Shown: positions 1 through 64,000 of the stretch, in pieces
Numbering within the stretch: position 1 is the first letter of the stretch
Layout: each line of letters starts with the position of its first letter
Source of the DNA: an uncultured Tateyamaria sp.
Lineage (GTDB): Bacteria; Pseudomonadota; Alphaproteobacteria; Rhodobacterales; Rhodobacteraceae
Length of the DNA: 64,000 nucleotides
Assembly (NCBI RefSeq): GCF_947503705.1
Contig: NZ_CANNES010000009.1
Span: forward strand, 62,001-126,000
Direction: 5' to 3'
The notes under the pieces: model-generated
Databases searched by the model: none
What the model was told of the DNA's origin: nothing
The model's input: only the letters and a program-made list of their open reading frames with translations
Position numbers and translations under genes: made by a program

Positions 1-113
1 GTTGCCGTTTCGACATAGCCCTGCCCGCCCAGCGCTTCGGCCATGCGTTCGCTGTCGTAGACGTTCATCTGGCAACCATAGGTCTTGATGAAGAGCTTTT
101 TCGGCGTCGTCAT
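1..113 (-). CDS. miaB: tRNA-2-methylthio-N6-dimethylallyladenosine synthase MiaB, N-terminal fragment
   Basis: The reverse strand from the ATG at 113 encodes about 37 residues beginning [17 protein letters not shown], followed by [10 protein letters not shown]. This is the characteristic start of MiaB; the Cys in YGCQMN is the first ligand of the auxiliary iron-sulfur cluster in the UPF0004 domain. MiaB is a radical-SAM enzyme that methylthiolates i6A37 of tRNAs. The gene runs off the left edge, so the radical-SAM and TRAM domains cannot be seen. It is divergent from the gene starting near 229, with a shared promoter region between them. Confidence 0.93.
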
Positions 114-228
114 GGCGTGTGTCCGGGGCTGTTGGGTCAGATCGCGGCTCTATCAAGAAGGGCTGCGGCTTGCAATGCACCCAAGATTAACCGATTTTGT
201 GCAAAACACCTGGCACAGGGTTCCATTG

Positions 229-1095
229 ATGCAGTTCGACAGTCTGACAGCTTTTGCCAAATCCGATGAAGCCGTGCCCAAAAAGGGCCCGGTGGCCATT
301 GTGCTGGTCGAGGACGATGTCGAGGTCGCCACGACCTTGCGGCACCATCAACAGGCGGGCTTTCGCCACCTGATCGCGTTTATGCCGCCCGAGTTCGAAT
401 TGCCCCGGGATCTGACCGATACGGTGACCCGGATCGACTATGACGCAACGGTCGAGGAGGCGCTGGAAACGGCCGTAAACGGTGTAATCGCGGTTGTGCC
501 CGCGGGCACCTGGATGTTCTACTGCTACAATGCGGAATACCTCTTTCACCCGTTTTGCGAGACGCGGACGGTGGGCGAGATGCTGGCCTTTCACACCGAA
601 GAGCGGCGTGATGCCATGCTGACCTATGTGATTGACCTTTATGCGGATGATCTGTGGGAATGCCCCGATGCGGTGTCGCTTGACCGGGCGCATCTGGATC
701 GTTCAGGCTATTATGCGCTTGCCCGACCCGATGCGCATGGGCACCCCAAAGAACGGCAGTTGGACTTTTTCGGTGGCCTGCGCTGGCGTTATGAGGAACA
801 CGTGCCTGCCGCGCGGCGCAAGATTGACCGGATTGCCCTGTTCAAGACCAAGCCCGGCCTGAAACTGCGCCCTGATCACACCTTTGATGATGAAGAATAC
901 AACACCTTTGCCTGTGAATGGCACCATAATATCACGGCGGCCATCTGTTCTTTCCGCACGGCGAAGGCGTTGAAACTGAACCCTGGCAGCACCTTTGATA
1001 TCGAGACGTTCAAATGGCATAATTCGGCGCCGTTTGAATGGCATTCGCGGCAATTGCTGGATTTGGGATTGATGGAACCGGGGCAATGGTTCTGA
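229..1095 (+). CDS. conserved protein of unknown function, possibly glycosyltransferase-like
   Basis: About 288 residues from the ATG at 229, starting MQFDSLTAFAKSDE. Longer readings of the frame would run into miaB; an ATG at 175 is the other possible start. No signal peptide or membrane segment is evident. The N-terminal stretch VAIVLVEDDVEVATTLRHH followed by a hydrophobic strand resembles the opening beta-alpha unit of GT-A glycosyltransferases. The aromatic-rich middle (WMFYCYNAEYLFHPFCETR) and the FFGGLRWRYEEHVP segment would also suit such a fold. No clear DxD motif was found, so the assignment is only a hint. It is divergent from miaB and convergent with the flotillin gene. Confidence 0.6.
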   Translation: MQFDSLTAFAKSDEAVPKKGPVAIVLVEDDVEVATTLRHHQQAGFRHLIAFMPPEFELPRDLTDTVTRIDYDATVEEALETAVNGVIAVVPAGTWMFYCYNAEYLFHPFCETRTVGEMLAFHTEERRDAMLTYVIDLYADDLWECPDAVSLDRAHLDRSGYYALARPDAHGHPKERQLDFFGGLRWRYEEHVPAARRKIDRIALFKTKPGLKLRPDHTFDDEEYNTFACEWHHNITAAICSFRTAKALKLNPGSTFDIETFKWHNSAPFEWHSRQLLDLGLMEPGQWF

Positions 1096-1127
1096 GGGAA
1101 CACACCGCCCCGGTCTGAACTGAGCCC

Positions 1128-2804
1128 TTAGGAGGCTTTCGGCTCTTCGAGCTCTTCCGGGGCCTCGACGGGGGCTTCAACGGGCGTCGCTTCGACATCC
1201 ATCACGTCATTCGCCACGCCAGCCAGGCCGTTTTCCAGGCTTACGCCCAGTTCTTTGCCTAGCGCTTGCATGGCGGGCATTTGCAGGGCCATGCCCAGCA
1301 CAGAGTCGAGGGCCTGGTTCACCGGCGTGCCGGATGTGCCGCCACCGCCTGCCGCACCGGGTTGGCCCATGCCGGTCACCTGATGGATCTTGATCGAGTC
1401 GATCTTTTCGGCGGGCTTGACCATCTCCGCGATCATGGCAGGCATCGCCTCCAGTTGAGCCAGGCGGACCTTCATCGCGATGATTTCCGCGCTCAATTCA
1501 TTCTCGGAATTTGCGATGGCTGTCTGACCTTCGGCGGTGGCCAGCAGGTCGGTCTTTTTCGCAGCGGCCCGCACGGTCATCGCGTCGGCATCCGCCTGTG
1601 CCTCTTCCAATTTGGCTGCGGCGCGGTCGGCGGCTGCCTCTTTCTCGGCGGCGGCGGCCAGACGAATGGCGGTGGCTTGGCGTTCGGCCTCTTTTTCGGC
1701 CTCGATCAGGGCAATTTCCTTGGATCGCTGCGCTTCGGCCACGGCACGGGCCGTTTCGATGGCCTCGGCGGCCTTTTTGGCCTCCGCCCGGGCGTTGTCG
1801 GCTGAGGCGCGAGCCTGGCTTTCTTCCTCCGATTTGCGAGCCACGATGATGGCACGCTCCTGATCGGCGACCTCCAGTTCGCGTTCATTGGCGATCTCCG
1901 CCTCGCGGATGGTCCGCTCGCGGTTGATCTCAGCGGCGCGGACCGCGCGTTCGCGTTCGATGCGGGCTTCTTCCTTGGCCCGATCTGACGCTTCCTGATT
2001 GCGGGCGATCTGCGCCTCTTGCTGGGCTTGCAGGGTCTGGATCTCTTCGATCTGGGCAATTTCGGCCTGCTGCTTTTCGCGCTCGATCTGGTATTTGCGC
2101 TTTTCCGCTTCCATTTCGGATTGCGCCACGGCGACATCGGCTTCGGCCGAAATCTCGGCGCGCTCCTTGCGCGACGTGGCAATCACGGCGGCAAGTTTCT
2201 GCATGCCCACGGCATTGAAGGCGTTGTTTTCATCCAGGCTTTCGAACGGGGTCTGGTCAAGGGCGGTCAGCGACACGGCCTCAAGCTCCAACCCGTTTTT
2301 CAACAAGTCTTCAGAGATAGCATTCTGCACCTCCTGAACAAAGCTGGCGCGGTTTTCATGCAATTCGTCCATCGTCATTTGCGCAGCAACCGCACGCAAA
2401 CCATCCACCAGCTTGCCTTCGATCATCTCGCGCAGTTGATCGACATGGAATGTGCGGTCGCCCAGGGTTTGGGCGGCGCGGGAAATGCCGTCTTCGGTTG
2501 CGTTGACCGAAACGTAGAACTCTACGCCAACGTCAACGCGCATCCGGTCCTTGGTGATCAAGGATTGCTCGGCCACACGCGCCACTTCGAGGCGCAGCGT
2601 CTTCATGTTGACCTTGGAGATTTCGTGCAGGAATGGCACCACAATCGTGCCGCCATCCATGATGACCTTTTTGCCGCCCGATCCGGTTTTGACCAGGCTG
2701 GTTTCACGCGTGGCCCGTTTATAGAGCCGCGCCATGATCAGGCCAATGAACACCAAGAGGCCAACAATGACTGCGGCAGGAACGAGAATAGAAGAAAACG
2801 ACAT
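1128..2804 (-). CDS. flotillin family protein (YqiK-like, SPFH domain)
   Basis: 558 residues. An N-terminal membrane segment (about residues 7-28, VPAAVIVGLLVFIGLIMARL) is followed by an SPFH/band-7 domain to about residue 200. A long Glu/Ala/Arg-rich coiled coil (about 205-430) comes next, then a Gly-rich and acidic tail. Flotillins scaffold functional membrane microdomains and form large oligomers through the coiled coil. The gene lies just downstream of an NfeD-like membrane protein gene, the usual yqiJ-yqiK/yuaF-floT pairing, with a 44-nt gap. The ATG at 2804 has an upstream GAAGGAGTATCCTG sequence as a good ribosome-binding site. Confidence 0.9.
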   Translation of the reverse strand: MSFSSILVPAAVIVGLLVFIGLIMARLYKRATRETSLVKTGSGGKKVIMDGGTIVVPFLHEISKVNMKTLRLEVARVAEQSLITKDRMRVDVGVEFYVSVNATEDGISRAAQTLGDRTFHVDQLREMIEGKLVDGLRAVAAQMTMDELHENRASFVQEVQNAISEDLLKNGLELEAVSLTALDQTPFESLDENNAFNAVGMQKLAAVIATSRKERAEISAEADVAVAQSEMEAEKRKYQIEREKQQAEIAQIEEIQTLQAQQEAQIARNQEASDRAKEEARIERERAVRAAEINRERTIREAEIANERELEVADQERAIIVARKSEEESQARASADNARAEAKKAAEAIETARAVAEAQRSKEIALIEAEKEAERQATAIRLAAAAEKEAAADRAAAKLEEAQADADAMTVRAAAKKTDLLATAEGQTAIANSENELSAEIIAMKVRLAQLEAMPAMIAEMVKPAEKIDSIKIHQVTGMGQPGAAGGGGTSGTPVNQALDSVLGMALQMPAMQALGKELGVSLENGLAGVANDVMDVEATPVEAPVEAPEELEEPKAS

Positions 2805-2848
2805 CAGGATACTCCTTCAGAGAACATAAAAAAGCAGCGGCGTAACGG

Positions 2849-3529
2849 TCAGATGACAAAGAACTTGTCGCCGCGCTTGCGGATCAAGGTGACATCGCTG
2901 CCGACAGGAAAGACATCGCCGTCATGCAACGGCTCGACCCGCAGGTAATGCGTGTTGTCGTGACGATCCTTTATCTTGACCTCGGCAGGTTTGCCGCGGG
3001 CGGCCGTCCCTTGGGTGATGGTGCCCCGATAGCCGCCCATATGCCGCGCCTTGAGCGCGGTGGTTTCGGTTTTGGGCATGATCAGGGCCACCCAATTGGC
3101 GATGATCCGCGTGACGGCCAGCGCAGGCACCGCCGCCAGGATCGCCGCCAGCGCCGCAGGCAATGCCGCGCCAATGAGGCCATTGACCGCCGATTGCAGC
3201 ATCAAGCCGATCAGTCCAAACATCGTCAGAAACGACACCAGCCAAATGAGAAAGGGCACATCGCGCGCACCGATCCAGGTGAACACGCCGCCAGACGAGG
3301 CACCCGTATCAATGGCCTCGGTCCCGGGATCAACCTCTATCTCTGCGCCATCCAAATCAGCCGAGAGATCGAAATCAACGTCGACGTCCAGGTCAGGTGC
3401 ATCAGAACCCACCCCGAGGATAGAGCCCCCGATCAGCGCGCTCAGGATTTCCAGAACAAACAGCCCCGCAACAACGGTCAACGCGATAGCAAAGGGCAAA
3501 GAGGCCGGGGACGTAAAAAGTTCGATCAT
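2849..3529 (-). CDS. NfeD-like/YqiJ membrane protein partner of flotillin
   Basis: 226 residues from the ATG at 3529, which is preceded by AAAGGATCCCA; an upstream in-frame start at 3547 is less likely. There is one hydrophobic segment near the N-terminus (residues 9-35), then an acidic Asp-rich stretch, then two or three further membrane segments around residues 90-145. The C-terminal ~70 residues are beta-rich (GYRGTITQGTAARGKPAEVKIKD is split here for length) and look like the OB fold of NfeD/YuaF proteins. These proteins act with flotillins in bacterial membrane microdomains. It is the first gene of a two-gene operon with the downstream flotillin. Confidence 0.8.
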   Translation of the reverse strand: MIELFTSPASLPFAIALTVVAGLFVLEILSALIGGSILGVGSDAPDLDVDVDFDLSADLDGAEIEVDPGTEAIDTGASSGGVFTWIGARDVPFLIWLVSFLTMFGLIGLMLQSAVNGLIGAALPAALAAILAAVPALAVTRIIANWVALIMPKTETTALKARHMGGYRGTITQGTAARGKPAEVKIKDRHDNTHYLRVEPLHDGDVFPVGSDVTLIRKRGDKFFVI

Positions 3530-3665
3530 TGGGATCCTTTCGATCATTACATAACACAACCCTTGGTATAGTTGAAGTATTTATATGCAAATTTTAGAGT
3601 TTGGAAATATTTTTATCCTGTGATATGGCTAATTTCACACACATCCTTGCCCCTCGGAACCCGTC

Positions 3666-4112
3666 ATGCCGGACTTCATGGAACAGCGTCGCCTGGCGCG
3701 CATGATCGACAAGACCGCCAAGCAGGTGGGCGAAGTCAGCGTGCCTGAAAAGGGATGGATCGCATCTGTGCGCCGCGCTTTGGGCATGTCGGCGGAACAG
3801 GTCGCCTTGCGCAAAGGCGTGAGCCGAAATGCGGTTTATCAGGCGGAGCGGAGCGAGAAAGAGGGCGCTGTCTCTCTCAAGCAGATGGAGCAGCTGGCCA
3901 AGGCGATGAATGGGCGGTTCGTCTATGCCATTGTCCCGGATGGTCGTGTTGAAGACATCAAATATCGCCACGCCCTCAAGAAAGCCCAAAATCTGGCAAA
4001 GAGTGATCCCGAAATAGCATCTTTACCCGCCGACGAGCGGCAAGACTGGATCGAGGACAAGGCCGCAGAATTGCTGCACGATTTCCCGCCGTCCTTTTGG
4101 GAGTCTGAATAG
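3666..4112 (+). CDS. mobile mystery protein A (XRE-type helix-turn-helix)
   Basis: 148 residues. After a basic helical N-terminus (MEQRRLARMIDKTAKQ) comes WIASVRRALGMSAEQVALRKG then VSRNAVYQAERSEKEGAVSL, a Cro/CI-type helix-turn-helix with the layout of the 'mobile mystery protein A' family (usual length about 150). The C-terminus is helical and acidic. The family normally precedes mobile mystery protein B, a Fic-domain protein, in an overlapping pair that resembles a toxin-antitoxin module. No such partner follows here, so this copy appears to be an orphan. It is divergent from the NfeD/flotillin operon across an AT-rich intergenic region (3560-3665) that probably holds both promoters. Confidence 0.82.
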   Translation: MPDFMEQRRLARMIDKTAKQVGEVSVPEKGWIASVRRALGMSAEQVALRKGVSRNAVYQAERSEKEGAVSLKQMEQLAKAMNGRFVYAIVPDGRVEDIKYRHALKKAQNLAKSDPEIASLPADERQDWIEDKAAELLHDFPPSFWESE

Positions 4113-4481
4113 AGCTGTCGCCCCTGCATCAAAACACCGTGCAAAAATCCCATTCCGGCCGCCTATGGCGCGGCCTCGTGCCGTTTTGAGACGTCAGGGT
4201 GCTATGGATCAGTATGGCATGACGGCAGGCCGTGCTTAGGATTTGCCAACCGCGATGCGACATGGGCGACGGAATACATTTATTGAAACGCGCGGGCGCA
4301 CATACCACTTTTCGAGCAAGCCGTCGCAAGAGTACGGACTGCCGTAATGGGTGCGTGGCAAATACTGATGCTCAGCGCGACAATGCCGAACGCATTAGGC
4401 CAGGTTTGATCAACAGCAGGCGCCAGAGACCCTGCACACCCTTTGGTCGATACAGTCAGGTCATGCACATACGCGCGGAGG
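4113..4481. other. 369-bp region without a supported gene
   Basis: This gap follows the mobile mystery protein A gene and ends at the stop of the Dabb-protein gene. Short open frames exist on both strands, but none has a recognisable domain or a good ribosome-binding site. It is the place where a mobile mystery protein B gene would be expected, so it may be a degraded remnant or the scar of an excision. No terminator with a T-run was recognised. Confidence 0.5.
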
Positions 4482-4793
4482 TCACACTTCGAAATCCAGG
4501 ACAAAGACACCGTCTGCCCCACCATCCAGTTCCGCGACAATCCGCGCACCGATGGCCTGATGAACTGGATCAATCAGATACGCGTCGCGCACAGCGACAT
4601 CGCGAAAATCGAACCAAAAAAGGTGCCGGAAATCGCGCACCAAGGCATCTTCCACGCTGACGTTTGGTCGGACCTGAAAGTCGAGAATACCGCCGATGTG
4701 ACCCGACAATCCCTTGAGATCATTCATAAGGTCATCTTTTGTCGATTGGGGCGTGTCCGCATTGAACCGCAGTGCAACAAGGTGACGAAGCAT
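4482..4793 (-). CDS. Dabb family protein (stress-responsive alpha/beta barrel)
   Basis: 103 residues from the ATG at 4793, preceded by GAAAGGACGACTG. The protein starts MLRHLVALRFNADTP, continues with FQVRPNVSVEDALVRDFRH and ends with DPVHQAI and FVLDFEV. This is the layout of the small dimeric ferredoxin-like Dabb domain (PF07876), which includes olivetolic acid cyclase-like and stress-induced proteins. It is the last gene of an operon with a CoA-transferase and an enoyl-CoA hydratase, 11 nt after the latter's stop, so a role in the same acyl-CoA pathway (for example as a small isomerase or cyclase) is inferred. The catalytic function is unknown. Confidence 0.85.
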   Translation of the reverse strand: MLRHLVALRFNADTPQSTKDDLMNDLKGLSGHIGGILDFQVRPNVSVEDALVRDFRHLFWFDFRDVAVRDAYLIDPVHQAIGARIVAELDGGADGVFVLDFEV

Positions 4794-4804
4794 CAGTCGT
4801 CCTT

Positions 4805-5560
4805 TCAAAATTTGGGGGGGCGTTTTTCGCGAAAGGCCGATAGCCCTTCGGCGAGATCATCCGATCCTGCGGCCAAAGCACCTGCCAAGGCTTCAAGAAC
4901 GCGTTCGCGGTCTTCTCCATCGGCGGCGTTGATCAGCATCTTTGTCAATTCAGTTGCACGCGGGCTACGGGCCAACACGGCTTGCGCCATTTCGAGGGCC
5001 TTGGCCATGCCGTGCCCCGTATCAACCACATGATCCACAAAGCCGAGATCACATGCGGCATCTGCCGTGAATACTTCCCCGAATATAGCCATGCGGCGCA
5101 CGATTTGAGCGCCGAACCGGCGCGTTGCGCGTTGCGTGCCAGACCAGCCCGGAATGATGCCAAGGCCCGTTTCCGGTTGGCCGATCTTGATGTGTTTCTC
5201 TGCAATCCGCACATCGGCGCAGGCCGCCAGTTCAAGCCCGCCGCCAAGTGCGTGACCGTCCAAGACCGCAATCACAGGCTGGCGCAGGCGCGCCAAGGCG
5301 TCAAATGCGGCATGACCACCCCGCACCCAATGGCGGCCGAAATCCTGCGGGCTTTCGCCTGCCCATGCCTCGATGTCGCCGCCTGCGCAAAATGCTTTGC
5401 CTTCGCCCGCCAGGATTACGACCCGGGCCGTGCTGTGTTCGATTTCGCGGCAACGGTCTGACAATGCGTGGACCATCGCGGTATCGAGAGCGTTCAGCTT
5501 TTCCGCACGTGCCAGGGTCAGATGGGCAATGCCATCGGTGATTTTTAGGCGTATTGTCAT
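4805..5560 (-). CDS. enoyl-CoA hydratase/isomerase family protein
   Basis: 251 residues, the normal crotonase length. AGEGKAFCAGGDIEAW forms the CoA-binding/oxyanion hole segment, GHALGGGLELAACADVRIAEK the second oxyanion segment, and QPETGLGIIPGWSGTQR carries the glutamate that corresponds to the second catalytic Glu of hydratases. It probably hydrates or isomerises an enoyl-CoA. Its ATG overlaps the stop of the upstream CoA-transferase gene by 4 nt (ATGA), so translation is coupled. The substrate cannot be told from sequence. Confidence 0.92.
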   Translation of the reverse strand: MTIRLKITDGIAHLTLARAEKLNALDTAMVHALSDRCREIEHSTARVVILAGEGKAFCAGGDIEAWAGESPQDFGRHWVRGGHAAFDALARLRQPVIAVLDGHALGGGLELAACADVRIAEKHIKIGQPETGLGIIPGWSGTQRATRRFGAQIVRRMAIFGEVFTADAACDLGFVDHVVDTGHGMAKALEMAQAVLARSPRATELTKMLINAADGEDRERVLEALAGALAAGSDDLAEGLSAFREKRPPKF

Positions 5561-7128
5561 ACCTTCAATCCAAAGGGTTCCGGTTGAAACAGCGCGGCAT
5601 CCATCGTTCGAAGTTGATCCGACACCAGCAGCGGTGTTTGCGCCTGATCCAGAATATCGCGCTGCAAATCAACGCCGGGCGCTATTTCCGTCACTGTCAG
5701 CCCGTCGGGGCGCAGTACCAGTACACAGCGTTCTGTGACATAGGTTGCGTCCTGGCCCTGCTCCACTGCGCGTTTGCCCGAGAATGACACCTGATCCACC
5801 TCGGGGACGATTTTGGCGGTATGGCCTTCGCGGTCGATCACCAGTTTCCCGTCTTCGATCCGCACTTTGGCCCCTGCATTGAACGTACCCGAGAAGATGA
5901 TACGCTTGGCACGCGTTGTGATGTCGACAAAGCCGCCTGCCCCCGCTGTCCGGTGTGGTGTCGCGGCCAGTCGGGAAACGTTGACCGAACCCTGCGCATC
6001 GATTTCAAGGAAGGACAAGAGCGAGGCGTCAAAGCCTCCAGCCTGGAAATAGGCGAACTGATGGGGCGACGCGACAAAAGCCTCGGCGTTGGCGGCGCAA
6101 CCGAACTTGAAGTCAAGCAAGGGAATGCCGCCGACCGCACCCTGTTCGATCACCCATGTGACAGCGCCGTGCAGTCCTTCTTCCAAAAAGATGCGCGGAA
6201 CGTTGGCGGACACGCCAAATCCCACATTGACGGCCCACCCTTCGTTCAATTCTTGCGCGACGCGGCGGGCAATCACCTTTTGCGCGTTGAATTCTGGAAC
6301 CTGGAAACTGTCCAGCGGGCGGATCAGTTCGCCCGAGATCGCCGGATCATAGGGAGTCGCGGTGGTTTGCAGCATATCCGGTGCCTCGACGACGTGATCG
6401 ACGAAAATGCCAGGTACCCGCACGTCATGCGGTCTGATCGACCCGTTGGCGGCCACACGGCGCACTTGCGCGATGACAACCCCGCCACAGTTGCGCGCGG
6501 CCAACGCCATCTCCATCGCGCCAAGATAGGCACCTTCGGATTCAAAGCTCAGATTGCCGCGCTGATCCGCGGTTGTCGCTCTAATGATGGCAACATCCGG
6601 CCGCAATGCCTTGAAGTACAACCAGTCCTCGCCATCAAACTGTTCCCTGCGCACAATCGGCTTGCTGCGGGCCGCCGCGTTCATGGCCCCCCCTTCGAGG
6701 TCGGGATCGACAAACGTACCCATGCCCACCTTGGACAGGACACCGGGCCGCTGCCCCGCCCCCTCTCTCAGCATGTCAAAGATGATGCCGGACGGCAGAT
6801 TGTAGGCTTCGACAGCATTGCCGGTGATCATTTGCCAGATGAGGGGCGGCTCAGCGTTCGTCGGCCCAGAAGGGTAGCTGCCCCCGATGATACGGGCCAG
6901 GCAGCCGGGCTTGGCAATGTGATCCACCCCTTTGGTGCCAAAGAAGTCGCCAGCGGCAATGGGGTGAATGGATGTCAGGTTTTGCGGGTGGCCCGTTTCA
7001 TCAAACCGCGCCCCGAGCGCCGCGAGGACCGCATCCGGACAACAGAGCCCACTTGACGAGTTGACTGCCACCACGGCCCCGTCAGGGATACCGGCAACGG
7101 CGTTAGCGGCTGTGGTCTGCTTAGTCAC
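5557..7128 (-). CDS. acyl-CoA:acetate/3-ketoacid CoA-transferase (fused alpha-beta, family I)
   Basis: 523 residues, the length of single-chain family I CoA-transferases (YdiF, propionate CoA-transferase). The N-terminal half has GAVVAVNSSSGLCCPDAVLAAL is typical of the alpha domain. The second half contains the VIEQGAVGG motif, whose Glu forms the covalent CoA thioester. The start is taken as the GTG at 7128 because AAGGGAG lies 8 nt upstream and the protein then begins MTKQTTAANAVAGIPDG; an upstream TTG at 7161 is weaker and nearly touches the operator. It is the first gene of a three-gene operon and presumably activates an organic acid to its CoA ester. A 16-bp operator lies 34 nt upstream. 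Confidence 0.9.
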   Translation of the reverse strand: MTKQTTAANAVAGIPDGAVVAVNSSSGLCCPDAVLAALGARFDETGHPQNLTSIHPIAAGDFFGTKGVDHIAKPGCLARIIGGSYPSGPTNAEPPLIWQMITGNAVEAYNLPSGIIFDMLREGAGQRPGVLSKVGMGTFVDPDLEGGAMNAAARSKPIVRREQFDGEDWLYFKALRPDVAIIRATTADQRGNLSFESEGAYLGAMEMALAARNCGGVVIAQVRRVAANGSIRPHDVRVPGIFVDHVVEAPDMLQTTATPYDPAISGELIRPLDSFQVPEFNAQKVIARRVAQELNEGWAVNVGFGVSANVPRIFLEEGLHGAVTWVIEQGAVGGIPLLDFKFGCAANAEAFVASPHQFAYFQAGGFDASLLSFLEIDAQGSVNVSRLAATPHRTAGAGGFVDITTRAKRIIFSGTFNAGAKVRIEDGKLVIDREGHTAKIVPEVDQVSFSGKRAVEQGQDATYVTERCVLVLRPDGLTVTEIAPGVDLQRDILDQAQTPLLVSDQLRTMDAALFQPEPFGLKV

Positions 7129-7161
7129 GGAGTTGGCTCCCTTCACGGTCAAGGCTGGCAA

Positions 7162-7177
7162 GTAACCAGTTAGTTAA
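7162..7177. promoter_or_regulatory. 16-bp dyad operator, site 1
   Basis: GTAACCAGTTAGTTAA is a near-palindrome matching the consensus GTAACyAnnTrGTTAC with one mismatch at the last base. It sits between the CoA-transferase start (7128) and a plausible reverse-strand -10 (CATAGT, 7181-7186), so a bound repressor would cover the transcription start. Confidence 0.75.
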
Positions 7178-7180
7178 TTG

Positions 7181-7209
7181 ACTATGCCAAGCCCTGTCAT
7201 TTGGATCAA
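7181..7209 (-). promoter_or_regulatory. putative promoter of the CoA-transferase operon
   Basis: On the reverse strand TTGATC (7209-7204), a 17-bp spacer and CATAGT (7186-7181) fit a sigma-70-type promoter. Operator site 1 begins 3 bp downstream of the -10. Confidence 0.5.
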
Positions 7210-7262
7210 GAGCGGATTTCATCAATAAAATCAGGGTTCGCCGCAGAAAGTCTTTCCTTTAA

Positions 7263-7278
7263 GTAACTATTTGGTTAC
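7263..7278. promoter_or_regulatory. 16-bp dyad operator, site 2
   Basis: GTAACTATTTGGTTAC fits the six-site consensus with both half-sites intact. It lies 29 nt upstream of the aldo/keto reductase start at 7307 and its centre is 101 bp from the centre of site 1. A weak -10 (TTTAAG, 7258-7263) overlaps its first base. Confidence 0.8.
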
Positions 7279-7306
7279 CAAAGAGGGAGACTCAGGGAGG
7301 CATGAC

Positions 7307-8125
7307 ATGAACATTTATTTCCAGAAAACACATCAACGCGCCTTTGGCACATTTCCTCTGACCGGTGATGTCGCACGCGACGCAATCCTGGCAGCTGCCG
7401 AGGTGGGCTATCGCGCCTTTGACACCGCTCAGATGTATGGAAACGAAGCGGAGACCGGCGACGCACTTGCCGCAACAGGTCTCGCGCGCGACGAGATGTG
7501 CATTACGACCAAAGTGCATCCCGACAATTTCAGCGATGACACGTTTTTGGCATCCGTTGAAAAAAGCCTGAAGGACCTCAAGCTCGATTATGTCGATGTC
7601 TTGCTGCTGCACTGGCCACCCATTGACGGCGATGTACGTCCTTCGCTTGAGCTGTTGCAGAAATCGCATGAAAAAGGGCTGACGCGGAACATCGGCGTTT
7701 CGAATTATACCATTGCCATGATGCAGACGGCTGTGAAAACCGTGGATGCGCCCATCGTGACCAACCAGGTCGAATTTCACCCGCTGCTCAATCAGGACAC
7801 GTTGCTGGCAGGTGCGAATGCGGTGGGCATTCCATTGTCGTCATATTCATCCGTCGCGCGGGGCGAGGTTTTCAAACACCCGGAATTCGGCCAAATCGGC
7901 GAAGCTTATGGCAAGTCAGCGGCCCAGGTGGTCCTGCGCTGGATTTTGCAAAAAGGGGTAAGCATCAACACAATGTCGACCAAACCTGCCAACATCCGGG
8001 CCAACTTTGAAATCATGGACTTCACGTTGAGCCACGTAGATATGGCGCGGATCGAAAAGCTGACCCAGACCGGTTATCGCATCGTCGGTTCGGATTTGGT
8101 GCCTTGGGCACCTGAATGGGACTGA
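7307..8125 (+). CDS. aldo/keto reductase (2,5-diketo-gluconate reductase-like)
   Basis: 272 residues from the ATG at 7307, which has AGGGAGG 7 nt upstream. The catalytic tetrad is visible: Asp39 and Tyr44 in FDTAQMYGNE, Lys69 in ITTKVHP and His102 in LLLHWPP. The NADPH-binding end has SAAQVVLRWILQKGVS. The protein is slightly shorter than most family members because the N-terminal strand before AFGTFPL is reduced. It probably reduces or oxidises a sugar or keto-sugar carbonyl. It is a single-gene unit with its own operator and ends at a strong hairpin shared with the convergent GMC gene. Confidence 0.92.
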   Translation: MNIYFQKTHQRAFGTFPLTGDVARDAILAAAEVGYRAFDTAQMYGNEAETGDALAATGLARDEMCITTKVHPDNFSDDTFLASVEKSLKDLKLDYVDVLLLHWPPIDGDVRPSLELLQKSHEKGLTRNIGVSNYTIAMMQTAVKTVDAPIVTNQVEFHPLLNQDTLLAGANAVGIPLSSYSSVARGEVFKHPEFGQIGEAYGKSAAQVVLRWILQKGVSINTMSTKPANIRANFEIMDFTLSHVDMARIEKLTQTGYRIVGSDLVPWAPEWD

Positions 8126-8133
8126 TGGCCTGA

Positions 8134-8169
8134 CAATCTGCCCGGCTCGGATGCGAGCCGGGCAGATTG
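8134..8169. terminator. bidirectional hairpin terminator
   Basis: A perfect 16-bp stem (CAATCTGCCCGGCTCG and its complement) with the 4-nt loop GATG lies between the stops of the convergent aldo/keto reductase and GMC oxidoreductase genes. There is no long T-run, so termination strength is inferred from the stem alone. Confidence 0.75.
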
Positions 8170-8176
8170 CAAAAGC

Positions 8177-9778
8177 TTACCTGTTGCCGCGCACCAGATC
8201 GCTCGCCTTTTCTGCAATCATGATGGTCGGCGCATTTGTGTTGGACCCGATCAGGCTTGGCATCACCGAGCTGTCACAGATGCGTATGCCGTCCAACCCA
8301 TGTACCCGAAGGTTCGGATCAACGACGGCCATCTCATCTGTTCCCATTTTGCAGGTACAGGTCGGGTGGTAAGACGTCCGCCCGTATTGGCGCGCAAATG
8401 CTTCCAAATCGGCTTGGGTTTTCACCGTATCATCCGGGAAACGGATGGCTCGCAGGTGTTTCTGAAGCGCCGGTTGAGAGAAAATCTCGCGGCTGATCTT
8501 GATGCCCTCGACGCTGGTCTTCAGATCATCCGGCTCCGCAAGGAAGTTGGGGTCGACCACCGGCATATCAGCGGGATCATTTGAACGCAGGCGCACCGTT
8601 CCTCGGCTCTTGGGGCGCACGGTGTAGGAGTTGAGCGTGATGCCCGAGGCGCCGGGCCTGACGCCGGGCACGCCTGCTTCTGCCCCTGCGCCCGCCAAAA
8701 AATGGAATTGCAGGTCGGGCAAACCTGACACGTCACCTGAATGCCAGAATGCGCCGCCTTCCACTACATTCGAGGTGATTGGCCCCGTGCGGAACAGCGC
8801 ATATTGCAGCCCGGCCCAGGCCGCCCAATGCGGTTTGTTGTACTTGTCGAGGCTGAGGTGACCGGTCAGTTCCCCGACGATGTCGATCCCGAAATGATCG
8901 TTGAGATTCTCGCCGACGCCGGGCAGATCGTGCACCACGTTGATGCCATGCTCTGCCAGATGGGCGGCGGGGCCGATGCCGGAAAGCATCATGATCTTGG
9001 GCGTACCGATCGCACCAGACGTCACGATGACTTCGCTGTTGACAACCGCGCGTCGCTGTTCCTTGCCGTTGAAATATTCCACGCCTGTCGCGCGATTGCC
9101 TTGAAACGTGATCCTCTTGACCATGCAGCCTGTCTCGACCGTCAGATTTTTGCGTTTGAGCGCGGGTTTGAGATAGCCCACCGCCGCCGAGCAACGGCGG
9201 GCGTTCTTTGTCGTTGTCTGATAGACTCCGCAACCCGACTGGCGTTTGCCGTTGAAATCATGCGCATAAGGAATACCCACCTGCTGGCAGGACTGCACAA
9301 ATGCCAGTGTCATCGGCTGAGGTGCCGGCAGGTCAGAAACGCCCAAAGGCCCATCCGTTCCGTGCCATTCATCGGCGATACGGTTGTTGCCTTCGGATTT
9401 CAGAAAATACTGCTGGATGTCTTTGAACGCCCAGCCTTTGCATCCTTCGTCATTGGCCCAACGATCATAGTCTTCGGGCGCGCCCCGGGTGAAGACTTCG
9501 GCATTGATGGAAGATCCGCCTCCGATCACACGCGCCTGCGCATACGGGATTTCGCGGTTGTTTGCATGTCTTTGCGGTGCGGTCTTGAACCCCCACGTAT
9601 GCGGCCCGGTTGTCATTTTGGCAAAGCCGACAGGCATATGGATGAGCGGATGCCAGTCTTTGCCCCCAGCCTCCAGCAACAATATCCGTGCGCTTCTGTC
9701 CTCGCTCAACCGGTTGGCCATCACGCAGCCTGCGGATCCCCCCCCGACAATGACGTAATCATAGCCCGTTTCTTTCAT
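8177..9778 (-). CDS. GMC family FAD-dependent oxidoreductase (choline dehydrogenase-like)
   Basis: 533 residues from the ATG at 9778. The N-terminal [18 protein letters not shown] is the FAD-binding dinucleotide fold, [18 protein letters not shown] is the first GMC signature, and TSGAIGTPKIMMLSGIGP the second. The C-terminal SYHPTCTCKMG and [14 protein letters not shown] segments carry the catalytic His and the His/Asn partner position. Such enzymes oxidise primary alcohols, often feeding an aldehyde dehydrogenase. The gene starts 1 nt after the stop of an aldehyde dehydrogenase, so the two should form an alcohol-to-acid oxidation pair. A paralogue lies at 34681-36315. Confidence 0.93.
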   Translation of the reverse strand: MKETGYDYVIVGGGSAGCVMANRLSEDRSARILLLEAGGKDWHPLIHMPVGFAKMTTGPHTWGFKTAPQRHANNREIPYAQARVIGGGSSINAEVFTRGAPEDYDRWANDEGCKGWAFKDIQQYFLKSEGNNRIADEWHGTDGPLGVSDLPAPQPMTLAFVQSCQQVGIPYAHDFNGKRQSGCGVYQTTTKNARRCSAAVGYLKPALKRKNLTVETGCMVKRITFQGNRATGVEYFNGKEQRRAVVNSEVIVTSGAIGTPKIMMLSGIGPAAHLAEHGINVVHDLPGVGENLNDHFGIDIVGELTGHLSLDKYNKPHWAAWAGLQYALFRTGPITSNVVEGGAFWHSGDVSGLPDLQFHFLAGAGAEAGVPGVRPGASGITLNSYTVRPKSRGTVRLRSNDPADMPVVDPNFLAEPDDLKTSVEGIKISREIFSQPALQKHLRAIRFPDDTVKTQADLEAFARQYGRTSYHPTCTCKMGTDEMAVVDPNLRVHGLDGIRICDSSVMPSLIGSNTNAPTIMIAEKASDLVRGNR

Positions 9779-9779
9779 G

Positions 9780-11282
9780 TCATTTGATCCAGTGGTCGCG
9801 TTTGCCGATCTCGATAAAAACAGACTTGATCTGTGTGTATTCCTCGACCCCGTAGATGCCCGCCTCGCGCCCCCAGCCGGATTGTTTGAACCCGCCGATG
9901 GGCAACTCGGGCCCACCTGCCAGCGTTGTGTTGACCCAGAACCGACCCGCCTGCACTTGCCGTGATACCGTCAAGGCAGTGTCGATGTTCTTGGACCACA
10001 CGCTGGCGGCAAGGCCGTATTCGGTGTCATTGGCCATGCTGATCGCCTCTTCCATCGTGTCGAACGGCAAAATGGTGAGGACCGGGCCAAAGATTTCCTC
10101 TCGCGCGATGGCCATGTTCGGCGTGACATCAGTAAAAACGGCCGGGGCGATGTATTGCCCTTTGCCCAGATCGGGTTGTGCGCCACCAGAGATCAGGGTG
10201 GCGCCCTCGGCTTGCCCCTTTTCGATATAGCCAAGAATGGTCTCGTTCTGCGCGTCGGTTGTGATGGCCCCGATTTGTGTGCTTTCGTCCAGCGGATCGC
10301 CAATCTTGGCCTTCGCCAGTTTCTCGGCAACCATGCGCCCAAAGTCCTCGGCCACGGACCGCTCGACAATCAAACGCGAGCCTGAGACACAGCATTGGCC
10401 CGTGTTGAAAGCGATGCCAAAGGCGACACCATCGGCGGCGTCCTCAAGGTCGGCATCGGCAAAGACGATCTGGGGGTTTTTGCCGCCCAGCTCCAATCCC
10501 AGCTTTTTGAAATTCGTTCGTCCTGAGGCTTCGACCACCGCACGGCCCACGGCAGTCGATCCTGTAAAGGACAGCATATCGACGTCCATGTGTTCGAGCA
10601 GGCGTTGACCAACTGTCCGCCCTGATCCGGTCACGACGTTGAACACACCGGCAGGCAGACCTGCCTCTGTCAGAATTTCAGCCAGGATCAAAGTGGTTGC
10701 GGATGTGACTTCCGAAGGTTTGGCGACAATCGTATTGCCGCCTGCCAGAATATAGGGAACCCGCTCGCACAGAATGAGGAACGGGAAATTCCAGGGGGTA
10801 ATGAGGCCCACGACGCCGATTGGTTCGCGCGTCACAACGCCCAGCGCACCGTCGCCCGTGTTGTTAAAACTGTCGCCGTGAAGCGAACGCGCAAGGCCAG
10901 CCGCGTATTCGAACATTCCAACACACCCGCCGACTTCGGCCCGGGCCTGCGCAATGGGTTTTCCGTTTTCGAGGGTTTCCCAATAAGCGACTTCATCAAT
11001 GCGCGCGCGCAGCAGTTCGGCCGTACGCAACAGGATGGTCGCACGGTCCGCCCCTGTCAGGGCAGACCAACTACGATCATCAAAGGCCCGCCGCGCCGAG
11101 GCCACCGCAGCATCAAGGTCATCGTCCGTGCATTTGACCATTCGGGTAACCGGTACGCCGTGGCCAGGTGAATTGCGCACAAAGACCTCGCGTGAGCCTG
11201 CGGGCACGCTGGCTCCCTCCAGATAGAACCCAAAATCACGCGGCTCGGCTGGCGGTGTCAGGATGGTGCTGGACTGGTCCAT
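9780..11282 (-). CDS. NAD(P)-dependent aldehyde dehydrogenase
   Basis: 500 residues, the usual length. The family motifs are present: TPWNFPFLILCERVPYILAG (cofactor binding), FTGSTAVGRAV, LELGGKNP with the general-base Glu, and FNTGQCCVSGSR with the nucleophilic Cys. It resembles betaine-aldehyde and other broad aldehyde dehydrogenases; the substrate is not evident. It is the first gene of a two-gene operon with the GMC oxidoreductase. The perfect operator palindrome lies 43 nt upstream of the ATG at 11282. Confidence 0.94.
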   Translation of the reverse strand: MDQSSTILTPPAEPRDFGFYLEGASVPAGSREVFVRNSPGHGVPVTRMVKCTDDDLDAAVASARRAFDDRSWSALTGADRATILLRTAELLRARIDEVAYWETLENGKPIAQARAEVGGCVGMFEYAAGLARSLHGDSFNNTGDGALGVVTREPIGVVGLITPWNFPFLILCERVPYILAGGNTIVAKPSEVTSATTLILAEILTEAGLPAGVFNVVTGSGRTVGQRLLEHMDVDMLSFTGSTAVGRAVVEASGRTNFKKLGLELGGKNPQIVFADADLEDAADGVAFGIAFNTGQCCVSGSRLIVERSVAEDFGRMVAEKLAKAKIGDPLDESTQIGAITTDAQNETILGYIEKGQAEGATLISGGAQPDLGKGQYIAPAVFTDVTPNMAIAREEIFGPVLTILPFDTMEEAISMANDTEYGLAASVWSKNIDTALTVSRQVQAGRFWVNTTLAGGPELPIGGFKQSGWGREAGIYGVEEYTQIKSVFIEIGKRDHWIK

Positions 11283-11324
11283 GGCGTGATTCCTTTGAGC
11301 TGGATTGGTTTACCCTCGCCTTAA

Positions 11325-11340
11325 GTAACCATATGGTTAC
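11325..11340. promoter_or_regulatory. 16-bp dyad operator, site 3 (perfect palindrome)
   Basis: GTAACCATATGGTTAC is identical to its own reverse complement and is the best copy of the repeated motif. It overlaps the presumed -10 of the aldehyde dehydrogenase operon. Confidence 0.85.
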
Positions 11341-11365
11341 ATGCAGATCAAGTCTTTCGCATCAA
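11337..11365 (-). promoter_or_regulatory. putative promoter of the aldehyde dehydrogenase operon
   Basis: On the reverse strand TTGATG (11365-11360), a 17-bp spacer and ATGTAA (11342-11337) form a plausible promoter. The last four bases of the -10 lie inside operator site 3. Confidence 0.45.
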
Positions 11366-11408
11366 GGAAAACACGCCATTTCTGACTAAATGCAACGCGT
11401 GGCGTTCC

Positions 11409-12430
11409 TCAGGCCATCACGATCTGGGTTTTCAGATCATCGGGCCGTGAATCATAGCTGTCGAAGGCGTCTTGAATGCGTTCCAGCGGGAATTCAGCGC
11501 CAACAAACGGACCCGTATGGATGCGCCCATGGCTCAGAAGCGTCAATGCGTCATGCATGTCCTCACCTACACCCGCGACCGACCCCTTTACCGAGTTTTC
11601 CTGCAAAACCGTCGTCAGGATGTCGAGGGGCAAGGCAGTATCCGGGCCCGTCAAACCAAACGCGGCAAGGTGTCCACCTCTGCGAATCAGTCCCAGCGCC
11701 ACTTGATAAAGCGCGGCATTGCCAACGCTTTCGATGACCAGATCGGCACCACGCCCATCGGTCGCCTCGTGCACAGCAGCCGCAAGCTGTGTCGGATCGC
11801 TGACACCGACATCTGCACCACAATCCAGCGCCATCTGCACCCGGTCCGCGCTGAGATCAGTCACGATGATGGGGGCCACGCCAATGGTGCGCAGGAGTTG
11901 CACATGCAGATTTCCGATGGGCCCTGCTCCGATCACCAGCGCCGATTGCCCGAATGTGACGCCCGATTTCCGCGCAGCACGCACCACACATGAAAGTGGT
12001 TCGGTCAGGGCCAGAATGTCATCCGGAACATGCGCAGGCGCCGGTATCGCAAGGCGGGCAGGCACCGAAACAAATTCAGCAAAGGCGCCATCCATCGTAA
12101 TCCCGATTTGCTGCATGTCGGGGCAATTGAGGACTTCGTCGCGGCGACACCAATAGCATCGGGTACAGCCGATATTCATATCCACGACAACGGGCTGACC
12201 CTCGTGCAACCCGGCAACGCCTTCTCCTATCACAGCAATGTGCCCGGTCAACTCATGGCCCGGGATCATCGGCAAGGCGTCGGCGGCATAGTTGCCGTGG
12301 AAAATGTGCAAATCAGTTCCGCATATTCCGGTGCGCGAAATCCGGATGAGCACCTCATGCGCGGCAGGTTTCGGCACGGGGACATCGCGCAATTCAAACT
12401 GCCGGGCTTGACCAAAACAGCGGCGCGCAT
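11409..12430 (-). CDS. zinc-dependent alcohol dehydrogenase (threonine/sorbitol dehydrogenase-like), 5' frameshift
   Basis: The body (11409-12392) encodes 327 residues of a medium-chain zinc alcohol dehydrogenase. It has SRTGICGTDLHIFHGNY with the catalytic Cys, GHELTG, a structural-zinc cluster (CTRCYWCRRDEVLNC) and the NAD-binding ALVIGAGPIGNLHVQL. The natural start appears to be the ATG at 12430, 5 nt after the permease stop, which reads MRAAVLVKPG. That frame then departs from the body, which is one base out of register. One extra base near 12406, turning GCCGGG into GCCCGGG on the plus strand, would restore MRAAVLVKPGQFELRDVPVP. Without it only a poor TTG start at 12392 is available. It is the last gene of the sugar importer operon and may oxidise the imported polyol or sugar. 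Confidence 0.82.
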
Positions 12431-12435
12431 GGTCT

Positions 12436-13380
12436 TCACTTTACCACTCCGCGCAGTTTGGAGCGATCAATCGTCAGTGCAATCGCTGCAATGAGGACGA
12501 TCCCGAAAACCATCTGTTGCTGTGTTGCGTCCACCTCAAGGTAAACCATCGCAGCTCGGATCACCATGACGATCAGTGTCCCGATGGCGGTGTTGACCAC
12601 GCCACCCACACCCCCTGTGAGCGGCGTGCCCCCGACCAAAACCGCAACAATAGCCAGCAGCAAAAAGCCGTTTGCAAGGTTCGCATCGCCCCCGGACAGT
12701 TTGACAGAGAACATCAGCCCGGCAATCGCCGCGAACACGCCAGAGATGGCAAAGGCGATGATCTTGACCCGGTCAACGTTAAGACCCGAAGCAACAGCCG
12801 CAAGCTCCCCCGCGCCAACGGCTTTGAGCGCGCGACCAAACGTCGTGCGGGCCTGCAGGAACCAGGCGATGGTCAGAAGAACGCCCGCGATCATCAGTTC
12901 ATTCGGGATGCCTGCGGTAGACCCGAACATCCATCCAAAGCTATCATTGCGCATGGTCGCATCCATGGCCAACGCCCGCTGTCCGGAAAGCCATTTGGCC
13001 ATGGACAGCGCCACAAAGCCCATCGCGAGAGTGGAGACAAAGGACGGAACGAAAAGCCGCGTCGTCACATAGCCGGAGACCGCGCCAAAGGCTGCGCCAA
13101 TGACGATGGCGATCAAGGCCACACCGACGCCAAAATTGGCCAGGTAAACCGTCGCCACGACGGTGACGACATTCGCCAGCTGCTGCACCGATAGGTCAAT
13201 GCCACCGATATAGATTACAAAGGTCATGCCCATCGCCATGATGAACAACGGCACAATATCAGCCACAAGCAGGATCAGGCTGCTCGGGTCGAAAAAGGAC
13301 GGATTGATCAGCCCCACGATCAGCACCAGCACGACCAGCGTAATCCAGGGAAAGTGCGGTTTGAGAGATTCGAGTTTCAT
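12436..13380 (-). CDS. RbsC-type sugar ABC transporter permease
   Basis: 314 residues, very hydrophobic, with about eight to ten membrane segments. The segment GELAAVASGLNVDRVKIIAFAISG contains the cytoplasmic coupling loop typical of the BPD_transp_2 (ribose/xylose/autoinducer-2) permease family. Together with the second permease and the double ABC ATPase it forms the channel of a carbohydrate importer. The stop lies just before the next gene's likely ATG. Confidence 0.92.
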   Translation of the reverse strand: MKLESLKPHFPWITLVVLVLIVGLINPSFFDPSSLILLVADIVPLFIMAMGMTFVIYIGGIDLSVQQLANVVTVVATVYLANFGVGVALIAIVIGAAFGAVSGYVTTRLFVPSFVSTLAMGFVALSMAKWLSGQRALAMDATMRNDSFGWMFGSTAGIPNELMIAGVLLTIAWFLQARTTFGRALKAVGAGELAAVASGLNVDRVKIIAFAISGVFAAIAGLMFSVKLSGGDANLANGFLLLAIVAVLVGGTPLTGGVGGVVNTAIGTLIVMVIRAAMVYLEVDATQQQMVFGIVLIAAIALTIDRSKLRGVVK

Positions 13381-13389
13381 AATCCGTCC

Positions 13390-14895
13390 TCAGATCATGT
13401 GATGCACGAGGTCGAAGAGCGTTGGCTTGCTGCCAGGCATTCCTTCAAACCTTTGCTGAAATTGACCGTCCTTGAGGACGATGATGGAGTGAGACAACCC
13501 AATGGCCTCTTCGAGAGTGTCCGCCACAAGGATGATACCAACCCCATCCGCAGACATCGCGCGCACCATCTCGTAGACGTCTTCCTTGGCCCCGATATCG
13601 AGCCCGCGCGTGGGATGATCGAGCAGGATGATGTCAGAGCCACCAGACCGCCACTTTGCAAGAACAACCTTTTGCTGGTTGCCCCCGGACAGCCCGGCGC
13701 AATCCTTGAATTCGCTTGGGGTTTTGATGCCAAGCTTGGCGATCCAGTCGCGCGCCAGTGCTTTCTCTTCGCCGATACGCAACACACCGTTCGAGGCGTA
13801 TTTGTCCATCTGGCTGAGCGTCATGTTTTCGTAAACGTTCATGCCGTTCACGATACCTTCGATCTTGCGTTCTCGCGGGACATAGCCAATGCCGTTGGCC
13901 ACCCCGTTTTGCGCGGTAAATCTGGTGACTTGTCGGCCCTTGATCGTAACCGTGCCCGATGTCGGCGCGTCCATTCCAAACACGGTGCGCAAGATCGCCT
14001 CGCGCCCCGAGCCTTCTGTGCCCACAAGGCACAGCACCTCGCCCGGATGCAAATCGAATGAGATATCTTCGAACCCACCTGCGCGGCTCACGTTGTTGAA
14101 TGACACCAATGGGTCGGTGCGCTCGTAATCGAGCTGCTTTTGCTCGCGGTAGTATTCCTTGTCGATATCGCGCCCGACCATTTTGTGCTGGATCGTTTCC
14201 ACTTGCGCCTCGCGTTGCGCAACGACGTCAACAACTTCACCGTCTTTCATCACATAGATCCGGTCGCTGAGTTCCAGCACCTCATCCATGCGGTGGCTGA
14301 CAAAGATAAACGATGCGCGCGAGGTCAGATCCCGGACCAACTGGAAGAGCAATTCGACCTCTTCGCGCGCCAAAACTGAAGTCGGCTCGTCCAGCAGGAT
14401 AACGAGGTCACCATCCACGCGTTCCTCAAGTGTCAGAACCTTGGCAAGTTCCACCAGCTGGCGCTGGGCAAAGGACAGTTTCGCCGTGATCATGGATGGG
14501 TCAATGTCGAGCTTGACCTTGGCCAGCTGCGCGCGCGCAGCGGCGGTCATTTCCTTCCAGTTGATCACGCCCCATTTCACAAACTGCTGCTCGAACCCCA
14601 GAAAAATATTCTCGGCAACTGTCAGGTTGGTGATCAGGGATTGTTCCTGGAACACCATGCCGATACCGTAATCCATTGCCTGCCGCGGATTGTGGAACCG
14701 AACGGCCTTGCCATCGACCGCAATCGTGCCGCCGTCAGGCTGGTAAGCGCCGTAGATGACTTTCATCAGGGTGGACTTGCCCGCCCCGTTTTCGCCGACA
14801 AGGCCCACGATCTCGCCGCGCCCGATCTTGAAATCAATCGCCTTGAGCGCGTGTACCCCGGGAAAGTGTTTGTCGACCTGCTGTAATTCGTACAT
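13390..14895 (-). CDS. RbsA-type sugar ABC transporter ATP-binding protein (two ABC domains)
   Basis: 501 residues with two tandem ABC modules, the hallmark of the carbohydrate uptake transporter-2 family. The first module has Walker A GENGAGKST, the signature-like LSFAQRQLVELAK and Walker B ILLDEPTS. The second has a degenerate P-loop (GTEGSGREAIL) with LSGGNQQKVVLAKW and IILLDHPTRGLD. It energises the importer formed by the two flanking permeases. Confidence 0.95.
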   Translation of the reverse strand: MYELQQVDKHFPGVHALKAIDFKIGRGEIVGLVGENGAGKSTLMKVIYGAYQPDGGTIAVDGKAVRFHNPRQAMDYGIGMVFQEQSLITNLTVAENIFLGFEQQFVKWGVINWKEMTAAARAQLAKVKLDIDPSMITAKLSFAQRQLVELAKVLTLEERVDGDLVILLDEPTSVLAREEVELLFQLVRDLTSRASFIFVSHRMDEVLELSDRIYVMKDGEVVDVVAQREAQVETIQHKMVGRDIDKEYYREQKQLDYERTDPLVSFNNVSRAGGFEDISFDLHPGEVLCLVGTEGSGREAILRTVFGMDAPTSGTVTIKGRQVTRFTAQNGVANGIGYVPRERKIEGIVNGMNVYENMTLSQMDKYASNGVLRIGEEKALARDWIAKLGIKTPSEFKDCAGLSGGNQQKVVLAKWRSGGSDIILLDHPTRGLDIGAKEDVYEMVRAMSADGVGIILVADTLEEAIGLSHSIIVLKDGQFQQRFEGMPGSKPTLFDLVHHMI

Positions 14896-14904
14896 GCCAG
14901 CCCC

Positions 14905-15948
14905 CTATTTCACAAAGCTGACGGCACGCCGGTCCGTGGACAGAACCACGGCGGCAATGACCAACAAGCCCAGGGTGCCGTCCTGCACCCAGCCGGGCAA
15001 ACCGATCACGACCATGCCATTATTGATCACGTTCACAATCAGAACCCCGATCAGCGTGTTCCAGACCCCGCCAATACCGCCCCAGAGTGCCGTGCCCCCA
15101 ACAACAACGGCCGTGATGGAGACGAACATAAATCCGTTGCCCGTGGCTGTTTCTGCAATTCCGATCCGTCCGACAGCCAGCAAGGCGCCCATGGCAAAGA
15201 AGACCCCCGCCAGGGTAAAGCCCATGATGCGCACCCGGTTCACGTTCAGGCCGCTGGCCTTGGCAAGTTCCTCGCCTCCGCCCACAGCATAGAAATTCCG
15301 CCCCAATGTGGTGCGCGATTGAATGAACCACGCGACCAGCAGACCAAAGAGCGCCACGTAGCACATGATCGGGAAGTTGAACCAACGCACGGTCAGGAGC
15401 GAACGGAACGCTTCGTCCTCGACACGGATGCGATCACCCCCGGTAAGCAGCAGCGCGAGCCCTGTGCCCACAAACCCCATCGCCAGTGAGGCCATGAAGG
15501 ACGGGATTTTGAGTTTGACGTGTACCAGACCGTTGATGAACCCCATGGCCGCACCGACGATCAGTGCGCCCGGAATGGCGAGGATGGCCCAAGAACCCAT
15601 CGTTCCGCCCATGCCCAAAAACAGAAACGCAAACAGAACGGCGCAGACCGAAACGGTGCCTTCCATCGACAGGTCAATGGAGCCCATGAGAATGATGAAC
15701 GTCACCCCGATCGCGACCATCAAGGCTGGTGATGCCGAGATCGCAATGCGGGCAAAATTTCTGATCGACAGGAACCGGCTGTCGACAAGGTATGTGTGGT
15801 CCTTGGCCGCTCGGAAATCTTCGAGCCATTCAAAGAACGGGAAAAGAAGCAAAAGGACACCTAGCACGAGCAAGGGCGCCCACTTTACCAGCGTTTCGCG
15901 GTTCAGTCGGTTGTGTGTGTCCGGAAGAACGGATGGTGTCGCAGTCAT
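14905..15948 (-). CDS. RbsC-type sugar ABC transporter permease
   Basis: 347 residues from the ATG at 15948 (MTATPSVLPD), with GGAG 10 nt upstream; an in-frame upstream reading would add an unlikely 18-residue extension. There are eight to ten membrane segments, and GGEELAKASGLNVNRVRIMGFT is the coupling loop seen also in the second permease. Having two different permeases means the channel is probably a heterodimer. Confidence 0.92.
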   Translation of the reverse strand: MTATPSVLPDTHNRLNRETLVKWAPLLVLGVLLLLFPFFEWLEDFRAAKDHTYLVDSRFLSIRNFARIAISASPALMVAIGVTFIILMGSIDLSMEGTVSVCAVLFAFLFLGMGGTMGSWAILAIPGALIVGAAMGFINGLVHVKLKIPSFMASLAMGFVGTGLALLLTGGDRIRVEDEAFRSLLTVRWFNFPIMCYVALFGLLVAWFIQSRTTLGRNFYAVGGGEELAKASGLNVNRVRIMGFTLAGVFFAMGALLAVGRIGIAETATGNGFMFVSITAVVVGGTALWGGIGGVWNTLIGVLIVNVINNGMVVIGLPGWVQDGTLGLLVIAAVVLSTDRRAVSFVK

Positions 15949-16053
15949 GAGCCAATGCTCCGATGGGTTCTTCCAAGCAGGGTGAACTTTCGCTTTGCGC
16001 AAACTGCGCGCAGGTCAGAACCACCCCACCCGGAAAGATATCGGTCAAGTCAT

Positions 16054-16083
16054 GGGCAAGGCGGCGGTGACACCGCCCTGCCC
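16054..16083 (-). terminator. intercistronic hairpin after the substrate-binding protein gene
   Basis: GGGCA and TGCCC ends flank an inner 6-bp GGCGGT/ACCGCC stem with a 3-nt loop, located between the binding-protein stop and the permease start. Such hairpins usually make the binding-protein mRNA more abundant than that of the downstream permeases. Confidence 0.5.
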
Positions 16084-16090
16084 GACAGGA

Positions 16091-17200
16091 TTACTTGTAG
16101 ACAATCGGTCCGTTCGACGGGCCCCAGAAGTCCTTCCAGTCATAGGACGGAACGTCATCGAGATAGCTCGCCTTGAACGCCTTGGCGTCTTCCGGGGTCA
16201 CAAAAATCGTCGGGCCGTTGAACTCGCGGTGCTCGTTGGGCTCTTCGGACGGTTTGAAGTGGCCGGTCGCCGCGTAATAGGCCAATGCCGCCGTGATCCC
16301 GCCGCCCCAATGGGGATTTGTGAAGACCGTGGCGAGGATTTTGCCTTCGGCTACCAAACCCACCGCCTGTGGGTTGCCGTCATAGGACACAATTGGAATA
16401 TCCATGCCCTCGGCCCGCAAGGCTTCCAGAACACCGTAGGCAATCGTATCGTTGGCGCAGTGCACACCCGAAATTTCGTCACCGTAGCGGGTGATAAAGC
16501 CGGACATCACCTCGTTGGCCTTTTGGGTGTCCCAATCCGCGGGCTGGGCATCCAGCAACTCAACGTCAGGATAGTCCTTGAGGGCGTTTTTCAGACCGTT
16601 CAGTCGTTCGATGGCCGGGTTGTTCGACGCAATACCGCCTAGGTGAACAACACCGCCCTTGCCGCCAATGGCTTCGAGAAGGATGCGCGCGGTCTGCTCC
16701 GCCGGGCCTTCATCCGACCATGACATATGGCTCACGTAGTTGTCGCCAAAATCCCATGGATGCAGGTCATCCGTCTTGTTCCAGAGCGTGGACACATAGG
16801 CCCCCGCTTCGACGCAACTTTCGACAACGGGGCGCGCGTTGGGGGCGTCATTGGTGTCGATGGCAAGGGCCAGTTCGCCATTGGTCTTTGCCAGCAATGC
16901 TTTCACATCGGCGAGCGACTTTTCCGATGAACCCTCGTTGATCAAGTGGGTCAGAGCCGACTTGTCCTTGCCCAGGCTTTCGATAAAGGCCTCTCCGCCC
17001 GAAACGATCTCGTTCCAGTATGGGTTGGTACGGTTCCGGTAGGACCAAGCAACCGTCGGATCGCTATAGGTGGCCGCCATGGCGGGTGACGGACCGAACA
17101 TGCGCATCGCGGCTGTCGCCGCGACGCCATAGGCGGATGCGAGCAGGAAATTCCGACGCGAAACGGTTTCCTGCTCGATGAATTTCTTGATGAATGACAT
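16091..17200 (-). CDS. sugar ABC transporter substrate-binding protein (RbsB-like, Tat-exported)
   Basis: 369 residues. The N-terminus has a twin-arginine motif (SRRNFLLAS, residues 14-22), a hydrophobic stretch and AMA before the mature protein, which points to Tat export. The mature part has the two-lobe Peripla_BP_4 fold (WSYRNRTNPYWNEIVSGGEA at its start). The later stretches HCANDTIAYGVLEAL and IVSYDGNPQAVGLVAEGK are typical of sugar-binding proteins. It leads the operon for the double-ABC importer and is divergent from the TetR gene, with an operator between them. The ligand is unknown. Confidence 0.93.
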   Translation of the reverse strand: MSFIKKFIEQETVSRRNFLLASAYGVAATAAMRMFGPSPAMAATYSDPTVAWSYRNRTNPYWNEIVSGGEAFIESLGKDKSALTHLINEGSSEKSLADVKALLAKTNGELALAIDTNDAPNARPVVESCVEAGAYVSTLWNKTDDLHPWDFGDNYVSHMSWSDEGPAEQTARILLEAIGGKGGVVHLGGIASNNPAIERLNGLKNALKDYPDVELLDAQPADWDTQKANEVMSGFITRYGDEISGVHCANDTIAYGVLEALRAEGMDIPIVSYDGNPQAVGLVAEGKILATVFTNPHWGGGITAALAYYAATGHFKPSEEPNEHREFNGPTIFVTPEDAKAFKASYLDDVPSYDWKDFWGPSNGPIVYK

Positions 17201-17316
17201 ATGGGGCTCCTCCCTTGATTGCCCAGTTTCCGACCGTGAACCGGCCGATAATTCGTCGTTTTGACCTGTCTTACGCAGGCAGTGTTCGAAAGATTCTGCG
17301 TGATTCGAACATGTAA

Positions 17317-17332
17317 CGCACTAGTTAGTTAC
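17317..17332. promoter_or_regulatory. 16-bp dyad operator, site 4 (degenerate left half)
   Basis: CGCACTAGTTAGTTAC has a perfect right half-site but three mismatches in the left half; a further GTAAC lies 4 bp to the left. It is between the divergent TetR and binding-protein genes, 65 bp before the TetR start, as expected for an autoregulatory site. Confidence 0.6.
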
Positions 17333-17397
17333 TTATGATTTCCCTTTTCTGTCAAGCGCGGTATAAAAGCGCGACGACTGTGTTTGTTGAGGTTGAG

Positions 17398-18054
17398 ATG
17401 ACGGCAGAAAATATTGCGCCCGAACGCAAAACGCGGAAGCGCGACGCGGATGCAACCAAGGGTCGTATCCTTGCCGCAGCCAAGGCGGAATTCGCGAAAC
17501 TGGGTCTTGCCGGGGCACGCGTCGATGACATCGCGGAACGCTCCAGCGCCAATAAGCGCATGATCTATCACTATTTTGGCGGTAAGGAGGCGCTGTTTTG
17601 CGCGGTCCTTGAAGAGGCGTATCTGGACATTCGCGAGTCTGAACGCGCGCTGAACCTCGAAGACCTGCCACCCATTGAGGCCATGCAAACCCTGGTGCGT
17701 TTCACGTGGGAGTATTACCTGGCCAATCCCGAATTCATCACGCTGGTCAATAGCGCCAACCTGCACAAAGGCCGCCATCTTGAAAGCGCCGACCGCCTCA
17801 AGACCCGCCAGCGCCAATTCGTTGACATGGTGCAGCGCATCCTGGATCGCGGCGTTACCACCGGTGACTTTCGCAAAGGCATCGACCCGATTCAGCTGAA
17901 CATCACGATTGCTGCCATCGGCTATTACTATCTGACGAACCGACATACCGGGGGCATCCTGTTTCAACGCGACTTTCTGGAGCCGGATGCGCTAAAGACC
18001 CGTTTGGACTTTAACATCGACACCATCATGCGGCTCATATCGGCAAAGGATTGA
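17398..18054 (+). CDS. TetR family transcriptional regulator
   Basis: 218 residues from the ATG at 17398, with GAGG just upstream; an earlier in-frame ATG at 17335 would add an unlikely 21 residues. The N-terminal DNA-binding domain reads ATKGRILAAAKAEFAKLG, then DDIAERSSANKRMIYHYFGGKEAL, the canonical TetR helix-turn-helix. The C-terminal ligand domain is helical and rich in aromatic residues, resembling YcdC/RutR-like members. RutR binds TTGACCAnnTGGTCAA, which has the same 16-bp layout as the dyads found here. It is the best candidate for the protein that binds the six operators. The effector is probably a sugar derivative or acyl-CoA of the pathway. Confidence 0.93.
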   Translation: MTAENIAPERKTRKRDADATKGRILAAAKAEFAKLGLAGARVDDIAERSSANKRMIYHYFGGKEALFCAVLEEAYLDIRESERALNLEDLPPIEAMQTLVRFTWEYYLANPEFITLVNSANLHKGRHLESADRLKTRQRQFVDMVQRILDRGVTTGDFRKGIDPIQLNITIAAIGYYYLTNRHTGGILFQRDFLEPDALKTRLDFNIDTIMRLISAKD

Positions 18055-18200
18055 ACGGTGCGAAACCGGGCAATGCCAGAGGCCTTCTCATATTTCAGAA
18101 TAGTCCAATATATGAGATAACTTGATCCATCCCCGCTGTCCGAGCGGCCTTGCACCTTTCATGTTGGGTGCGACCGCTTTCGCAACTTTGGGAGGAAACG

Positions 18201-19475
18201 ATGGCAAGTGTGACAATAACGGGTGCACAGATATGGGACGGGGTTTCGGATTCTGCTTTTGAAGGCAGCGTGGTGGTCGAGGGCAATCGGATCGCTTCAG
18301 TTTCCAAAGGCGTTTCCGAGCCCAAGGGCGAAGTGATTGACGGCACAGGCATGACGCTGATGCCCGGCATGGTCGAAGGGCACTGCCACCCAAGCTTTAC
18401 CGGGATCAACGAGCCCGCCGAGTTGGGCGTCGTTGGCCCAGAGCGCCATATGCTTGAAACTGCGCAAAACCTGCGCCTTTTGCTGAGCCACGGATTTACC
18501 TCGATCTTTGAGGCTGCTTCGGCAAAACCGCTGCTGGGCGTCACCGCGCGCGATGCGATCAACGAGGGCCTACTGGATGGCCCACGTATGATGGCCGGCA
18601 GCCCAGAGGTCACCACCACGGCCGGACTGGGCGATGAACGCAAGCGCCACATTCATCAAGAAAGCTTTGGCCTGATTGCCGACGGCCCGGACGAGATGCG
18701 GCGGGTTGCGCGCGAATGTATTCGCGACGGTGTCGACGTCATGAAGATCAATATCTCCGGCGATGAATTCGTGAGCCACGCCCGCGCGGAGATCACGCCA
18801 ACCGAACCAGAAGAACTGGCCGCGTTTGTCCGCGTCGCACATACGTTCGGCAAGAAAGTGGCGGCACATGCCCGTTCAAGCGAGTCGGTAAAGATGGCGG
18901 TCCGCGGCGGTGTCGATTGCATCTATCATTGCGACTTCGCTGATGAAGAGGCCCTCGACATGCTCGAAGAGGCCAAGGACCGCATCTGGGTCGGTCCGGC
19001 CTTTGGTTTGGTCCACAACAGCACGAAAGAAGGCGAACCTGCCGGGATCACACCCGAAGTGGCCGCTGAACTGAACCTGTTTCGCAAATTCGATGCGACC
19101 TGCGCCACCTATCACGAGATCCGCAAACGCGGCATCCGTGTCGTTGTCGGCGGCGACTACGGGTTTGCGGTCACGCCGATGGGCCAGAATGCACGCGATA
19201 TTGAGCATTTTGTGCGGTATTTCGGCTATTCCCCAACGGATGCACTGAAATGCGCGACTTCTGTTGGTCAGTCTCTCATGGGCCGTTCGGATGATCTGGG
19301 ACAGATCAAACAGGGCTACCTTGCCGACCTGTTGCTGGTGCGTGGCGATGTCACCCAGGATGTCAGCCTTGTGCAGCATCAGGACAACCTCGCCATGATC
19401 ATGAAAGACGGCAAGATGTTCAAGGACCCTCGCACCGGGATGCAGGCGGGCGGTCTCATGCGCGCCGCAGAGTAA
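18201..19475 (+). CDS. metal-dependent amidohydrolase family protein
   Basis: 424 residues from the ATG at 18201, with GGGAGGAAACG immediately before it. The N-terminal beta-sandwich ends at GMTLMPGMVEGHCHPSF, where HxH is the metal-binding pair of amidohydrolases. MKINISGDE carries the Lys position, KVAAHARS and DCIYHCD supply further metal-binding His residues, and VVGGDYGF the catalytic Asp. It resembles imidazolonepropionase/prolidase-like hydrolases (COG1228). It probably opens a cyclic amide, ester or lactone. It is the first gene of an operon with two regulators and sugar-acid enzymes. Confidence 0.88.
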   Translation: MASVTITGAQIWDGVSDSAFEGSVVVEGNRIASVSKGVSEPKGEVIDGTGMTLMPGMVEGHCHPSFTGINEPAELGVVGPERHMLETAQNLRLLLSHGFTSIFEAASAKPLLGVTARDAINEGLLDGPRMMAGSPEVTTTAGLGDERKRHIHQESFGLIADGPDEMRRVARECIRDGVDVMKINISGDEFVSHARAEITPTEPEELAAFVRVAHTFGKKVAAHARSSESVKMAVRGGVDCIYHCDFADEEALDMLEEAKDRIWVGPAFGLVHNSTKEGEPAGITPEVAAELNLFRKFDATCATYHEIRKRGIRVVVGGDYGFAVTPMGQNARDIEHFVRYFGYSPTDALKCATSVGQSLMGRSDDLGQIKQGYLADLLLVRGDVTQDVSLVQHQDNLAMIMKDGKMFKDPRTGMQAGGLMRAAE

Positions 19476-19484
19476 AGACCCCGC

Positions 19485-20828
19485 ATGAAATCCGCGCGTA
19501 GTTCAAACATCGAACGGATCACGTCGATCTTGGCTGGATTCGACGCCCGGAACCGTCCGCGTTCAACGCGGGCGGTTCTAAGGGATGCGGGGCTGTCGCG
19601 CGCCACCGGGTTTGGGTTGATCCGGGCGCTGGTGCAGGCAGGCTGGCTGGAGCGTGTGGATCATGGCGCGCTCTGCCTGGGCCCGCGCGCCGCCGAACTC
19701 GCTTATGCTCCGATGGAACCACCCTTACCGCGCAGCGCGGCCGCCCTTACCGCCCTCAAAGGCAAGCCTGAGGAGCCGCAGATCCCTGTTTCAGTCGCTG
19801 ATCCGGAATGGGACCCAGCCCTCGTCCGCAGCATCGAAACAGATCGGTTTCGCAAATCCCCACCCTTTGTGATCGGGTTTTCCAACGCGTCGACAAGCAA
19901 CCCGTGGCGTCAGGCTTTGGTCACGAGCTTGGCCTATGGACAAGGCGTGGCACGTGGCCAGATCGAACGGATCGAGGTGCGCGATGCTCATGATGATGCC
20001 GCCCGGCAGTTGCGCGATGTGGATGCCCTCGTCGACAAGGGCATCGACCTGTTGTTGATCTCGACCACCTCCGTCACGGACAGCGCGCTGAGCAACCGAT
20101 TGGCGGCACTGGCCGAAAACGGGTTGCCGATTGTCGCCGTTGATCGCCGCCCCCAGGACCGCACCTCGCTGGTCAGCTTTGTGACGGCCTCTGATCAGCG
20201 CATTGGCTGGATGAGCGCCCTTTGGCTATCTGAGCACCTCAAGGGGCGCGGTCGCATCTGGATGTTGTCGGGATTGAAGGGCGCAAGCCCGGCCATTCGC
20301 CGACAACAGGCCGCCTTGGCGGTTTTCAATGCCTTTCCGAATATCAGCGTGGAAAACGTCAGCTATACCGACTGGACGGCTGCCGGTGGCAGCACCGCCA
20401 TCAAGGACTTGCTGGCTGCCGAATCCCCGGCTCCTGATGGCGTGTGGTGCGACAGTGGCCTGCAAGGGGTCGGATCGGTGCATCAATTTGCGGCCCAAGG
20501 GCTGCCGATACCGGCCCATACCGGTGGCGATGTCAACGAAATGTACAAAACCTGCCTGTCGCACAAAGTGCCGATGGTGGGTTTGGACTATCCCGCCTCC
20601 ATGGGTGCGCGGGCGGTCGCCGTCGCCCTTGATATCCTGAGGGGAACCCCCGTCCCGCAGCGTGTGGAAGTCCCTGTTCAGGTGGTGATGTCGCGCGGGT
20701 CTGAAACGCCGTCCGTGCGGGCCGATATCTGGGCCGAGTTGCACGTCGCCTGGAAACAGACGGGCGAAACGATCCTGTCGCGAGGCGCTGCACCCGGTGC
20801 GGCCCGACAGTCGCAGGAACGTTCCTGA
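19485..20828 (+). CDS. chimeric regulator: IclR-like winged helix fused to a LacI-type sugar-binding domain
   Basis: 447 residues. Residues about 8-72 (IERITSILAGFDARN, STRAVLRDAGLSRATGFGLI, LVQAGWLERVDHGALCLGP) form an IclR/MarR-like winged helix. After a linker, residues about 126-420 form a Peripla_BP_4 domain: VIGFSNASTSNPWRQALVTS, DALVDKGIDLLLISTT, LPIVAVDRRPQ and GRIWMLSGLKGAS. There is no signal peptide, so it is cytoplasmic. This is the logic of a LacI regulator with a different DNA-binding module. Its sensor domain belongs to the same fold as the binding protein at 16091-17200. It probably senses the imported sugar or a derivative. The stop overlaps the next gene's ATG by one base. 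Confidence 0.82.
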   Translation: MKSARSSNIERITSILAGFDARNRPRSTRAVLRDAGLSRATGFGLIRALVQAGWLERVDHGALCLGPRAAELAYAPMEPPLPRSAAALTALKGKPEEPQIPVSVADPEWDPALVRSIETDRFRKSPPFVIGFSNASTSNPWRQALVTSLAYGQGVARGQIERIEVRDAHDDAARQLRDVDALVDKGIDLLLISTTSVTDSALSNRLAALAENGLPIVAVDRRPQDRTSLVSFVTASDQRIGWMSALWLSEHLKGRGRIWMLSGLKGASPAIRRQQAALAVFNAFPNISVENVSYTDWTAAGGSTAIKDLLAAESPAPDGVWCDSGLQGVGSVHQFAAQGLPIPAHTGGDVNEMYKTCLSHKVPMVGLDYPASMGARAVAVALDILRGTPVPQRVEVPVQVVMSRGSETPSVRADIWAELHVAWKQTGETILSRGAAPGAARQSQERS

Positions 20829-21460
20829 TGGCGGATACCCCCTACTCCCGTTCGGTTGCGGCATTCGAGGCTCTGGTCTGCGCGGTACAAGATCAGCATT
20901 TCAGCACACCCGCGGCCTTGGTGCGCCAAAGCGGCCTGCCCACAAGCAGCGGCTACCGTCACCTCACTGCAGTTGAGGGCGACGGGCTGCTGGCCAGAGA
21001 CAGGAGTGGCGCATATGTGGTCGGACCGACGGCATTGCGCATAGGGCTGTCGGCCTTTGGCGTGGGTCAATTGGCCGTTTTGGCGCCGCCGATACTCTTG
21101 CGTCTGCGCGAAGTAACCGGGCGCACGGTGTTTCTGGCGGTGAGGTCAGGCAACAATTTCACGATCTGTGCGTTTTCCTTGGGTCGGACCAAACGCGACC
21201 CGGCCCCGTCACGTGTATTCACATTGTCCCAACACCCCAACACCGCGACGGGTCATCCGCTCGACGTCTTTCTGGCCGAAGCGGACGCAAACCCGGCGCG
21301 TTTCCACCGCGCGCTGCTGTGCCCGGTGCCCGGGACCGATGTTGCTTATCTCGGGCTGTTTACAGGGCCTGATCAGGATGGCGACACGCAACTGTCTGCG
21401 CATCTGATGGAAGTCGTTGAGCTGTTTCAAAACATCGAAGACCCTGCCCATGACACATGA
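20828..21460 (+). CDS. IclR family transcriptional regulator, short
   Basis: 210 residues against about 250 for the family. The N-terminal SRSVAAFEALVCAVQDQHFS, then LVRQSGLPTSSGYRHLTAVE and LLARDRSGAYVVGPTALRIG form the IclR winged helix. The effector-domain start (LLRLREVTGRTVFLAVRSGN) is recognisable, but the rest is shorter and diverged, and the usual C-terminal effector-pocket helices are reduced. It directly follows the chimeric regulator, overlapping it by one base, so two wHTH regulators of different design are co-translated. Confidence 0.85.
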   Translation: MADTPYSRSVAAFEALVCAVQDQHFSTPAALVRQSGLPTSSGYRHLTAVEGDGLLARDRSGAYVVGPTALRIGLSAFGVGQLAVLAPPILLRLREVTGRTVFLAVRSGNNFTICAFSLGRTKRDPAPSRVFTLSQHPNTATGHPLDVFLAEADANPARFHRALLCPVPGTDVAYLGLFTGPDQDGDTQLSAHLMEVVELFQNIEDPAHDT

Positions 21461-22241
21461 GTTCTGGAATGCGCAGTTTCAGTTTTCGGCCATCCTGCCG
21501 GATTTTGAGGCTTGTTTGGCCGACCTCGCCGCGCGTTCAGATGCGTTTGCACGTGGCCGCGTATTTAATCGGATGCCTTATGGGCCTGATCCGCGCCAAT
21601 GGATCGAACTGACCTGCGGTTCTGGCGCGCCCGACATTCTACCCGTTGTGATTCACGGCGGGTATTGGAGGGCATTAAAAGCTGAGAACCATCGCGCGAT
21701 GATGCAGGGCCTGACAGGTCTGGGCGCGCAGGTTGGCAATGTTGAATACCGCCTGATGCCACATGTGCGGTTGAACGAGGTGGTGACGGATGTGACCGCA
21801 GGCTTGAGCCTGCTGGCGGACCGGCACCCAAATTCGCAATTGTTGCTGATTGGGCATTCTGCTGGCGCCCATCTGGCCATTTCAGCCCTGGATTTTCCCA
21901 AACTGGCCGCACGGGTCGCAGGTGTCATCGCAATTAGTGGCATTTACGAACTGTGGCCTGTCACGCAGTGTTTTTTGCAGAATGAGCTCGGCCTGACCCC
22001 TTCAGAAGTCGACGCCTTTTCGCACACGCCCGAGAGGCCCCGACCGCCGGTCTTGTACCTGACCGGAGCGGACGAGACATATGAGTTTCGTCGCCAATCC
22101 GCCCGCATGGCCCAAGGGTCGCGCACCGCGTGGCAACACATCAACAACACTCATCATTTGACCGTTCCGCTGGCTGCAACAACTGAAACTGCCGCGCGTG
22201 CGGCCCTGACGATCTTGCGCAACTTGGAGACAGCATCATGA
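21450..22241 (+). CDS. alpha/beta hydrolase (kynurenine formamidase-like)
   Basis: 263 residues from the ATG at 21450, which overlaps the IclR gene by 11 nt. The oxyanion motif HGGYWRA is typical of arylformamidase/carboxylesterase relatives. The nucleophile elbow is GHSAGAH, TGADETYEF holds the acidic residue and NTHHLTV the catalytic His. In a sugar-acid operon it could act as a lactonase or esterase that releases an acyl group; this is inferred from context. No signal peptide is seen. Confidence 0.85.
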   Translation: MTHEFWNAQFQFSAILPDFEACLADLAARSDAFARGRVFNRMPYGPDPRQWIELTCGSGAPDILPVVIHGGYWRALKAENHRAMMQGLTGLGAQVGNVEYRLMPHVRLNEVVTDVTAGLSLLADRHPNSQLLLIGHSAGAHLAISALDFPKLAARVAGVIAISGIYELWPVTQCFLQNELGLTPSEVDAFSHTPERPRPPVLYLTGADETYEFRRQSARMAQGSRTAWQHINNTHHLTVPLAATTETAARAALTILRNLETAS

Positions 22242-23386
22242 GCCTATCCCTTCCGCCGACAGGCACCTTTGTTGGTCGCATATGGCGCCCCGATTGCAAC
22301 GGCCCGGCGGTGGTCGTTCGGCGTGGGAACCGATTGATTGACATCACCTCGCCCGCGCTGCCAACGATGCATGCCTTGCTGGAATGCGACAACCCCGCCG
22401 CGGCGGCAAATGATGCCAGCGGCGAAGATTTGGGCACACTGTCAGAGATTGCCGACAACTCCACCGTGAACCCGGATGTCCAGCAGCCTTACCTTCTGGC
22501 GCCCCCAGACTTGCAGCCCGTCAAAGCATCGGGGGTCACCTTTGTCTCTTCCATGCTGGAACGGGTGATCGAGGAAAAGGCCAATGGCGATCCGGCCAAG
22601 GCGGACGCCCTGCGCCAGACATGCACCGCGATCCTTGGCCCTTCTCTGCTGGCGATCGAACCGGGATCGGAAAAGGCGGCCGCCTTGAAGGACGCGTTGA
22701 TGGCCGAAGGGGTTTGGTCGCAATACCTCGAAGTCGGCATTGGCCCGGATGCAGAAGTCTTTTCCAAGGCGCAGCCGATGTCGGCTGTGGGCTGGGGCGC
22801 GCGCGTCGGGTTGCACCCCATGTCCACATGGAACAACCCCGAACCCGAAATCACACTTGCAATGGATAGCCAGGGGCGGATCAAGGGCGCTTGCCTCGGC
22901 AATGACGTGAACCTGCGCGATGTCGAAGGGCGCTCTGCCTTGTTGCTTAGCAAAGCCAAGGACAATAACGCCTCCTGCGCGCTTGGCCCGATGCTACGCC
23001 TGTTTGATGACAGTTACGGCATGGATGATGTACGTCGCGCCGAACTGACACTGATGGTAACGGGCGAGGACGGGTTTGTCCTGCGCGGCCATTCGTCGAT
23101 GTCAGAGATCAGTCGCGACCCGGAGGACCTTGTCCGCCAGACCTTTGGTGCGCACCACCAATATCCCGATGGGTTCTTTTTGATGCTCGGCACCTTGTTT
23201 GCACCCACTCAAGACCGCGACGCACCGGGCGCCGGTTTCACACACAAACTCGGCGATGTTGTCGAGATCGCAAATGACCAGCTCGGCACCCTACGCAATT
23301 CGGTCCATCTGTCGACACAATGCCCACCCTGGACTTTTGGCACCAACGCACTGATGCGCAACCTGGCGCACCGCAATCTGATTTAA
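22238..23386 (+). CDS. fumarylacetoacetate hydrolase family protein (2-keto-3-deoxy-pentonate dehydratase-like)
   Basis: 382 residues; the length and the N-terminal RGNRLIDITSPALPTMHALL pattern match the XylX/2-keto-3-deoxy-D-pentonate dehydratase branch of the FAH family. The metal ligands appear in LERVIEEK, PEPEIT and GNDVNLRDVEGRS. In known oxidative pentose pathways such an enzyme converts 2-keto-3-deoxypentonate to alpha-ketoglutarate semialdehyde. The next gene encodes the matching type of semialdehyde dehydrogenase, which supports this reading. A hydrolytic role, as in the L-fucose diketo route, remains possible. Its ATG overlaps the previous stop by 4 nt. Confidence 0.85.
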   Translation: MSLSLPPTGTFVGRIWRPDCNGPAVVVRRGNRLIDITSPALPTMHALLECDNPAAAANDASGEDLGTLSEIADNSTVNPDVQQPYLLAPPDLQPVKASGVTFVSSMLERVIEEKANGDPAKADALRQTCTAILGPSLLAIEPGSEKAAALKDALMAEGVWSQYLEVGIGPDAEVFSKAQPMSAVGWGARVGLHPMSTWNNPEPEITLAMDSQGRIKGACLGNDVNLRDVEGRSALLLSKAKDNNASCALGPMLRLFDDSYGMDDVRRAELTLMVTGEDGFVLRGHSSMSEISRDPEDLVRQTFGAHHQYPDGFFLMLGTLFAPTQDRDAPGAGFTHKLGDVVEIANDQLGTLRNSVHLSTQCPPWTFGTNALMRNLAHRNLI

Positions 23387-23397
23387 GGACACGCCTG

Positions 23398-24900
23398 ATG
23401 CACAACACAAATCTGATCGCCGGTGACTGGATCGGCAGCACATCAACATTCACGTCAGATCCCGCAAGCGGTCCTGGCGAAACCTTCGCCTGCGGGACAC
23501 CCGAACTGGTGGCGCAAGCCTGTTCGGCGGCAGAAGACGCATTTTGGACCTACGGCTATACATCCCGCGAAATGCGCGCCGGGTTTCTCGAGGCCATTGC
23601 GGATCAGATCGAAGCACGCGGTGACGCCCTGACAAAAGTTGGCACATCTGAGACCGGTCTGCCCGCAGCCCGTCTTGGGGGTGAACGTGGGCGCACGACA
23701 GGTCAATTGCGCCTCTTTGCACAACATATCCTTGACGGCGCTTATTTAGACCAGCGTCACGATGCGGCCCTACCAGATCGCACGCCCCTGCCCCGCCCCG
23801 ATCTGAAACTCGCCCAGCGCCCCATCGGCCCGGTCGCGGTGTTCTGCGCGTCAAACTTTCCGCTCGCCTTTTCAACTGCCGGTGGGGATACCGCCTCGGC
23901 GCTCGCGGCAGGCTGCCCCGTGGTGGTCAAAGGCCACCCGGCCCACCCTGGCACTGGCGCACTGGTGGCCGAAGCTGTGGATGCGGCGCGCCGCGGTCTG
24001 GATCTGCATCCAGGTGTCTTCAGCTTTGTGCACGACGGCGGCCTCGCCGTGGGGCAGGCCTTGGTGCAAGATCCATTCATCAAGGCCGTTGGTTTCACCG
24101 GCTCTTTGCGCGGTGGACGGGCGCTGTTTGATCTATGCGCTGCGCGGCCCGAGCCGATCCCCTTCTTTGGCGAACTTGGGTCCGTAAATCCGATGTTCCT
24201 GCTGCCGCACGCTCTGGCCGCCCGGGGGGCAGACATCGCCAAAGGCTGGGCCGTCTCACTGACGATGGGTGCGGGGCAGTTTTGCACTAACCCCGGTATT
24301 GCCGTGCTGCCTGTAGGCGATGCGGCGACGGCGTTTTGCACAAGCGCCGCGCAAGCGCTCAGGGACGTCAGCCCGCAAACCATGCTGACACCCGGCATTT
24401 GCGCCGCATTCCGACAAGGTCGCGACGCGATCGCATCCGTCAAAGGGGTCACCGCGCTGATCGAAATGCCAGCAGATGGACGGCAAGTCGCACCGCATCT
24501 GTACCAATTGGACGCTGACACGCTGGCTGCAAACCCTGCGTTGGCGCATGAGGTTTTTGGCCCACTGGGGTTGATCGTGACGGTCAATGACATCCAGCGC
24601 ATGACCCGCCTCGCACAGAGCCTTGTCGGCCAGTTGACGGCAACACTGCATTTGCACGATGAGGATCAGAAAGACGGCGATCCCTTGCTACGCGTGCTTG
24701 AGCGCAAGGCAGGCAGGGTGCTGGTCAACGGCTTTCCGACGGGGGTCGAAGTGGCGGAGGCGATGGTGCATGGAGGGCCATATCCCGCCTCGACAAACTT
24801 TGGCGCCACTAGCGTGGGGACACTTGCGATCAGGCGTTTCCTGCGCCCGGTCTGTTATCAGAACCTGCCCGAGGGCATGGCCGATTGGGCAACCGCCTAA
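23398..24900 (+). CDS. NADP-type aldehyde dehydrogenase, alpha-ketoglutarate semialdehyde dehydrogenase-like
   Basis: 500 residues from the ATG at 23398, with AAGGA upstream. It has the features of the 2,5-dioxovalerate dehydrogenase branch: the CASNFPLAFSTAGGDTASAL cofactor segment, VGFTGSLRGGRAL, FFGELGSVNP with the general-base Glu, and GQFCTNPG with the nucleophilic Cys. It would oxidise alpha-ketoglutarate semialdehyde to alpha-ketoglutarate, the last step of Weimberg-type sugar-acid degradation. Its stop codon overlaps the stop of the convergent MaoC gene by 3-4 bp, leaving no room for a terminator. Confidence 0.88.
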   Translation: MHNTNLIAGDWIGSTSTFTSDPASGPGETFACGTPELVAQACSAAEDAFWTYGYTSREMRAGFLEAIADQIEARGDALTKVGTSETGLPAARLGGERGRTTGQLRLFAQHILDGAYLDQRHDAALPDRTPLPRPDLKLAQRPIGPVAVFCASNFPLAFSTAGGDTASALAAGCPVVVKGHPAHPGTGALVAEAVDAARRGLDLHPGVFSFVHDGGLAVGQALVQDPFIKAVGFTGSLRGGRALFDLCAARPEPIPFFGELGSVNPMFLLPHALAARGADIAKGWAVSLTMGAGQFCTNPGIAVLPVGDAATAFCTSAAQALRDVSPQTMLTPGICAAFRQGRDAIASVKGVTALIEMPADGRQVAPHLYQLDADTLAANPALAHEVFGPLGLIVTVNDIQRMTRLAQSLVGQLTATLHLHDEDQKDGDPLLRVLERKAGRVLVNGFPTGVEVAEAMVHGGPYPASTNFGATSVGTLAIRRFLRPVCYQNLPEGMADWATA

Positions 24901-25352
24901 CGATAGGCAAGCAATCGGTTGGTCCCGCGCTGCACGATGACGCCATTCTGATTTGTCACCTCGAATTCGAGCGACAGAATGGCTTCGTTCGGATCGCGCG
25001 CCGGTGAGATATCCGCGATCTCATAGGTGACGTCTATCGTGTCCCCGGCAAGCACCGGCGCACGGAACGTCCATGTCCATCCCATGGATGCACGTGCTTT
25101 CATCTGCGCACCCGTCTGATTTTTCAGCCCGTCAATCAGGGAAAGCACCAGCAATCCATGCGCCACCCGCGCCTTGAAGCCATGTAAAAGTGCCGCTTCG
25201 TCGGACATGTGAATTTCAAACCTGTCCCCCGTCAGCGCGGCAAAATGATCAATCATCCCGGTCGTCACAGTGACCGCGCCGCACTTGACGCGGTCACTGC
25301 AGCACAGGGCATCTGCCCCATACGCTCCGGGAGGGAGAACGTTGCGTGCCAA
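24897..25352 (-). CDS. MaoC-like (R)-specific enoyl-CoA hydratase/dehydratase
   Basis: About 151 residues. The hot-dog-fold motif FAALTGDRFEIHMSDE holds the catalytic Asp and His of MaoC hydratases, and VAHGLLVLSLIDGL is the typical following helix. It would hydrate an enoyl-CoA. The only start that keeps the whole domain is a TTG at 25352 with a poor ribosome-binding site, 6 nt after the stop of the upstream aldo/keto reductase, so translation may depend on coupling. A shorter GTG start cannot be ruled out. It shares the operator of that reductase. Confidence 0.85.
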   Translation of the reverse strand: MARNVLPPGAYGADALCCSDRVKCGAVTVTTGMIDHFAALTGDRFEIHMSDEAALLHGFKARVAHGLLVLSLIDGLKNQTGAQMKARASMGWTWTFRAPVLAGDTIDVTYEIADISPARDPNEAILSLEFEVTNQNGVIVQRGTNRLLAYR

Positions 25353-25358
25353 TGATCG

Positions 25359-26375
25359 TCAGACAGGCGTGGGTGCGTCGTCGCGCAACAGCCCGGTGAA
25401 CTTCAGATCAGACCAGAATTCAGTTGGAATTGGATGGCTGAACCAGTCGAGGTTTTGGGCCAACTGCTCCACCGTGCGGGTACCTGCGGCAAAGGACGGC
25501 ACCGCCGGATGCGCGACCACGAACTGAAGTGCTGCGGCAGGCAATGGTACGTCATAGTCTGCGCACACGGCCTCGATCTTGCGCACTTTTTCCATGATGT
25601 CCGCCGGGGCCGGGGCGTAGTTGTATTTGGCCCCTTCCTTTGCACCCGTCGCTAGAATGCCGGAGTTGAACCCGCCTCCCACAACCACCGCTGCGCCGCG
25701 CTCTTCGCACAGGGGCAGGAATTCGTTCAGGGAATCCTGCTCCAGCAGAGTGTATCGCCCGGCCAGAAGGAAGCAATCCACATCCCGTTGCTTGAGAGCC
25801 TCATGGCAGACTTCCCATTCGTTGACCCCGACGCCGATGGCCTTGACCATGCCCTGGTCCCGCAGCGACTCCAAAGCCTTCCAACAGCCATCCATCGCTT
25901 GCTTGAAAACCTCCGGTTGCTCATCACCACGCGTGAAAACGTCGATGTCATGGATAAAGCAGATGTCCATCCGCTCCAATGCGAGGCGTTGAAGGCTGTC
26001 CTCGAAGGCGCGCATCGTGCCGTCATAAGTGTAGTCAAATTCCATCTGGAAAGGGGCGGCATTGGTCCAGGGGGCAAAGTCGATATCCGCCCGTTTTGCA
26101 GGCACAAGCCTCCGCCCAACTTTAGAGGACAGTACGAAATCGTCGCGGTTTTTCCAACGCAACGATTGCCCCGTGCGCAGTTCCGCCAGCCCATGACCAT
26201 ACATTGGTGCGGTGTCAAAATAGCGTATTCCGGCGTCCCATGCGGTCTGTATCATCGCGTCGGATGTCTGTTCGTCGATCTCGCGAAAAATGTTGCCGAT
26301 GGGGGCGGTGCCGAATCCAAAGGCTGTGACCTCCAGGTCGACGCGACCAAATTTATTCTTTGTATCCGGGGTCAT
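25359..26375 (-). CDS. aldo/keto reductase (D-threo-aldose 1-dehydrogenase / pyridoxal dehydrogenase-like)
   Basis: 338 residues. The catalytic Asp and Tyr are in IRYFDTAPMYGHG, the Lys in LSSKVGR and the His in CFIHDID. The long form and the GFGTAPIGNIF start match the branch that holds D-threo-aldose (L-fucose) 1-dehydrogenase and pyridoxal 4-dehydrogenase, which oxidise an aldose to its lactone. That would suit the alpha/beta hydrolase and FAH enzymes nearby. The operator at 26391 lies 15 nt upstream of the ATG at 26375, and AGAGAGG is the ribosome-binding site. Confidence 0.92.
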   Translation of the reverse strand: MTPDTKNKFGRVDLEVTAFGFGTAPIGNIFREIDEQTSDAMIQTAWDAGIRYFDTAPMYGHGLAELRTGQSLRWKNRDDFVLSSKVGRRLVPAKRADIDFAPWTNAAPFQMEFDYTYDGTMRAFEDSLQRLALERMDICFIHDIDVFTRGDEQPEVFKQAMDGCWKALESLRDQGMVKAIGVGVNEWEVCHEALKQRDVDCFLLAGRYTLLEQDSLNEFLPLCEERGAAVVVGGGFNSGILATGAKEGAKYNYAPAPADIMEKVRKIEAVCADYDVPLPAAALQFVVAHPAVPSFAAGTRTVEQLAQNLDWFSHPIPTEFWSDLKFTGLLRDDAPTPV

Positions 26376-26390
26376 AGCTTACCTCTCTAA

Positions 26391-26406
26391 GTAACCATTT
26401 CGTTAC
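26391..26406. promoter_or_regulatory. 16-bp dyad operator, site 5
   Basis: GTAACCATTTCGTTAC matches the consensus with one substitution in the inner right half. It immediately precedes the ribosome-binding site of the aldo/keto reductase gene and shares one base with the presumed -10. Confidence 0.78.
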
Positions 26407-26434
26407 TTATTTACCAGAATCGATTGATGAGCAA
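26406..26434 (-). promoter_or_regulatory. putative promoter of the aldo/keto reductase-MaoC operon
   Basis: On the reverse strand TTGCTC (26434-26429), a 17-bp spacer and AATAAG (26411-26406). The operator starts at the last base of the -10, the same geometry as at 26486. Confidence 0.45.
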
Positions 26435-26457
26435 GTTGTTTTAGCTACGCAAAGCTG

Positions 26458-26486
26458 TTGACGATGTTTGAAGGAGAAGCATAAAG
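26458..26486 (+). promoter_or_regulatory. putative promoter of the acyl-CoA dehydrogenase operon
   Basis: TTGACG (26458-26463), a 17-bp spacer and ATAAAG (26481-26486) are a good sigma-70-type promoter. The operator at 26486 begins at the last base of the -10, so a bound repressor would cover the start site. Confidence 0.6.
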
Positions 26487-26501
26487 TAACTAAACGGTTA
26501 C
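26486..26501. promoter_or_regulatory. 16-bp dyad operator, site 6
   Basis: GTAACTAAACGGTTAC has both outer half-sites intact. It is 13 nt before the ATG of the acyl-CoA dehydrogenase and 95 bp centre to centre from site 5. Confidence 0.8.
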
Positions 26502-26514
26502 CACGGAATCACTC

Positions 26515-27660
26515 ATGCAGCTGTCCGACACACAGATTCAAGTCCGCGATATGGCACGCGATTTCGCGAACAAATCCATCCGCCCCATCGCCGAAACCCT
26601 GGACCAGGAAGAACGCTTTCCCCGCGATCTCTATGCTGAGATGGGTGCGCTGGGATTGTTTGGGATTGGTGTGCCCGAAGACATGGGCGGGCCCGGCTTT
26701 GACACCGTCACCTATGCCCTCGTTATGGAAGAACTGAGCCGGGGCTACGCCTCTGTCGCGGATCAATGCGGCCTGGTCGAACTCATTTCGACGCTGTTGG
26801 TGCGGCACGGCAGCGATGCACAGCGCCACAGCTATCTGGCCGATGTCATGCAGGCCAAAACGCTGGTGGCCTATTGCATCACAGAGCCCGAGGCAGGCAC
26901 CGACGTGTCCGGCATACGCACCGAAGCCGTGCGTGACGGGGATGGATGGGTGTTGAATGGCGGCAAAATCTGGATTCACAACGCACCGGTCGCCGATGTG
27001 GGGTTTGTCCTGGCCCGCACGGACCGGGCCGCAGGCAACCGCGGCATGTCCATTTTCATCGTCGATTTGCACGCGCCGGGCATCGAACGCGGCCCCAAGG
27101 AACACAAGATGGGGCAACGGGCCAGCCAGGTTGGCGCGCTGAATTTCAAGGATGTGCGCCTGCCCGCCGACGCCTTGTTGGGCGAGGAAGGGCGCGGCTT
27201 TCACATGATGATGTCCGTTCTGGACAAAGGGCGCGTGGGCATTGCTGCCCTTGCGGTGGGCATCGGCCAGGCAGGGCTGGAAGCGGCGCTGGAATACGCC
27301 CAGCAACGCAAACAGTTCAGCAAGCAAATCGCAGAGTTTCAGGGCGTGCAATGGCTGTTGGCCGACATGGCCAAGGATATCGAGGCGGCCCGCCTGCTCG
27401 TTCATTCCGCAGCAGGAAAGATTGACCGAAGCGAGAATGCGACCAAGGCCTGTTCGATGGCCAAATGCTTTGCAGGCGACATGGCCGTCGCCCGCTCTGC
27501 CGATGCGGTGCAGGTATTTGGCGGGTCAGGCTATATTCGCGGGTTCGAGGTCGAGCGCCTGTACCGTGATGCCAAGATCACTCAAATCTATGAGGGCACC
27601 AACCAAATTCAGCGCATGATCATCGCCCGCGAACTGATCAAACACGGGGCTGCGGCATGA
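26515..27660 (+). CDS. acyl-CoA dehydrogenase
   Basis: 381 residues, the standard length. The signature YCITEPEAGTDVSG binds FAD, WIHNAPVADVGFV lies in the middle domain, and IYEGTNQIQRMIIAREL near the C-terminus carries the catalytic Glu of short- and medium-chain enzymes. It introduces an alpha-beta double bond into an acyl-CoA. It is the first gene of a long operon that also encodes an SDR, a DUF993 protein, an isomerase and a sugar importer, an unusual mixture of acyl-CoA and carbohydrate functions. Controlled by operator site 6. Confidence 0.95.
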   Translation: MQLSDTQIQVRDMARDFANKSIRPIAETLDQEERFPRDLYAEMGALGLFGIGVPEDMGGPGFDTVTYALVMEELSRGYASVADQCGLVELISTLLVRHGSDAQRHSYLADVMQAKTLVAYCITEPEAGTDVSGIRTEAVRDGDGWVLNGGKIWIHNAPVADVGFVLARTDRAAGNRGMSIFIVDLHAPGIERGPKEHKMGQRASQVGALNFKDVRLPADALLGEEGRGFHMMMSVLDKGRVGIAALAVGIGQAGLEAALEYAQQRKQFSKQIAEFQGVQWLLADMAKDIEAARLLVHSAAGKIDRSENATKACSMAKCFAGDMAVARSADAVQVFGGSGYIRGFEVERLYRDAKITQIYEGTNQIQRMIIARELIKHGAAA

Positions 27661-28427
27661 CGCGACCCGTTGCACTTGTGACGGGGTCCAGCCGCGGCAT
27701 CGGACTGGGGGCAGCCATCGCCTTAGCCCAGGACGGATTTGCGGTGGCGATCAACGGCCCTTCGGATGACACAGAGCTGCAAGCTGCGGTCCAGGATGTG
27801 CGAGACACTGGCGCAGACGCGGTTGCAGCCCCTTTTGACGTCACCAACCACGCCACTCATGACAAGGCGCTTGCAGCGATAGAAGACGCGCTTGGCCCTC
27901 TCACCACGCTTGTAAACAATGCGGGCGTCGGCGTGATGCGGCGGGGCGACCCCCTGGAGGTGCAGCAGGACAGCTGGGATCGCTGCATCGAGGTGAACGC
28001 AAAGGCCGTGTTTTTCCTAACCCAAGCCTTTGCCAAACGTCTGTTGGCCCGAGATCGGGACGAAGGGATGTTTCATTCCATCGTCAACGTCACCTCCTCG
28101 AATGCGAGTGCTGTTGCCGTGCCCCGCGCAGAATACTGCGCTTCAAAAGCTGCGGCCGCGATGGTGACACAAACCTGGGCTGTGCGACTGGGCCCCGAAA
28201 ACATAGCCGTTTACGACGTTCGTCCCGGCTTGATTGCGACCGACATGACCGCGCCTGTGATCGCCGAATACGAAGCCCGCGCCAAAGCCGGCCTGACCCT
28301 TTTCCCGCGCGTGGGCCAGCCCGAAGAAGTGGGGGCCATCATTTCCGCGCTGGCGTCGGGCAAACTTCCTTACACAACCGGACAGGTGATCGCGGCAGAT
28401 GCCGGCATGCTTGTTCCCCGCTTTTGA
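27657..28427 (+). CDS. short-chain dehydrogenase/reductase
   Basis: 256 residues. TGSSRGIGLGAAIALAQDG is the Rossmann cofactor loop, LVNNAGVGVMRRGD the NAG motif, SSNASAVAVPRAEYCASKAA holds Ser, Tyr and Lys of the active site, and the family ending KLPYTTGQVIAADAGM is present. The basic Arg after TGSS suggests NADP(H). It probably oxidises or reduces a hydroxyl on a sugar derivative or a 3-hydroxyacyl-CoA. Overlaps the acyl-CoA dehydrogenase by 4 nt. Confidence 0.93.
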   Translation: MTRPVALVTGSSRGIGLGAAIALAQDGFAVAINGPSDDTELQAAVQDVRDTGADAVAAPFDVTNHATHDKALAAIEDALGPLTTLVNNAGVGVMRRGDPLEVQQDSWDRCIEVNAKAVFFLTQAFAKRLLARDRDEGMFHSIVNVTSSNASAVAVPRAEYCASKAAAAMVTQTWAVRLGPENIAVYDVRPGLIATDMTAPVIAEYEARAKAGLTLFPRVGQPEEVGAIISALASGKLPYTTGQVIAADAGMLVPRF

Positions 28428-28437
28428 GAGTGCGCAG

Positions 28438-29589
28438 ATGAAAATTGCATTGCCCGACTCGTCTGGACATCTCAGCAACTACCCGTTGACTGGAACGCCC
28501 ATTAAACCCACGCCCCTGGGCGCTGATCCGGCGCGTATCGTCTTTTCAGCGGCGCACGTGGTTGCGGATCCATTCACGGCTTCCGATCCGTCCGGCAAGG
28601 CGGCCGTGGATTGGGACGGCACGATGGCCTTTCGGCGCCACCTGACCGACCTTGGGCTGGGGATCGCCGAAGCGATGGATACCGCGCAACGCGGGATGGG
28701 ATTGGATTGGCCCGGCGCACTAGAGCTGATCACGCGCACGAAACAGGAAGTGCCGGATGCCCTCGTGTTCAACGGATGTGGCACCGACCAACTTGATCCA
28801 AATGACGCACGCACCCTGGATGATGTACGCCGCGCATATCTCGATCAGGTCGACGCGATCCAGCAGGTTGGCGGCCGGATCATCCTGATGGCCTCGCGTG
28901 CGCTGGCGCGAGTGGCTACCAAGCCTGATGACTACATCAGCGTTTATGGCGACGTGCTGCGCGCCTGCGACGAGCCCGTCATCCTGCATTGGCTTGGTGA
29001 GATGTTTGACCCAGCCCTGGCCGGCTACTGGGGGGCAAACACCTTTGCCCAAAGCCAGGAAACTGCACTGACCATCATCAACGAGAATACAAACAAGGTT
29101 GATGGCATCAAAATCTCGCTTCTGGACAAGGACAAAGAGATCGAGATGCGTCGCCAACTGCCCGCTGGCGTGAAAATGTATACTGGCGATGACTTCAATT
29201 ATCCTGAGCTTATTGCAGGGGACGACCAGGGATATTCGCATGCTCTGCTTGGTATCTTTGACCCATTGGCGGTGGCCGTGGGCAAAGCCATCGGGCAACT
29301 GGGCGCGGCAGACGTGACCGGGTTCCGCGCCACGCTTGACCCGACGGTGCCCTTGGCGCGCCTGATCTTTCGCGCGCCGACCCAATATTACAAAACTGGC
29401 GTCGTGTTTCTGGCATGGCTGAACGGACACCAGGACCATTTTGTGATGCTGAATGGCGCACAGGCGATGCGCCCGCTGCCCTATTTCGTCGAATGCTTCA
29501 GACTGGCCGACCAATGTGGGCTTTTGGCTGACCCCGATTTGGCAGTGGCGCGGATGCGCCGGATGTTGGCGGTGTATGGTGTTGCGTGA
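28438..29589 (+). CDS. DUF993 family protein (dihydrodipicolinate synthase-like fold)
   Basis: 383 residues from the ATG at 28438, 10 nt after the previous stop. The protein begins MKIALPDSSGHLSNYPLTG and has the DUF993 pattern: VFNGCGTDQLDP, RIILMASRALARVA, GEMFDPALAGYWG and VDGIKISLLDKDKE, whose Lys corresponds to the Schiff-base position of DHDPS-like aldolases. A lyase or aldolase acting on a sugar-derived keto acid is inferred. The exact reaction of the family is not established to my knowledge. It overlaps the downstream isomerase gene. Confidence 0.88.
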   Translation: MKIALPDSSGHLSNYPLTGTPIKPTPLGADPARIVFSAAHVVADPFTASDPSGKAAVDWDGTMAFRRHLTDLGLGIAEAMDTAQRGMGLDWPGALELITRTKQEVPDALVFNGCGTDQLDPNDARTLDDVRRAYLDQVDAIQQVGGRIILMASRALARVATKPDDYISVYGDVLRACDEPVILHWLGEMFDPALAGYWGANTFAQSQETALTIINENTNKVDGIKISLLDKDKEIEMRRQLPAGVKMYTGDDFNYPELIAGDDQGYSHALLGIFDPLAVAVGKAIGQLGAADVTGFRATLDPTVPLARLIFRAPTQYYKTGVVFLAWLNGHQDHFVMLNGAQAMRPLPYFVECFRLADQCGLLADPDLAVARMRRMLAVYGVA

Positions 29590-30433
29590 TTTCACCACAG
29601 ATCATTCGGCCTGCGCGCTGAATACCGCCACGCTTGGCCATAACCTCGAAGGATATGGCGCGGGCTGGTCGGTTGAGCGTGTGATCGACGCCTGCGCGGC
29701 GCGTGGTTTGGCAGGCATCGTCTTCTGGCGACGTGAAATTGGCAACCGCGCGGAGGAAATCGGGGAACGTGTCCGCGCGGCAGGCATGGAGGTCGTGGGT
29801 CTCTGCCGCACCCCTTTCCTTGTCGGCTCGGACGTGCCTGATCGGTTTGAGGATGACGCGCGCGCTGCCGTCGACATGGCCGCAGCGCTTGGCACAACCG
29901 TGCTGACAATCGTTACTGGCGGCACAGAGCCCGGCACAACAGGGGTGATGGACAGCCAGAAAATCCTAGCTGCTCGAACCGCAAAGCTGGCGGAATACGC
30001 ATCCCAATTCGGCGTTTCACTGGCGTTGGAGCCGTTGAACCCGATGTTTGGCGGCAACCGCACTGTTCTCATGACGGCAGCCGACGCGTTGCGGGTGGCC
30101 GACATGACGGGCCAACCCAATGTTGGCGTTGCGATTGATGTCTATCACGTGTGGTGGGACACCACCTTGGCAGACACGCTGGCGCACCGTGGCCAAGGCA
30201 GGGTCTTGGGATATCACGTATGTGATTGGCTGGAACACACCAGCGACATGTTACTCGATCGCGGCATGATGGGTGACGGCGTCGCCGATCTGCCCGCGAT
30301 CCGCGCCGCAGTCGAAGCCACAGGCTACCGTGGCGCCTGCGAGGTCGAAATATTCTCAAGCAATAACTGGTGGCAACGTGACCCCGACGACGTGCTCGAC
30401 CAAATGGTCGCGCGGTTCAGAAAGGTCTGCTGA
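29576..30433 (+). CDS. sugar phosphate isomerase/epimerase family protein (xylose isomerase-like TIM barrel)
   Basis: 285 residues from the ATG at 29576, overlapping the DUF993 gene by 14 nt. [21 protein letters not shown] opens the barrel, and [15 protein letters not shown] supplies the first metal-binding Glu. [13 protein letters not shown] supplies the Asp/His pair and the final [12 protein letters not shown] another Glu. These are the metal ligands of the AP-endonuclease-2/xylose-isomerase family. It may isomerise or epimerise a sugar or keto acid. The DUF993-isomerase pair probably works as a unit. Confidence 0.9.
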
Positions 30434-30489
30434 TCCACAAACCAACGGGGCGTTACCCCGACACTAACCAAGCCAAACGGGAGGAAACA

Positions 30490-31740
30490 ATGGCTCAACT
30501 GAAAACAAAGATCGCGACGCTGATGGTGGCGACCGCACTGACAACGGCACCGGCGCTGGCCGAGGACGTCGAGGTGCTGCACTGGTGGACATCGGGCGGC
30601 GAAGCGGCCGCTTTGAATGTTTTGAAAGGCGACCTTGAAACGCAGGGAATCGGCTGGCAAGACATGCCTGTCGCGGGCGGTGGTGGCGAGGCGGCGATGA
30701 CCGTCTTGCGGGCACGCGTGACATCGGGCAATGCGCCTACGGCCGTTCAAATGCTCGGCTTTGACATTCTGGACTGGGCAGATCAGGGCGCACTTGCTGA
30801 CCTGAATTCGGTTGCCGCCGAACAGGGCTGGGATGCCGTGGTGCCAGAGGCGCTTCAGGCGTTTGCAAAGGTAGATGGCAAATGGGTCTCGGCGCCCGTC
30901 AACGTCCATTCGACAAACTGGGTCTGGGCCAACAAGGCGGTGCTGGACAGCAACGGTATTGCTGTGCCCACCACGTGGGACGAGTTCGCGGCAGCCGTGG
31001 ACGCGCTGAGTGCGGCTGGTGTGACACCGATCGCGCATGGTGGTCAGGCCTGGCAGGATGCAACTGTTTTTGACGCGGTTGCCATGGGCGCGTTGGGACC
31101 AGACGGCTACAAGGCCGCTTTCATTGATCTGGACGAAGACGCGCTAGGCGGCGACGCCATGAAAACAGCGTTTGAGCGTATGGAGTTCATCCGTGCCAAT
31201 GTCGACGAGAACTTCTCGGGCCGGGATTGGAACCTTGCCACAGCCATGGTCATCAACGGCGAAGCCGGGTTTCAGATGATGGGTGACTGGGCCAAAGGGG
31301 AATTCCTGAGCGCGGGCAAGACCCCGGGCGACGACTTCCTCTGCTTCCGTTTCCCCGGCACCGAAAATCAGGTGACCTTCAACGCGGACCAGTTTGCGAT
31401 GTTTGATCAGGGCGGCACCGTGTCTGCGGAACAAGCGGCACTTGCTTCGGCCATCCTGTCACCTTCGTTCCAGTCAGCGTTTAATGTGGTCAAGGGCTCG
31501 GTGCCCGCGCGCACAGATGTGTCGGATGCTGATTTCGACGCCTGCGGCAAACAGGGGATGAAGGATCTGGCGGCAGCCGCTGCTTCCGGCAACCTCTTTG
31601 GTTCCATGGCCCATGGGCATGCGAACCCGGCATCCATCAAGAACGCGATGTATGACGTGATCACGGCCCACTTCAACGGTGAGTATGACGCCGAAACGGC
31701 CGTGTCCGAATTGGTGGATGCTGTTTCTATCGCGAAGTAA
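30490..31740 (+). CDS. sugar ABC transporter substrate-binding protein (family 1)
   Basis: 416 residues. A Sec signal peptide ([20 protein letters not shown], then APALA-ED) is followed by [19 protein letters not shown], the start of the glucose/mannose-type (GtsA/GlcE) extracellular solute-binding family. The later stretches [13 protein letters not shown] and [14 protein letters not shown] are typical. The GGGAGGAAACA site precedes the ATG. It is followed by a strong hairpin and then two permeases and an ATPase, forming a second, MalK-dependent sugar importer in the same operon as the acyl-CoA dehydrogenase. Confidence 0.94.
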
Positions 31741-31748
31741 GCAAAACC

Positions 31749-31775
31749 GGGCAGGGCGCTCCATGCGCCCTGCCC
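31749..31775 (+). terminator. intercistronic hairpin after the binding-protein gene
   Basis: A perfect 11-bp stem (GGGCAGGGCGC with its complement) and a 5-nt loop TCCAT lie just after the binding-protein stop. No T-run follows, so it probably stabilises the upstream mRNA or attenuates the permease genes rather than ending the operon. Confidence 0.65.
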
Positions 31776-31799
31776 GTCCTCTTGCCAAAGGACACGATC

Positions 31800-32693
31800 A
31801 TGGCTGACACCGCACAGGTCGACCTACGCACTCGACTGCAAAACTGGCTGCCCAAGCTGGTTCTTGCACCGTCCTTTGCAATGGTTCTTTTGTTTGTCTA
31901 CGGCTTCATCGCTTTCACGGTCTATCTGTCCTTCACCGATAGCCGCATCCTGCCGTCCTATGGTTGGGTCGGGCTGGAGAACTACGAAAAACTGTTCCGC
32001 CTGCGCCATTGGAAGATCGCCGTTTCCAACCTGGCCGTCTTTGCGATCCTCTACATCGGTATTTCCAGTCTGATCGGGCTGATGCTGGCTATTTTCCTGG
32101 ATCAGAAGATCCGGATCGAAGGTGCTCTACGCACCGTCTATCTCTATCCGATGGCGCTGAGCTTTATCGTGACGGGCACTGCCTGGAAGTGGCTGCTTGA
32201 TCCCGGGATCGGCCTGGAACACACAATGCATCTGTGGGGTTGGACAACGTTCAGTTTTGACTGGATCAAGAACAGCGACTACGCGATCTATACTGTGGTT
32301 CTCGCCGCCGTCTGGCAGTCATCAGGTTTTGCCATGGCGATGTTCTTGGCCGGATTGCGCGGCATCGACAATGAAATCCTGAAGGCCGCGCAGATGGACG
32401 GCGCGTCGAACTGGCAGCTTTATCGCCGCATCATCATTCCGCAACTACGCCCCGCTTTCCTTTCGGCATTCGTAATCCTGTCCCATCTTGCGATCAAATC
32501 CTACGACCTTGTCATCGCGTTGACAGGCGGTGGGCCCGGCCGGGCCACCGAACTGCCCGCGACGTTCATGTATTCCTACACCTTCACGCGCAACCAGATG
32601 GGTATCGGCGCGTCCTCTGCGGTCATTATGCTGATCACCATCGCCGCCATCATGGTCCCTTACCTTTACGCCGAGCTGAAGGAGAAGAAATGA
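31800..32693 (+). CDS. sugar ABC transporter permease (MalF-type)
   Basis: 297 residues from the ATG at 31800, with AAAGGACACGATC upstream. Six membrane segments are visible. The EAA-like coupling loop is AAQMDGASNWQLYRRIIIPQL. It pairs with the following permease. Its stop overlaps the next ATG (ATGA). Confidence 0.94.
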   Translation: MADTAQVDLRTRLQNWLPKLVLAPSFAMVLLFVYGFIAFTVYLSFTDSRILPSYGWVGLENYEKLFRLRHWKIAVSNLAVFAILYIGISSLIGLMLAIFLDQKIRIEGALRTVYLYPMALSFIVTGTAWKWLLDPGIGLEHTMHLWGWTTFSFDWIKNSDYAIYTVVLAAVWQSSGFAMAMFLAGLRGIDNEILKAAQMDGASNWQLYRRIIIPQLRPAFLSAFVILSHLAIKSYDLVIALTGGGPGRATELPATFMYSYTFTRNQMGIGASSAVIMLITIAAIMVPYLYAELKEKK

Positions 32694-33574
32694 TGGCCAT
32701 TGCAAGCACTGATACGGCCATCCGCTCCGGTCGTGTGACGCGCACCTTTCTCTATCTGGTTTTGCTGCTCTTCGCGCTTTTTTATCTGCTGCCCTTCGCA
32801 ATCATGGTGATGAATTCCATGAAGCCTCTGGATGAAATCACCGGGGGCAACATGATGGCATTCCCCACGGACTGGACGCTGGAGCCATGGCGCAAAGCGT
32901 GGTCAGAGGCGCAAGTCGGTGTCGATGCCACAGGCCTGCGCCCTTATTTCTACAACTCGCTCATCATGGCCATTCCCGCTGTGATGTTGTCGACATTCTT
33001 TGGTGCGCTGAACGGCTACGTGCTCACAAAATGGCAGTTTCGCGGGCATAATATCGTCTTCGGACTGCTACTTTTCTCCTGCTTCATTCCATTTCAGATC
33101 GTCCTGATCCCCATGGCGCGGATGCTGGGCATCTTTGGGCTTGCAGGCTCAACCGGTGGGCTGATCCTGGTGCACTTCGTCTACGGGATCGGGTTCACAA
33201 CACTCTATTTCCGCAACTACTATGCCGCCTTCCCAACCGAACTGATCCGGGCGGCCCAGATCGACGGCGCGGGCTTTTTCCGCATTTTCTGGCGCATCCT
33301 TTTGCCATCATCCGGGCCGATCATCGCGGTCAGCTTCATCTGGCAATTCACCAACATCTGGAACGATTTCCTGTTCGGGGCTTCATTTGCCGACTTCAGC
33401 AGCCAGCCAATGACCGTTGCCCTGAACAATCTGGTGCAAAGCTCCACTGGCGTCAAAGAATACAACGTCCACTTCGCCGGTGCCATCTATGCCGCAATCC
33501 CCACCCTGCTCGTTTACATCGTGGCAGGGCGCTACTTCGTGCGCGGTCTGATGGCCGGTTCAGTCAAAGGATAA
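32690..33574 (+). CDS. sugar ABC transporter permease (MalG-type)
   Basis: 294 residues. Six membrane segments, with the coupling loop RAAQIDGAGFFRIFWRILLP. GGAGAAGA precedes the ATG at 32690, and a second ATG at 32693 is equally possible. It completes the membrane channel with the previous permease. Confidence 0.94.
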   Translation: MMAIASTDTAIRSGRVTRTFLYLVLLLFALFYLLPFAIMVMNSMKPLDEITGGNMMAFPTDWTLEPWRKAWSEAQVGVDATGLRPYFYNSLIMAIPAVMLSTFFGALNGYVLTKWQFRGHNIVFGLLLFSCFIPFQIVLIPMARMLGIFGLAGSTGGLILVHFVYGIGFTTLYFRNYYAAFPTELIRAAQIDGAGFFRIFWRILLPSSGPIIAVSFIWQFTNIWNDFLFGASFADFSSQPMTVALNNLVQSSTGVKEYNVHFAGAIYAAIPTLLVYIVAGRYFVRGLMAGSVKG

Positions 33575-33577
33575 ATC

Positions 33578-34684
33578 ATGGGCTTTCTCGATATTCGAAA
33601 TGCAACCAAAGCCTACGGCTCGGTTCAGGTTCTGCACGAAGTCGACATAACCGTTGAAGAGGGCGAGTTTCTTGTGCTCGTTGGCCCTTCGGGTTGCGGC
33701 AAATCCACCCTGCTCAACATGATTGCCGGGCTCGAAGACATCACCAGTGGCGAGATTTCGATCAAAGGGCAGCCCATGAATGGCGTCCATCCCTCGAAAC
33801 GCAACATCGCCATGGTTTTCCAGTCCTACGCGCTTTACCCCAACATGACCGTTGGCCAGAACATCACCTTTGGGCTTGAGATGCACGGCGTGCCCAAAAC
33901 CAAACGGGACCAGGCCATGGCCGATGTGGCCAAGCTGTTGCAGATCGAACCGCTGTTGGCCCGCAAACCCGGACAGTTGTCGGGCGGGCAACGCCAGCGG
34001 GTCGCAATGGGCCGTGCGCTGGTTCGCAATCCGGATGTGTTCCTGTTTGACGAACCGCTGTCGAACCTTGACGCCAAGCTCCGCGTCGATATGCGGACCG
34101 AAATCAAGAAACTGCACCAGAAACTCGGCACCACGATCGTTTACGTCACCCATGACCAGATCGAGGCGATGACACTGTCCACGCGCATCGCCGTGATGAA
34201 TGGCGGCTATGTGCAGCAGCTTGGAACGCCCAAGGAAATCTATGACAACCCGGCCAACCTGTTTGTGGCGACTTTCATGGGCTCCCCGTCCATGAACCTG
34301 ATCGACGTCACATTGCGGGTCGAGGGCAACAGCGTCTTTGCCGACACAACCGATGCGAAGGGGGCAAGGATTTCGCTTCCCATCAACGCGTCGGTCAACG
34401 GCCTTGACGGCAAAAACGCCATTCTCGGCCTGCGCCCCGAAGCGTTGACAGACGTGGATGGATCGGATGCCCGTGCCACGCAAATTGCCCACGTCCCGAA
34501 TGAGGTCACTGTGACTGAACCCGCCGGGTCAGACACCTTTGTGACCACGAGTTTTGGCGGAAAAGACTGCGTCGCCCGCATGCGCGCGGATGCAGATGCC
34601 AAACCCGGCGAGCGGGTAACTTTTGCATTCAATATGGACAAGGCCGTTCTTTTTGACCCCGAAACAGAGGCGCGGATTGCATGA
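33578..34684 (+). CDS. sugar ABC transporter ATP-binding protein (UgpC/MalK-type)
   Basis: 368 residues. Walker A is [10 protein letters not shown]-loop [14 protein letters not shown], signature [15 protein letters not shown], Walker [13 protein letters not shown] and the switch His in [13 protein letters not shown]-terminal TOBE domain (about 240-368) begins after TFMGSPSMN. It is the ATPase for the binding protein and permeases just upstream. Confidence 0.95.
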
Positions 34685-36315
34685 TACCGCGCCGGTTTCG
34701 GCGCGCCAAGCCATTGGTCGACACCTATGACTTCATCATTGTGGGCGGTGGTTCAGCAGGTTGTGTGCTGGCACGGCGCCTGGTGGATTCAGGCGCGGTC
34801 TCCGTCTTGTTGCTCGAGGCGGGGCCGAGCGACTGGAACCCATTGCTGCACGTGCCCGCAGGATTTACCAAGCTCACCGGCACGAGCCATACATGGGGCT
34901 ACGAGACATCCCCGCAGTCCGGTTTGAAAAACCGACAGGTCTGGTATCCCCAGGCCCGTGTTCTGGGTGGGGGATCGTCCATCAACGCCCAGCTTTATAC
35001 ACGAGGCAACGCGTGGGATTACGACAATTGGGCTGCACATGGGTGTGACGGCTGGGCTTATGCTGACGTCCTGCCCTATTTCCGCCGGGCAGAGGACAAC
35101 ACACGCTTTGCCGATGAATTTCACGGACAAGGCGGGCCGCTCCGGGTGTCCGATCCCGTTCCGCACCCACTCACCACGGTCTTTGCCCGCGCGGCGCAAC
35201 AGGCAGGCATGACCTATAACCCTGACTTCAACGGGGCGCAGCAGGCGGGGCTCGGCTTTTATCAGGTGACCAATCGAGCCGGACGGCGCAGTTCTGCTGC
35301 GGTCTGTTATCTGGGGCCGGTGCAGAATGCAGAACAACTGACCCTCCGATGCGATGCCCACGTCGAGCGGATCATCGTCACGGGCGGGCGCGCTACGGGT
35401 GTCATGCTTAATGGGAAGAAAATCACTGCTCGGCGCGAGGTGATCCTGACGGCGGGCGCAATCGGCAGCCCGCGGGTGCTGATGCATTCCGGCATCGGCC
35501 CGGCCCAGCACCTGAGCGAGGTCGGGATAAAGGTCGTGATGGACCTGCCCGGCGTGGGCGAGAACCTGCACGATCATATGGACGTCTTTGTGGTGGCCGA
35601 ATGCGATGGGGACCTCAGTTTTGATCGCTACAAACCGTTGCACATGCAGGCTTGGGCCGGGTTGCAATATGGCGTGAATCGCACAGGGCCGCTTGCCCAT
35701 AACATCTGCGATGGCGGTGGTTTCTGGTACGCGGACAACACCGATGAGGCACCCGCTCCCGACATTCAGTTTCACTTCCTTCCAGGGTCGGGCCTTGAAC
35801 ATGGGCTCAAACCGATCCGAAATGGCGTTACCCTGAATTCAGCATATCTGCGGCCAAAGTCACGCGGTGAGGTCCGTCTGAAATCCAGCGATCCCACTGC
35901 CAAAGTGCATATCAATCCAAACTATTGGAACGACCCAAACGATATGCGTCTTTCTGTCGAGGGCTTCAAACTTGCCCGCCGCATCCTGTCCGCTCCGGTG
36001 TTTCGCGATGTCCTGCTGGGTGAGGCCAATCCAGGCCCGGCCTGCAAAACCGAGGATGACATCATTCAATACGCTTACCGCCATGCCAAAACCGATTATC
36101 ATCCGGTCGGCACATGCCGTATGGGCGCTGCAGAAGACCCCCAGGCGGTCGTCACCCCGGACCTTTGCCTCAAGGGGGTCGAGGGGCTGCGCGTCTGTGA
36201 CAGTTCCGTGATGCCCTTTGTCAACTCTTCCAACACCAATGCACCCACGATCATGATTGCCGAAAAGGCCGCCGACGCAATACTCGCTCAACACGCTTTG
36301 AAGGACACACCATGA
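34681..36315 (+). CDS. GMC family FAD-dependent oxidoreductase (choline dehydrogenase-like)
   Basis: 544 residues. The FAD-binding [19 protein letters not shown], the first signature [18 protein letters not shown] and the second [17 protein letters not shown] are intact, as are [11 protein letters not shown] and [16 protein letters not shown] with the active-site His and Asn. It is clearly a paralogue of the enzyme at 8177-9778. It presumably oxidises an alcohol group of the imported compound. Overlaps the ATPase gene by 4 nt. Confidence 0.93.
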
Positions 36316-36740
36316 CCGGCAATCTGCACTTTCCCCCAACGCTCACATATCACGCCGCCCAAGGTATGGTGGCCACCGCAATCGCACATGCGATGAAAAA
36401 TGGTTGGGTTGTCGCCGTGGCGGTTCTTGATCCATCCGGCGGTGTCCTGAGTGCTGGGCGGATGGACGGGGCCGTTCCGACAATCTTGGAAATTGCTACG
36501 GACAAAGCATTCACTGCCACCCAGGGGCGCAGTACAGATGCGTTCGGCAAACGCATGTTGGAAGACCCACAGATGACTTTGGCGGCGTCCAACCGCCCCA
36601 GAATGGTCGCGTGGGAAGGCGGCTTGCCGATCCGGGCCGACGGCGTGGTAGTCGGCGCGATCGGTGTTTCAGGCGCGTCAGGACACGAAGACGCGGCCTG
36701 CGCGCAGGCCGCAGTGGAACGCCTAGGGTTCACCGCATAA
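36312..36740 (+). CDS. GlcG/HbpS family protein (DUF336)
   Basis: 142 residues, the normal length. The helical VATAIAHAMKNGWVVAVAVLD start, DKAFTATQGRSTDAFGKRM and GLPIRADGVVVGAIGVSGASG are typical of the GlcG/HbpS fold, some members of which bind haem. Its job is unclear in the family as a whole. It often sits beside oxidoreductase genes, as here after a GMC oxidoreductase with which it overlaps by 4 nt. It is the last gene of the long operon. Confidence 0.9.
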   Translation: MTGNLHFPPTLTYHAAQGMVATAIAHAMKNGWVVAVAVLDPSGGVLSAGRMDGAVPTILEIATDKAFTATQGRSTDAFGKRMLEDPQMTLAASNRPRMVAWEGGLPIRADGVVVGAIGVSGASGHEDAACAQAAVERLGFTA

Positions 36741-36970
36741 CGCTACTGATTCAAACACACCCGGCAGATTACGAATTCCACCACCCGTCGGGTGCCGCGA
36801 AGCAAAAAAGGGGGGAATTGCAGCGCTGGTTATCATGGACAGCGCCGTACTTTCATGGCGACATCAGCGTGCAAATTGGATTTCACGCGTCCCCGACTGT
36901 TCGCTTGTAGGCCGGATGGCAACCCTAGCCTGTTCAGCGCCGAGCATAATTGTAAGCACGTAGGAAAGCA

Positions 36971-36990
36971 TTCTGCCTCAAAAAGCAGAA
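36971..36990 (-). terminator. weak hairpin downstream of tRNA-Arg
   Basis: On the reverse strand TTCTGC and GCAGAA form a 6-bp stem around an 8-nt loop, 27 nt beyond the tRNA 3' end. It could serve as its terminator. The rest of 36741-37017 shows no gene. Confidence 0.35.
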
Positions 36991-37017
36991 CCATATTCGC
37001 CTATAAATGGGAGGCTA

Positions 37018-37094
37018 TGGCGGACCGAGGAGGATTCGAACCCCCGACCCCCTGATTCGTAGTCAGGTACTCTATCCAGCTGAGCTATCGGTCC
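37018..37094 (-). tRNA. tRNA-Arg (anticodon ACG)
   Basis: A full cloverleaf on the reverse strand, 77 nt including encoded CCA (37018-37020). The acceptor stem is GGACCGA/TCGGTCC with discriminator G. The D arm is AGCTCAGCTGGATAGAG, the anticodon stem CCTGA/TCAGG with loop CTACGAA, and the T loop GTTCGAATC. The anticodon ACG (read as ICG) decodes CGU, CGC and CGA. Confidence 0.96.
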
Positions 37095-37163
37095 GTTGAG
37101 GCCGGGGTTTAGTCTTGTGACCGGGGCTTTGCAAGGGGCAATCTTGCGGTATTGGCCTTACGT

Positions 37164-38546
37164 TCAAAACCCGTCGCCTTTTGGCAGACGGATCGAAAAC
37201 ACGGTGCCCTTCGGACCGGTCCGATCCAGCTCCAACGCGCCGCCGTGGCCGCGGATCAACTCGGAGGCGATGGCCAGACCTAGACCCGTGCCGCCTTTGC
37301 TGACGCCGCCCTGAAATGGGGTAAACAGGTGCTCCTGAGCCTTTGGTGGCAAACCCGGCCCGGTGTCAGCCACCTCGATCCACCAGTTGTCGTCATCTTC
37401 ATAGGCCGACACGGAAATTTCGCCGGCATTGCCGCTCGACACGATGGCCGTACGGGCGTTGCGCACCAGGTTCGAGATTACCCTGTAAAGCTGCTCTGGA
37501 TCGGCCCGCAACATCAGCATCGGCGGGATATTTTCGCTCAGGCTCACATCGTGGTCCCCGACGGCAAGGCGTTCGCTGTCCAGCACATCGGCCACCAATT
37601 CATCCAACGTCATCAAGGTCAGAGTCGGGCTTGGCTCTTCGGCCTTGCCAAAGGCGAGCGTGCTTTCGCACAAGTGCACCGCCCGGGTGATCGAGTTCAC
37701 CAGTTTGGGCGCCATTCGGCGCACCAGCGGGTCTTCCGACGTCTCGATCCGGTCTGTAAAAAGCTGGGCCGAAGTCAGGATATTGCGCAAATCATGGCTG
37801 ATCTTCGACACAGCCGACCCCAGTTGGGCCAGCCGATCCTTTTGACGCAGGGCGTGGATCATGTCGGTTTGCAGGCTGCGCAGGGCTTCTTCGGCTTCGC
37901 GCAATTCGGTCACGGTGGCATTGGGTTCAATGATCCCGCGCACATCCTCAGGAGCCGCCGCATACCGCTGCATATGGCCCACAACGCCCCGGATCGGTTT
38001 AACTAGGATCGCCCGCACCGCAATGAACAAGAGCAACGCCGTGACAATCGAAATCACGGCCGACAGGACTAAAATGCGTATCCCATAATCGATCATCGCC
38101 ATGCGGAGCGGTCGGGTCTCCATCGTCACTTCGATCAAAAGCCCGGCCTCGCGCACTGGCGCACCGATCACCCGGATCACCTGGTCGTCACGTTCCAGCA
38201 ACCGCATCATCGCATCCCTGATCAGAACAAGTGCCGTGCCCTCGCGCAGATCAAATGTCGCGTCGATAGGTTGCGGCATGGGCGTGGCCAACATCAACTG
38301 TCGCACTTCATCCCGGCGCAGAACAACGTTGAAGACGCCAGCATTCTCCAGCAGTTCCTGCTCAAGGTCACTGTCCAGCATATCGTCGGCCAACAGGGCC
38401 AACGACGCGATCTGCGCCCGCTCAAGGCGGTTTTGCAGGTATTCTTCGCGGAACCGCGCGATGGACGGCACAAAGATCAGGATTTCGGCCAGCATCACAA
38501 AGATCGTCGTCAGGATCAAAAAGCGGCCAGAGAGCGAATTCATCAT
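37164..38546 (-). CDS. sensor histidine kinase (orphan)
   Basis: 460 residues. Two membrane segments (about 9-29 and 155-178) flank a periplasmic domain of roughly 125 residues. A HAMP-like stretch follows with a coiled coil. The dimerisation box reads VSKISHDLRNIL, with His as the phosphorylation site. The ATPase domain has N-box NLVRNARTAI, DTGPGLPP and GGTGLGLAIASEL. No response regulator gene is adjacent, so its partner must lie elsewhere. Oriented the same way as the following reductase genes, separated by only 12 nt, so it may be the third gene of that operon. Confidence 0.94.
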   Translation of the reverse strand: MMNSLSGRFLILTTIFVMLAEILIFVPSIARFREEYLQNRLERAQIASLALLADDMLDSDLEQELLENAGVFNVVLRRDEVRQLMLATPMPQPIDATFDLREGTALVLIRDAMMRLLERDDQVIRVIGAPVREAGLLIEVTMETRPLRMAMIDYGIRILVLSAVISIVTALLLFIAVRAILVKPIRGVVGHMQRYAAAPEDVRGIIEPNATVTELREAEEALRSLQTDMIHALRQKDRLAQLGSAVSKISHDLRNILTSAQLFTDRIETSEDPLVRRMAPKLVNSITRAVHLCESTLAFGKAEEPSPTLTLMTLDELVADVLDSERLAVGDHDVSLSENIPPMLMLRADPEQLYRVISNLVRNARTAIVSSGNAGEISVSAYEDDDNWWIEVADTGPGLPPKAQEHLFTPFQGGVSKGGTGLGLAIASELIRGHGGALELDRTGPKGTVFSIRLPKGDGF

Positions 38547-38558
38547 GCGCGTATGTGG

Positions 38559-39977
38559 TCAGGGAATGAAGCGTTGCACAAGGCCCACAACCCGTTTGAC
38601 CAGATCACTTTCGAACAGACGCGGCGAAAAATACGCCCCGGCTGCCCGTTTGTTGACCTCACCGATGGTTGGGTAAGGCGCAACCATGGCGGCGACCTGG
38701 CTCATCTTGAGATTGTTGGCCAGTACCAGCGCCCAGAGGTTGATCAACTCACCCGCCTGATAGCCCGCGATAGAGGCCCCAACGGGCCGCCCTTTGACCA
38801 CCATAACCTTGATCAAACCCCTGGTTTTGCGCTCTGCTATGGCCCGATCATTATGTTCGTAGTGAAAGCGGACAACCTCAAGCTTGGATCCATGTTCCTC
38901 TTTCGCCAACGCTTCGGTCAGGCCGACTTGGGCCAATTCCGGGTCGGTATACGTGGCCCAGGGAATATGGCTGGTCTTGGCCTTGGAGGGCAGGCCAAAC
39001 AGCATCGACCGGATGATGACTCCGGCATGGTAACCCGCCACATGGGTGAATTGCAGCCCGCCTGCCACATCGCCGATGGCATAGACACGGCGATTGCTGG
39101 TTTTCATCGCGGCATCGACCTTGATGCCGGTGCGGGTCGTCTCAATCCCCGCAGCGTCCAGTTTCAGGTTGCCCACATTGCTTTTGCGCCCCACAGCGAC
39201 CAGCAGATGCGAGCCGGTAAAGCTGCGCCCATCCTCAGTACGGACCGTGACCAGACCATCGACGTTTTCGATCCGTTCCGCCTTGGCCTCTTCGGCAATC
39301 TCGATCCCTTCGGCGCGCAGGTTCTCAAGGACAACCTTGGCCATTTCCGGGTCATCCTTGCCCAGCGCCTTGGCCCCTTCGATGACAGTCACCTTGGAGC
39401 CGAGACGCACATGCGCCTGTGCCATCTCCATCCCGATGGGCCCACCGCCGATGATCAGCAGATGTTCGGGGCGCTCGCGCAGTTCCCAAAGGCTTTCATT
39501 GGTCAGATAGGGCACCGTGTCGATGCCCTCGATGGGCGGTACAAGGGGGCTCGACCCTGTGGCGATGACGATACGCCGGGCGGTGATGATCGTATCGCCT
39601 GCCTGCACCTCTTTGTCAGAGATGAAATGCCCAAATTCGCGGATCACTTCGACGCCAAAGCCTTCAAATCTTTCCTGGCTGTCTACCGGCTCAATCTGAG
39701 CAATCACGCCATGGACGTGATCCTTGGCTGCTGCGTAATCCACCTGTGGGGCGACATCGGCCACACCGTAGGCGGCCGCATGCGACTGGCCGAATGCCGC
39801 CTTGCCACTGGCAATCAGTGCCTTGGACGGCACACAGCCATAGTTGAGGCAATCGCCACCCATCTTGTGCCCTTCGAGCAGGACAACCTTGGCCCCCATC
39901 TGGCTGGCCCCGGCTGCAACCGATAGACCACCGGATCCGGCACCAATCACCAGAATATCGGTTTTGATACGTTTCAT
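38559..39977 (-). CDS. FAD-dependent pyridine nucleotide-disulfide oxidoreductase (mercuric reductase-like)
   Basis: 472 residues from the ATG at 39977. FAD binding is by DILVIGAGSGGLSVAAGA, the redox-active disulfide by GGDCLNYGCVPSKALI, NAD(P) binding by LLIIGGGPIGMEMAQAH, and the interface His region by AAMVAPYPTIGEV. It has no N-terminal heavy-metal-binding domain and no paired C-terminal cysteines, so a true mercuric reductase is unlikely. It is tightly linked (5 nt) to a TVP38-family membrane protein gene, a combination frequent in bacteria and sometimes fused, whose physiological role is not settled. Confidence 0.92.
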   Translation of the reverse strand: MKRIKTDILVIGAGSGGLSVAAGASQMGAKVVLLEGHKMGGDCLNYGCVPSKALIASGKAAFGQSHAAAYGVADVAPQVDYAAAKDHVHGVIAQIEPVDSQERFEGFGVEVIREFGHFISDKEVQAGDTIITARRIVIATGSSPLVPPIEGIDTVPYLTNESLWELRERPEHLLIIGGGPIGMEMAQAHVRLGSKVTVIEGAKALGKDDPEMAKVVLENLRAEGIEIAEEAKAERIENVDGLVTVRTEDGRSFTGSHLLVAVGRKSNVGNLKLDAAGIETTRTGIKVDAAMKTSNRRVYAIGDVAGGLQFTHVAGYHAGVIIRSMLFGLPSKAKTSHIPWATYTDPELAQVGLTEALAKEEHGSKLEVVRFHYEHNDRAIAERKTRGLIKVMVVKGRPVGASIAGYQAGELINLWALVLANNLKMSQVAAMVAPYPTIGEVNKRAAGAYFSPRLFESDLVKRVVGLVQRFIP

Positions 39978-39982
39978 TTTGG

Positions 39983-40714
39983 TCAGAGGCCTTTCTTGCC
40001 GCGCACGGCTTTCAGCATGATGGGCAGGGCCGCCAGCACGCACAAGCCGAGGATAGGCAGGATGATCTGCGGCTCGAATATGATGCCCAGGTTAGGCGTT
40101 TCGCCTCGGTCAAACACCTCACCCAGACCCGCGCCGACAGAGGTGAACACAACCGCGCCCGGTATGATCCCCAAAAAGGTTGTGATGGCAAAGCGCTGGA
40201 GCGACACACCGACAAGCGCAGGCACCAGATTGGCCACAAAGAACGGCACAACTGGCACAAGACGCATCAGAAACAGCATCGACCACTGGTTTTCATCTAT
40301 GCCGTCCTTAATCTTTTTGACGGTGCCGTCGCTGCTGTCCATCTTCTCGGACAGCTTTTCACCAAGCCCCCAACGGGCCGCCATGAAAATGCCGATGGCA
40401 CCCAATGTGGCCGCCGTCATGTTGAAAAGGGCTCCGGGGAACGTCGCAAACAAAAACCCACCGGTCAATGTCATGACCGTCGCACCGGGCAGCGAAAAGG
40501 CTACGACCAGCGCATAGGCCAGCACAAAGATGATCACCGTGCTGCCATAATTGGCGTCCCGATAAGCCAAGAGGCTTTCGCGATTGTCTGCCAGTGTCTG
40601 AAAACTCAGGTAATCGCGCAAGGTAAAGGCCCCGATCAGCGCGACGAGCGCGATGCCGATCAGCGGCAAGTTCCGCGCCAGGCCGGGTTTGTGTGGATCG
40701 CTCATATCGGACAT
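39983..40714 (-). CDS. TVP38/TMEM64 (SNARE-associated, DedA-like) membrane protein
   Basis: 243 residues from the ATG at 40714; a start 9 nt further in is also possible. There are about five or six membrane segments. The hallmark segments are FSLPGATVMTLTGGFLFATFPG, MRLVPVVPFFVANLVPALVGV and FLGIIPGAVVFTSVGAGLG, the VTT-domain repeats with Pro-Gly re-entrant loops. It is a polytopic inner-membrane protein, probably linked functionally to the reductase that follows. Confidence 0.93.
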   Translation of the reverse strand: MSDMSDPHKPGLARNLPLIGIALVALIGAFTLRDYLSFQTLADNRESLLAYRDANYGSTVIIFVLAYALVVAFSLPGATVMTLTGGFLFATFPGALFNMTAATLGAIGIFMAARWGLGEKLSEKMDSSDGTVKKIKDGIDENQWSMLFLMRLVPVVPFFVANLVPALVGVSLQRFAITTFLGIIPGAVVFTSVGAGLGEVFDRGETPNLGIIFEPQIILPILGLCVLAALPIMLKAVRGKKGL

Positions 40715-40766
40715 CGTTGTCGCCTTTTTCGCAGTTGCGCCAGTGGGGTTGGCCGTCTGAACTGCA

Positions 40767-40789
40767 AAATGCGCCTGCACGGCGCATTT
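40767..40789 (-). other. hairpin in the leader of the TVP38 gene
   Basis: A perfect 9-bp stem (AAATGCGCC with its complement) and 5-nt loop lie 53 nt upstream of the gene start. Read on the reverse strand it is followed by a short T-run. It may be an attenuator or simply a leader structure. The remaining 309-bp gap up to rpmH holds no gene. Confidence 0.4.
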
Positions 40790-40926
40790 AAACAGGCACC
40801 TCACGCGTGCTTGATCGTGCCCCTGCATTTCGTGAGTGTGTGTGGCCTCAGAGCGCGCTATTGAAACATAGGAACGCACTGATGCAGATTTTGTTGCAAA
40901 GCGGCCTGATTTCGTAGCCCAAGGGT

Positions 40927-40955
40927 TTGACTTGCCCGCCCTGCCCCTTTAGAGG
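40927..40955 (+). promoter_or_regulatory. putative rpmH promoter
   Basis: TTGACT (40927-40932) followed by a TTTAGA/TTAGAG -10-like hexamer at 40948-40954, about 70 nt before rpmH. The spacing is short to normal (15-16 bp). Confidence 0.45.
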
Positions 40956-41023
40956 ACGGGCTTCGAATACTGCTGACAGCCGAATCCGCGCGCATGTTGG
41001 CCAATAGATCTGGAGCGACTGCG

Positions 41024-41158
41024 ATGAAACGCACTTATCAACCCTCGAACCTCGTCCGCAAGCGGCGCCACGGTTTCCGTGCGCGTATGGCCACCAAGGC
41101 TGGCCGCAAGATCCTGAACAACCGCCGTGCCCATGGCCGGAAGTCGCTCAGCGCCTGA
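41024..41158 (+). CDS. rpmH: 50S ribosomal protein L34
   Basis: 44 residues ([44 protein letters not shown]), the whole of L34 with no change in its conserved core. GGAGCGACTGCG precedes the ATG. It is followed 21 nt later by rnpA, as in nearly all bacteria. Confidence 0.98.
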
Positions 41159-41179
41159 GTTTTCTCCACAGGTTTATAC

Positions 41180-41590
41180 ATGACCCCGCCGAAGGCCCCT
41201 TTGACCAGCGACCCCGCTGGAGAGGACGCGCCGTCGGCGGGTTCTTTGCGTCGGGCACCTTCCAGGTTCGAGGTACTGACAAAGCGCGCGGACTTCCTGC
41301 GCGCGGCCAGGGCCCGGCGTGTGGTCACCCCAGGATTTATTCTGCAAATTCGCGCATGCGCGAGCGATGGGCCAATGCGTGTTGGCTTTACCTGCTCCAA
41401 GAAGGTCGGCAACGCCGTGGCCCGCAACCGCGCCAAACGGCGTCTGCGCGAGATTGCTCGCCTTGAGTTGCCACGCTGCGGCATCCCCGGTACAGATTAC
41501 GTCCTGATCGGACGCGCAGACATCACCGCGACCCGGCCCTTTGACCAGCTGCGAAATGAGTTGCGCACAGCCCTTGGTTGCGACGCATGA
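41180..41590 (+). CDS. rnpA: ribonuclease P protein component
   Basis: 136 residues. A 30-residue N-terminal extension rich in Pro, Ala and Ser comes before [19 protein letters not shown]. The RNR motif region [20 protein letters not shown] then RRLREIAR is the conserved RNA-binding helix. It is the protein subunit of RNase P, which trims the 5' ends of pre-tRNAs. Overlaps yidD by 4 nt. Confidence 0.97.
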
Positions 41591-41820
41591 GCCCGCTCGC
41601 TTTTGTGATTGCTCTGCCCGTACGAGCTTATCGGCTGATCTTTTCCCCCTGGGTTGGCTTCAATTGCCGTTATCAGCCGACCTGCAGCGCTTATGCGTTG
41701 GAAGCGTTGGAAAAGCACGGGGCGCTCAAGGGCGGCTGGTTGACCGCTCGACGCATCGGGCGCTGTCACCCTTGGGGCAATGACGGCTATGATCCTGTGC
41801 CGGACCCAAAGGACGACTAG
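41587..41820 (+). CDS. yidD: membrane protein insertion efficiency factor YidD
   Basis: 77 residues. The amphipathic start [19 protein letters not shown], then [20 protein letters not shown] and [19 protein letters not shown], matches the three-Cys YidD pattern. It helps insertion of membrane proteins together with YidC, which is encoded a few genes downstream. The ATG at 41587 overlaps the rnpA stop. Confidence 0.96.
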
Positions 41821-41937
41821 CCCGCCACGCCGTATATTGGCGTGGTTGTAAGGTCCGATATCAACTGCCGACGGCCTCTTTTGCTTCGGTCCGCACGTGG
41901 TATATGTCGGCCCGTTGCAACCCCGAAGGGCCCCGCC

Positions 41938-42816
41938 ATGCTGGACGATCACGACGATATCCACCCGCTTTTCGCCGGTGCCCCCGCCACGACCGAATTC
42001 AAGAAACTGCGCAAACGGATCGTACGATATACCCGTGAAGCAATCGAGCAATATGGGATGGTCGAGCAGGGAAACGAACGCCCCCGCTGGCTGGTCTGTC
42101 TGTCCGGCGGCAAGGACAGCTATACACTGTTGGCGGTGCTGCACGAACTGCAATGGCGCGGCTTGCTACCAGTCGATATTCTGGCCTGCAACCTCGATCA
42201 GGGACAGCCCGGATTCCCCGCGACGGTCTTGCCTGAGTTCCTCGCACGGATGGGTGTACCGCACCGGATCGAATACCAGGACACCTATTCCATCGTCATT
42301 GACAAAGTGCCAGCCGGACGCACCTTTTGTGCACTATGTTCGCGGTTGCGCCGCGGAAATCTGTACCGTATCGCCCGCGAAGAGGGCTGTTCCGCCGTGG
42401 TGCTGGGGCATCACCGCGATGACATTCTCGAGACGTTTTTCATGAACCTCTTTCATGGCGGCCGTCTGGCGACGATGCCGCCCAAACTGGTCAACGAAGA
42501 GGGCGATCTCTTTGTCTATCGGCCGCTCGCCCATGTGGCCGAGGTCGATTGTGAAAAATTTGCCAAAGCTTTGAATTACCCCATTATTCCTTGTGATCTC
42601 TGCGGCAGCCAGGACGGCTTGCAACGCCAACAGGTCAAACAGATTCTGGATGGCTGGGAGGCCAACAGCCCCGGTCGCAGGCAGGTGATGTTTCGCGCCC
42701 TGATGAATGCGCGGCCCTCGCATCTGCTCGACCCGAAGCTCTTTGATTTTGCGGGGCTGATGCGCGGTTCGGAAAAATTTGACGCAAATCCCGACGAGAT
42801 TCCGACACTGCGTTAA
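41938..42816 (+). CDS. ttcA: tRNA 2-thiocytidine(32) synthetase TtcA
   Basis: 292 residues. The PP-loop [17 protein letters not shown] binds [14 protein letters not shown] carries the CxxC ligands of the iron-sulfur cluster, and [15 protein letters not shown] holds the third Cys region. [19 protein letters not shown] is family-typical. TtcA puts sulfur on C32 of several tRNAs. The start is the ATG at 41938 ([12 protein letters not shown]), since the longer reading gives an unrelated Arg-rich stretch. Confidence 0.95.
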
Positions 42817-42894
42817 CACGCCGATCACCCTGTGCCCTTAATCGTCTGTGGGTCTGCTGAAGAAACGGCAGCTACAGATCACAAGGGGACCTGA

Positions 42895-44442
42895 ATGCAA
42901 CTTCGCCTGCCGATTGCGCTGAAACATGCACGTGCGTGGTGTGTGGCCGCCCTGTCAGGCCCGCAAATGCTTGCCTTCCTGCCTGCGGCGACCCTGGCGG
43001 CCTTCTGGCTGGGGGGCGAGCCTGCTTTGATCGCGCTGGCCGTTGCCGTTCCCTTTTTGTGGCTCCTGTTCGGCGGCGTCGATGCATCGACCCGCGCGCG
43101 CTTGGCCCGGATAGCGCAGACCGGGCTTGTGCCCGCGGATCAATTTGTCCCCAAGGCCGAGGTGGTGCATGCCGATGCGCCAGCCTCCGGCAAGAGCAGC
43201 GCGATTTTTACTGTAGAGCTGGATCAGTTTGCCGAATTGCAGGATCGGTTCGAACCGGCCGCGGTGGACAAGGTCTTGAAAGCTGTCGGTGATCGGTTGG
43301 TCACCGTCTCACGCGACCGCGACACCATCAGCCGCATCGGCGACAGCCGGTTTGGAATATGCCTCGGCGATGTGCAGCACATTGATTTGGAAAGCTGTTT
43401 GCAGATGTGCAGCCGCATGCAATCCGCCATAGAAGAGCCGATCGCGATTGACGGCACGTCGGTCTATATGTCGGCAAGTATCGGGTTTTGCCTGCTGGCC
43501 CGTGCCCCCGGTGCCGATGCGCAAGATTGGCTCAACGCCGCACTTGCCGCCTTGATCGAAGCGCAGCGTCGTGGCCCCAGTACAGTCCGCGCCTATTCAT
43601 CAGAACTGCAGTCGCGGCTCAAGCACCGCGCCGATTTGCGCGATGAAGTGGCCGCAGCCCTTGAACAAGGGTATATACAGCCCTGGTTCCAGCCCCAGAT
43701 TTCAACAGACACCGGCAAGGTGACCGGGTTCGAAGCGCTCGCACGGTGGATTCACCCGGATCGTGGCGCGATTTCCCCGGCAGAGTTCCTGCCCGCCATC
43801 GAAGCAAGCGGCCTGTTGGAGCGTTTGGCGGAGGTGATGATCTATCACTCTTTCACCGCACTCAAGGCATGGGATTCCGCCGGATTGCACGTGCCACAGG
43901 TCGGCGTGAATTTCAGCGGCAGTGAGTTGAGCAACCCTCGCCTGATCGACAAGGTCCGTTGGGAATTGGACCGCTTCGATTTGACCCCGGACCGCCTGAC
44001 CGTCGAAATCCTTGAAACGGTGGTCACCAACACCTCGGACGATACGATCACACGCAATATCAATGCGTTGACGGCGCTTGGCTGTCACATTGACCTTGAC
44101 GACTTCGGAACGGGCAATGCGTCAATTGCCTCCATCCGTCGCTTTGGGGTTGGCCGGATCAAGATTGACCGCTCTTTTGTCATGAAAGCGGATCGCGACC
44201 CGGAACAACAGCGTATGATCAGCGCGGTTTTGACCATGGCAGAACGATTGGGCGTCGAAACCCTTGGTGAAGGGGTCGAGACCGTGGGTGAACATGCATT
44301 GCTCGCGCAATTGGGTTGCGATCATGTGCAGGGCTTTGGCATTGCGCGACCGATGCCCTTTGAAAAGACGCTCGATTGGGTTCGCGCCCATGAGGCCAAA
44401 TTGCAAGATGCACCGGTCATACCGGGCCGCAGGGCAAATTAA
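42895..44442 (+). CDS. membrane-bound EAL-domain phosphodiesterase with degenerate GGDEF domain
   Basis: 515 residues. Two hydrophobic segments (about 22-40 and 43-62) anchor the N-terminus. A GGDEF-like domain follows (about 100-240), but its active-site motif is GDSRF, so cyclase activity is unlikely. The EAL domain (about 255-505) looks complete: FEALARWIHP, VNFSGSELSNP, VEILETV, DLDDFGTGNASI, IKIDRSFVMK and GEGVETVGE. It should degrade c-di-GMP. It lies between ttcA and yidC. Confidence 0.93.
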   Translation: MQLRLPIALKHARAWCVAALSGPQMLAFLPAATLAAFWLGGEPALIALAVAVPFLWLLFGGVDASTRARLARIAQTGLVPADQFVPKAEVVHADAPASGKSSAIFTVELDQFAELQDRFEPAAVDKVLKAVGDRLVTVSRDRDTISRIGDSRFGICLGDVQHIDLESCLQMCSRMQSAIEEPIAIDGTSVYMSASIGFCLLARAPGADAQDWLNAALAALIEAQRRGPSTVRAYSSELQSRLKHRADLRDEVAAALEQGYIQPWFQPQISTDTGKVTGFEALARWIHPDRGAISPAEFLPAIEASGLLERLAEVMIYHSFTALKAWDSAGLHVPQVGVNFSGSELSNPRLIDKVRWELDRFDLTPDRLTVEILETVVTNTSDDTITRNINALTALGCHIDLDDFGTGNASIASIRRFGVGRIKIDRSFVMKADRDPEQQRMISAVLTMAERLGVETLGEGVETVGEHALLAQLGCDHVQGFGIARPMPFEKTLDWVRAHEAKLQDAPVIPGRRAN

Positions 44443-44652
44443 GCTGACAGGCTGAGGAGACCGATGCCCGGCCCTTGGCTGTGATCGCGGAGGCGGTGGA
44501 CCGGTAACACGAAGCGACTGGACCCCAACTGCCTTTTGCCCGCAAGCCTCACAGCACCGCTACATACTGTCCAAAAGGGCGAATCCACTTGACCTTTGGC
44601 CCTGCACTCTGTTGAACCCGACAAACATTTCAGACAGCAGGTGGCGGTCCCG

Positions 44653-46476
44653 ATGGACGATCAGAACAAGAACCTCATTCTTGCAACAGCACTCAGTTTC
44701 ATCGTTATTCTGGTGTGGTTTGTCCTCTTCCCGCCGCCAGAACCCGATACGGCACTGGACGCCACACCACCAGCCGCGACCACTCCGGTCGATGGCACCG
44801 CCGCGGTGCCATCGGCCCCCGCAGACACGCTCACGCAGCCCGCTGATACAACCGGCACAGCTGACGCATCAGCCGCCGCTGACGCACCGCGCGTCGACAT
44901 TCAGACACCCCGACTGTCCGGTTCGATCTCTCTGCTCGGTGGGCGGATCGACGATCTGACGCTGAATGACTACCGCCAGTCCCTGGACGAAGGCGCGCCC
45001 GTCGTCACCCTGATGTCCCCTGTCGGGTCAGTCGATGCGCATTACGCCCTTTATGGTTGGGCCCCTGCGGCGGGCGTTGACCCCGCATCCGTCCCCGGCC
45101 CCAACACCGAATGGCAGGTTGCAAGCGGTGACGCGCTGAGCGTGGGCTCGCCCATCCGCCTTGAATGGGACAACGGCGTCGGCCAAACCTTTGCCCGCGA
45201 CATTGCCATCGACGGCGAATACATGTTCACGATCACGCAAAGCGTGACCAACAACGGAAGCGCGAACGTCAGCATGGCGCCCTACGGCCTGATCGCGCGG
45301 CACGGCGAACCCGAAGACCTCAAGAACTTCTTCATCCTGCACGAGGGTGTTGTGGCGATGGCCGATGGGGAACTGAGCGAGGTCGATTGGTCTGACATTC
45401 CAGACTACGAGATTGATCCCCGCCAAGGCGCGCGCGCTGAAACCATCGCGGTTGAGCAGAACGGTTGGATCGGCTTTACCGACCACTACTGGATGAGCAC
45501 GCTGATCCCCGCCCCCGGCTCCGCATTCCGCCAAGTGATCAAATACGACGAGCGGCGCGACATCTACCAGACAGAGGCCGTGCTGCCCACGCGCCAGATC
45601 ACACCCGGCGCGACCGCCTCGGTGACCACCCAACTTTTCGCCGGTGCAAAGGAATGGGATGCCATCCGCACCTATCAAAACGCGGGCGTCGAGGGCTTTA
45701 TCGATTCCATCGACTGGGGTTGGTTCTTTTTCCTGACCAAGCCGATCTTCTGGCTGCTGCACGAAATGAACCTGATCATCGGTAACATGGGTTGGGCGAT
45801 CATCGGCCTGACGCTTGTGATCAAGGCGATCCTCTTCCCGCTCGCCTACAAATCCTATGTCTCGATGGCCAAGATGAAAGAGCTTCAGCCCCAGATGGAG
45901 AAGTTGAAGGAAGCAGCCGGAGACGACCGCCAAAAGATGCAGCAGGGGATGATGGAGCTCTACAAGAAGGAAAAGGTGAACCCGGCCGCAGGCTGTTTGC
46001 CGATCCTGTTGCAGATCCCGATCTTTTTCTCGCTGTACAAGGTGATCTTTGTCACGATCGAGCTGCGGCACGCGCCCTTCTTTGGCCCTTTCCGGGACCT
46101 GAGCGCGCCAGACCCGACCACCATACTGAACCTTTTTGGCCTCTTGCCCATTGGCGCGCCCGAACCCAATTCGATCATGGCCCTGATCTTTATCGGTATT
46201 CTGCCTCTGCTCTTGGGTATCTCGATGTGGATGCAACAAAAGCTGAACCCGGCACCCACGGACCCGACACAACAGATGATCTTTGCCTGGATGCCCTGGA
46301 TTTTCATGTTCATGCTGGGCAGCTTTGCCAGCGGGCTTGTGGTGTACTGGATCGCGAACAACACGATCACCTTCACCCAGCAATACCTGATCATGCGCAG
46401 CCAGGGCTATAAGCCGGACCTTCTGGGCAACATCAAATCCAGCTTCAAAAAGCGGACTAAATCGGACAGCAAATGA
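44653..46476 (+). CDS. yidC: membrane protein insertase YidC (Oxa1 family)
   Basis: 607 residues from the ATG at 44653 (MDDQNKNLILATALSF). An N-terminal membrane anchor is followed by a Pro/Ala/Thr-rich linker and the large periplasmic P1 domain (about 80-340). The conserved membrane core is NMGWAIIGLTLVIKAILFPL, YKSYVSMAKMKELQPQMEKL, NPAAGCLPILLQIPIFFSLYK and GLVVYWIANNTITFTQQYLI. It inserts and folds inner-membrane proteins. The downstream gene overlaps by 4 nt. Confidence 0.97.
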   Translation: MDDQNKNLILATALSFIVILVWFVLFPPPEPDTALDATPPAATTPVDGTAAVPSAPADTLTQPADTTGTADASAAADAPRVDIQTPRLSGSISLLGGRIDDLTLNDYRQSLDEGAPVVTLMSPVGSVDAHYALYGWAPAAGVDPASVPGPNTEWQVASGDALSVGSPIRLEWDNGVGQTFARDIAIDGEYMFTITQSVTNNGSANVSMAPYGLIARHGEPEDLKNFFILHEGVVAMADGELSEVDWSDIPDYEIDPRQGARAETIAVEQNGWIGFTDHYWMSTLIPAPGSAFRQVIKYDERRDIYQTEAVLPTRQITPGATASVTTQLFAGAKEWDAIRTYQNAGVEGFIDSIDWGWFFFLTKPIFWLLHEMNLIIGNMGWAIIGLTLVIKAILFPLAYKSYVSMAKMKELQPQMEKLKEAAGDDRQKMQQGMMELYKKEKVNPAAGCLPILLQIPIFFSLYKVIFVTIELRHAPFFGPFRDLSAPDPTTILNLFGLLPIGAPEPNSIMALIFIGILPLLLGISMWMQQKLNPAPTDPTQQMIFAWMPWIFMFMLGSFASGLVVYWIANNTITFTQQYLIMRSQGYKPDLLGNIKSSFKKRTKSDSK

Positions 46477-47213
46477 TGCAAGTCGACGGCCTATGGCGGC
46501 ACCCGATCAAAAGCCACGGGCGCGAAGCGCTTGAGGCCGTTGACCTGCGCGCAGGCGAAGCGATGCAATGGGATCGCGTCTGGGCCGTGGCGCATGACGC
46601 ATCCAAGGCCGAGGCTGGCGTTTGGGCACAATGCGCCAATTTCAGCCGTGTATCCAAAGCGCCTGATTTGATGGCCATCACCGCCACGCTGGACGAGGCT
46701 ACCGGGCTGATCACCCTGTCGCACCCCGACCGGCCCGACCTGACCTTTGATCCGGACAAGGACCCGGGCGCGCTGATCGGATGGTCCGCCCCCTTGGTTC
46801 CGCAAAACCGGGCCTTGCCCAGCCACATTATGCGCCTCGACGGCCGTGGCTATACCGATAGCGATTTTCCATCTGTGACCTTGTGCAACCGCGCCTCCCA
46901 CCGGGCGGTTGAGGCCCAGATCGGCCATGACCTCTCGATCCATCGGTGGCGCGGCAACATCTGGTTCGACAGCGATGCGCCATGGGTAGAATTTGACTGG
47001 ATGGGAGCAGATATTCAGGTGGGCGACGCCATCCTGCGCCCCACCGAACGCACCGACAGGTGCCTGGCCACAACCGCCAATCCGGAAACAGGACGGCGCG
47101 ATGCGGATACTCTGGCCGCACTGGATGCCTTTGGTCATCAGGATTTTTCTGTCCGGTGCGAGGTGATCAAAGGTGGCCACATCGTCTTGGGCTCAAGCGT
47201 GGTGCCATTGTGA
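46473..47213 (+). CDS. MOSC domain-containing protein
   Basis: 246 residues. The N-terminal beta-barrel has LWRHPIKSHGREAL, the usual xPVKS-like motif, and the C-terminal MOSC domain has PTERTDRCLATTANPETGRRD with the conserved Cys that binds the sulfur of molybdenum cofactor-type substrates. The fold is that of mARC/YiiM proteins; the substrate is unknown. Overlaps both yidC and engB. Confidence 0.92.
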   Translation: MMQVDGLWRHPIKSHGREALEAVDLRAGEAMQWDRVWAVAHDASKAEAGVWAQCANFSRVSKAPDLMAITATLDEATGLITLSHPDRPDLTFDPDKDPGALIGWSAPLVPQNRALPSHIMRLDGRGYTDSDFPSVTLCNRASHRAVEAQIGHDLSIHRWRGNIWFDSDAPWVEFDWMGADIQVGDAILRPTERTDRCLATTANPETGRRDADTLAALDAFGHQDFSVRCEVIKGGHIVLGSSVVPL

Positions 47214-47863
47214 CCCAACTGCCTTTCCCCATCGCCGAAGCGCCCGATGCGCAGACTGAAGAACGCGGCCGCCTGCTCTTCGCGGGCGAGACTGAATTTG
47301 TCAAAGGGGTCGTTGCCATGTCCGGCCTGCCCCCGGCGGACCGGATCGAGGTTTGTTTTGCCGGGCGGTCCAATGTCGGCAAGTCCACGCTAATCAATGC
47401 GCTGACAGGCCGCAAAGGTTTGGCACGCGCATCAAACACGCCGGGCCGCACGCAAGAGATCAACTTTTTCACCGCAGGCGACGAACGGTATCTGGTCGAC
47501 CTGCCGGGCTATGGCTATGCCAACGCCCCCTTGCCCGTGGTCGAGAAATGGCAACGCCTGCTCAAGCAATACCTGTCGGGGCGCCAAACCCTGCGCCGCG
47601 CTTTCGTTTTGGTCGACGCGCGCCATGGGGTCAAACCGGTGGATCATGAAATCATGAGCCTTTTGGACAGTGCCGCCGTCACGTTCCAATGCGTGCTGAC
47701 CAAGGCCGACAAGGTGAAGGCCAAAGACCGCGACGCGGTACTTTCCCAAACGCGCAGCGCTTTGTCGAAACACCCCGCTGCGTTCCCGGAAATCGTCCTG
47801 ACCTCAAGCGAAAAGGGCGATGGGATCGCGACCCTACGCGCCATCATTGCCACGCTCACATGA
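47210..47863 (+). CDS. engB: ribosome biogenesis GTP-binding protein EngB (YsxC/YihA)
   Basis: 217 residues from a GTG at 47210 that overlaps the MOSC stop (GTGA). The GTPase motifs are G1 [10 protein letters not shown]2 [12 protein letters not shown]3 DLPGYGYA and G4 TKADKVK. EngB is needed for 50S subunit maturation. No in-frame start nearer to the domain fits better. Confidence 0.95.
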
Positions 47864-47951
47864 TACGACCAAGATTTTTGGTTCGAAAATTCTTGGCCCC
47901 GGCGGGCAGGTCAGGCACAAACAGGCAACGCCCGAACCGCACGGCCTCAAC

Positions 47952-48815
47952 ATGAAGACCCAAGATATGAATCGCGATTGGATCGCCACCGCCCGCACCC
48001 TAAGCCAAGCCTTGCCCTACATGCAGCGCTATGCCGGTGCGACTGTCGTCATCAAACTGGGCGGCCACGCCATGGGCAGCGATGCGGCAATGGAAAGTTT
48101 TGCCAATGACGTTGTGCTGATGCGCCAGGTCGGCGTGAATCCGGTTATCGTTCATGGCGGCGGGCCGATGATCAACGATATGCTGAAGCGCCTCGACATT
48201 CGTTCAGAATTTGTGAACGGGAAACGGGTGACGGACGCAGCCACCATGGAAGTGGTGGAAATGGTGCTGTCAGGTGTGGTGAACAAGCGCATCGTGCAGG
48301 CCATCAACCGCGCCGGTGGGCGGGCCGTTGGCCTGTCGGGCAAGGATGCCAACCTGATGATCTGTGACCAGGCCAATCCCGAACTGGGCCTCGTCGGCAG
48401 CCCGGCCCAGATGGACCCAAGCCTGCTGCGCACTCTGTTTGATCAATCCATGATCCCCGTCATCGCGCCCTTGGGTGCGGGCCGCAATGGCGAGACATTC
48501 AACATCAACGGCGACACCGCCGCAGGTGCAATTGCCGGCGCGCTCAAGGCAGATCGCCTTTTGCTTCTCACGGATGTGAGCGGGGTCAAAAACGCGGAGG
48601 GCGAGGTGGTGACCGACCTCACAGCCGACCAGATCCGCAGCATGACCGAAGACGGCACCATCGCTGGCGGCATGATCCCGAAAACCGAAACCGCGCTGGA
48701 TGCCATTGCCAGCGGCGTGCGCGCGGTGGTCATTCTGGACGGGCGCGCGTCAAACGCCTGCCTGCTTGAGCTGTTCACGGATCACGGTGCAGGCTCAATT
48801 ATTCGGCCCCGGTAA
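47952..48815 (+). CDS. argB: acetylglutamate kinase
   Basis: 287 residues from the ATG at 47952; a second ATG at 47967 is possible. [11 protein letters not shown] is the ATP-binding start, [14 protein letters not shown] the acetylglutamate loop, [14 protein letters not shown] the arginine-sensitive region, and [15 protein letters not shown] with [10 protein letters not shown] the kinase core. It catalyses the second step of arginine synthesis and, in this group, is usually feedback-inhibited by arginine. Confidence 0.96.
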
Positions 48816-48884
48816 ATGCGACGTTAACACAAACGTGTCGGCAGGCCGCATTGCATGTGGGCTGCGCTGGTCTAAGTTCGGGCC

Positions 48885-49679
48885 ATGGAAAACGAAGCAT
48901 TCATTCGCCTTGGCATCTTCCTTGGCCTCTTTCTGGTTCTCGCCGCGGTCGAGGCGCTGGCCCCACGCCGTGTGCGCACGCAAACGCGTCGCCGTCGCTG
49001 GGTGACCAACTGGGCCTTTACTGTGGCCAATACGGTTCTGCTGCGCGCTTTGGCCGTGGCCTTGCCCCTGCTCGCAGTTGGAGCCGCCGTTGATGCAAAT
49101 GCACAGGGTTGGGGCTTGCTCAACCTTTTGGATTTGCCGCTTTGGTTTGAAATTTTCGCGGCCATCCTGATCCTTGATCTCGCAATTTGGGCCCAGCATC
49201 TCATCACACACAAAGTTCCCCTATTGTGGCGGCTGCACCGTGTCCATCACGCCGATGTGGACATGGACGTGACCACCGCGATCCGCTTTCACCCGGTGGA
49301 AATTGGCCTGTCCATGCTGCTCAAGATCGGGGTTGTTTACCTGCTGGGGCCCTCCGCCATTGCGGTCATCCTGTTCGAAATCATCCTAAACGGCACCGCC
49401 ATGTTCAACCACGCCAACATCCGCCTGCCCTTGTGGTTGGATGCGATTGTGCGCCGCGTGCTGGTCACCCCCGACATGCACCGCGTGCACCATTCGGTGC
49501 ACCGGCACGAGCATGACAGCAATTACGGCTTTGCCCTGTCGATCTGGGACCGGATGTTTGGCACCTACATCGCCCAACCTGCGGCCGGTCACGACGAGAT
49601 GCAGGTGGGGCTGGAGTGGCAGGACGACCGCCCCTCGCAACTGGGGTGGAGCATGTCGTTGCCCTTTACCCGAAAATGA
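48885..49679 (+). CDS. sterol desaturase/fatty acid hydroxylase family protein
   Basis: 264 residues with four membrane segments. The di-iron His clusters are HLITHKVPLLWRLHRVHHAD, FNHANIRLP and HRVHHSVHRHEHDSNYG. It is an integral membrane oxygenase that acts on lipids or sterol-like compounds; the substrate is not known. Overlaps the ferredoxin gene by 4 nt, so the two may share electrons in one reaction. Confidence 0.92.
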   Translation: MENEAFIRLGIFLGLFLVLAAVEALAPRRVRTQTRRRRWVTNWAFTVANTVLLRALAVALPLLAVGAAVDANAQGWGLLNLLDLPLWFEIFAAILILDLAIWAQHLITHKVPLLWRLHRVHHADVDMDVTTAIRFHPVEIGLSMLLKIGVVYLLGPSAIAVILFEIILNGTAMFNHANIRLPLWLDAIVRRVLVTPDMHRVHHSVHRHEHDSNYGFALSIWDRMFGTYIAQPAAGHDEMQVGLEWQDDRPSQLGWSMSLPFTRK

Positions 49680-50290
49680 CCCCTGCCGAAATCGATCAGG
49701 CCGTGGCCCCTCATGGTCTGTTTGCAATGGGTCATGCGGGCACCCGCATTCTCATCGGAACAGACCGCCAGTGGTGGGATATCTTCCGGCACAGTCCCGA
49801 ATTCGAGGACGGCGCAAAAAACCCGGTGGATCGTTGGTCGAAACGCATTTTGAACGCCTTGGCGGATCAGGCCGGCGCAACCGCGCACTTCCCTTCAGAT
49901 GGGCCGCCCTATGCGCCATTCATTGCCTGGGCGATGGCGACAGGTCGGTTCTGGCAAAGCCCGACGGGCATGATGATACATGATCGCGCGGGGCTGATGA
50001 TTTCCATCAGGGGCGCACTGGAATTCGCCACGCCTTTCGACGATGCGGTGGCAGGAACCAGCCCCTGCGACATCTGCCTGGACCGCCCCTGTGTCAACGC
50101 CTGCCCCGTGGATGCGCTCAGCGACGCACAGGCCTATGATGTCCCAGCCTGTAAGGCATATCTTGATACGCCCGATGGTCTCACATGCATGACGGGCGGC
50201 TGCCACGTTCGGCGCGTTTGTCCTGTCAGCCAGGCCTTTGATCGGCCAGAGGCACAGTCAGCGTTCCACATGAAGGCCTTTGTTGGATGA
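49676..50290 (+). CDS. 4Fe-4S ferredoxin-like protein
   Basis: 204 residues from the ATG at 49676. The C-terminal half has CDICLDRPCVNACPVDAL and CMTGGCHVRRVCPVSQ, together providing the Cys residues of an iron-sulfur centre. The N-terminal half resembles the non-catalytic part of QueG-like proteins (WDIFRHSPEFEDGAKNPVDR). A full epoxyqueuosine reductase is not indicated because the cobalamin-binding core and length are lacking. Overlaps both neighbours by 4 nt. Confidence 0.85.
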   Translation: MTPAEIDQAVAPHGLFAMGHAGTRILIGTDRQWWDIFRHSPEFEDGAKNPVDRWSKRILNALADQAGATAHFPSDGPPYAPFIAWAMATGRFWQSPTGMMIHDRAGLMISIRGALEFATPFDDAVAGTSPCDICLDRPCVNACPVDALSDAQAYDVPACKAYLDTPDGLTCMTGGCHVRRVCPVSQAFDRPEAQSAFHMKAFVG

Positions 50291-50781
50291 GCCGCACATT
50301 GATCCTGATGCGGCACGCGAAATCGAGTTGGGATGACATCACCCAACCAGACCATGAGCGCCCTCTGAACGATCGCGGGCGCGCTTCGGCGCGGGCCATG
50401 GGCGACTGGCTGCGCGCGCAAGGTCATATACCTGACGCGGCCACGAGTTCGTCGAGCCAAAGGACAGGCGAGACCTTTTTGGGCCTTGGCTTTGATGTGC
50501 CCGTCCAATTTACCCGCGCGCTCTACCATGCAGGACCTGAAGTCATGATGGAGGTGTTGCGCGAACAGGTCGGCGAGACAGTGCTGATGCTGGGGCACAA
50601 TCCGGGCATTGCGGATTTTGCCGACCGACTGGTGCAGCACGCGCCGCCGCATCCACGATTTGTCGACTATCCGACCTGTGCCACTTGCGTGATCCGCTTT
50701 GATGCAGAGGCCTGGAACGACATCGGCTGGCGCGAGGGCCAGCCGATTGATTTTGCGATCCCGCGAGAACTGACCCCGTAA
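50287..50781 (+). CDS. SixA-like phosphohistidine phosphatase (histidine phosphatase superfamily)
   Basis: 164 residues. The RHG-type motif LILMRHAKSSWDD carries the nucleophilic His, ATSSSSQRTGETF supplies an Arg, and VLMLGHNPGIADFAD the second His. SixA members remove phosphate from His phosphotransfer domains. It is the last gene before the nested inverted-repeat element; its stop codon lies inside that element. Confidence 0.92.
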   Translation: MSRTLILMRHAKSSWDDITQPDHERPLNDRGRASARAMGDWLRAQGHIPDAATSSSSQRTGETFLGLGFDVPVQFTRALYHAGPEVMMEVLREQVGETVLMLGHNPGIADFADRLVQHAPPHPRFVDYPTCATCVIRFDAEAWNDIGWREGQPIDFAIPRELTP

Positions 50782-50837
50782 GGCGGATCTTGATCCGCCC
50801 CCGTTACCAATGGCGGACCACAGGTCCGCCTTACGGG
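50775..50837. repeat. nested inverted-repeat element, probable bidirectional terminator
   Basis: A 13-bp perfect inverted repeat (CCCGTAAGGCGGA at 50775, complement at 50825-50837) encloses two further perfect hairpins: GGCGGATC with loop TT (50782-50799) and GGCGGACC with loop ACA (50812-50830). It lies between convergent genes and could form either one long arm or two adjacent hairpins. It has the look of a REP-like intergenic repeat, but a second copy is not seen in the window. Confidence 0.8.
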
Positions 50838-50841
50838 TTGT

Positions 50842-51609
50842 TTAGTGGCCGAGGATCTGGCTCAGGAACAACTGGGTCCGGGGGCTTTGCGGGTTGTTAA
50901 AGAACTCTTCGGGCTCGTTCTGCTCGACGATCTGACCTTCATCCATAAAGATCACGCGGTTCGCCACTTGACGGGCAAAGCCCATCTCGTGCGTCACGCA
51001 GAGCATGGTCATGCCTTCTTCGGCAAGTTCCACCATCGTATCCAGAACTTCCTTGATCATCTCGGGGTCAAGCGCCGACGTTGGTTCGTCAAAAAGCATG
51101 ATGCGCGGGCGCATGCAGAGCGAACGGGCAATCGCCACACGCTGCTGCTGACCACCCGAAAGTTGACCGGGATATTTGTCCGCCTGGTCCGGGATTTTCA
51201 CCTTTTCCAGGAAGTGCATCGCGATCTCTTCGGCTTCCTTCTTGGGCGTCTTGCGCACCCAGATCGGGGCCAGCGTACAGTTCTCAAGGATTGACAGGTG
51301 GGGAAAGAGGTTAAAATGCTGAAAGCACATGCCGACCTCTGACCGGATCTTGTCGATGTTCTTGAGGTCCGAGGACAGCAATGTGCCATCCACGGTGATC
51401 GACCCTTGCTGATGTTCCTCCAACGCGTTGATGCAGCGGATCAGCGTGGATTTGCCCGAGCCCGAAGGCCCGGCAATCACAATCCGCTCGCCCTGATAAA
51501 CCGTCAGATCAATGTCGCGCAGCACGTGAAACGTCCCGTACCACTTGTTCATTTTCTCAATCGAAATGGCGACCTCGGTCGAGATATTCTGTGCAACTTG
51601 TTCGTTCAT
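50842..51609 (-). CDS. bztD: glutamate/aspartate-type amino acid ABC transporter ATP-binding protein
   Basis: 255 residues from the ATG at 51609, with AAGGAG 8 nt upstream; an in-frame GTG at 51618 is too close to the same site. Walker [11 protein letters not shown]-loop [14 protein letters not shown], signature [15 protein letters not shown], Walker [12 protein letters not shown] and switch His VTHEMGFA are all present. It is the last gene of the four-gene bzt operon. Confidence 0.95.
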
Positions 51610-51624
51610 GTCAGCCACTCCTTA

Positions 51625-52923
51625 TCAGCGGTGATCGGTCGCAAGCTGGCGTTCCAGCCACTGCGAATATTGAGAAATGCCGTAGCAGACGACAAAGAAG
51701 AGAAGTGCGGCAAAGCCCAGAAGCTCCCAGTACACCCCGTTCCATTCGGTGGAGGCGAGGATGGGGCCACGGATCATGCCCAGGATGTCGAACATCGAGA
51801 TCACCGACACCAGCGTCGTGTCCTTGAACAGGCCCACCGCGATGTTGACGATGCCAGGGATCGAAATCTTGAGCGCCTGGGGCAGAATGATCAACCGCAT
51901 GGCCTGTGGGTAGTCCAGGCCAAGGCTGTCTGCCGCCTCATATTGCCCGCGTGGCAGGGCGGCGAGGCCACCCCGGATCACTTCGGCGATATAGGCGGAC
52001 GAGAACATGGTGATCATGATCACAACCCGCAGGAACAAGTCCGTCGTGGATTCGGGCGGGAAGAAGTAGGCCAGCATCACCGACGCCACAAACAGCAGCG
52101 TGATCAGCGGCACGCCGCGGATGAACTCGATGAAAACCACACAAATCCACTTGATCAGCGGCATGTCCGATTGCCGACCCAGCGCCAGGGCAATGCCCAA
52201 AGGCACCGACAGCGACACACAGGTCACGCCCAGCATCATGTTGAGCATGAAGCCCCCCAGATCCCGCGACGGCACCGCCAAAAGCATTGCGTTCTCGTTG
52301 GCGTTCTCAGGGATCAGCATTCCGCCGATGTTCCAGACCACCAAGGCTGCGGCCACCCCACCAAAGAAACCGGCGGCAAAGCTGCCCGCGACAAAGCGCT
52401 GGTACACGAAATAGCCCGCGACAAAGCCGACAAGCGCCAGGATTGGCGTAAAGATCGTGCCACCCCAGATCAGGTAGTAGGCGACAAAGGGAAAGAGCCC
52501 CGTGATGATCAGCAGTTTACGTGGCAGCTTGTAAAACAGCACCGGTGCGGCCGCAGCGAACAGCAGGATAAAGGCCAGCGTCGGACGCCAATATTCCTCA
52601 GATGGGTATGTGAACCCAAAGAGGAGCTGGTTCCACCGTTCTGTCAGGACCGAAAAACAGCCCCCCGACACGCCGTCCAGCACTTCGCGACATTCCGCGA
52701 GGCTGGATGTGGACCAAACCCCGTTGAGAATCCACGGCAGTGTGTTGGCCAGGATCACATAGATGAAATAGGCCGCGACGATGGTCAGCAGAGTGTAAAG
52801 CGGGGTGGAGAACAGGTTGTCCTTGGCCCACTTGACCGGACCGGAGGTCTGGAATGGTGGTGGCGACGGAGGCACCTGTTCAGTGCGCACAAAGGCGACA
52901 GAGTTGGCATGCGTATCTGACAT
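51625..52923 (-). CDS. bztC: amino acid ABC transporter permease BztC
   Basis: 432 residues, long for a polar amino acid permease but normal for the BztC/AapM branch. About eight membrane segments, with a long N-terminal half before the conserved region. The HisM-type motif is EVIRGGLAALPRGQYEAADS followed by LILPQALKISIPGIVN. It forms a heterodimer with BztB. Starts one base after the bztB stop. Confidence 0.94.
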   Translation of the reverse strand: MSDTHANSVAFVRTEQVPPSPPPFQTSGPVKWAKDNLFSTPLYTLLTIVAAYFIYVILANTLPWILNGVWSTSSLAECREVLDGVSGGCFSVLTERWNQLLFGFTYPSEEYWRPTLAFILLFAAAAPVLFYKLPRKLLIITGLFPFVAYYLIWGGTIFTPILALVGFVAGYFVYQRFVAGSFAAGFFGGVAAALVVWNIGGMLIPENANENAMLLAVPSRDLGGFMLNMMLGVTCVSLSVPLGIALALGRQSDMPLIKWICVVFIEFIRGVPLITLLFVASVMLAYFFPPESTTDLFLRVVIMITMFSSAYIAEVIRGGLAALPRGQYEAADSLGLDYPQAMRLIILPQALKISIPGIVNIAVGLFKDTTLVSVISMFDILGMIRGPILASTEWNGVYWELLGFAALLFFVVCYGISQYSQWLERQLATDHR

Positions 52924-52924
52924 C

Positions 52925-54139
52925 TCAGCGCTCCTTCAGCTTAACAGAATTGTTGTAGACGTTCATGACTGCCGAGATTGACAGCGAGATCGTCAGATAG
53001 AACAGCATCAACAACAGCACGCATTCGATGGCCCGGCCCGTCTGGTTCAGCGTGATGCCGCCCAGTGTGGCCGTGATGTCGGCATAGCCCACAGCGATGG
53101 CCAGCGATGAGTTTTTGGTGATGTTGAGGTATTGCGAAATCAGCGGCGGGATGATGACCCGCAGCGCCTGTGGCAGCACAACAAGGTTCATGATCCGACC
53201 CTGCCGCAGGCCCAAGGCACCCGCAGCCTCGGATTGCCCTTTGGAGATCGCCTGAATGCCCGCACGCACGTTTTCCGCGATAAAGGCACCGGTATAGATC
53301 GACAGGGCAAACCACAGCGCGATCAGCGGTCCACCGACCTTGATCCCACCAGAGAAGTTGAAGCCCTTCAGTTCCGGGTATTCCAGACCGATGGGCATGC
53401 CCATCACCAGATAGGCCAGCAGCGCGGGCACAAAGAAGATTGCAAGGCTCGGCCAGCCCATGGGCAGCAGGCGGCCCGTGTCATAAAGCAACTTGGTTGC
53501 ATAGCGACGATAGGCAAAGACGCCGACCACCGAGAGCAGGAAAGTGATCACCACGACCATCGACCCAGGGCCCCAAACCGGCGCCGGGATGTAAACCCCG
53601 CGGTTGGTAAATGCGATGGCGTCAAACACCATGCTTGCTGATGGCTCGTCGCCCCGGAAGGCCCTTGGCCCCGGCAGTACCGCAATCATGATGGTAAAGA
53701 TGATGATGATCCAGATCAGGACCGGGATGTTGCGGAAGATCTCCACATAGAAAGACATCAGCTTGGACACGAGCCAGTTGTTCGACAAACGCAACACACC
53801 GGCAATCACGCCCAGAACGGTCGCGGTCACACAGGCCAGAAAGGCCACAAGCAGGGTGTTGAGAATGCCAACCAGGGCCGCTTTGGCGTTGGTGGACTGG
53901 CTGGTATATTCGACCAGTGTCTGGTTGATGTCATAGCCCGCAGGCGAGCCTAGAAACTGATAAGAAATATTCAAACCAGCCGCTGCCAGGTTGCGCATCA
54001 GGTTCGAACCCAGAAATGCGATGGCGGCGATCAGCAGCATAAGTGCAATGAATTGGAAGGTATATGATCTGTAGCGCGTGTCGCTTAACAGCATCGACAG
54101 GCGGAACGACGCCTGTGGCGGGTCGGTCAATGTGGTCAT
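52925..54139 (-). CDS. bztB: amino acid ABC transporter permease BztB
   Basis: 404 residues with about eight membrane segments. Segment AENVRAGIQAISKGQSEAAG then LVVLPQALRVIIPPLISQYL is the HisM/GlnP coupling region. The long insert before it (about 60-200) is typical of BztB. It is the first permease gene of the operon. Confidence 0.94.
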   Translation of the reverse strand: MTTLTDPPQASFRLSMLLSDTRYRSYTFQFIALMLLIAAIAFLGSNLMRNLAAAGLNISYQFLGSPAGYDINQTLVEYTSQSTNAKAALVGILNTLLVAFLACVTATVLGVIAGVLRLSNNWLVSKLMSFYVEIFRNIPVLIWIIIIFTIMIAVLPGPRAFRGDEPSASMVFDAIAFTNRGVYIPAPVWGPGSMVVVITFLLSVVGVFAYRRYATKLLYDTGRLLPMGWPSLAIFFVPALLAYLVMGMPIGLEYPELKGFNFSGGIKVGGPLIALWFALSIYTGAFIAENVRAGIQAISKGQSEAAGALGLRQGRIMNLVVLPQALRVIIPPLISQYLNITKNSSLAIAVGYADITATLGGITLNQTGRAIECVLLLMLFYLTISLSISAVMNVYNNSVKLKER

Positions 54140-54265
54140 GGAGATGGTCCCCGTGGTTCCGGCCTTTGGTTTTTACGCGCCGTGACGCGGGGCCGGGTTT
54201 TCAGTTGCTGGCTGTCGTTTCGGGCCGGGTGCCGCTGTTCTCAGCGATCTGATTGGCCGCAAGTG

Positions 54266-54297
54266 CAAGGGGCGCAGGTTTGACCCTGCGCCCCTTG
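54266..54297 (-). terminator. intercistronic hairpin between bztA and bztB
   Basis: A perfect 13-bp stem with a 6-nt loop lies 10 nt beyond the bztA stop (CAAGGGGCGCAGG with its complement). It should protect the bztA message and lower transcription into the permease genes. Confidence 0.7.
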
Positions 54298-54306
54298 TCT
54301 TTGGAT

Positions 54307-55326
54307 TTAGCGGAATGGGGGGCTGTAGAGCAGGCCACCATCTGTCCACTGAGCGTTCAGGCCGCGGGCCAGACCGATCGGTGTCGCTTCGCCGATGTTT
54401 TGCTCAAAGATTTCGCCGTAGTTACCGCCGACGGCCAGAGCTTTTGCCGCCCAGTCAGCGTCCAGACCCAGCATTTCGCCCAGCGTACCTTCGGTACCCA
54501 GCAGACGGTTGATTTCTGGGTTGTTGGTGCCAGCCATCATTTCGGTCATGTTGGCCGATGTGACGCCCAGCTCTTCGGCTGTGATCAGCGCGTTCAGAGT
54601 CCAGCGCACGATGTCACCCCATTCGTTGTCGCCGTGGCGAACAAGCGGGCCCAGAGGCTCTTTGGAGATGATTTCAGGCAGCAGGACGTGGTCGCCAGGT
54701 GCTTCGAATGTGGCACGTGTGGCGGCCAGACCGGAGGCGTCTGTGGTGTAGACGTCGCAGGCACCGGCAAGGTACTGCTGCTGCGCTTCGGCGTTGGTCT
54801 CAATCGGCACGGGCTCATAGCTGATGTTGTTCGAGCGGAAGAAGTCCGCCAGGTTCAGCTCTGTTGTTGTACCGGTTTGGATGCAGACGGTTGCGCCGTC
54901 CAGATCTTTGGCCGACGAAACGCCCAGGTCCTTGGGGACCATAAAGCCTTGGCCGTCATAGTAGTTCACGCCAACGAAAGTGAACTTGAGGTCCACGTCG
55001 CGCGAGAATGTCCATGTGGTGTTACGAGCCAGCATGTCGATTTCGCCCGAGGCAAGCGCGGTAAAGCGTGTTTTGCCTGTTGTTGGAACGAACTCAACGG
55101 CATTGCCGTCGCCCAGAACGGCGGCTGCAACGGCGCGGCATACCGCAACGTCAAAGCCTTCCCATTCACCATTGGAATCTGGCGCAGCAAAGCCGACCAG
55201 ACCGGTTGTCACGCCGCAGTTCAGCGTGCCGCGTGCTTTAACGTCGTCCAGCGTGCCAGCAGCCGCGACGCCGGCGGCAAGACCGGCAGCAGCTGTCAGC
55301 GCACCAAAAAATACGGATTTTTTCAT
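54307..55326 (-). CDS. bztA: glutamate/glutamine/aspartate ABC transporter substrate-binding protein
   Basis: 339 residues from the ATG at 55326, with AGGAAGAGGT just upstream. A Sec signal peptide (MKKSVFFGALTAAAGLAAGV, then AAAGT) is followed by LDDVKARGTLNCGVTTGLVG, the family start. FDVAVCRAVAAAVLG and DVYTTDASGLAATRATF are typical of the AapJ/BztA branch. It binds acidic amino acids and amides in the periplasm. It leads the bztABCD operon. Confidence 0.95.
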   Translation of the reverse strand: MKKSVFFGALTAAAGLAAGVAAAGTLDDVKARGTLNCGVTTGLVGFAAPDSNGEWEGFDVAVCRAVAAAVLGDGNAVEFVPTTGKTRFTALASGEIDMLARNTTWTFSRDVDLKFTFVGVNYYDGQGFMVPKDLGVSSAKDLDGATVCIQTGTTTELNLADFFRSNNISYEPVPIETNAEAQQQYLAGACDVYTTDASGLAATRATFEAPGDHVLLPEIISKEPLGPLVRHGDNEWGDIVRWTLNALITAEELGVTSANMTEMMAGTNNPEINRLLGTEGTLGEMLGLDADWAAKALAVGGNYGEIFEQNIGEATPIGLARGLNAQWTDGGLLYSPPFR

Positions 55327-55535
55327 TGTTACCTCTTCCTGATTTTCCGCCATATTTTGACGGGTCGACCGACGTGGGCAGAGTGTCTTGCCACGCCGGA
55401 GGCGATGCGGTCAGGGTTTATCCCCAACCAGTGCGCAAGAGTTTGCTCGGATTCACCAGGTAAGGTCAAGGGCAGCGGCAGTAAAAACGCCGCATTATTG
55501 CGCAACTGGAAAGGGCATTTTCGCCTTGTTTGCGC

Positions 55536-56249
55536 TCACAATGCGCGGGTCGCGTCGAAAAAGGCTTTTGCATGAAAAAAGGCGGTTTTCTTGATATTTA
55601 CATCCACTTGCGCCTCTTCATCGACGCCCCATTGCTCTTCCTGCCAGGTTTCGTCCAGCCGAGAGGCCGCCCAAATATCAGGCGTCTCGCCCTGCTCTTG
55701 AGCGGCTGCAAAACCAAGGATCAGCGAACCGGTCAAACTGACCAGATCGTGAAAGCTCGCCAATTCGAACGCAGACAGCGCATGCGTGTGCCGTGACAGG
55801 GCCAAAAGCGCCGCTTCATCCTGTGATTCGTGCATCAATCCGACCCTCGGATGCAGCCGTGCACCCAAGGTCGCGTCGGCCCACTCCAGATAGGGATCCC
55901 AGGTTTTCGCCTGCCGCTCGACAAGCTCAACCGGGTTCTCCGCACGGTAACACAGCAGGTCCGCATCCCCGTAGGCGGCCAGCATATCCGCAACTTCGGC
56001 ACGCTGCACGGCCACCTTGTCGATAGCCGCGTTGGCCGTGCGGGTGAACGGCATGCTTAGCGGGTCAATCTCGCCCTCTTGCGCGTCCCATTCCGCCGCA
56101 ATGGCTTGCGCAATCGCATCCGTTGGCACGATCAGCGCGGCCTTGGCGGGGGTTTTGACCGCGCGCCCGTCCAGGGACACGGTCCAGCCGCCCTGCGCCT
56201 CCTCGACCTGGGCCTCTGTCCAGAACCGTTTTGCTTTCCATTCCGCCAT
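55536..56249 (-). CDS. ATP12 family chaperone (F1-ATPase assembly)
   Basis: 237 residues from the ATG at 56249, one base after the HAD gene's stop. WTVSLDGRAVKTPAKAALIV is the ATP12 beta-rich N-terminus. EWDAQEGEIDPLSMPFTR and SRHTHALSAFELASFHDLVS are the conserved helical core. ATP12 helps assemble the F1 alpha subunit in mitochondria and alphaproteobacteria. No ATP synthase gene is in the window. Confidence 0.92.
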   Translation of the reverse strand: MAEWKAKRFWTEAQVEEAQGGWTVSLDGRAVKTPAKAALIVPTDAIAQAIAAEWDAQEGEIDPLSMPFTRTANAAIDKVAVQRAEVADMLAAYGDADLLCYRAENPVELVERQAKTWDPYLEWADATLGARLHPRVGLMHESQDEAALLALSRHTHALSAFELASFHDLVSLTGSLILGFAAAQEQGETPDIWAASRLDETWQEEQWGVDEEAQVDVNIKKTAFFHAKAFFDATRAL

Positions 56250-56250
56250 C

Positions 56251-56919
56251 TTAACGTTCCCAAAGCTGTGCGAGGGCTGGATCGAGCCCATCAAAGTCAT
56301 CCAGAACAGCGGCCGCCTCCGTCAGATGGGCCGCCGGGTGATAGCCCCAGGAGACACCGACAAACGCCATACCCGCCGCCCCGGCCATATCCATGTCAAA
56401 GGTCGTGTCCCCGATCATCACCGCCTGATCGGCCTCGACCCCTGCCTCGTTCATGGCGGCGTGCAGCATTGCGGGATGCGGCTTGGACGGATGGAAATCC
56501 GCCACCTGCTGCGTCACGAAATAGGGCCGCAGGTCATAGGCATCCAGCAACAGATCAAGGCCCCGCCGGGATTTTCCCGTTGCAATGCCCAACAGGATAT
56601 TCGGCTCGGCTTGCAACCGCTCCAACGCGTCGCGCGCACCTGGGTACAAAGGCGACGACGCGCGCGCTCCGGCCGCCGCGCGACGCTCCACATATGCGGC
56701 CTTATAAGCCCTCACCAACCCATCGCCATCAGCATCCGGCGCCAGCCGCGCCATGGCCTGCGGCAAGGACAGCCCCACAATGCTCAGAATGTCGGCGCGT
56801 GCAGGCACGGCCACGCCCAAACCGTCAAAGGCCGCCGTCATACTGGCCACAATATCGGCCTGACTGTCGACCAAAGTGCCGTCCACGTCAAAGACCACCA
56901 GCCGCAGATCAGTCGCCAT
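56251..56919 (-). CDS. HAD-superfamily hydrolase (phosphoglycolate phosphatase-like)
   Basis: 222 residues from the ATG at 56919. LVVFDVDGTLVDS holds the nucleophilic Asp and the second Asp, IATGKSRRGLD the Thr, and VMIGDTTFDMDMA the metal-binding Asp residues. There is a helical cap domain (about 17-90). It removes phosphate from a small metabolite, probably a sugar or nucleotide phosphate. Overlaps rluC by 11 nt. Confidence 0.92.
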   Translation of the reverse strand: MATDLRLVVFDVDGTLVDSQADIVASMTAAFDGLGVAVPARADILSIVGLSLPQAMARLAPDADGDGLVRAYKAAYVERRAAAGARASSPLYPGARDALERLQAEPNILLGIATGKSRRGLDLLLDAYDLRPYFVTQQVADFHPSKPHPAMLHAAMNEAGVEADQAVMIGDTTFDMDMAGAAGMAFVGVSWGYHPAAHLTEAAAVLDDFDGLDPALAQLWER

Positions 56920-57955
56920 GCAATGCCTCGAACGGATCATCGGCGGCCAGGTCTTCGGTCCAACCAAAGGTGTCCCAGCTTTGCTTCATATGCTCGGGCA
57001 TGGCGGCGGTAATCGTGGTCACCTTGCGGGTCTCGGGATGTTCAAAACGCATCATTCGGGCGTGCAAGTGCAGCTTTTTCGAGATGATGCCGCCCAATTG
57101 CGCACCCCAGCCATCGCCGAGGTTTTCCTGACCCGACCCGCCATATTTCCCGTCGCCAATGATCGGGTGCCCGATCTCGGCCATATGTGCACGCAACTGG
57201 TGGGTGCGGCCCGTGATTGGCTCCATCGCGACCCAGGATGCACGTGACGCAACCCGAAACAGCGTGGCATAAAGCGTCGCGGCCCGTTTGGCGCCGGGTG
57301 TGCTCTCAACCTCTCGCGGGTGCACGGCGATCATCTTTTCGCCCTCGCCCCGCGCGCCATGACCACCGGCCTTGACCAGACCGTATTTGATCTCGCCCAG
57401 GTAAGGGGTCGGCACACCGGCCACCAAGGCCCAGTAAATCTTGCGGGTCTCACGGTGGCGCATGGCTGCCGTCAACGCTTTGGCCGCCAGTCGCGTGCGG
57501 GCCAGCAGCAAGACACCGGAAGTGTCCTTGTCCAGGCGGTGCACCAACCGCGGCTTTTCCTCGAACCCGAATTTCAGGGCTTCGGCCATGCCGTCCACGT
57601 GCCGGGTCTGGCCCGATCCACCCTGCGTCGGCAGGCCCGCGGGTTTGTTCAGCGCGATCACCTGATCGTCGCGGTAAATGACGCAGGACTGGATCAGCTT
57701 GGTATCCGCCTCCGACACAGTCGTTCGGACAACGGGGGGCGCTGCCTTGTCCGGCAGTGGCGGCACACGCACCTGTTGACCCGCCTCCACGCGGGTCGAC
57801 GACTTTACGCGGCCCCCGTCCACGCGGCACTCCCCCTTGCGGCACATCTTTTCGATCATACCCTGGCTCACCTGCGGAAAGCGGCGCTTGAACCAGCGGT
57901 CCAGACGCTGATCGCCTTCGTCCTCAGTGACGGTTACGGTTTGAACACGGCTCAT
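56909..57955 (-). CDS. 23S rRNA pseudouridine synthase (RluC/D type)
   Basis: 348 residues. An N-terminal S4 domain (DQRLDRWFKRRFPQVSQGMI) is followed by the synthase domain. The catalytic Asp lies in LVHRLDKDTSGVLLLA, and EPITGRTHQLRAHMAEIGHP is the second motif. It makes pseudouridines in 23S rRNA. The exact site is not clear from sequence; the RluC branch is most likely. Confidence 0.93.
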   Translation of the reverse strand: MSRVQTVTVTEDEGDQRLDRWFKRRFPQVSQGMIEKMCRKGECRVDGGRVKSSTRVEAGQQVRVPPLPDKAAPPVVRTTVSEADTKLIQSCVIYRDDQVIALNKPAGLPTQGGSGQTRHVDGMAEALKFGFEEKPRLVHRLDKDTSGVLLLARTRLAAKALTAAMRHRETRKIYWALVAGVPTPYLGEIKYGLVKAGGHGARGEGEKMIAVHPREVESTPGAKRAATLYATLFRVASRASWVAMEPITGRTHQLRAHMAEIGHPIIGDGKYGGSGQENLGDGWGAQLGGIISKKLHLHARMMRFEHPETRKVTTITAAMPEHMKQSWDTFGWTEDLAADDPFEALHGD

Positions 57956-58332
57956 GCGAATACCCCTCGGGCAACGATCAGCCCCAACGCCAGGGCGCCT
58001 ACCGACAGGCCCACCGACAGCAAAATATAAAGACCCGCCTGCCCCATCTGACCGCGCTCGATCAGGGTCATGGTCTCAAGCGAAAAGGCGGAGAACGTGG
58101 TGAAACCGCCCAGGATACCCGTCATCACGAAGGGGCTGAGATGGGTCAGCCCCTTATGGGCTGCGGCCACCACAAAGACACCCATCAGGAACGAGCCCAC
58201 CACATTCACGGTGATGATGGCCAACGGAAAGTCGGATGGCCCCAGCGCACGTATCACCGCCATGCCGGTCAGCCAACGCAGAGACGCGCCAATCGCCCCG
58301 CCAAGGGCCACAAGAGACAAGGTTGAGATCAT
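57952..58332 (-). CDS. crcB: fluoride efflux transporter CrcB (Fluc)
   Basis: 126 residues from the ATG at 58332, with four membrane segments. GGAIGASLRWL opens the first helix and GILGGFTTFSAFSLETM carries the conserved GFTTFS signature of the channel pore. It exports fluoride as a dual-topology dimer. No fluoride riboswitch was recognised upstream. Overlaps rluC by 4 nt. Confidence 0.95.
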   Translation of the reverse strand: MISTLSLVALGGAIGASLRWLTGMAVIRALGPSDFPLAIITVNVVGSFLMGVFVVAAAHKGLTHLSPFVMTGILGGFTTFSAFSLETMTLIERGQMGQAGLYILLSVGLSVGALALGLIVARGVFA

Positions 58333-58363
58333 GGGCGGTCTGTCGTCTGTAAGGGCGGCAGAG

Positions 58364-59668
58364 TCAAGTTTCGCGCTTGGCGCGCAGCTTGGCAAAATAC
58401 TCGACCCGCTTCTTTAAGTCCCGCTCAAAGCCCCGTTCGACCGGCTGGTACAGATCGGGCCGCGCCATCCCGTCAGGGAAATAGTTCTGGCCCGAAAACC
58501 CATCCTCGGCATCGTGATCATAGGCATAGCCCTTGCCATAGCCCTGATCCTTCATCAGCGATGTCGGCGCGTTCAGGATATGTTTGGGCGGCGGCTCTGA
58601 CCCGGTTTGCTTGGCCGCGCGACGGGCACCCTTGTAAGCATTGTAAACCGCGTTGGATTTGGGCGCGAGGGCGAGGTAGACAAGCGCCTGTGCGATGGCC
58701 AACTCCCCCTCGGGGCTTCCCAACCGCTCGTACGTTTCCCAAGCCTGCACGCAATAGGCCTGCGCCTGCGGATCGGCCAGGCCGATATCCTCGACCGCCA
58801 TACGGGTGATGCGGCGGGCCAGGTATCGCGGGTCCTCGCCCCCCTCCAGCATCCGGGCAAACCAATAAAGGGCCGCATCCGGGTCAGACCCCCTGACCGA
58901 TTTGTGCAAGGCCGAAATCAGATTGTAATGCGCATCGCCCGACTTGTCATATTGGGCCGCGCGCCGCATCAAGCGACCCGAAAGCGCGGCTTGATCCAAC
59001 GGCGCTTCGACCCTCCAGGCCATTACCTGCTCGATCAGGTTCAAAAGCGCGCGGCCATCGCCATCGGCCATCTCCAACAGCGCCTCGCGGGCGGCGCCGG
59101 TCAGAGGCAAAGGGCGGCCCAACTCCTGCTCGGCCCGCTGGGCGAGCAATTCCAGGTCCTTAAGGTCCAGGCGCTCCAACACCAGCACCTGCGCCCGGCT
59201 GAGCACAGCGGCGTTCAGCTCAAAGCTGGGGTTTTCCGTCGTGGCCCCGACCAAAAGGATCGTGCCATCCTCCATATGGGGCAAGAACCCGTCCTGCTGC
59301 GCCTTGTTGAAACGGTGGATTTCGTCAACGAACAGCAATGTGCCTTGCCCGTTCTGGCGCCGGATGCGTGCCGCCTCGAATACCTTTTTCAGGTCCGGGA
59401 CACCGGTGAAGATGGCGCTGATCTGCACAAAATGCAGGTCGGTCTCGTGAGCCAAAAGGCGGGCAATGGTCGTCTTGCCCACGCCGGGCGGCCCCCAGAA
59501 TACCAGCGACCCAAGGGCCCCTGCCGCCAACATGACCGTCAACGGCGCATCGGGGCCCAGCACCTGGCGTTGCCCAATGACCTCGCTGAGCCGGGTTGGC
59601 CGCAAGCGGTCCGCCAAAGGGCGGTGGCCCGTGTCGGCAGGCGGTTCAGAGGCAAAAAGATCCGCCAT
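58364..59668 (-). CDS. rarA: replication-associated recombination protein A
   Basis: 434 residues from the ATG at 59668. Walker A is FWGPPGVGKTT, Walker B LLFVDEIHRFNKAQQDGFL, sensor 1 LVGATTENPSFELN, followed by the clamp-loader-like lid and a C-terminal tetramerisation domain (SDPDAALYWFARMLEGGEDP). MgsA/RarA acts at stalled replication forks. It overlaps the protease gene's stop by one base. Confidence 0.96.
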   Translation of the reverse strand: MADLFASEPPADTGHRPLADRLRPTRLSEVIGQRQVLGPDAPLTVMLAAGALGSLVFWGPPGVGKTTIARLLAHETDLHFVQISAIFTGVPDLKKVFEAARIRRQNGQGTLLFVDEIHRFNKAQQDGFLPHMEDGTILLVGATTENPSFELNAAVLSRAQVLVLERLDLKDLELLAQRAEQELGRPLPLTGAAREALLEMADGDGRALLNLIEQVMAWRVEAPLDQAALSGRLMRRAAQYDKSGDAHYNLISALHKSVRGSDPDAALYWFARMLEGGEDPRYLARRITRMAVEDIGLADPQAQAYCVQAWETYERLGSPEGELAIAQALVYLALAPKSNAVYNAYKGARRAAKQTGSEPPPKHILNAPTSLMKDQGYGKGYAYDHDAEDGFSGQNYFPDGMARPDLYQPVERGFERDLKKRVEYFAKLRAKRET

Positions 59669-61044
59669 CAAAACCGCAAGACAACACGGCGCGTACCGCG
59701 CAGCAGGCGCACAACACTGCCACGGGACGCGCGTTCAAAGGCCCGCACCGCATCATCCACCGCCGCGATATCGAACCGGTCAATGCGCTGCAGTACGTCG
59801 CCGACACGCAGGCCAGCGCGGCGGCCAATCGCGCCGGTCTGTGTCACCACCACACCCTCGGAAGCCAGCGGCAAGTTCATCTCGGCGATCACAGCCGGGT
59901 TGATCCCGCTCAGTGCGAGGCCAGGCAGGTTGCCACCCTCCGGCAAGGTCACGGCATTCCGGGCGGGCACTTCGGGCGGCGGAATCAAGGCCACGGTCAG
60001 ATCGGCGATCTCCCCATCGCGCAGCCGGGTCATCGTGGTCGTCTCGCCCGCCCGCGCCACGCTCATCCGAAACAGCATTTCGGCCGGGCTGTTCACCTCT
60101 GACCCGTCCACGGACAAGACGACATCGCCCACGGCAAAACCCGCCTCAGCCAAGGGGCTGACCGGATGCAGGCCCGCGATGATAATGCCGCCCGACCGGT
60201 CACGGCCCAGCATCTCGGCCAGATCAGCGGTGACCGCTTGGCCTGTGGCTCCTGCCCAAGGGCGGACAAAGCGGTCATTTCCCGCCTGCGCCTGCCGGAC
60301 AAAGGCGGCCACAAGGTCCGCAGGAATGGCAAAGCCAATGCCGTTGGAACCGCCCGACCGGGTCAGGATCGACGTGTTGATGCCGATCAACGTGCCATCC
60401 ATCCCGATCAACGCCCCGCCCGAGTTGCCCGGGTTGATGGGCGCATCGGTTTGTACAAAATACCCGCGCCCACCCCCATTGGCGCCACCGGATCGGGCCA
60501 GGCCCGACACAATGCCCGACGACACGGTCTGACCCACGCCAAAGGGGTTGCCGATGGCCAGGGCCAATTCGCCGACGTCCACGGTTTCACTGTCGCGCAA
60601 GCGCAAAAAGGGCAGGTCATCCGCGCCCTCAAGCTGCAAGATCGCCAGATCGCTTTCGCGGTCGCCCAGAAGCACGCGTGCTGTGAATTCGCGGCGGTCA
60701 TTCAGGACCACACGAATATCTGTGGCCATGCCCACCACATGGTAATTGGAAACGATAATACCGTCAGAAGACAGGATAACGCCCGACCCAAGCGAGTTCT
60801 GGACCCGAGGCTCAGGCGCACCAAACCCGTCAAAGAAACGCTCAAAAAATGGATCATCCATAAAAGGCGTGCGGCGGCGGGATTGGGTGACAACCTTGGC
60901 ATAGATGTTCACCACGGCAGGCGCTGTTTGGCGCACCAATGGCGCAAAGCTAAGGCTGATCTCGCCCGCACTCTGCGGCACGCGGGTTTCGGCCATGGCC
61001 GCAAAAGGCAGCAGGCAGATCAAGAGCGTTAAGAGATGTTTCAT
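59668..61044 (-). CDS. Deg/Do-like periplasmic serine protease
   Basis: 458 residues from the ATG at 61044. A signal peptide (MKHLLTLLICLLPFAAMA) is followed by a trypsin-like domain. The catalytic residues are His in VSNYHVVG, Asp in RESDLAILQ and Ser in NPGNSGGAL. Two PDZ domains follow (about 250-345 and 360-458). It is close to DegP/DegQ and degrades or refolds damaged envelope proteins. Confidence 0.94.
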   Translation of the reverse strand: MKHLLTLLICLLPFAAMAETRVPQSAGEISLSFAPLVRQTAPAVVNIYAKVVTQSRRRTPFMDDPFFERFFDGFGAPEPRVQNSLGSGVILSSDGIIVSNYHVVGMATDIRVVLNDRREFTARVLLGDRESDLAILQLEGADDLPFLRLRDSETVDVGELALAIGNPFGVGQTVSSGIVSGLARSGGANGGGRGYFVQTDAPINPGNSGGALIGMDGTLIGINTSILTRSGGSNGIGFAIPADLVAAFVRQAQAGNDRFVRPWAGATGQAVTADLAEMLGRDRSGGIIIAGLHPVSPLAEAGFAVGDVVLSVDGSEVNSPAEMLFRMSVARAGETTTMTRLRDGEIADLTVALIPPPEVPARNAVTLPEGGNLPGLALSGINPAVIAEMNLPLASEGVVVTQTGAIGRRAGLRVGDVLQRIDRFDIAAVDDAVRAFERASRGSVVRLLRGTRRVVLRF

Positions 61045-61166
61045 TGTTCCAAAAATATGCAAACTCAACGGCTCAAATGCAAGATGCGGGCGCGGCCTCT
61101 GACCCAGCCCAAAACGCAAAAACCCCCGCCAAGGCAGGGGTTTCACGCGCAACGAACGGTCGTCGC

Positions 61167-61586
61167 TTACTCTTCTGCGGCCTCTTCGGCAGCAACGCGG
61201 GCCTTGTCAGCGGCGCCTTTGGCGTCGCGGTCGCGGTCCACAAATTCGATGATCGCCATGGGCGCCATGTCGCCATAGCGGAAGCCCGCCTTGAGAACGC
61301 GAACGTAACCACCCTGACGGTCGGCATAGCGGGGGCCGAGGACGTCAAACAGTTTGGCGACGTATTGCTCCTCTTTCAGCTTGGACGCGGCCTGACGACG
61401 GGCGTGCAGGTCGCCGCGTTTGGCCAGCGTGATCATCTTTTCGATGATCGGGCGCAATTCCTTGGCCTTGGGCAAAGTTGTCTTGATCTGCTCATGTTCG
61501 ATGAGCGAGCCGGCCATGTTGCTGAACAACGCCTTGCGGTGCTCATGTGTCCGGTTCAGGCGGCGGTAACCACGTGCGTGACGCAT
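61167..61586 (-). CDS. rplQ: 50S ribosomal protein L17
   Basis: 139 residues beginning [20 protein letters not shown], with [20 protein letters not shown] typical of L17. The C-terminal ~20 residues are Ala/Glu-rich, as in other alphaproteobacteria. It follows rpoA after a 196-bp gap that contains GC-rich repeats but no gene. Confidence 0.97.
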
Positions 61587-61782
61587 TTTCTAGTCTCCAA
61601 TTTGGTGCCCTCTACGGGCGGTTTTGCTTTGTCTGGCCCGCGATGCGTGTCTTGGGCTCTCCTTGGGGTCAGCGTTTTCGGAACGAAAGCGCGTAACCCG
61701 GATATTGTCCGCCCGAGGGCGGGCAATGAAAGGGTCATGGACCCGGTCGTTGTCGGATGGGCGTGGTCGCCCACCCGAGGGC

Positions 61783-62799
61783 TTAGAAGTTGTCTTCGAA
61801 CTTCTTGGCCAAGTCTTCGATGTTGTCCGGCGGCCAGTCCTCGACATCCATGCCAAGGTGCAGACCCATGCCCGACAGCACTTCCTTGATCTCGTTCAAG
61901 GATTTGCGGCCAAAGTTCGGCGTGCGCAGCATTTCGGCTTCGGTCTTCTGGATCAGATCGCCAATATACACGATATTGTCGTTCTTCAGGCAGTTGGCCG
62001 AACGGACAGACAGTTCCAGCTCGTCCACTTTCTTCAGCAGAAGCGGGTTGAACTCGAGACCATCGTCATCGTCCTGACGGCTGGCAGACTCCGGCTCGTC
62101 AAAGTTGACGAAGATGCCCAGTTGGTCCTGCAGGATGCGTGCGGCAAAGGCCACGGCGTCGTCCGGCGTGATGGAGCCATCGGTTTCGACCTTCATGGTC
62201 AGCTTGTCATAGTCCAGCACCTGGCCCTCACGGGTGGGTTGAACGTCATAGCTGACCTTCTTGACGGGCGAATAGATCGCATCGATTGGGATCAGACCGA
62301 TGGGCGCATCTTCGGGCTTGTTCTTATCCGCAGACACATAGCCTTTGCCGGTGTTGACGGTCAGTTCCATGTAGACGTCCGCACCATCGTCAAGGTGACA
62401 GATGACGTGATCGCGGTTCAGGATCTCGATGCCCGCGCTCTCCGAAATGTCGCCCGCCGTCACAACGCCCGGACCTTTGGCAGAGATCGACAGGCGCTTG
62501 GGCCCTTCGACTTCCATCCGCAGGGAAACGCCCTTTAGGTTCAGGATGATGTCGGTCACGTCCTCACGGACACCCGCAACGCTGGAAAACTCGTGCAGCA
62601 CGTTGTCGATTTGCACCGACGAGATGGCCGCACCCTGCAGCGAGCTCATCAGCACGCGGCGCAGAGCATTGCCCATGGTGAGGCCAAAGCCACGCTCCAG
62701 CGGTTCGGCGATCACGGTCGCCTGGCGCGCAGGCTCGTTGCCCGGTTTTACGTCAAGCTGCTGTGGCTTGATCAGTTCGGCCCAGTTCTTGTGGATCAT
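61783..62799 (-). CDS. rpoA: DNA-directed RNA polymerase alpha subunit
   Basis: 338 residues. The N-terminal domain has [20 protein letters not shown], the dimerisation and assembly region. The C-terminal domain, with [20 protein letters not shown] then [20 protein letters not shown], binds UP elements and activators. GGAGGGACC precedes the ATG. Confidence 0.98.
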
Positions 62800-62854
62800 G
62801 GTCCCTCCATTCTTGTCTGCGCGCCATGTCCTAACGCGCCGACTCCCGAGGTTT

Positions 62855-62893
62855 CAAAAAAGCAGAGTGGGGCCGTGCAAACCACGCGGCCCC
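62855..62893 (-). terminator. hairpin with T-run between rpsK and rpoA
   Basis: GGGGCCGCGTG and CACGGCCCC pair on the reverse strand with a 2-nt bulge, followed 7 nt later by six T residues. This resembles a partial, rho-independent attenuator in front of rpoA. Confidence 0.6.
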
Positions 62894-62912
62894 AAACGTT
62901 GTAAAATCAGGC

Positions 62913-63302
62913 TTAGACCCGGCGGCGCTTGGGTGGGCGGCAGCCGTTGTGGGCAATCGGCGTCACGTCGCGGATCGACGTGATGTTGAAGCCAACAGCT
63001 GCCAGCGCGCGCAGCGCAGATTCGCGACCGGAGCCAGGACCCTGCACTTCGACCTCGATGGTCTTCACGCCGTGTTCCTGTGCCTTCTTACCCGCATCTT
63101 CCGCAGCCATCTGAGCGGCATAAGGTGTGGATTTCCGCGACCCTTTGAAGCCCATGGTGCCAGCAGACGACCAGGAAATGGCGTTGCCCTGCACATCCGA
63201 GATCAGGATCTTGGTGTTGTTGAACGAAGAATTCACGTGGGCAACGCCCGCTGCGATATTCTTGGAGACCTTGCGCTTGGTGCGCCGTGTATCACGTGCC
63301 AT
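62913..63302 (-). CDS. rpsK: 30S ribosomal protein S11
   Basis: 129 residues. [20 protein letters not shown] and [20 protein letters not shown] then [19 protein letters not shown] are the conserved S11 sequences. It shapes the platform of the 30S subunit. Lies 15 nt after rpsM. Confidence 0.98.
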
Positions 63303-63317
63303 TGATGCAGCCCTCCC

Positions 63318-63686
63318 TTATTTCTTCTTACCGGCAATGGCCTTTGCGGGGCCTTTGCGGGTGCGAGCGTTGGTGTGTGTGCGCTGACCACGGACGGGCA
63401 GATTGCGACGGTGGCGCAGGCCACGGTAGCAGCCCAGATCCATCAGGCGCTTGATGTTCATCTGCGTTTCACGACGCAGGTCACCTTCGACGGTGAAGTT
63501 TTCGTCGATATGCTCGCGGATTTTCAGAACTTCGGCGTCAGACAGCTCATTCACCCGGCGGGTGAAGTCGATGCCGACAGCTTCGCAGATCTGTTGAGCG
63601 GAAGAGGTGCCGATGCCTGTGATGTAAGTCAGTGCAATCGGAACCCGTTTGGCTGTGGGGATGTTGACCCCTGCAATACGTGCCAC
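63318..63686 (-). CDS. rpsM: 30S ribosomal protein S13
   Basis: 122 residues from a GTG at 63686, giving [20 protein letters not shown], the usual start; AAGGA lies 9 nt upstream. An ATG at 63695 would add three residues. The C-terminal [20 protein letters not shown] region, then [14 protein letters not shown], is standard. It contacts tRNA and the 50S subunit at the top of the 30S head. Confidence 0.96.
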
Positions 63687-63857
63687 GTGAGGCATTCCTT
63701 TTCGTTGCGAGCCCGTGATGCCAGGCCCTTTTTTCACAACATAAGGCCCAAGGATTTTGCCCCCGGGCCTGCCGCTGATCAGGTGATCCGACGGGACGCG
63801 TTCCCGTCTTTGATTCTCGCTAGAGATGGCGTGAGATAGGCCTTGTTCCGTTGGAGG

Positions 63858-64000
63858 TCAAGTGGCCTTGTTCGGGCCACGCAGGGCCCCCTTTTGCTCG
63901 CGCCTGATCTGCGCTTCCCACTTGGCCGCCAGCGTCTCGAATTCGCTGAACGCTTTGTTGGCGGGCACCTCGGTGCCGCTGTCCGGGGTGGGGGTTCGGA
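63858..64000 (-). CDS. C-terminal fragment of an unidentified protein
   Basis: An open frame on the reverse strand reaches the window end and stops at 63858. The visible ~46 residues end in EFETLAAKWEAQIRREQKGA, then LRGPNKAT. The tail is charged and helical, after a Pro/Thr-rich part. I do not recognise the family. The 171 bp between it and rpsM hold GC-rich hairpins and probably the promoter of rpsM. Confidence 0.5.
   Translation of the reverse strand, partial: RTPTPDSGTEVPANKAFSEFETLAAKWEAQIRREQKGALRGPNKAT

Follow-up and report, generated by a model that had tools for sequence, protein, structure and literature searches.

The window, the 64-kb stretch of DNA analysed here, carries a catabolic island in which a short dyad recurs upstream of transport, oxidation and CoA-linked genes, raising the question of whether its copies act as one set of operators and which regulator reads them. 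The 16-bp dyads are, with high probability on the sequence evidence set out below, operators of the TetR-family regulator encoded at 17398, which would repress by steric hindrance, control its own gene and be released by a metabolite.

Genes and dyad copies in the island

The minus strand carries a fused CoA-transferase gene (5557..7152, assigned by family matches), whose start codon, judged by eye, is probably the GTG at 7128, and downstream of it an enoyl-CoA hydratase gene (4805-5560), with the aldo/keto reductase gene AKRa on the plus strand (7307..8125). A minus-strand unit (8177..11282) holds ALDH1 (9780-11282) and the choline-dehydrogenase-like GMC1 (8177-9778). On the same strand, a CUT2-type sugar ABC transporter unit (11409..17200) encodes the SBP (16091-17200), a permease (14905-15948), the ATPase (13390-14895), a second permease (12436-13380) and, after the transporter, a Zn alcohol dehydrogenase (11409-12311). 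Beyond tetR (17398..18054, plus strand) lie two further regulator-like genes, for an HTH/sugar-binding-domain protein (19617) and an IclR-like protein (20828). The aldo/keto reductase gene AKRb (25359-26375) and a MaoC-like hydratase gene (24897-25256) form a minus-strand unit (24897..26375), and the plus strand at 26515..30433 encodes an acyl-CoA dehydrogenase (ACAD), an SDR, a DUF993 protein and a xylose-isomerase-like TIM barrel, with genes for a further ABC transporter and a GMC protein downstream on that strand (30490-36315). Family matches allow no assignment of the pathway substrate, and no paper on DUF993 was found in the open literature searched.

Scanning the window with the pattern GTAACYANNTRGTTAC at up to three mismatches returned eight matches, against a mean of 1.41 and a maximum of six in 100 dinucleotide shuffles, none of which reached eight. 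The six copies on which the original prediction had based a regulon are all recovered, GTAAC-N6-GTTAC arms being intact at 7263, 11325, 26391 and 26486, with one mismatch at 7162 and one degenerate arm at 17317. Five are termed operator A, with no strand assigned: GTAACCAGTTAGTTAA at 7162..7177 upstream of the CoA-transferase; GTAACTATTTGGTTAC at 7263..7278, 101 bp from the 7162 site and 28 bp upstream of AKRa; GTAACCATATGGTTAC, a perfect palindrome, at 11325..11340, 42 bp upstream of the ALDH1-GMC1 unit; GTAACCATTTCGTTAC at 26391..26406, 15 bp upstream of AKRb; and GTAACTAAACGGTTAC at 26486..26501, 13 bp upstream of ACAD. Operator B, CGCACTAGTTAGTTAC at 17317..17332 on the plus strand, lies in the promoter common to tetR and the ABC transporter, its left arm degenerate and its right arm and YANNTR core intact, amounting to three mismatches to the earlier consensus. 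Both imperfect copies, 7162 and 17317, are found again at equivalent promoters of other species. The pairs 7162/7263 and 26391/26486 appear to supply one operator for each promoter of a divergent pair.

When 63 sites from other loci were combined into a 20-bp matrix and the window was scanned at a threshold of 6 bits, the five A sites scored 27.7-33.4 bits, and the only further matches of at least 6 bits were at the 17317 site, whose two registers reached 17.5 and 9.1. The eighth pattern match, at 32590 with three mismatches, fell below 6 bits with this matrix and was not supported as an operator.

Across the 4.43-Mb genome, GTAACNNNNNNGTTAC has four exact copies, compared with about 2.4 per 4.43 Mb and 0.035 per 64 kb expected from base composition, and all four lie in this island. 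Allowing one mismatch gives 36 forward places, six of them in the island, with 167 for the reversed control pattern. The YRNNYR core, judged by eye, fits three of the 30 one-mismatch places outside the island, and the one inspected among these three had no evident promoter position. Megablast of the 11325 region returned no plasmid match.

Predicted operators around TetR orthologues

The regulator at 17398 is a 218-aa protein and the inferred reader of the operators. Its TetR_N domain (PF00440, residues 24-69) scores 46.7 bits against a cut-off of 24, and PF17938, testing for a C-terminal ligand/dimer domain, scores 137 bits against 26.2. The AlphaFold2 model (mean pLDDT 84.8) is helical except for isolated single-residue bridge marks. 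Membership of the TetR/AcrR family is established by the HTH domain above the gathering score, the all-helical fold and top Foldseek matches to TetR proteins, and the recognition segment NKRM-x-YHYF is kept in orthologues.

Conservation of the operators was followed in 80 loci around TetR orthologues, covering up to 10 kb on either side and 1.457 Mb in all. GTAAC and GTTAC stand at spacing 6 in 45 exact copies, compared with a single copy over 14 other spacings; spacing 10 gave 19 copies, all belonging to the tetR promoter element except for one place in one locus, and a swapped-arm control gave two copies over 16 spacings. An exact A site, a B site at tetR or both occur in 76/80 loci (A in 37, B in 71, both in 32), an exact A site being absent from the sequence stretch of 43 loci and neither form present in four. 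Called coding regions make up 88% of the sequence, yet 46 of the 49 exact A sites in the window and the 80 loci are intergenic, and 40 of the 49 lie 2-50 bp upstream of a called start. The genes bearing operators are those for the CoA-transferase, the two aldo/keto reductases, the aldehyde dehydrogenase and the acyl-CoA dehydrogenase, with sites mostly 2-50 bp upstream of the starts. Equivalents of the 7162 site precede the CoA-transferase gene in 14 loci, those of 11325 precede ALDH1 in seven, those of 26391 precede AKRb in six, and those of 26486 precede ACAD in nine.

At the tetR/transporter promoter, alignment of orthologous promoters reveals conservation of the half-degenerate form YGCACYRNNYRGTTACTT; a B site falls in the 320 bp preceding tetR in the window and in 71 of the 80 orthologue loci. 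GTCAA, read as TTGAC on the opposite strand, stands at a distance of 17-18 bp from 71/74 plus-strand B copies. An alternative register at 17313 (GTAAC-N6-GTTAG) has fewer mismatches, yet it was rejected because the orthologous promoters keep YGCACYRNNYRGTTACTT, that is, the 17317 register, and the coordinate first proposed is retained. The 19 copies of the 20-bp arrangement GTAAC-N10-GTTAC were likewise rejected as a separate spacing class, since most other orthologous promoters replace the outer left GTAA (by TTAA, ATAA, CTAA and others) and keep GCAC and the core. The GTTAC half, the YRNNYR core and the register are the same in operators A and B, which differ in the other half-site. The site at 17317 is a member of a distinct, conserved, half-degenerate class of predicted operators, additional to what was originally described.

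Co-occurrence was assessed in 149 genomes of the family, 14 of which carry the TetR orthologue, two of these orthologues being truncated at contig ends. The A or B pattern is present in 14/14 genomes with the orthologue and in 2/135 without it (Fisher p 7e-18, uncorrected for phylogeny). The two exceptions are G082, with an A site, and G076, with a B site, neither having a TetR relative at E 1e-15, and four genomes with only 40-50% relatives matched neither pattern. Four genomes keep the CoA-transferase (69-81%) and DUF993 (68-76%) without the TetR orthologue, and neither operator pattern occurs in them (0/4 vs 14/14, p 0.0003). One of these, G079, has an exact-arm copy, GTAACCTACGCGTTAC, before AKRa with its core off the pattern; counting this copy, the comparison becomes 14/14 vs 1/4 (p 0.005). 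Half-sites persist in G064, which likewise lacks the regulator. All four are drafts, 83-98% complete, so the absent tetR may be an assembly gap. Spacing, equivalent promoters and co-occurrence together support the proposed regulon and its assignment to the TetR at 17398.

Candidate readers and known systems

As B is unlike A in one half, a single reader for both is something we infer, and the same difference leaves a small chance that TetR acts on B at its own promoter only, with a second, unlinked regulator on the A sites. Such a division would suit the 39/80 orthologue loci that have B at tetR and no exact A in the stretch covered, together with G082 and G079, which carry an A site and an exact-arm copy, respectively, in genomes without TetR. 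It is opposed by the distribution of the A pattern, which follows the TetR orthologue (12/14 genomes, against 1/135 without it), by the features that A and B have in common, and by four loci in which an A site stands upstream of tetR itself. The IclR-like or the HTH/sugar-binding-domain protein, both regulator-like and inside the island, is very unlikely to be the reader, the former, named originally as an example of another regulator that might bind, being weakened by its linkage in 3/80 loci only. As best matches at 30% identity or more, the IclR-like gene occurs in these three loci and the HTH/sugar-binding gene in 2/80, compared with the 37 loci with exact A sites, in a count that unlinked copies of either gene would escape because the loci span at most 10 kb per side.

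Activation by TetR, alone or combined with repression, is less probable still than a second regulator on the A sites, as the position of 40/49 exact A sites 2-50 bp upstream of a called start fits steric repression, and so does the transporter-promoter B site at the expected -10 relative to the conserved TTGAC. The motif is short and two of its copies are imperfect, features that chance or a functionless dispersed repeat could produce, but this origin is scarcely credible in view of the shuffles, the spacing controls, the equivalent-promoter conservation and the co-occurrence. Assignment of the dyads to the TetR at 17398 remains the preferred reading.

The closest solved fold is RutR of Escherichia coli, the TetR-family regulator of pyrimidine catabolism (Foldseek E 1.5e-8, TM 0.67, 26% identity). 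The RutR box has a CCANNTGG core and outer TTGAC arms; the dyad here is alike in the CCANNTGG core and has GTAAC as its outer arms. The resemblance to RutR noted in the original prediction thus holds for the fold, through the top Foldseek matches, and for the core spacing, but not at the level of identity, the equivalog models giving 55.1 bits against a cut-off of 368 (TIGR03613) and 52.5 against 230 (PRK15008). The recognition segments, NKRMIYHYF here and SKTNLLYYF in E. coli RutR, have only some positions in common; unlike RutR, the linked genes concern sugar-type transport and CoA-linked oxidation. Among the NCBIfam matches listed for 20 neighbouring proteins, no rut enzyme is named. RutR is described as binding as a dimer to a palindrome of roughly 16 bp in the parts consulted of PMC10891134, and the dyad here is also 16 bp. 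Among solved chains, the best sequence match is 3npi, DIP1788 of Corynebacterium diphtheriae (E 8e-22, 81 bits; TM 0.73, 27% identity), listed simply as a TetR-family regulatory protein, with neither an operator nor an effector given in that listing.

Comparative genomics has reconstructed the TetR regulons FabR, FadP, LiuQ, PsrA and RutR (PMC5343134, in the portions consulted), which resemble the present case in having a TetR protein with several operators over metabolic units and in their style of evidence; compared by gene content, none of these five groups, as they appear in those portions, concerns the present gene set. In the open literature, at the level of titles and abstract beginnings and with most subscription papers beyond this scope, the regulon is not described, and the parts consulted of PMC3973600, PMC5343134 and PMC10891134 contained nothing on it.

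Proposed regulation of the island

The predicted regulon is new and its proposed mechanism ordinary. A TetR dimer probably sits on each dyad. The operators lie close upstream of start codons, over or just 3' of the likely -10 region, so that bound TetR should block RNA polymerase. A promoter scan gave six promoter-like matches vs 7.0 expected from shuffles, one alone (26458-26487) touching an operator, and in the absence of an excess the -35/-10 placements and operator overlaps are by-eye readings. Gene order suggests a tally of up to seven transcription units that would be blocked: CoA-transferase/hydratase, AKRa, ALDH1-GMC1, the ABC transporter, tetR, AKRb-MaoC and ACAD-SDR-DUF993-TIM. Once a sugar- or polyol-like compound has been imported, one of its metabolites should cause TetR to leave the operators, inducing uptake and oxidation together. 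The divergent promoters would each have one operator; at the tetR/transporter promoter, TetR would act also on its own gene through a single half-degenerate operator that probably binds it less tightly.

A wider joint reading, offered tentatively and at somewhat below even chance, is that this undescribed TetR regulon governs a complete pathway, running from sugar-type uptake through oxidation in steps by Zn-ADH/GMC/ALDH/AKR and CoA activation to ACAD, hydratases, SDR, DUF993 and the TIM barrel. Its operators would fall into two classes, a symmetric one at enzyme promoters and a half-degenerate one at the regulator/transporter promoter, that set the induction order, and the regulon would extend across Rhodobacterales, Hyphomicrobiales and related groups, with an instance on S. 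meliloti pSymA, whose record is unannotated over the stretch concerned. From the operator one can propose a set of genes that form one pathway, the DUF993 gene included, and TetR with a defined operator provides a handle for an inducer search by biosensor, and hence for the substrate of the transporter-enzyme set, which occurs in many marine and soil alphaproteobacteria.

Operator copies and putative target genes in the catabolic island

The operators of the catabolic island and its TetR-family gene (tetR, 17398-18054, + strand) together make a well-supported candidate for a new TetR regulon of ordinary mechanism. Pattern matching with shuffles across the window bore out the six operator places of the original prediction. 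Both arms of the symmetric dyad GTAAC-N6-GTTAC (operator A) are intact at 7263, 11325, 26391, and 26486, with the copy at 11325 being the perfect palindrome claimed. The copy at 7162 carries one mismatch, and that at 17317 combines a degenerate left arm with an intact right arm and YANNTR core. At up to three mismatches, eight matches were observed in the window against 1.41 expected (100 shuffles). Across the 4.43 Mb genome, four places match both arms exactly, every one of them inside the island, with a composition-based expectation of about 2.4 per genome and 0.035 per 64 kb. Allowing one mismatch yields 36 genome places, six of them in the island; the reversed control yields 167. A one-mismatch site with a fitting core, GTAACCGTTCGGTTAT, lies a few bases beyond the end of a long ORF in the same genome (C1:542667; L007:1501), with no evident promoter role found.

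The sites stand ahead of genes for a fused CoA-transferase plus enoyl-CoA hydratase and for an aldo/keto reductase (AKRa). They also precede an aldehyde dehydrogenase gene alongside one for a GMC dehydrogenase, the genes of a CUT2-type sugar ABC transporter that faces tetR, and the gene of another aldo/keto reductase (AKRb), accompanied by that of a MaoC-like protein. A further site precedes an acyl-CoA dehydrogenase (ACAD) gene, after which come genes for an SDR, a DUF993 protein, and a TIM barrel. Counted by gene order, the six operators would serve seven transcription units. Two operator pairs occupy divergent promoters in the window, spaced by 101 and 95 bp; seven further pairs found with the strict pattern are spaced by 85-136 bp, and the spacing is 99-102 bp in L018, L020, L021, L033, and L076. 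The DUF993 protein (28438-29589, + strand), for which no mention was found in the open-access literature searched, has SDR and TIM-barrel neighbours in many loci. Separately, the protein at 19485-20828 (+ strand) fuses a weak N-terminal HTH match (AbiEi_4 / HTH_IclR) to a Peripla_BP_4 sugar-binding domain and looks like a second sugar-sensing regulator; it recurs only in L016 and L092 among the 80 loci compared.

Association of the operators with TetR across relatives

The protein encoded at 17398 belongs to the TetR family by domain scores and predicted fold. Its nearest solved fold is RutR (26% identity), whose box is a palindrome of roughly 16 bp (PMC10891134, in excerpt); however, it falls far under the RutR equivalog cut-off and its recognition segment differs from that of RutR. 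This segment, N52-K53-R54-M55-x-Y57-H58-Y59-F60, is invariant in 26 aligned orthologues (26 of 81 sequences) and more than 98% kept in 80 sequences (79 of the 80 loci plus the window).

Across 80 TetR-orthologue loci (63-81% identity, the best 80 of 420 relatives, 1.457 Mb in total), there are 45 exact-arm copies at spacing 6 and 19 at spacing 10, the latter being the tetR promoter element bar one place in L085. The remaining 14 spacings of 0-15 give one copy altogether, and a swapped-arm control gives two over 16 spacings. At least one exact A copy is present in 37 of the 80 loci, the half-degenerate operator B lies within 320 bp upstream of tetR in 71, and both occur in 32; four loci (L030, L035, L044, and L052) have neither. 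Including the window, and using calls from a custom gene caller, 46 of 49 exact A sites are intergenic in sequence that is 88% covered by called genes, and 40 of 49 lie 2-50 bp ahead of a called start. In the 80 loci, the genes flanking the A sites largely match those of the window, with GMC2-type dehydrogenases in addition; the exceptions are a site within a called gene (L038) and sites beside unnamed or weakly related genes (L039, L093, and L095).

Among 149 sampled genomes of the family, a full-length orthologue (at least 60% identity) is present in 12, and two more (G139 and G102) carry one broken off at contig ends, adjoining the transporter gene, giving 14. The A pattern (GTAACYRNNYRGTTAC) matches in 13 of the 149 genomes and the B pattern (YGCACYRNNYRGTTACTT) in 10. 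Either pattern occurs in 14/14 orthologue genomes versus 2/135 others (Fisher p 7e-18, phylogeny uncorrected). The two others are G082 (A, L098:5004) and G076 (B, L109:6125), with no TetR relative at E 1e-15; neither pattern occurs in G037, G094, G101, and G109, which have only 40-50% relatives. Sites also lie on contigs without tetR, at CoA-transferase and SDR/ACAD gene sets, in G125, G126, G002, and G068, and in G029 (L103), where the surrounding part of the contig has no gene related to those of the window set.

The CoA-transferase (at least 71% identity) is found in 14/14 orthologue genomes. Four genomes, G064, G079, G109, and G146, have the CoA-transferase (69-81%) and DUF993 (68-76%) with the orthologue absent; a profile search at E 1e-15 finds one distant relative in G109 and none in the other three. 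The A/B pattern occurs in 0/4 of these versus 14/14 orthologue genomes (p 0.0003), or 1/4 (p 0.005) when a copy with both arms exact ahead of AKRa in G079, GTAACCTACGCGTTAC, is included. Its matrix score is 16.6 bits, versus 27.7-33.4 for the window's five A sites. It is one of four equivalent CoA-transferase/AKRa promoter places in G079 and G064 (L115:2934 and 3032; L116:2796 and 2896), the other three being weak half-sites (7.2-7.9 bits); in G109 and G146, those promoters gave no site-like match. The remnants in G079 and G064 are possibly decaying operators. Alternatively, the regulator may have diverged or be unassembled in the four genomes, which are drafts 83-98% complete.

Proposed mechanism and the tetR/transporter operator

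TetR bound at the operators would block transcription sterically, and a pathway metabolite would release it. Steric repression is favoured because most operators lie 2-50 bp ahead of start codons, covering the likely -10 region or following it. Probable -35/-10 pairs were picked out by eye, for example TTGACG-N16-CATAAA immediately before the operator at 26486; an automatic scan gave no excess of promoters. The CUT2 transporter and oxidoreductases suggest a sugar- or polyol-like substrate, and the CoA-transferase and acyl-CoA dehydrogenase suggest CoA activation. The regulon is useful mainly to identify the pathway. The TetR regulons named in PMC5343134 (in excerpt) are FabR, FadP, LiuQ, PsrA, and RutR. 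No description of the present regulon was found in the open-access literature searched.

In orthologous promoters, the conserved form upstream of tetR is YGCACYRNNYRGTTACTT. The window and 80 loci hold 74 plus-strand copies of its 16-bp core, 72 of them upstream of tetR, and 71 of these 74 copies have GTCAA (TTGAC as read on the transporter strand) 17-18 bp further on; because of this conserved distance, operator B would occupy the transporter's -10 box position. An A site lies ahead of tetR in L041, L059, L079, and L083. The conserved asymmetric operator at the regulator gene's promoter fits autoregulation and is presumably of weaker affinity. On pSymA of S. meliloti 1021, a second B-type operator in reverse orientation (L096:14286), about 1.6 kb beyond tetR, lies ahead of a stretch without a close match to the window set and with distant ATPase matches only, and suggests a wider regulon there.
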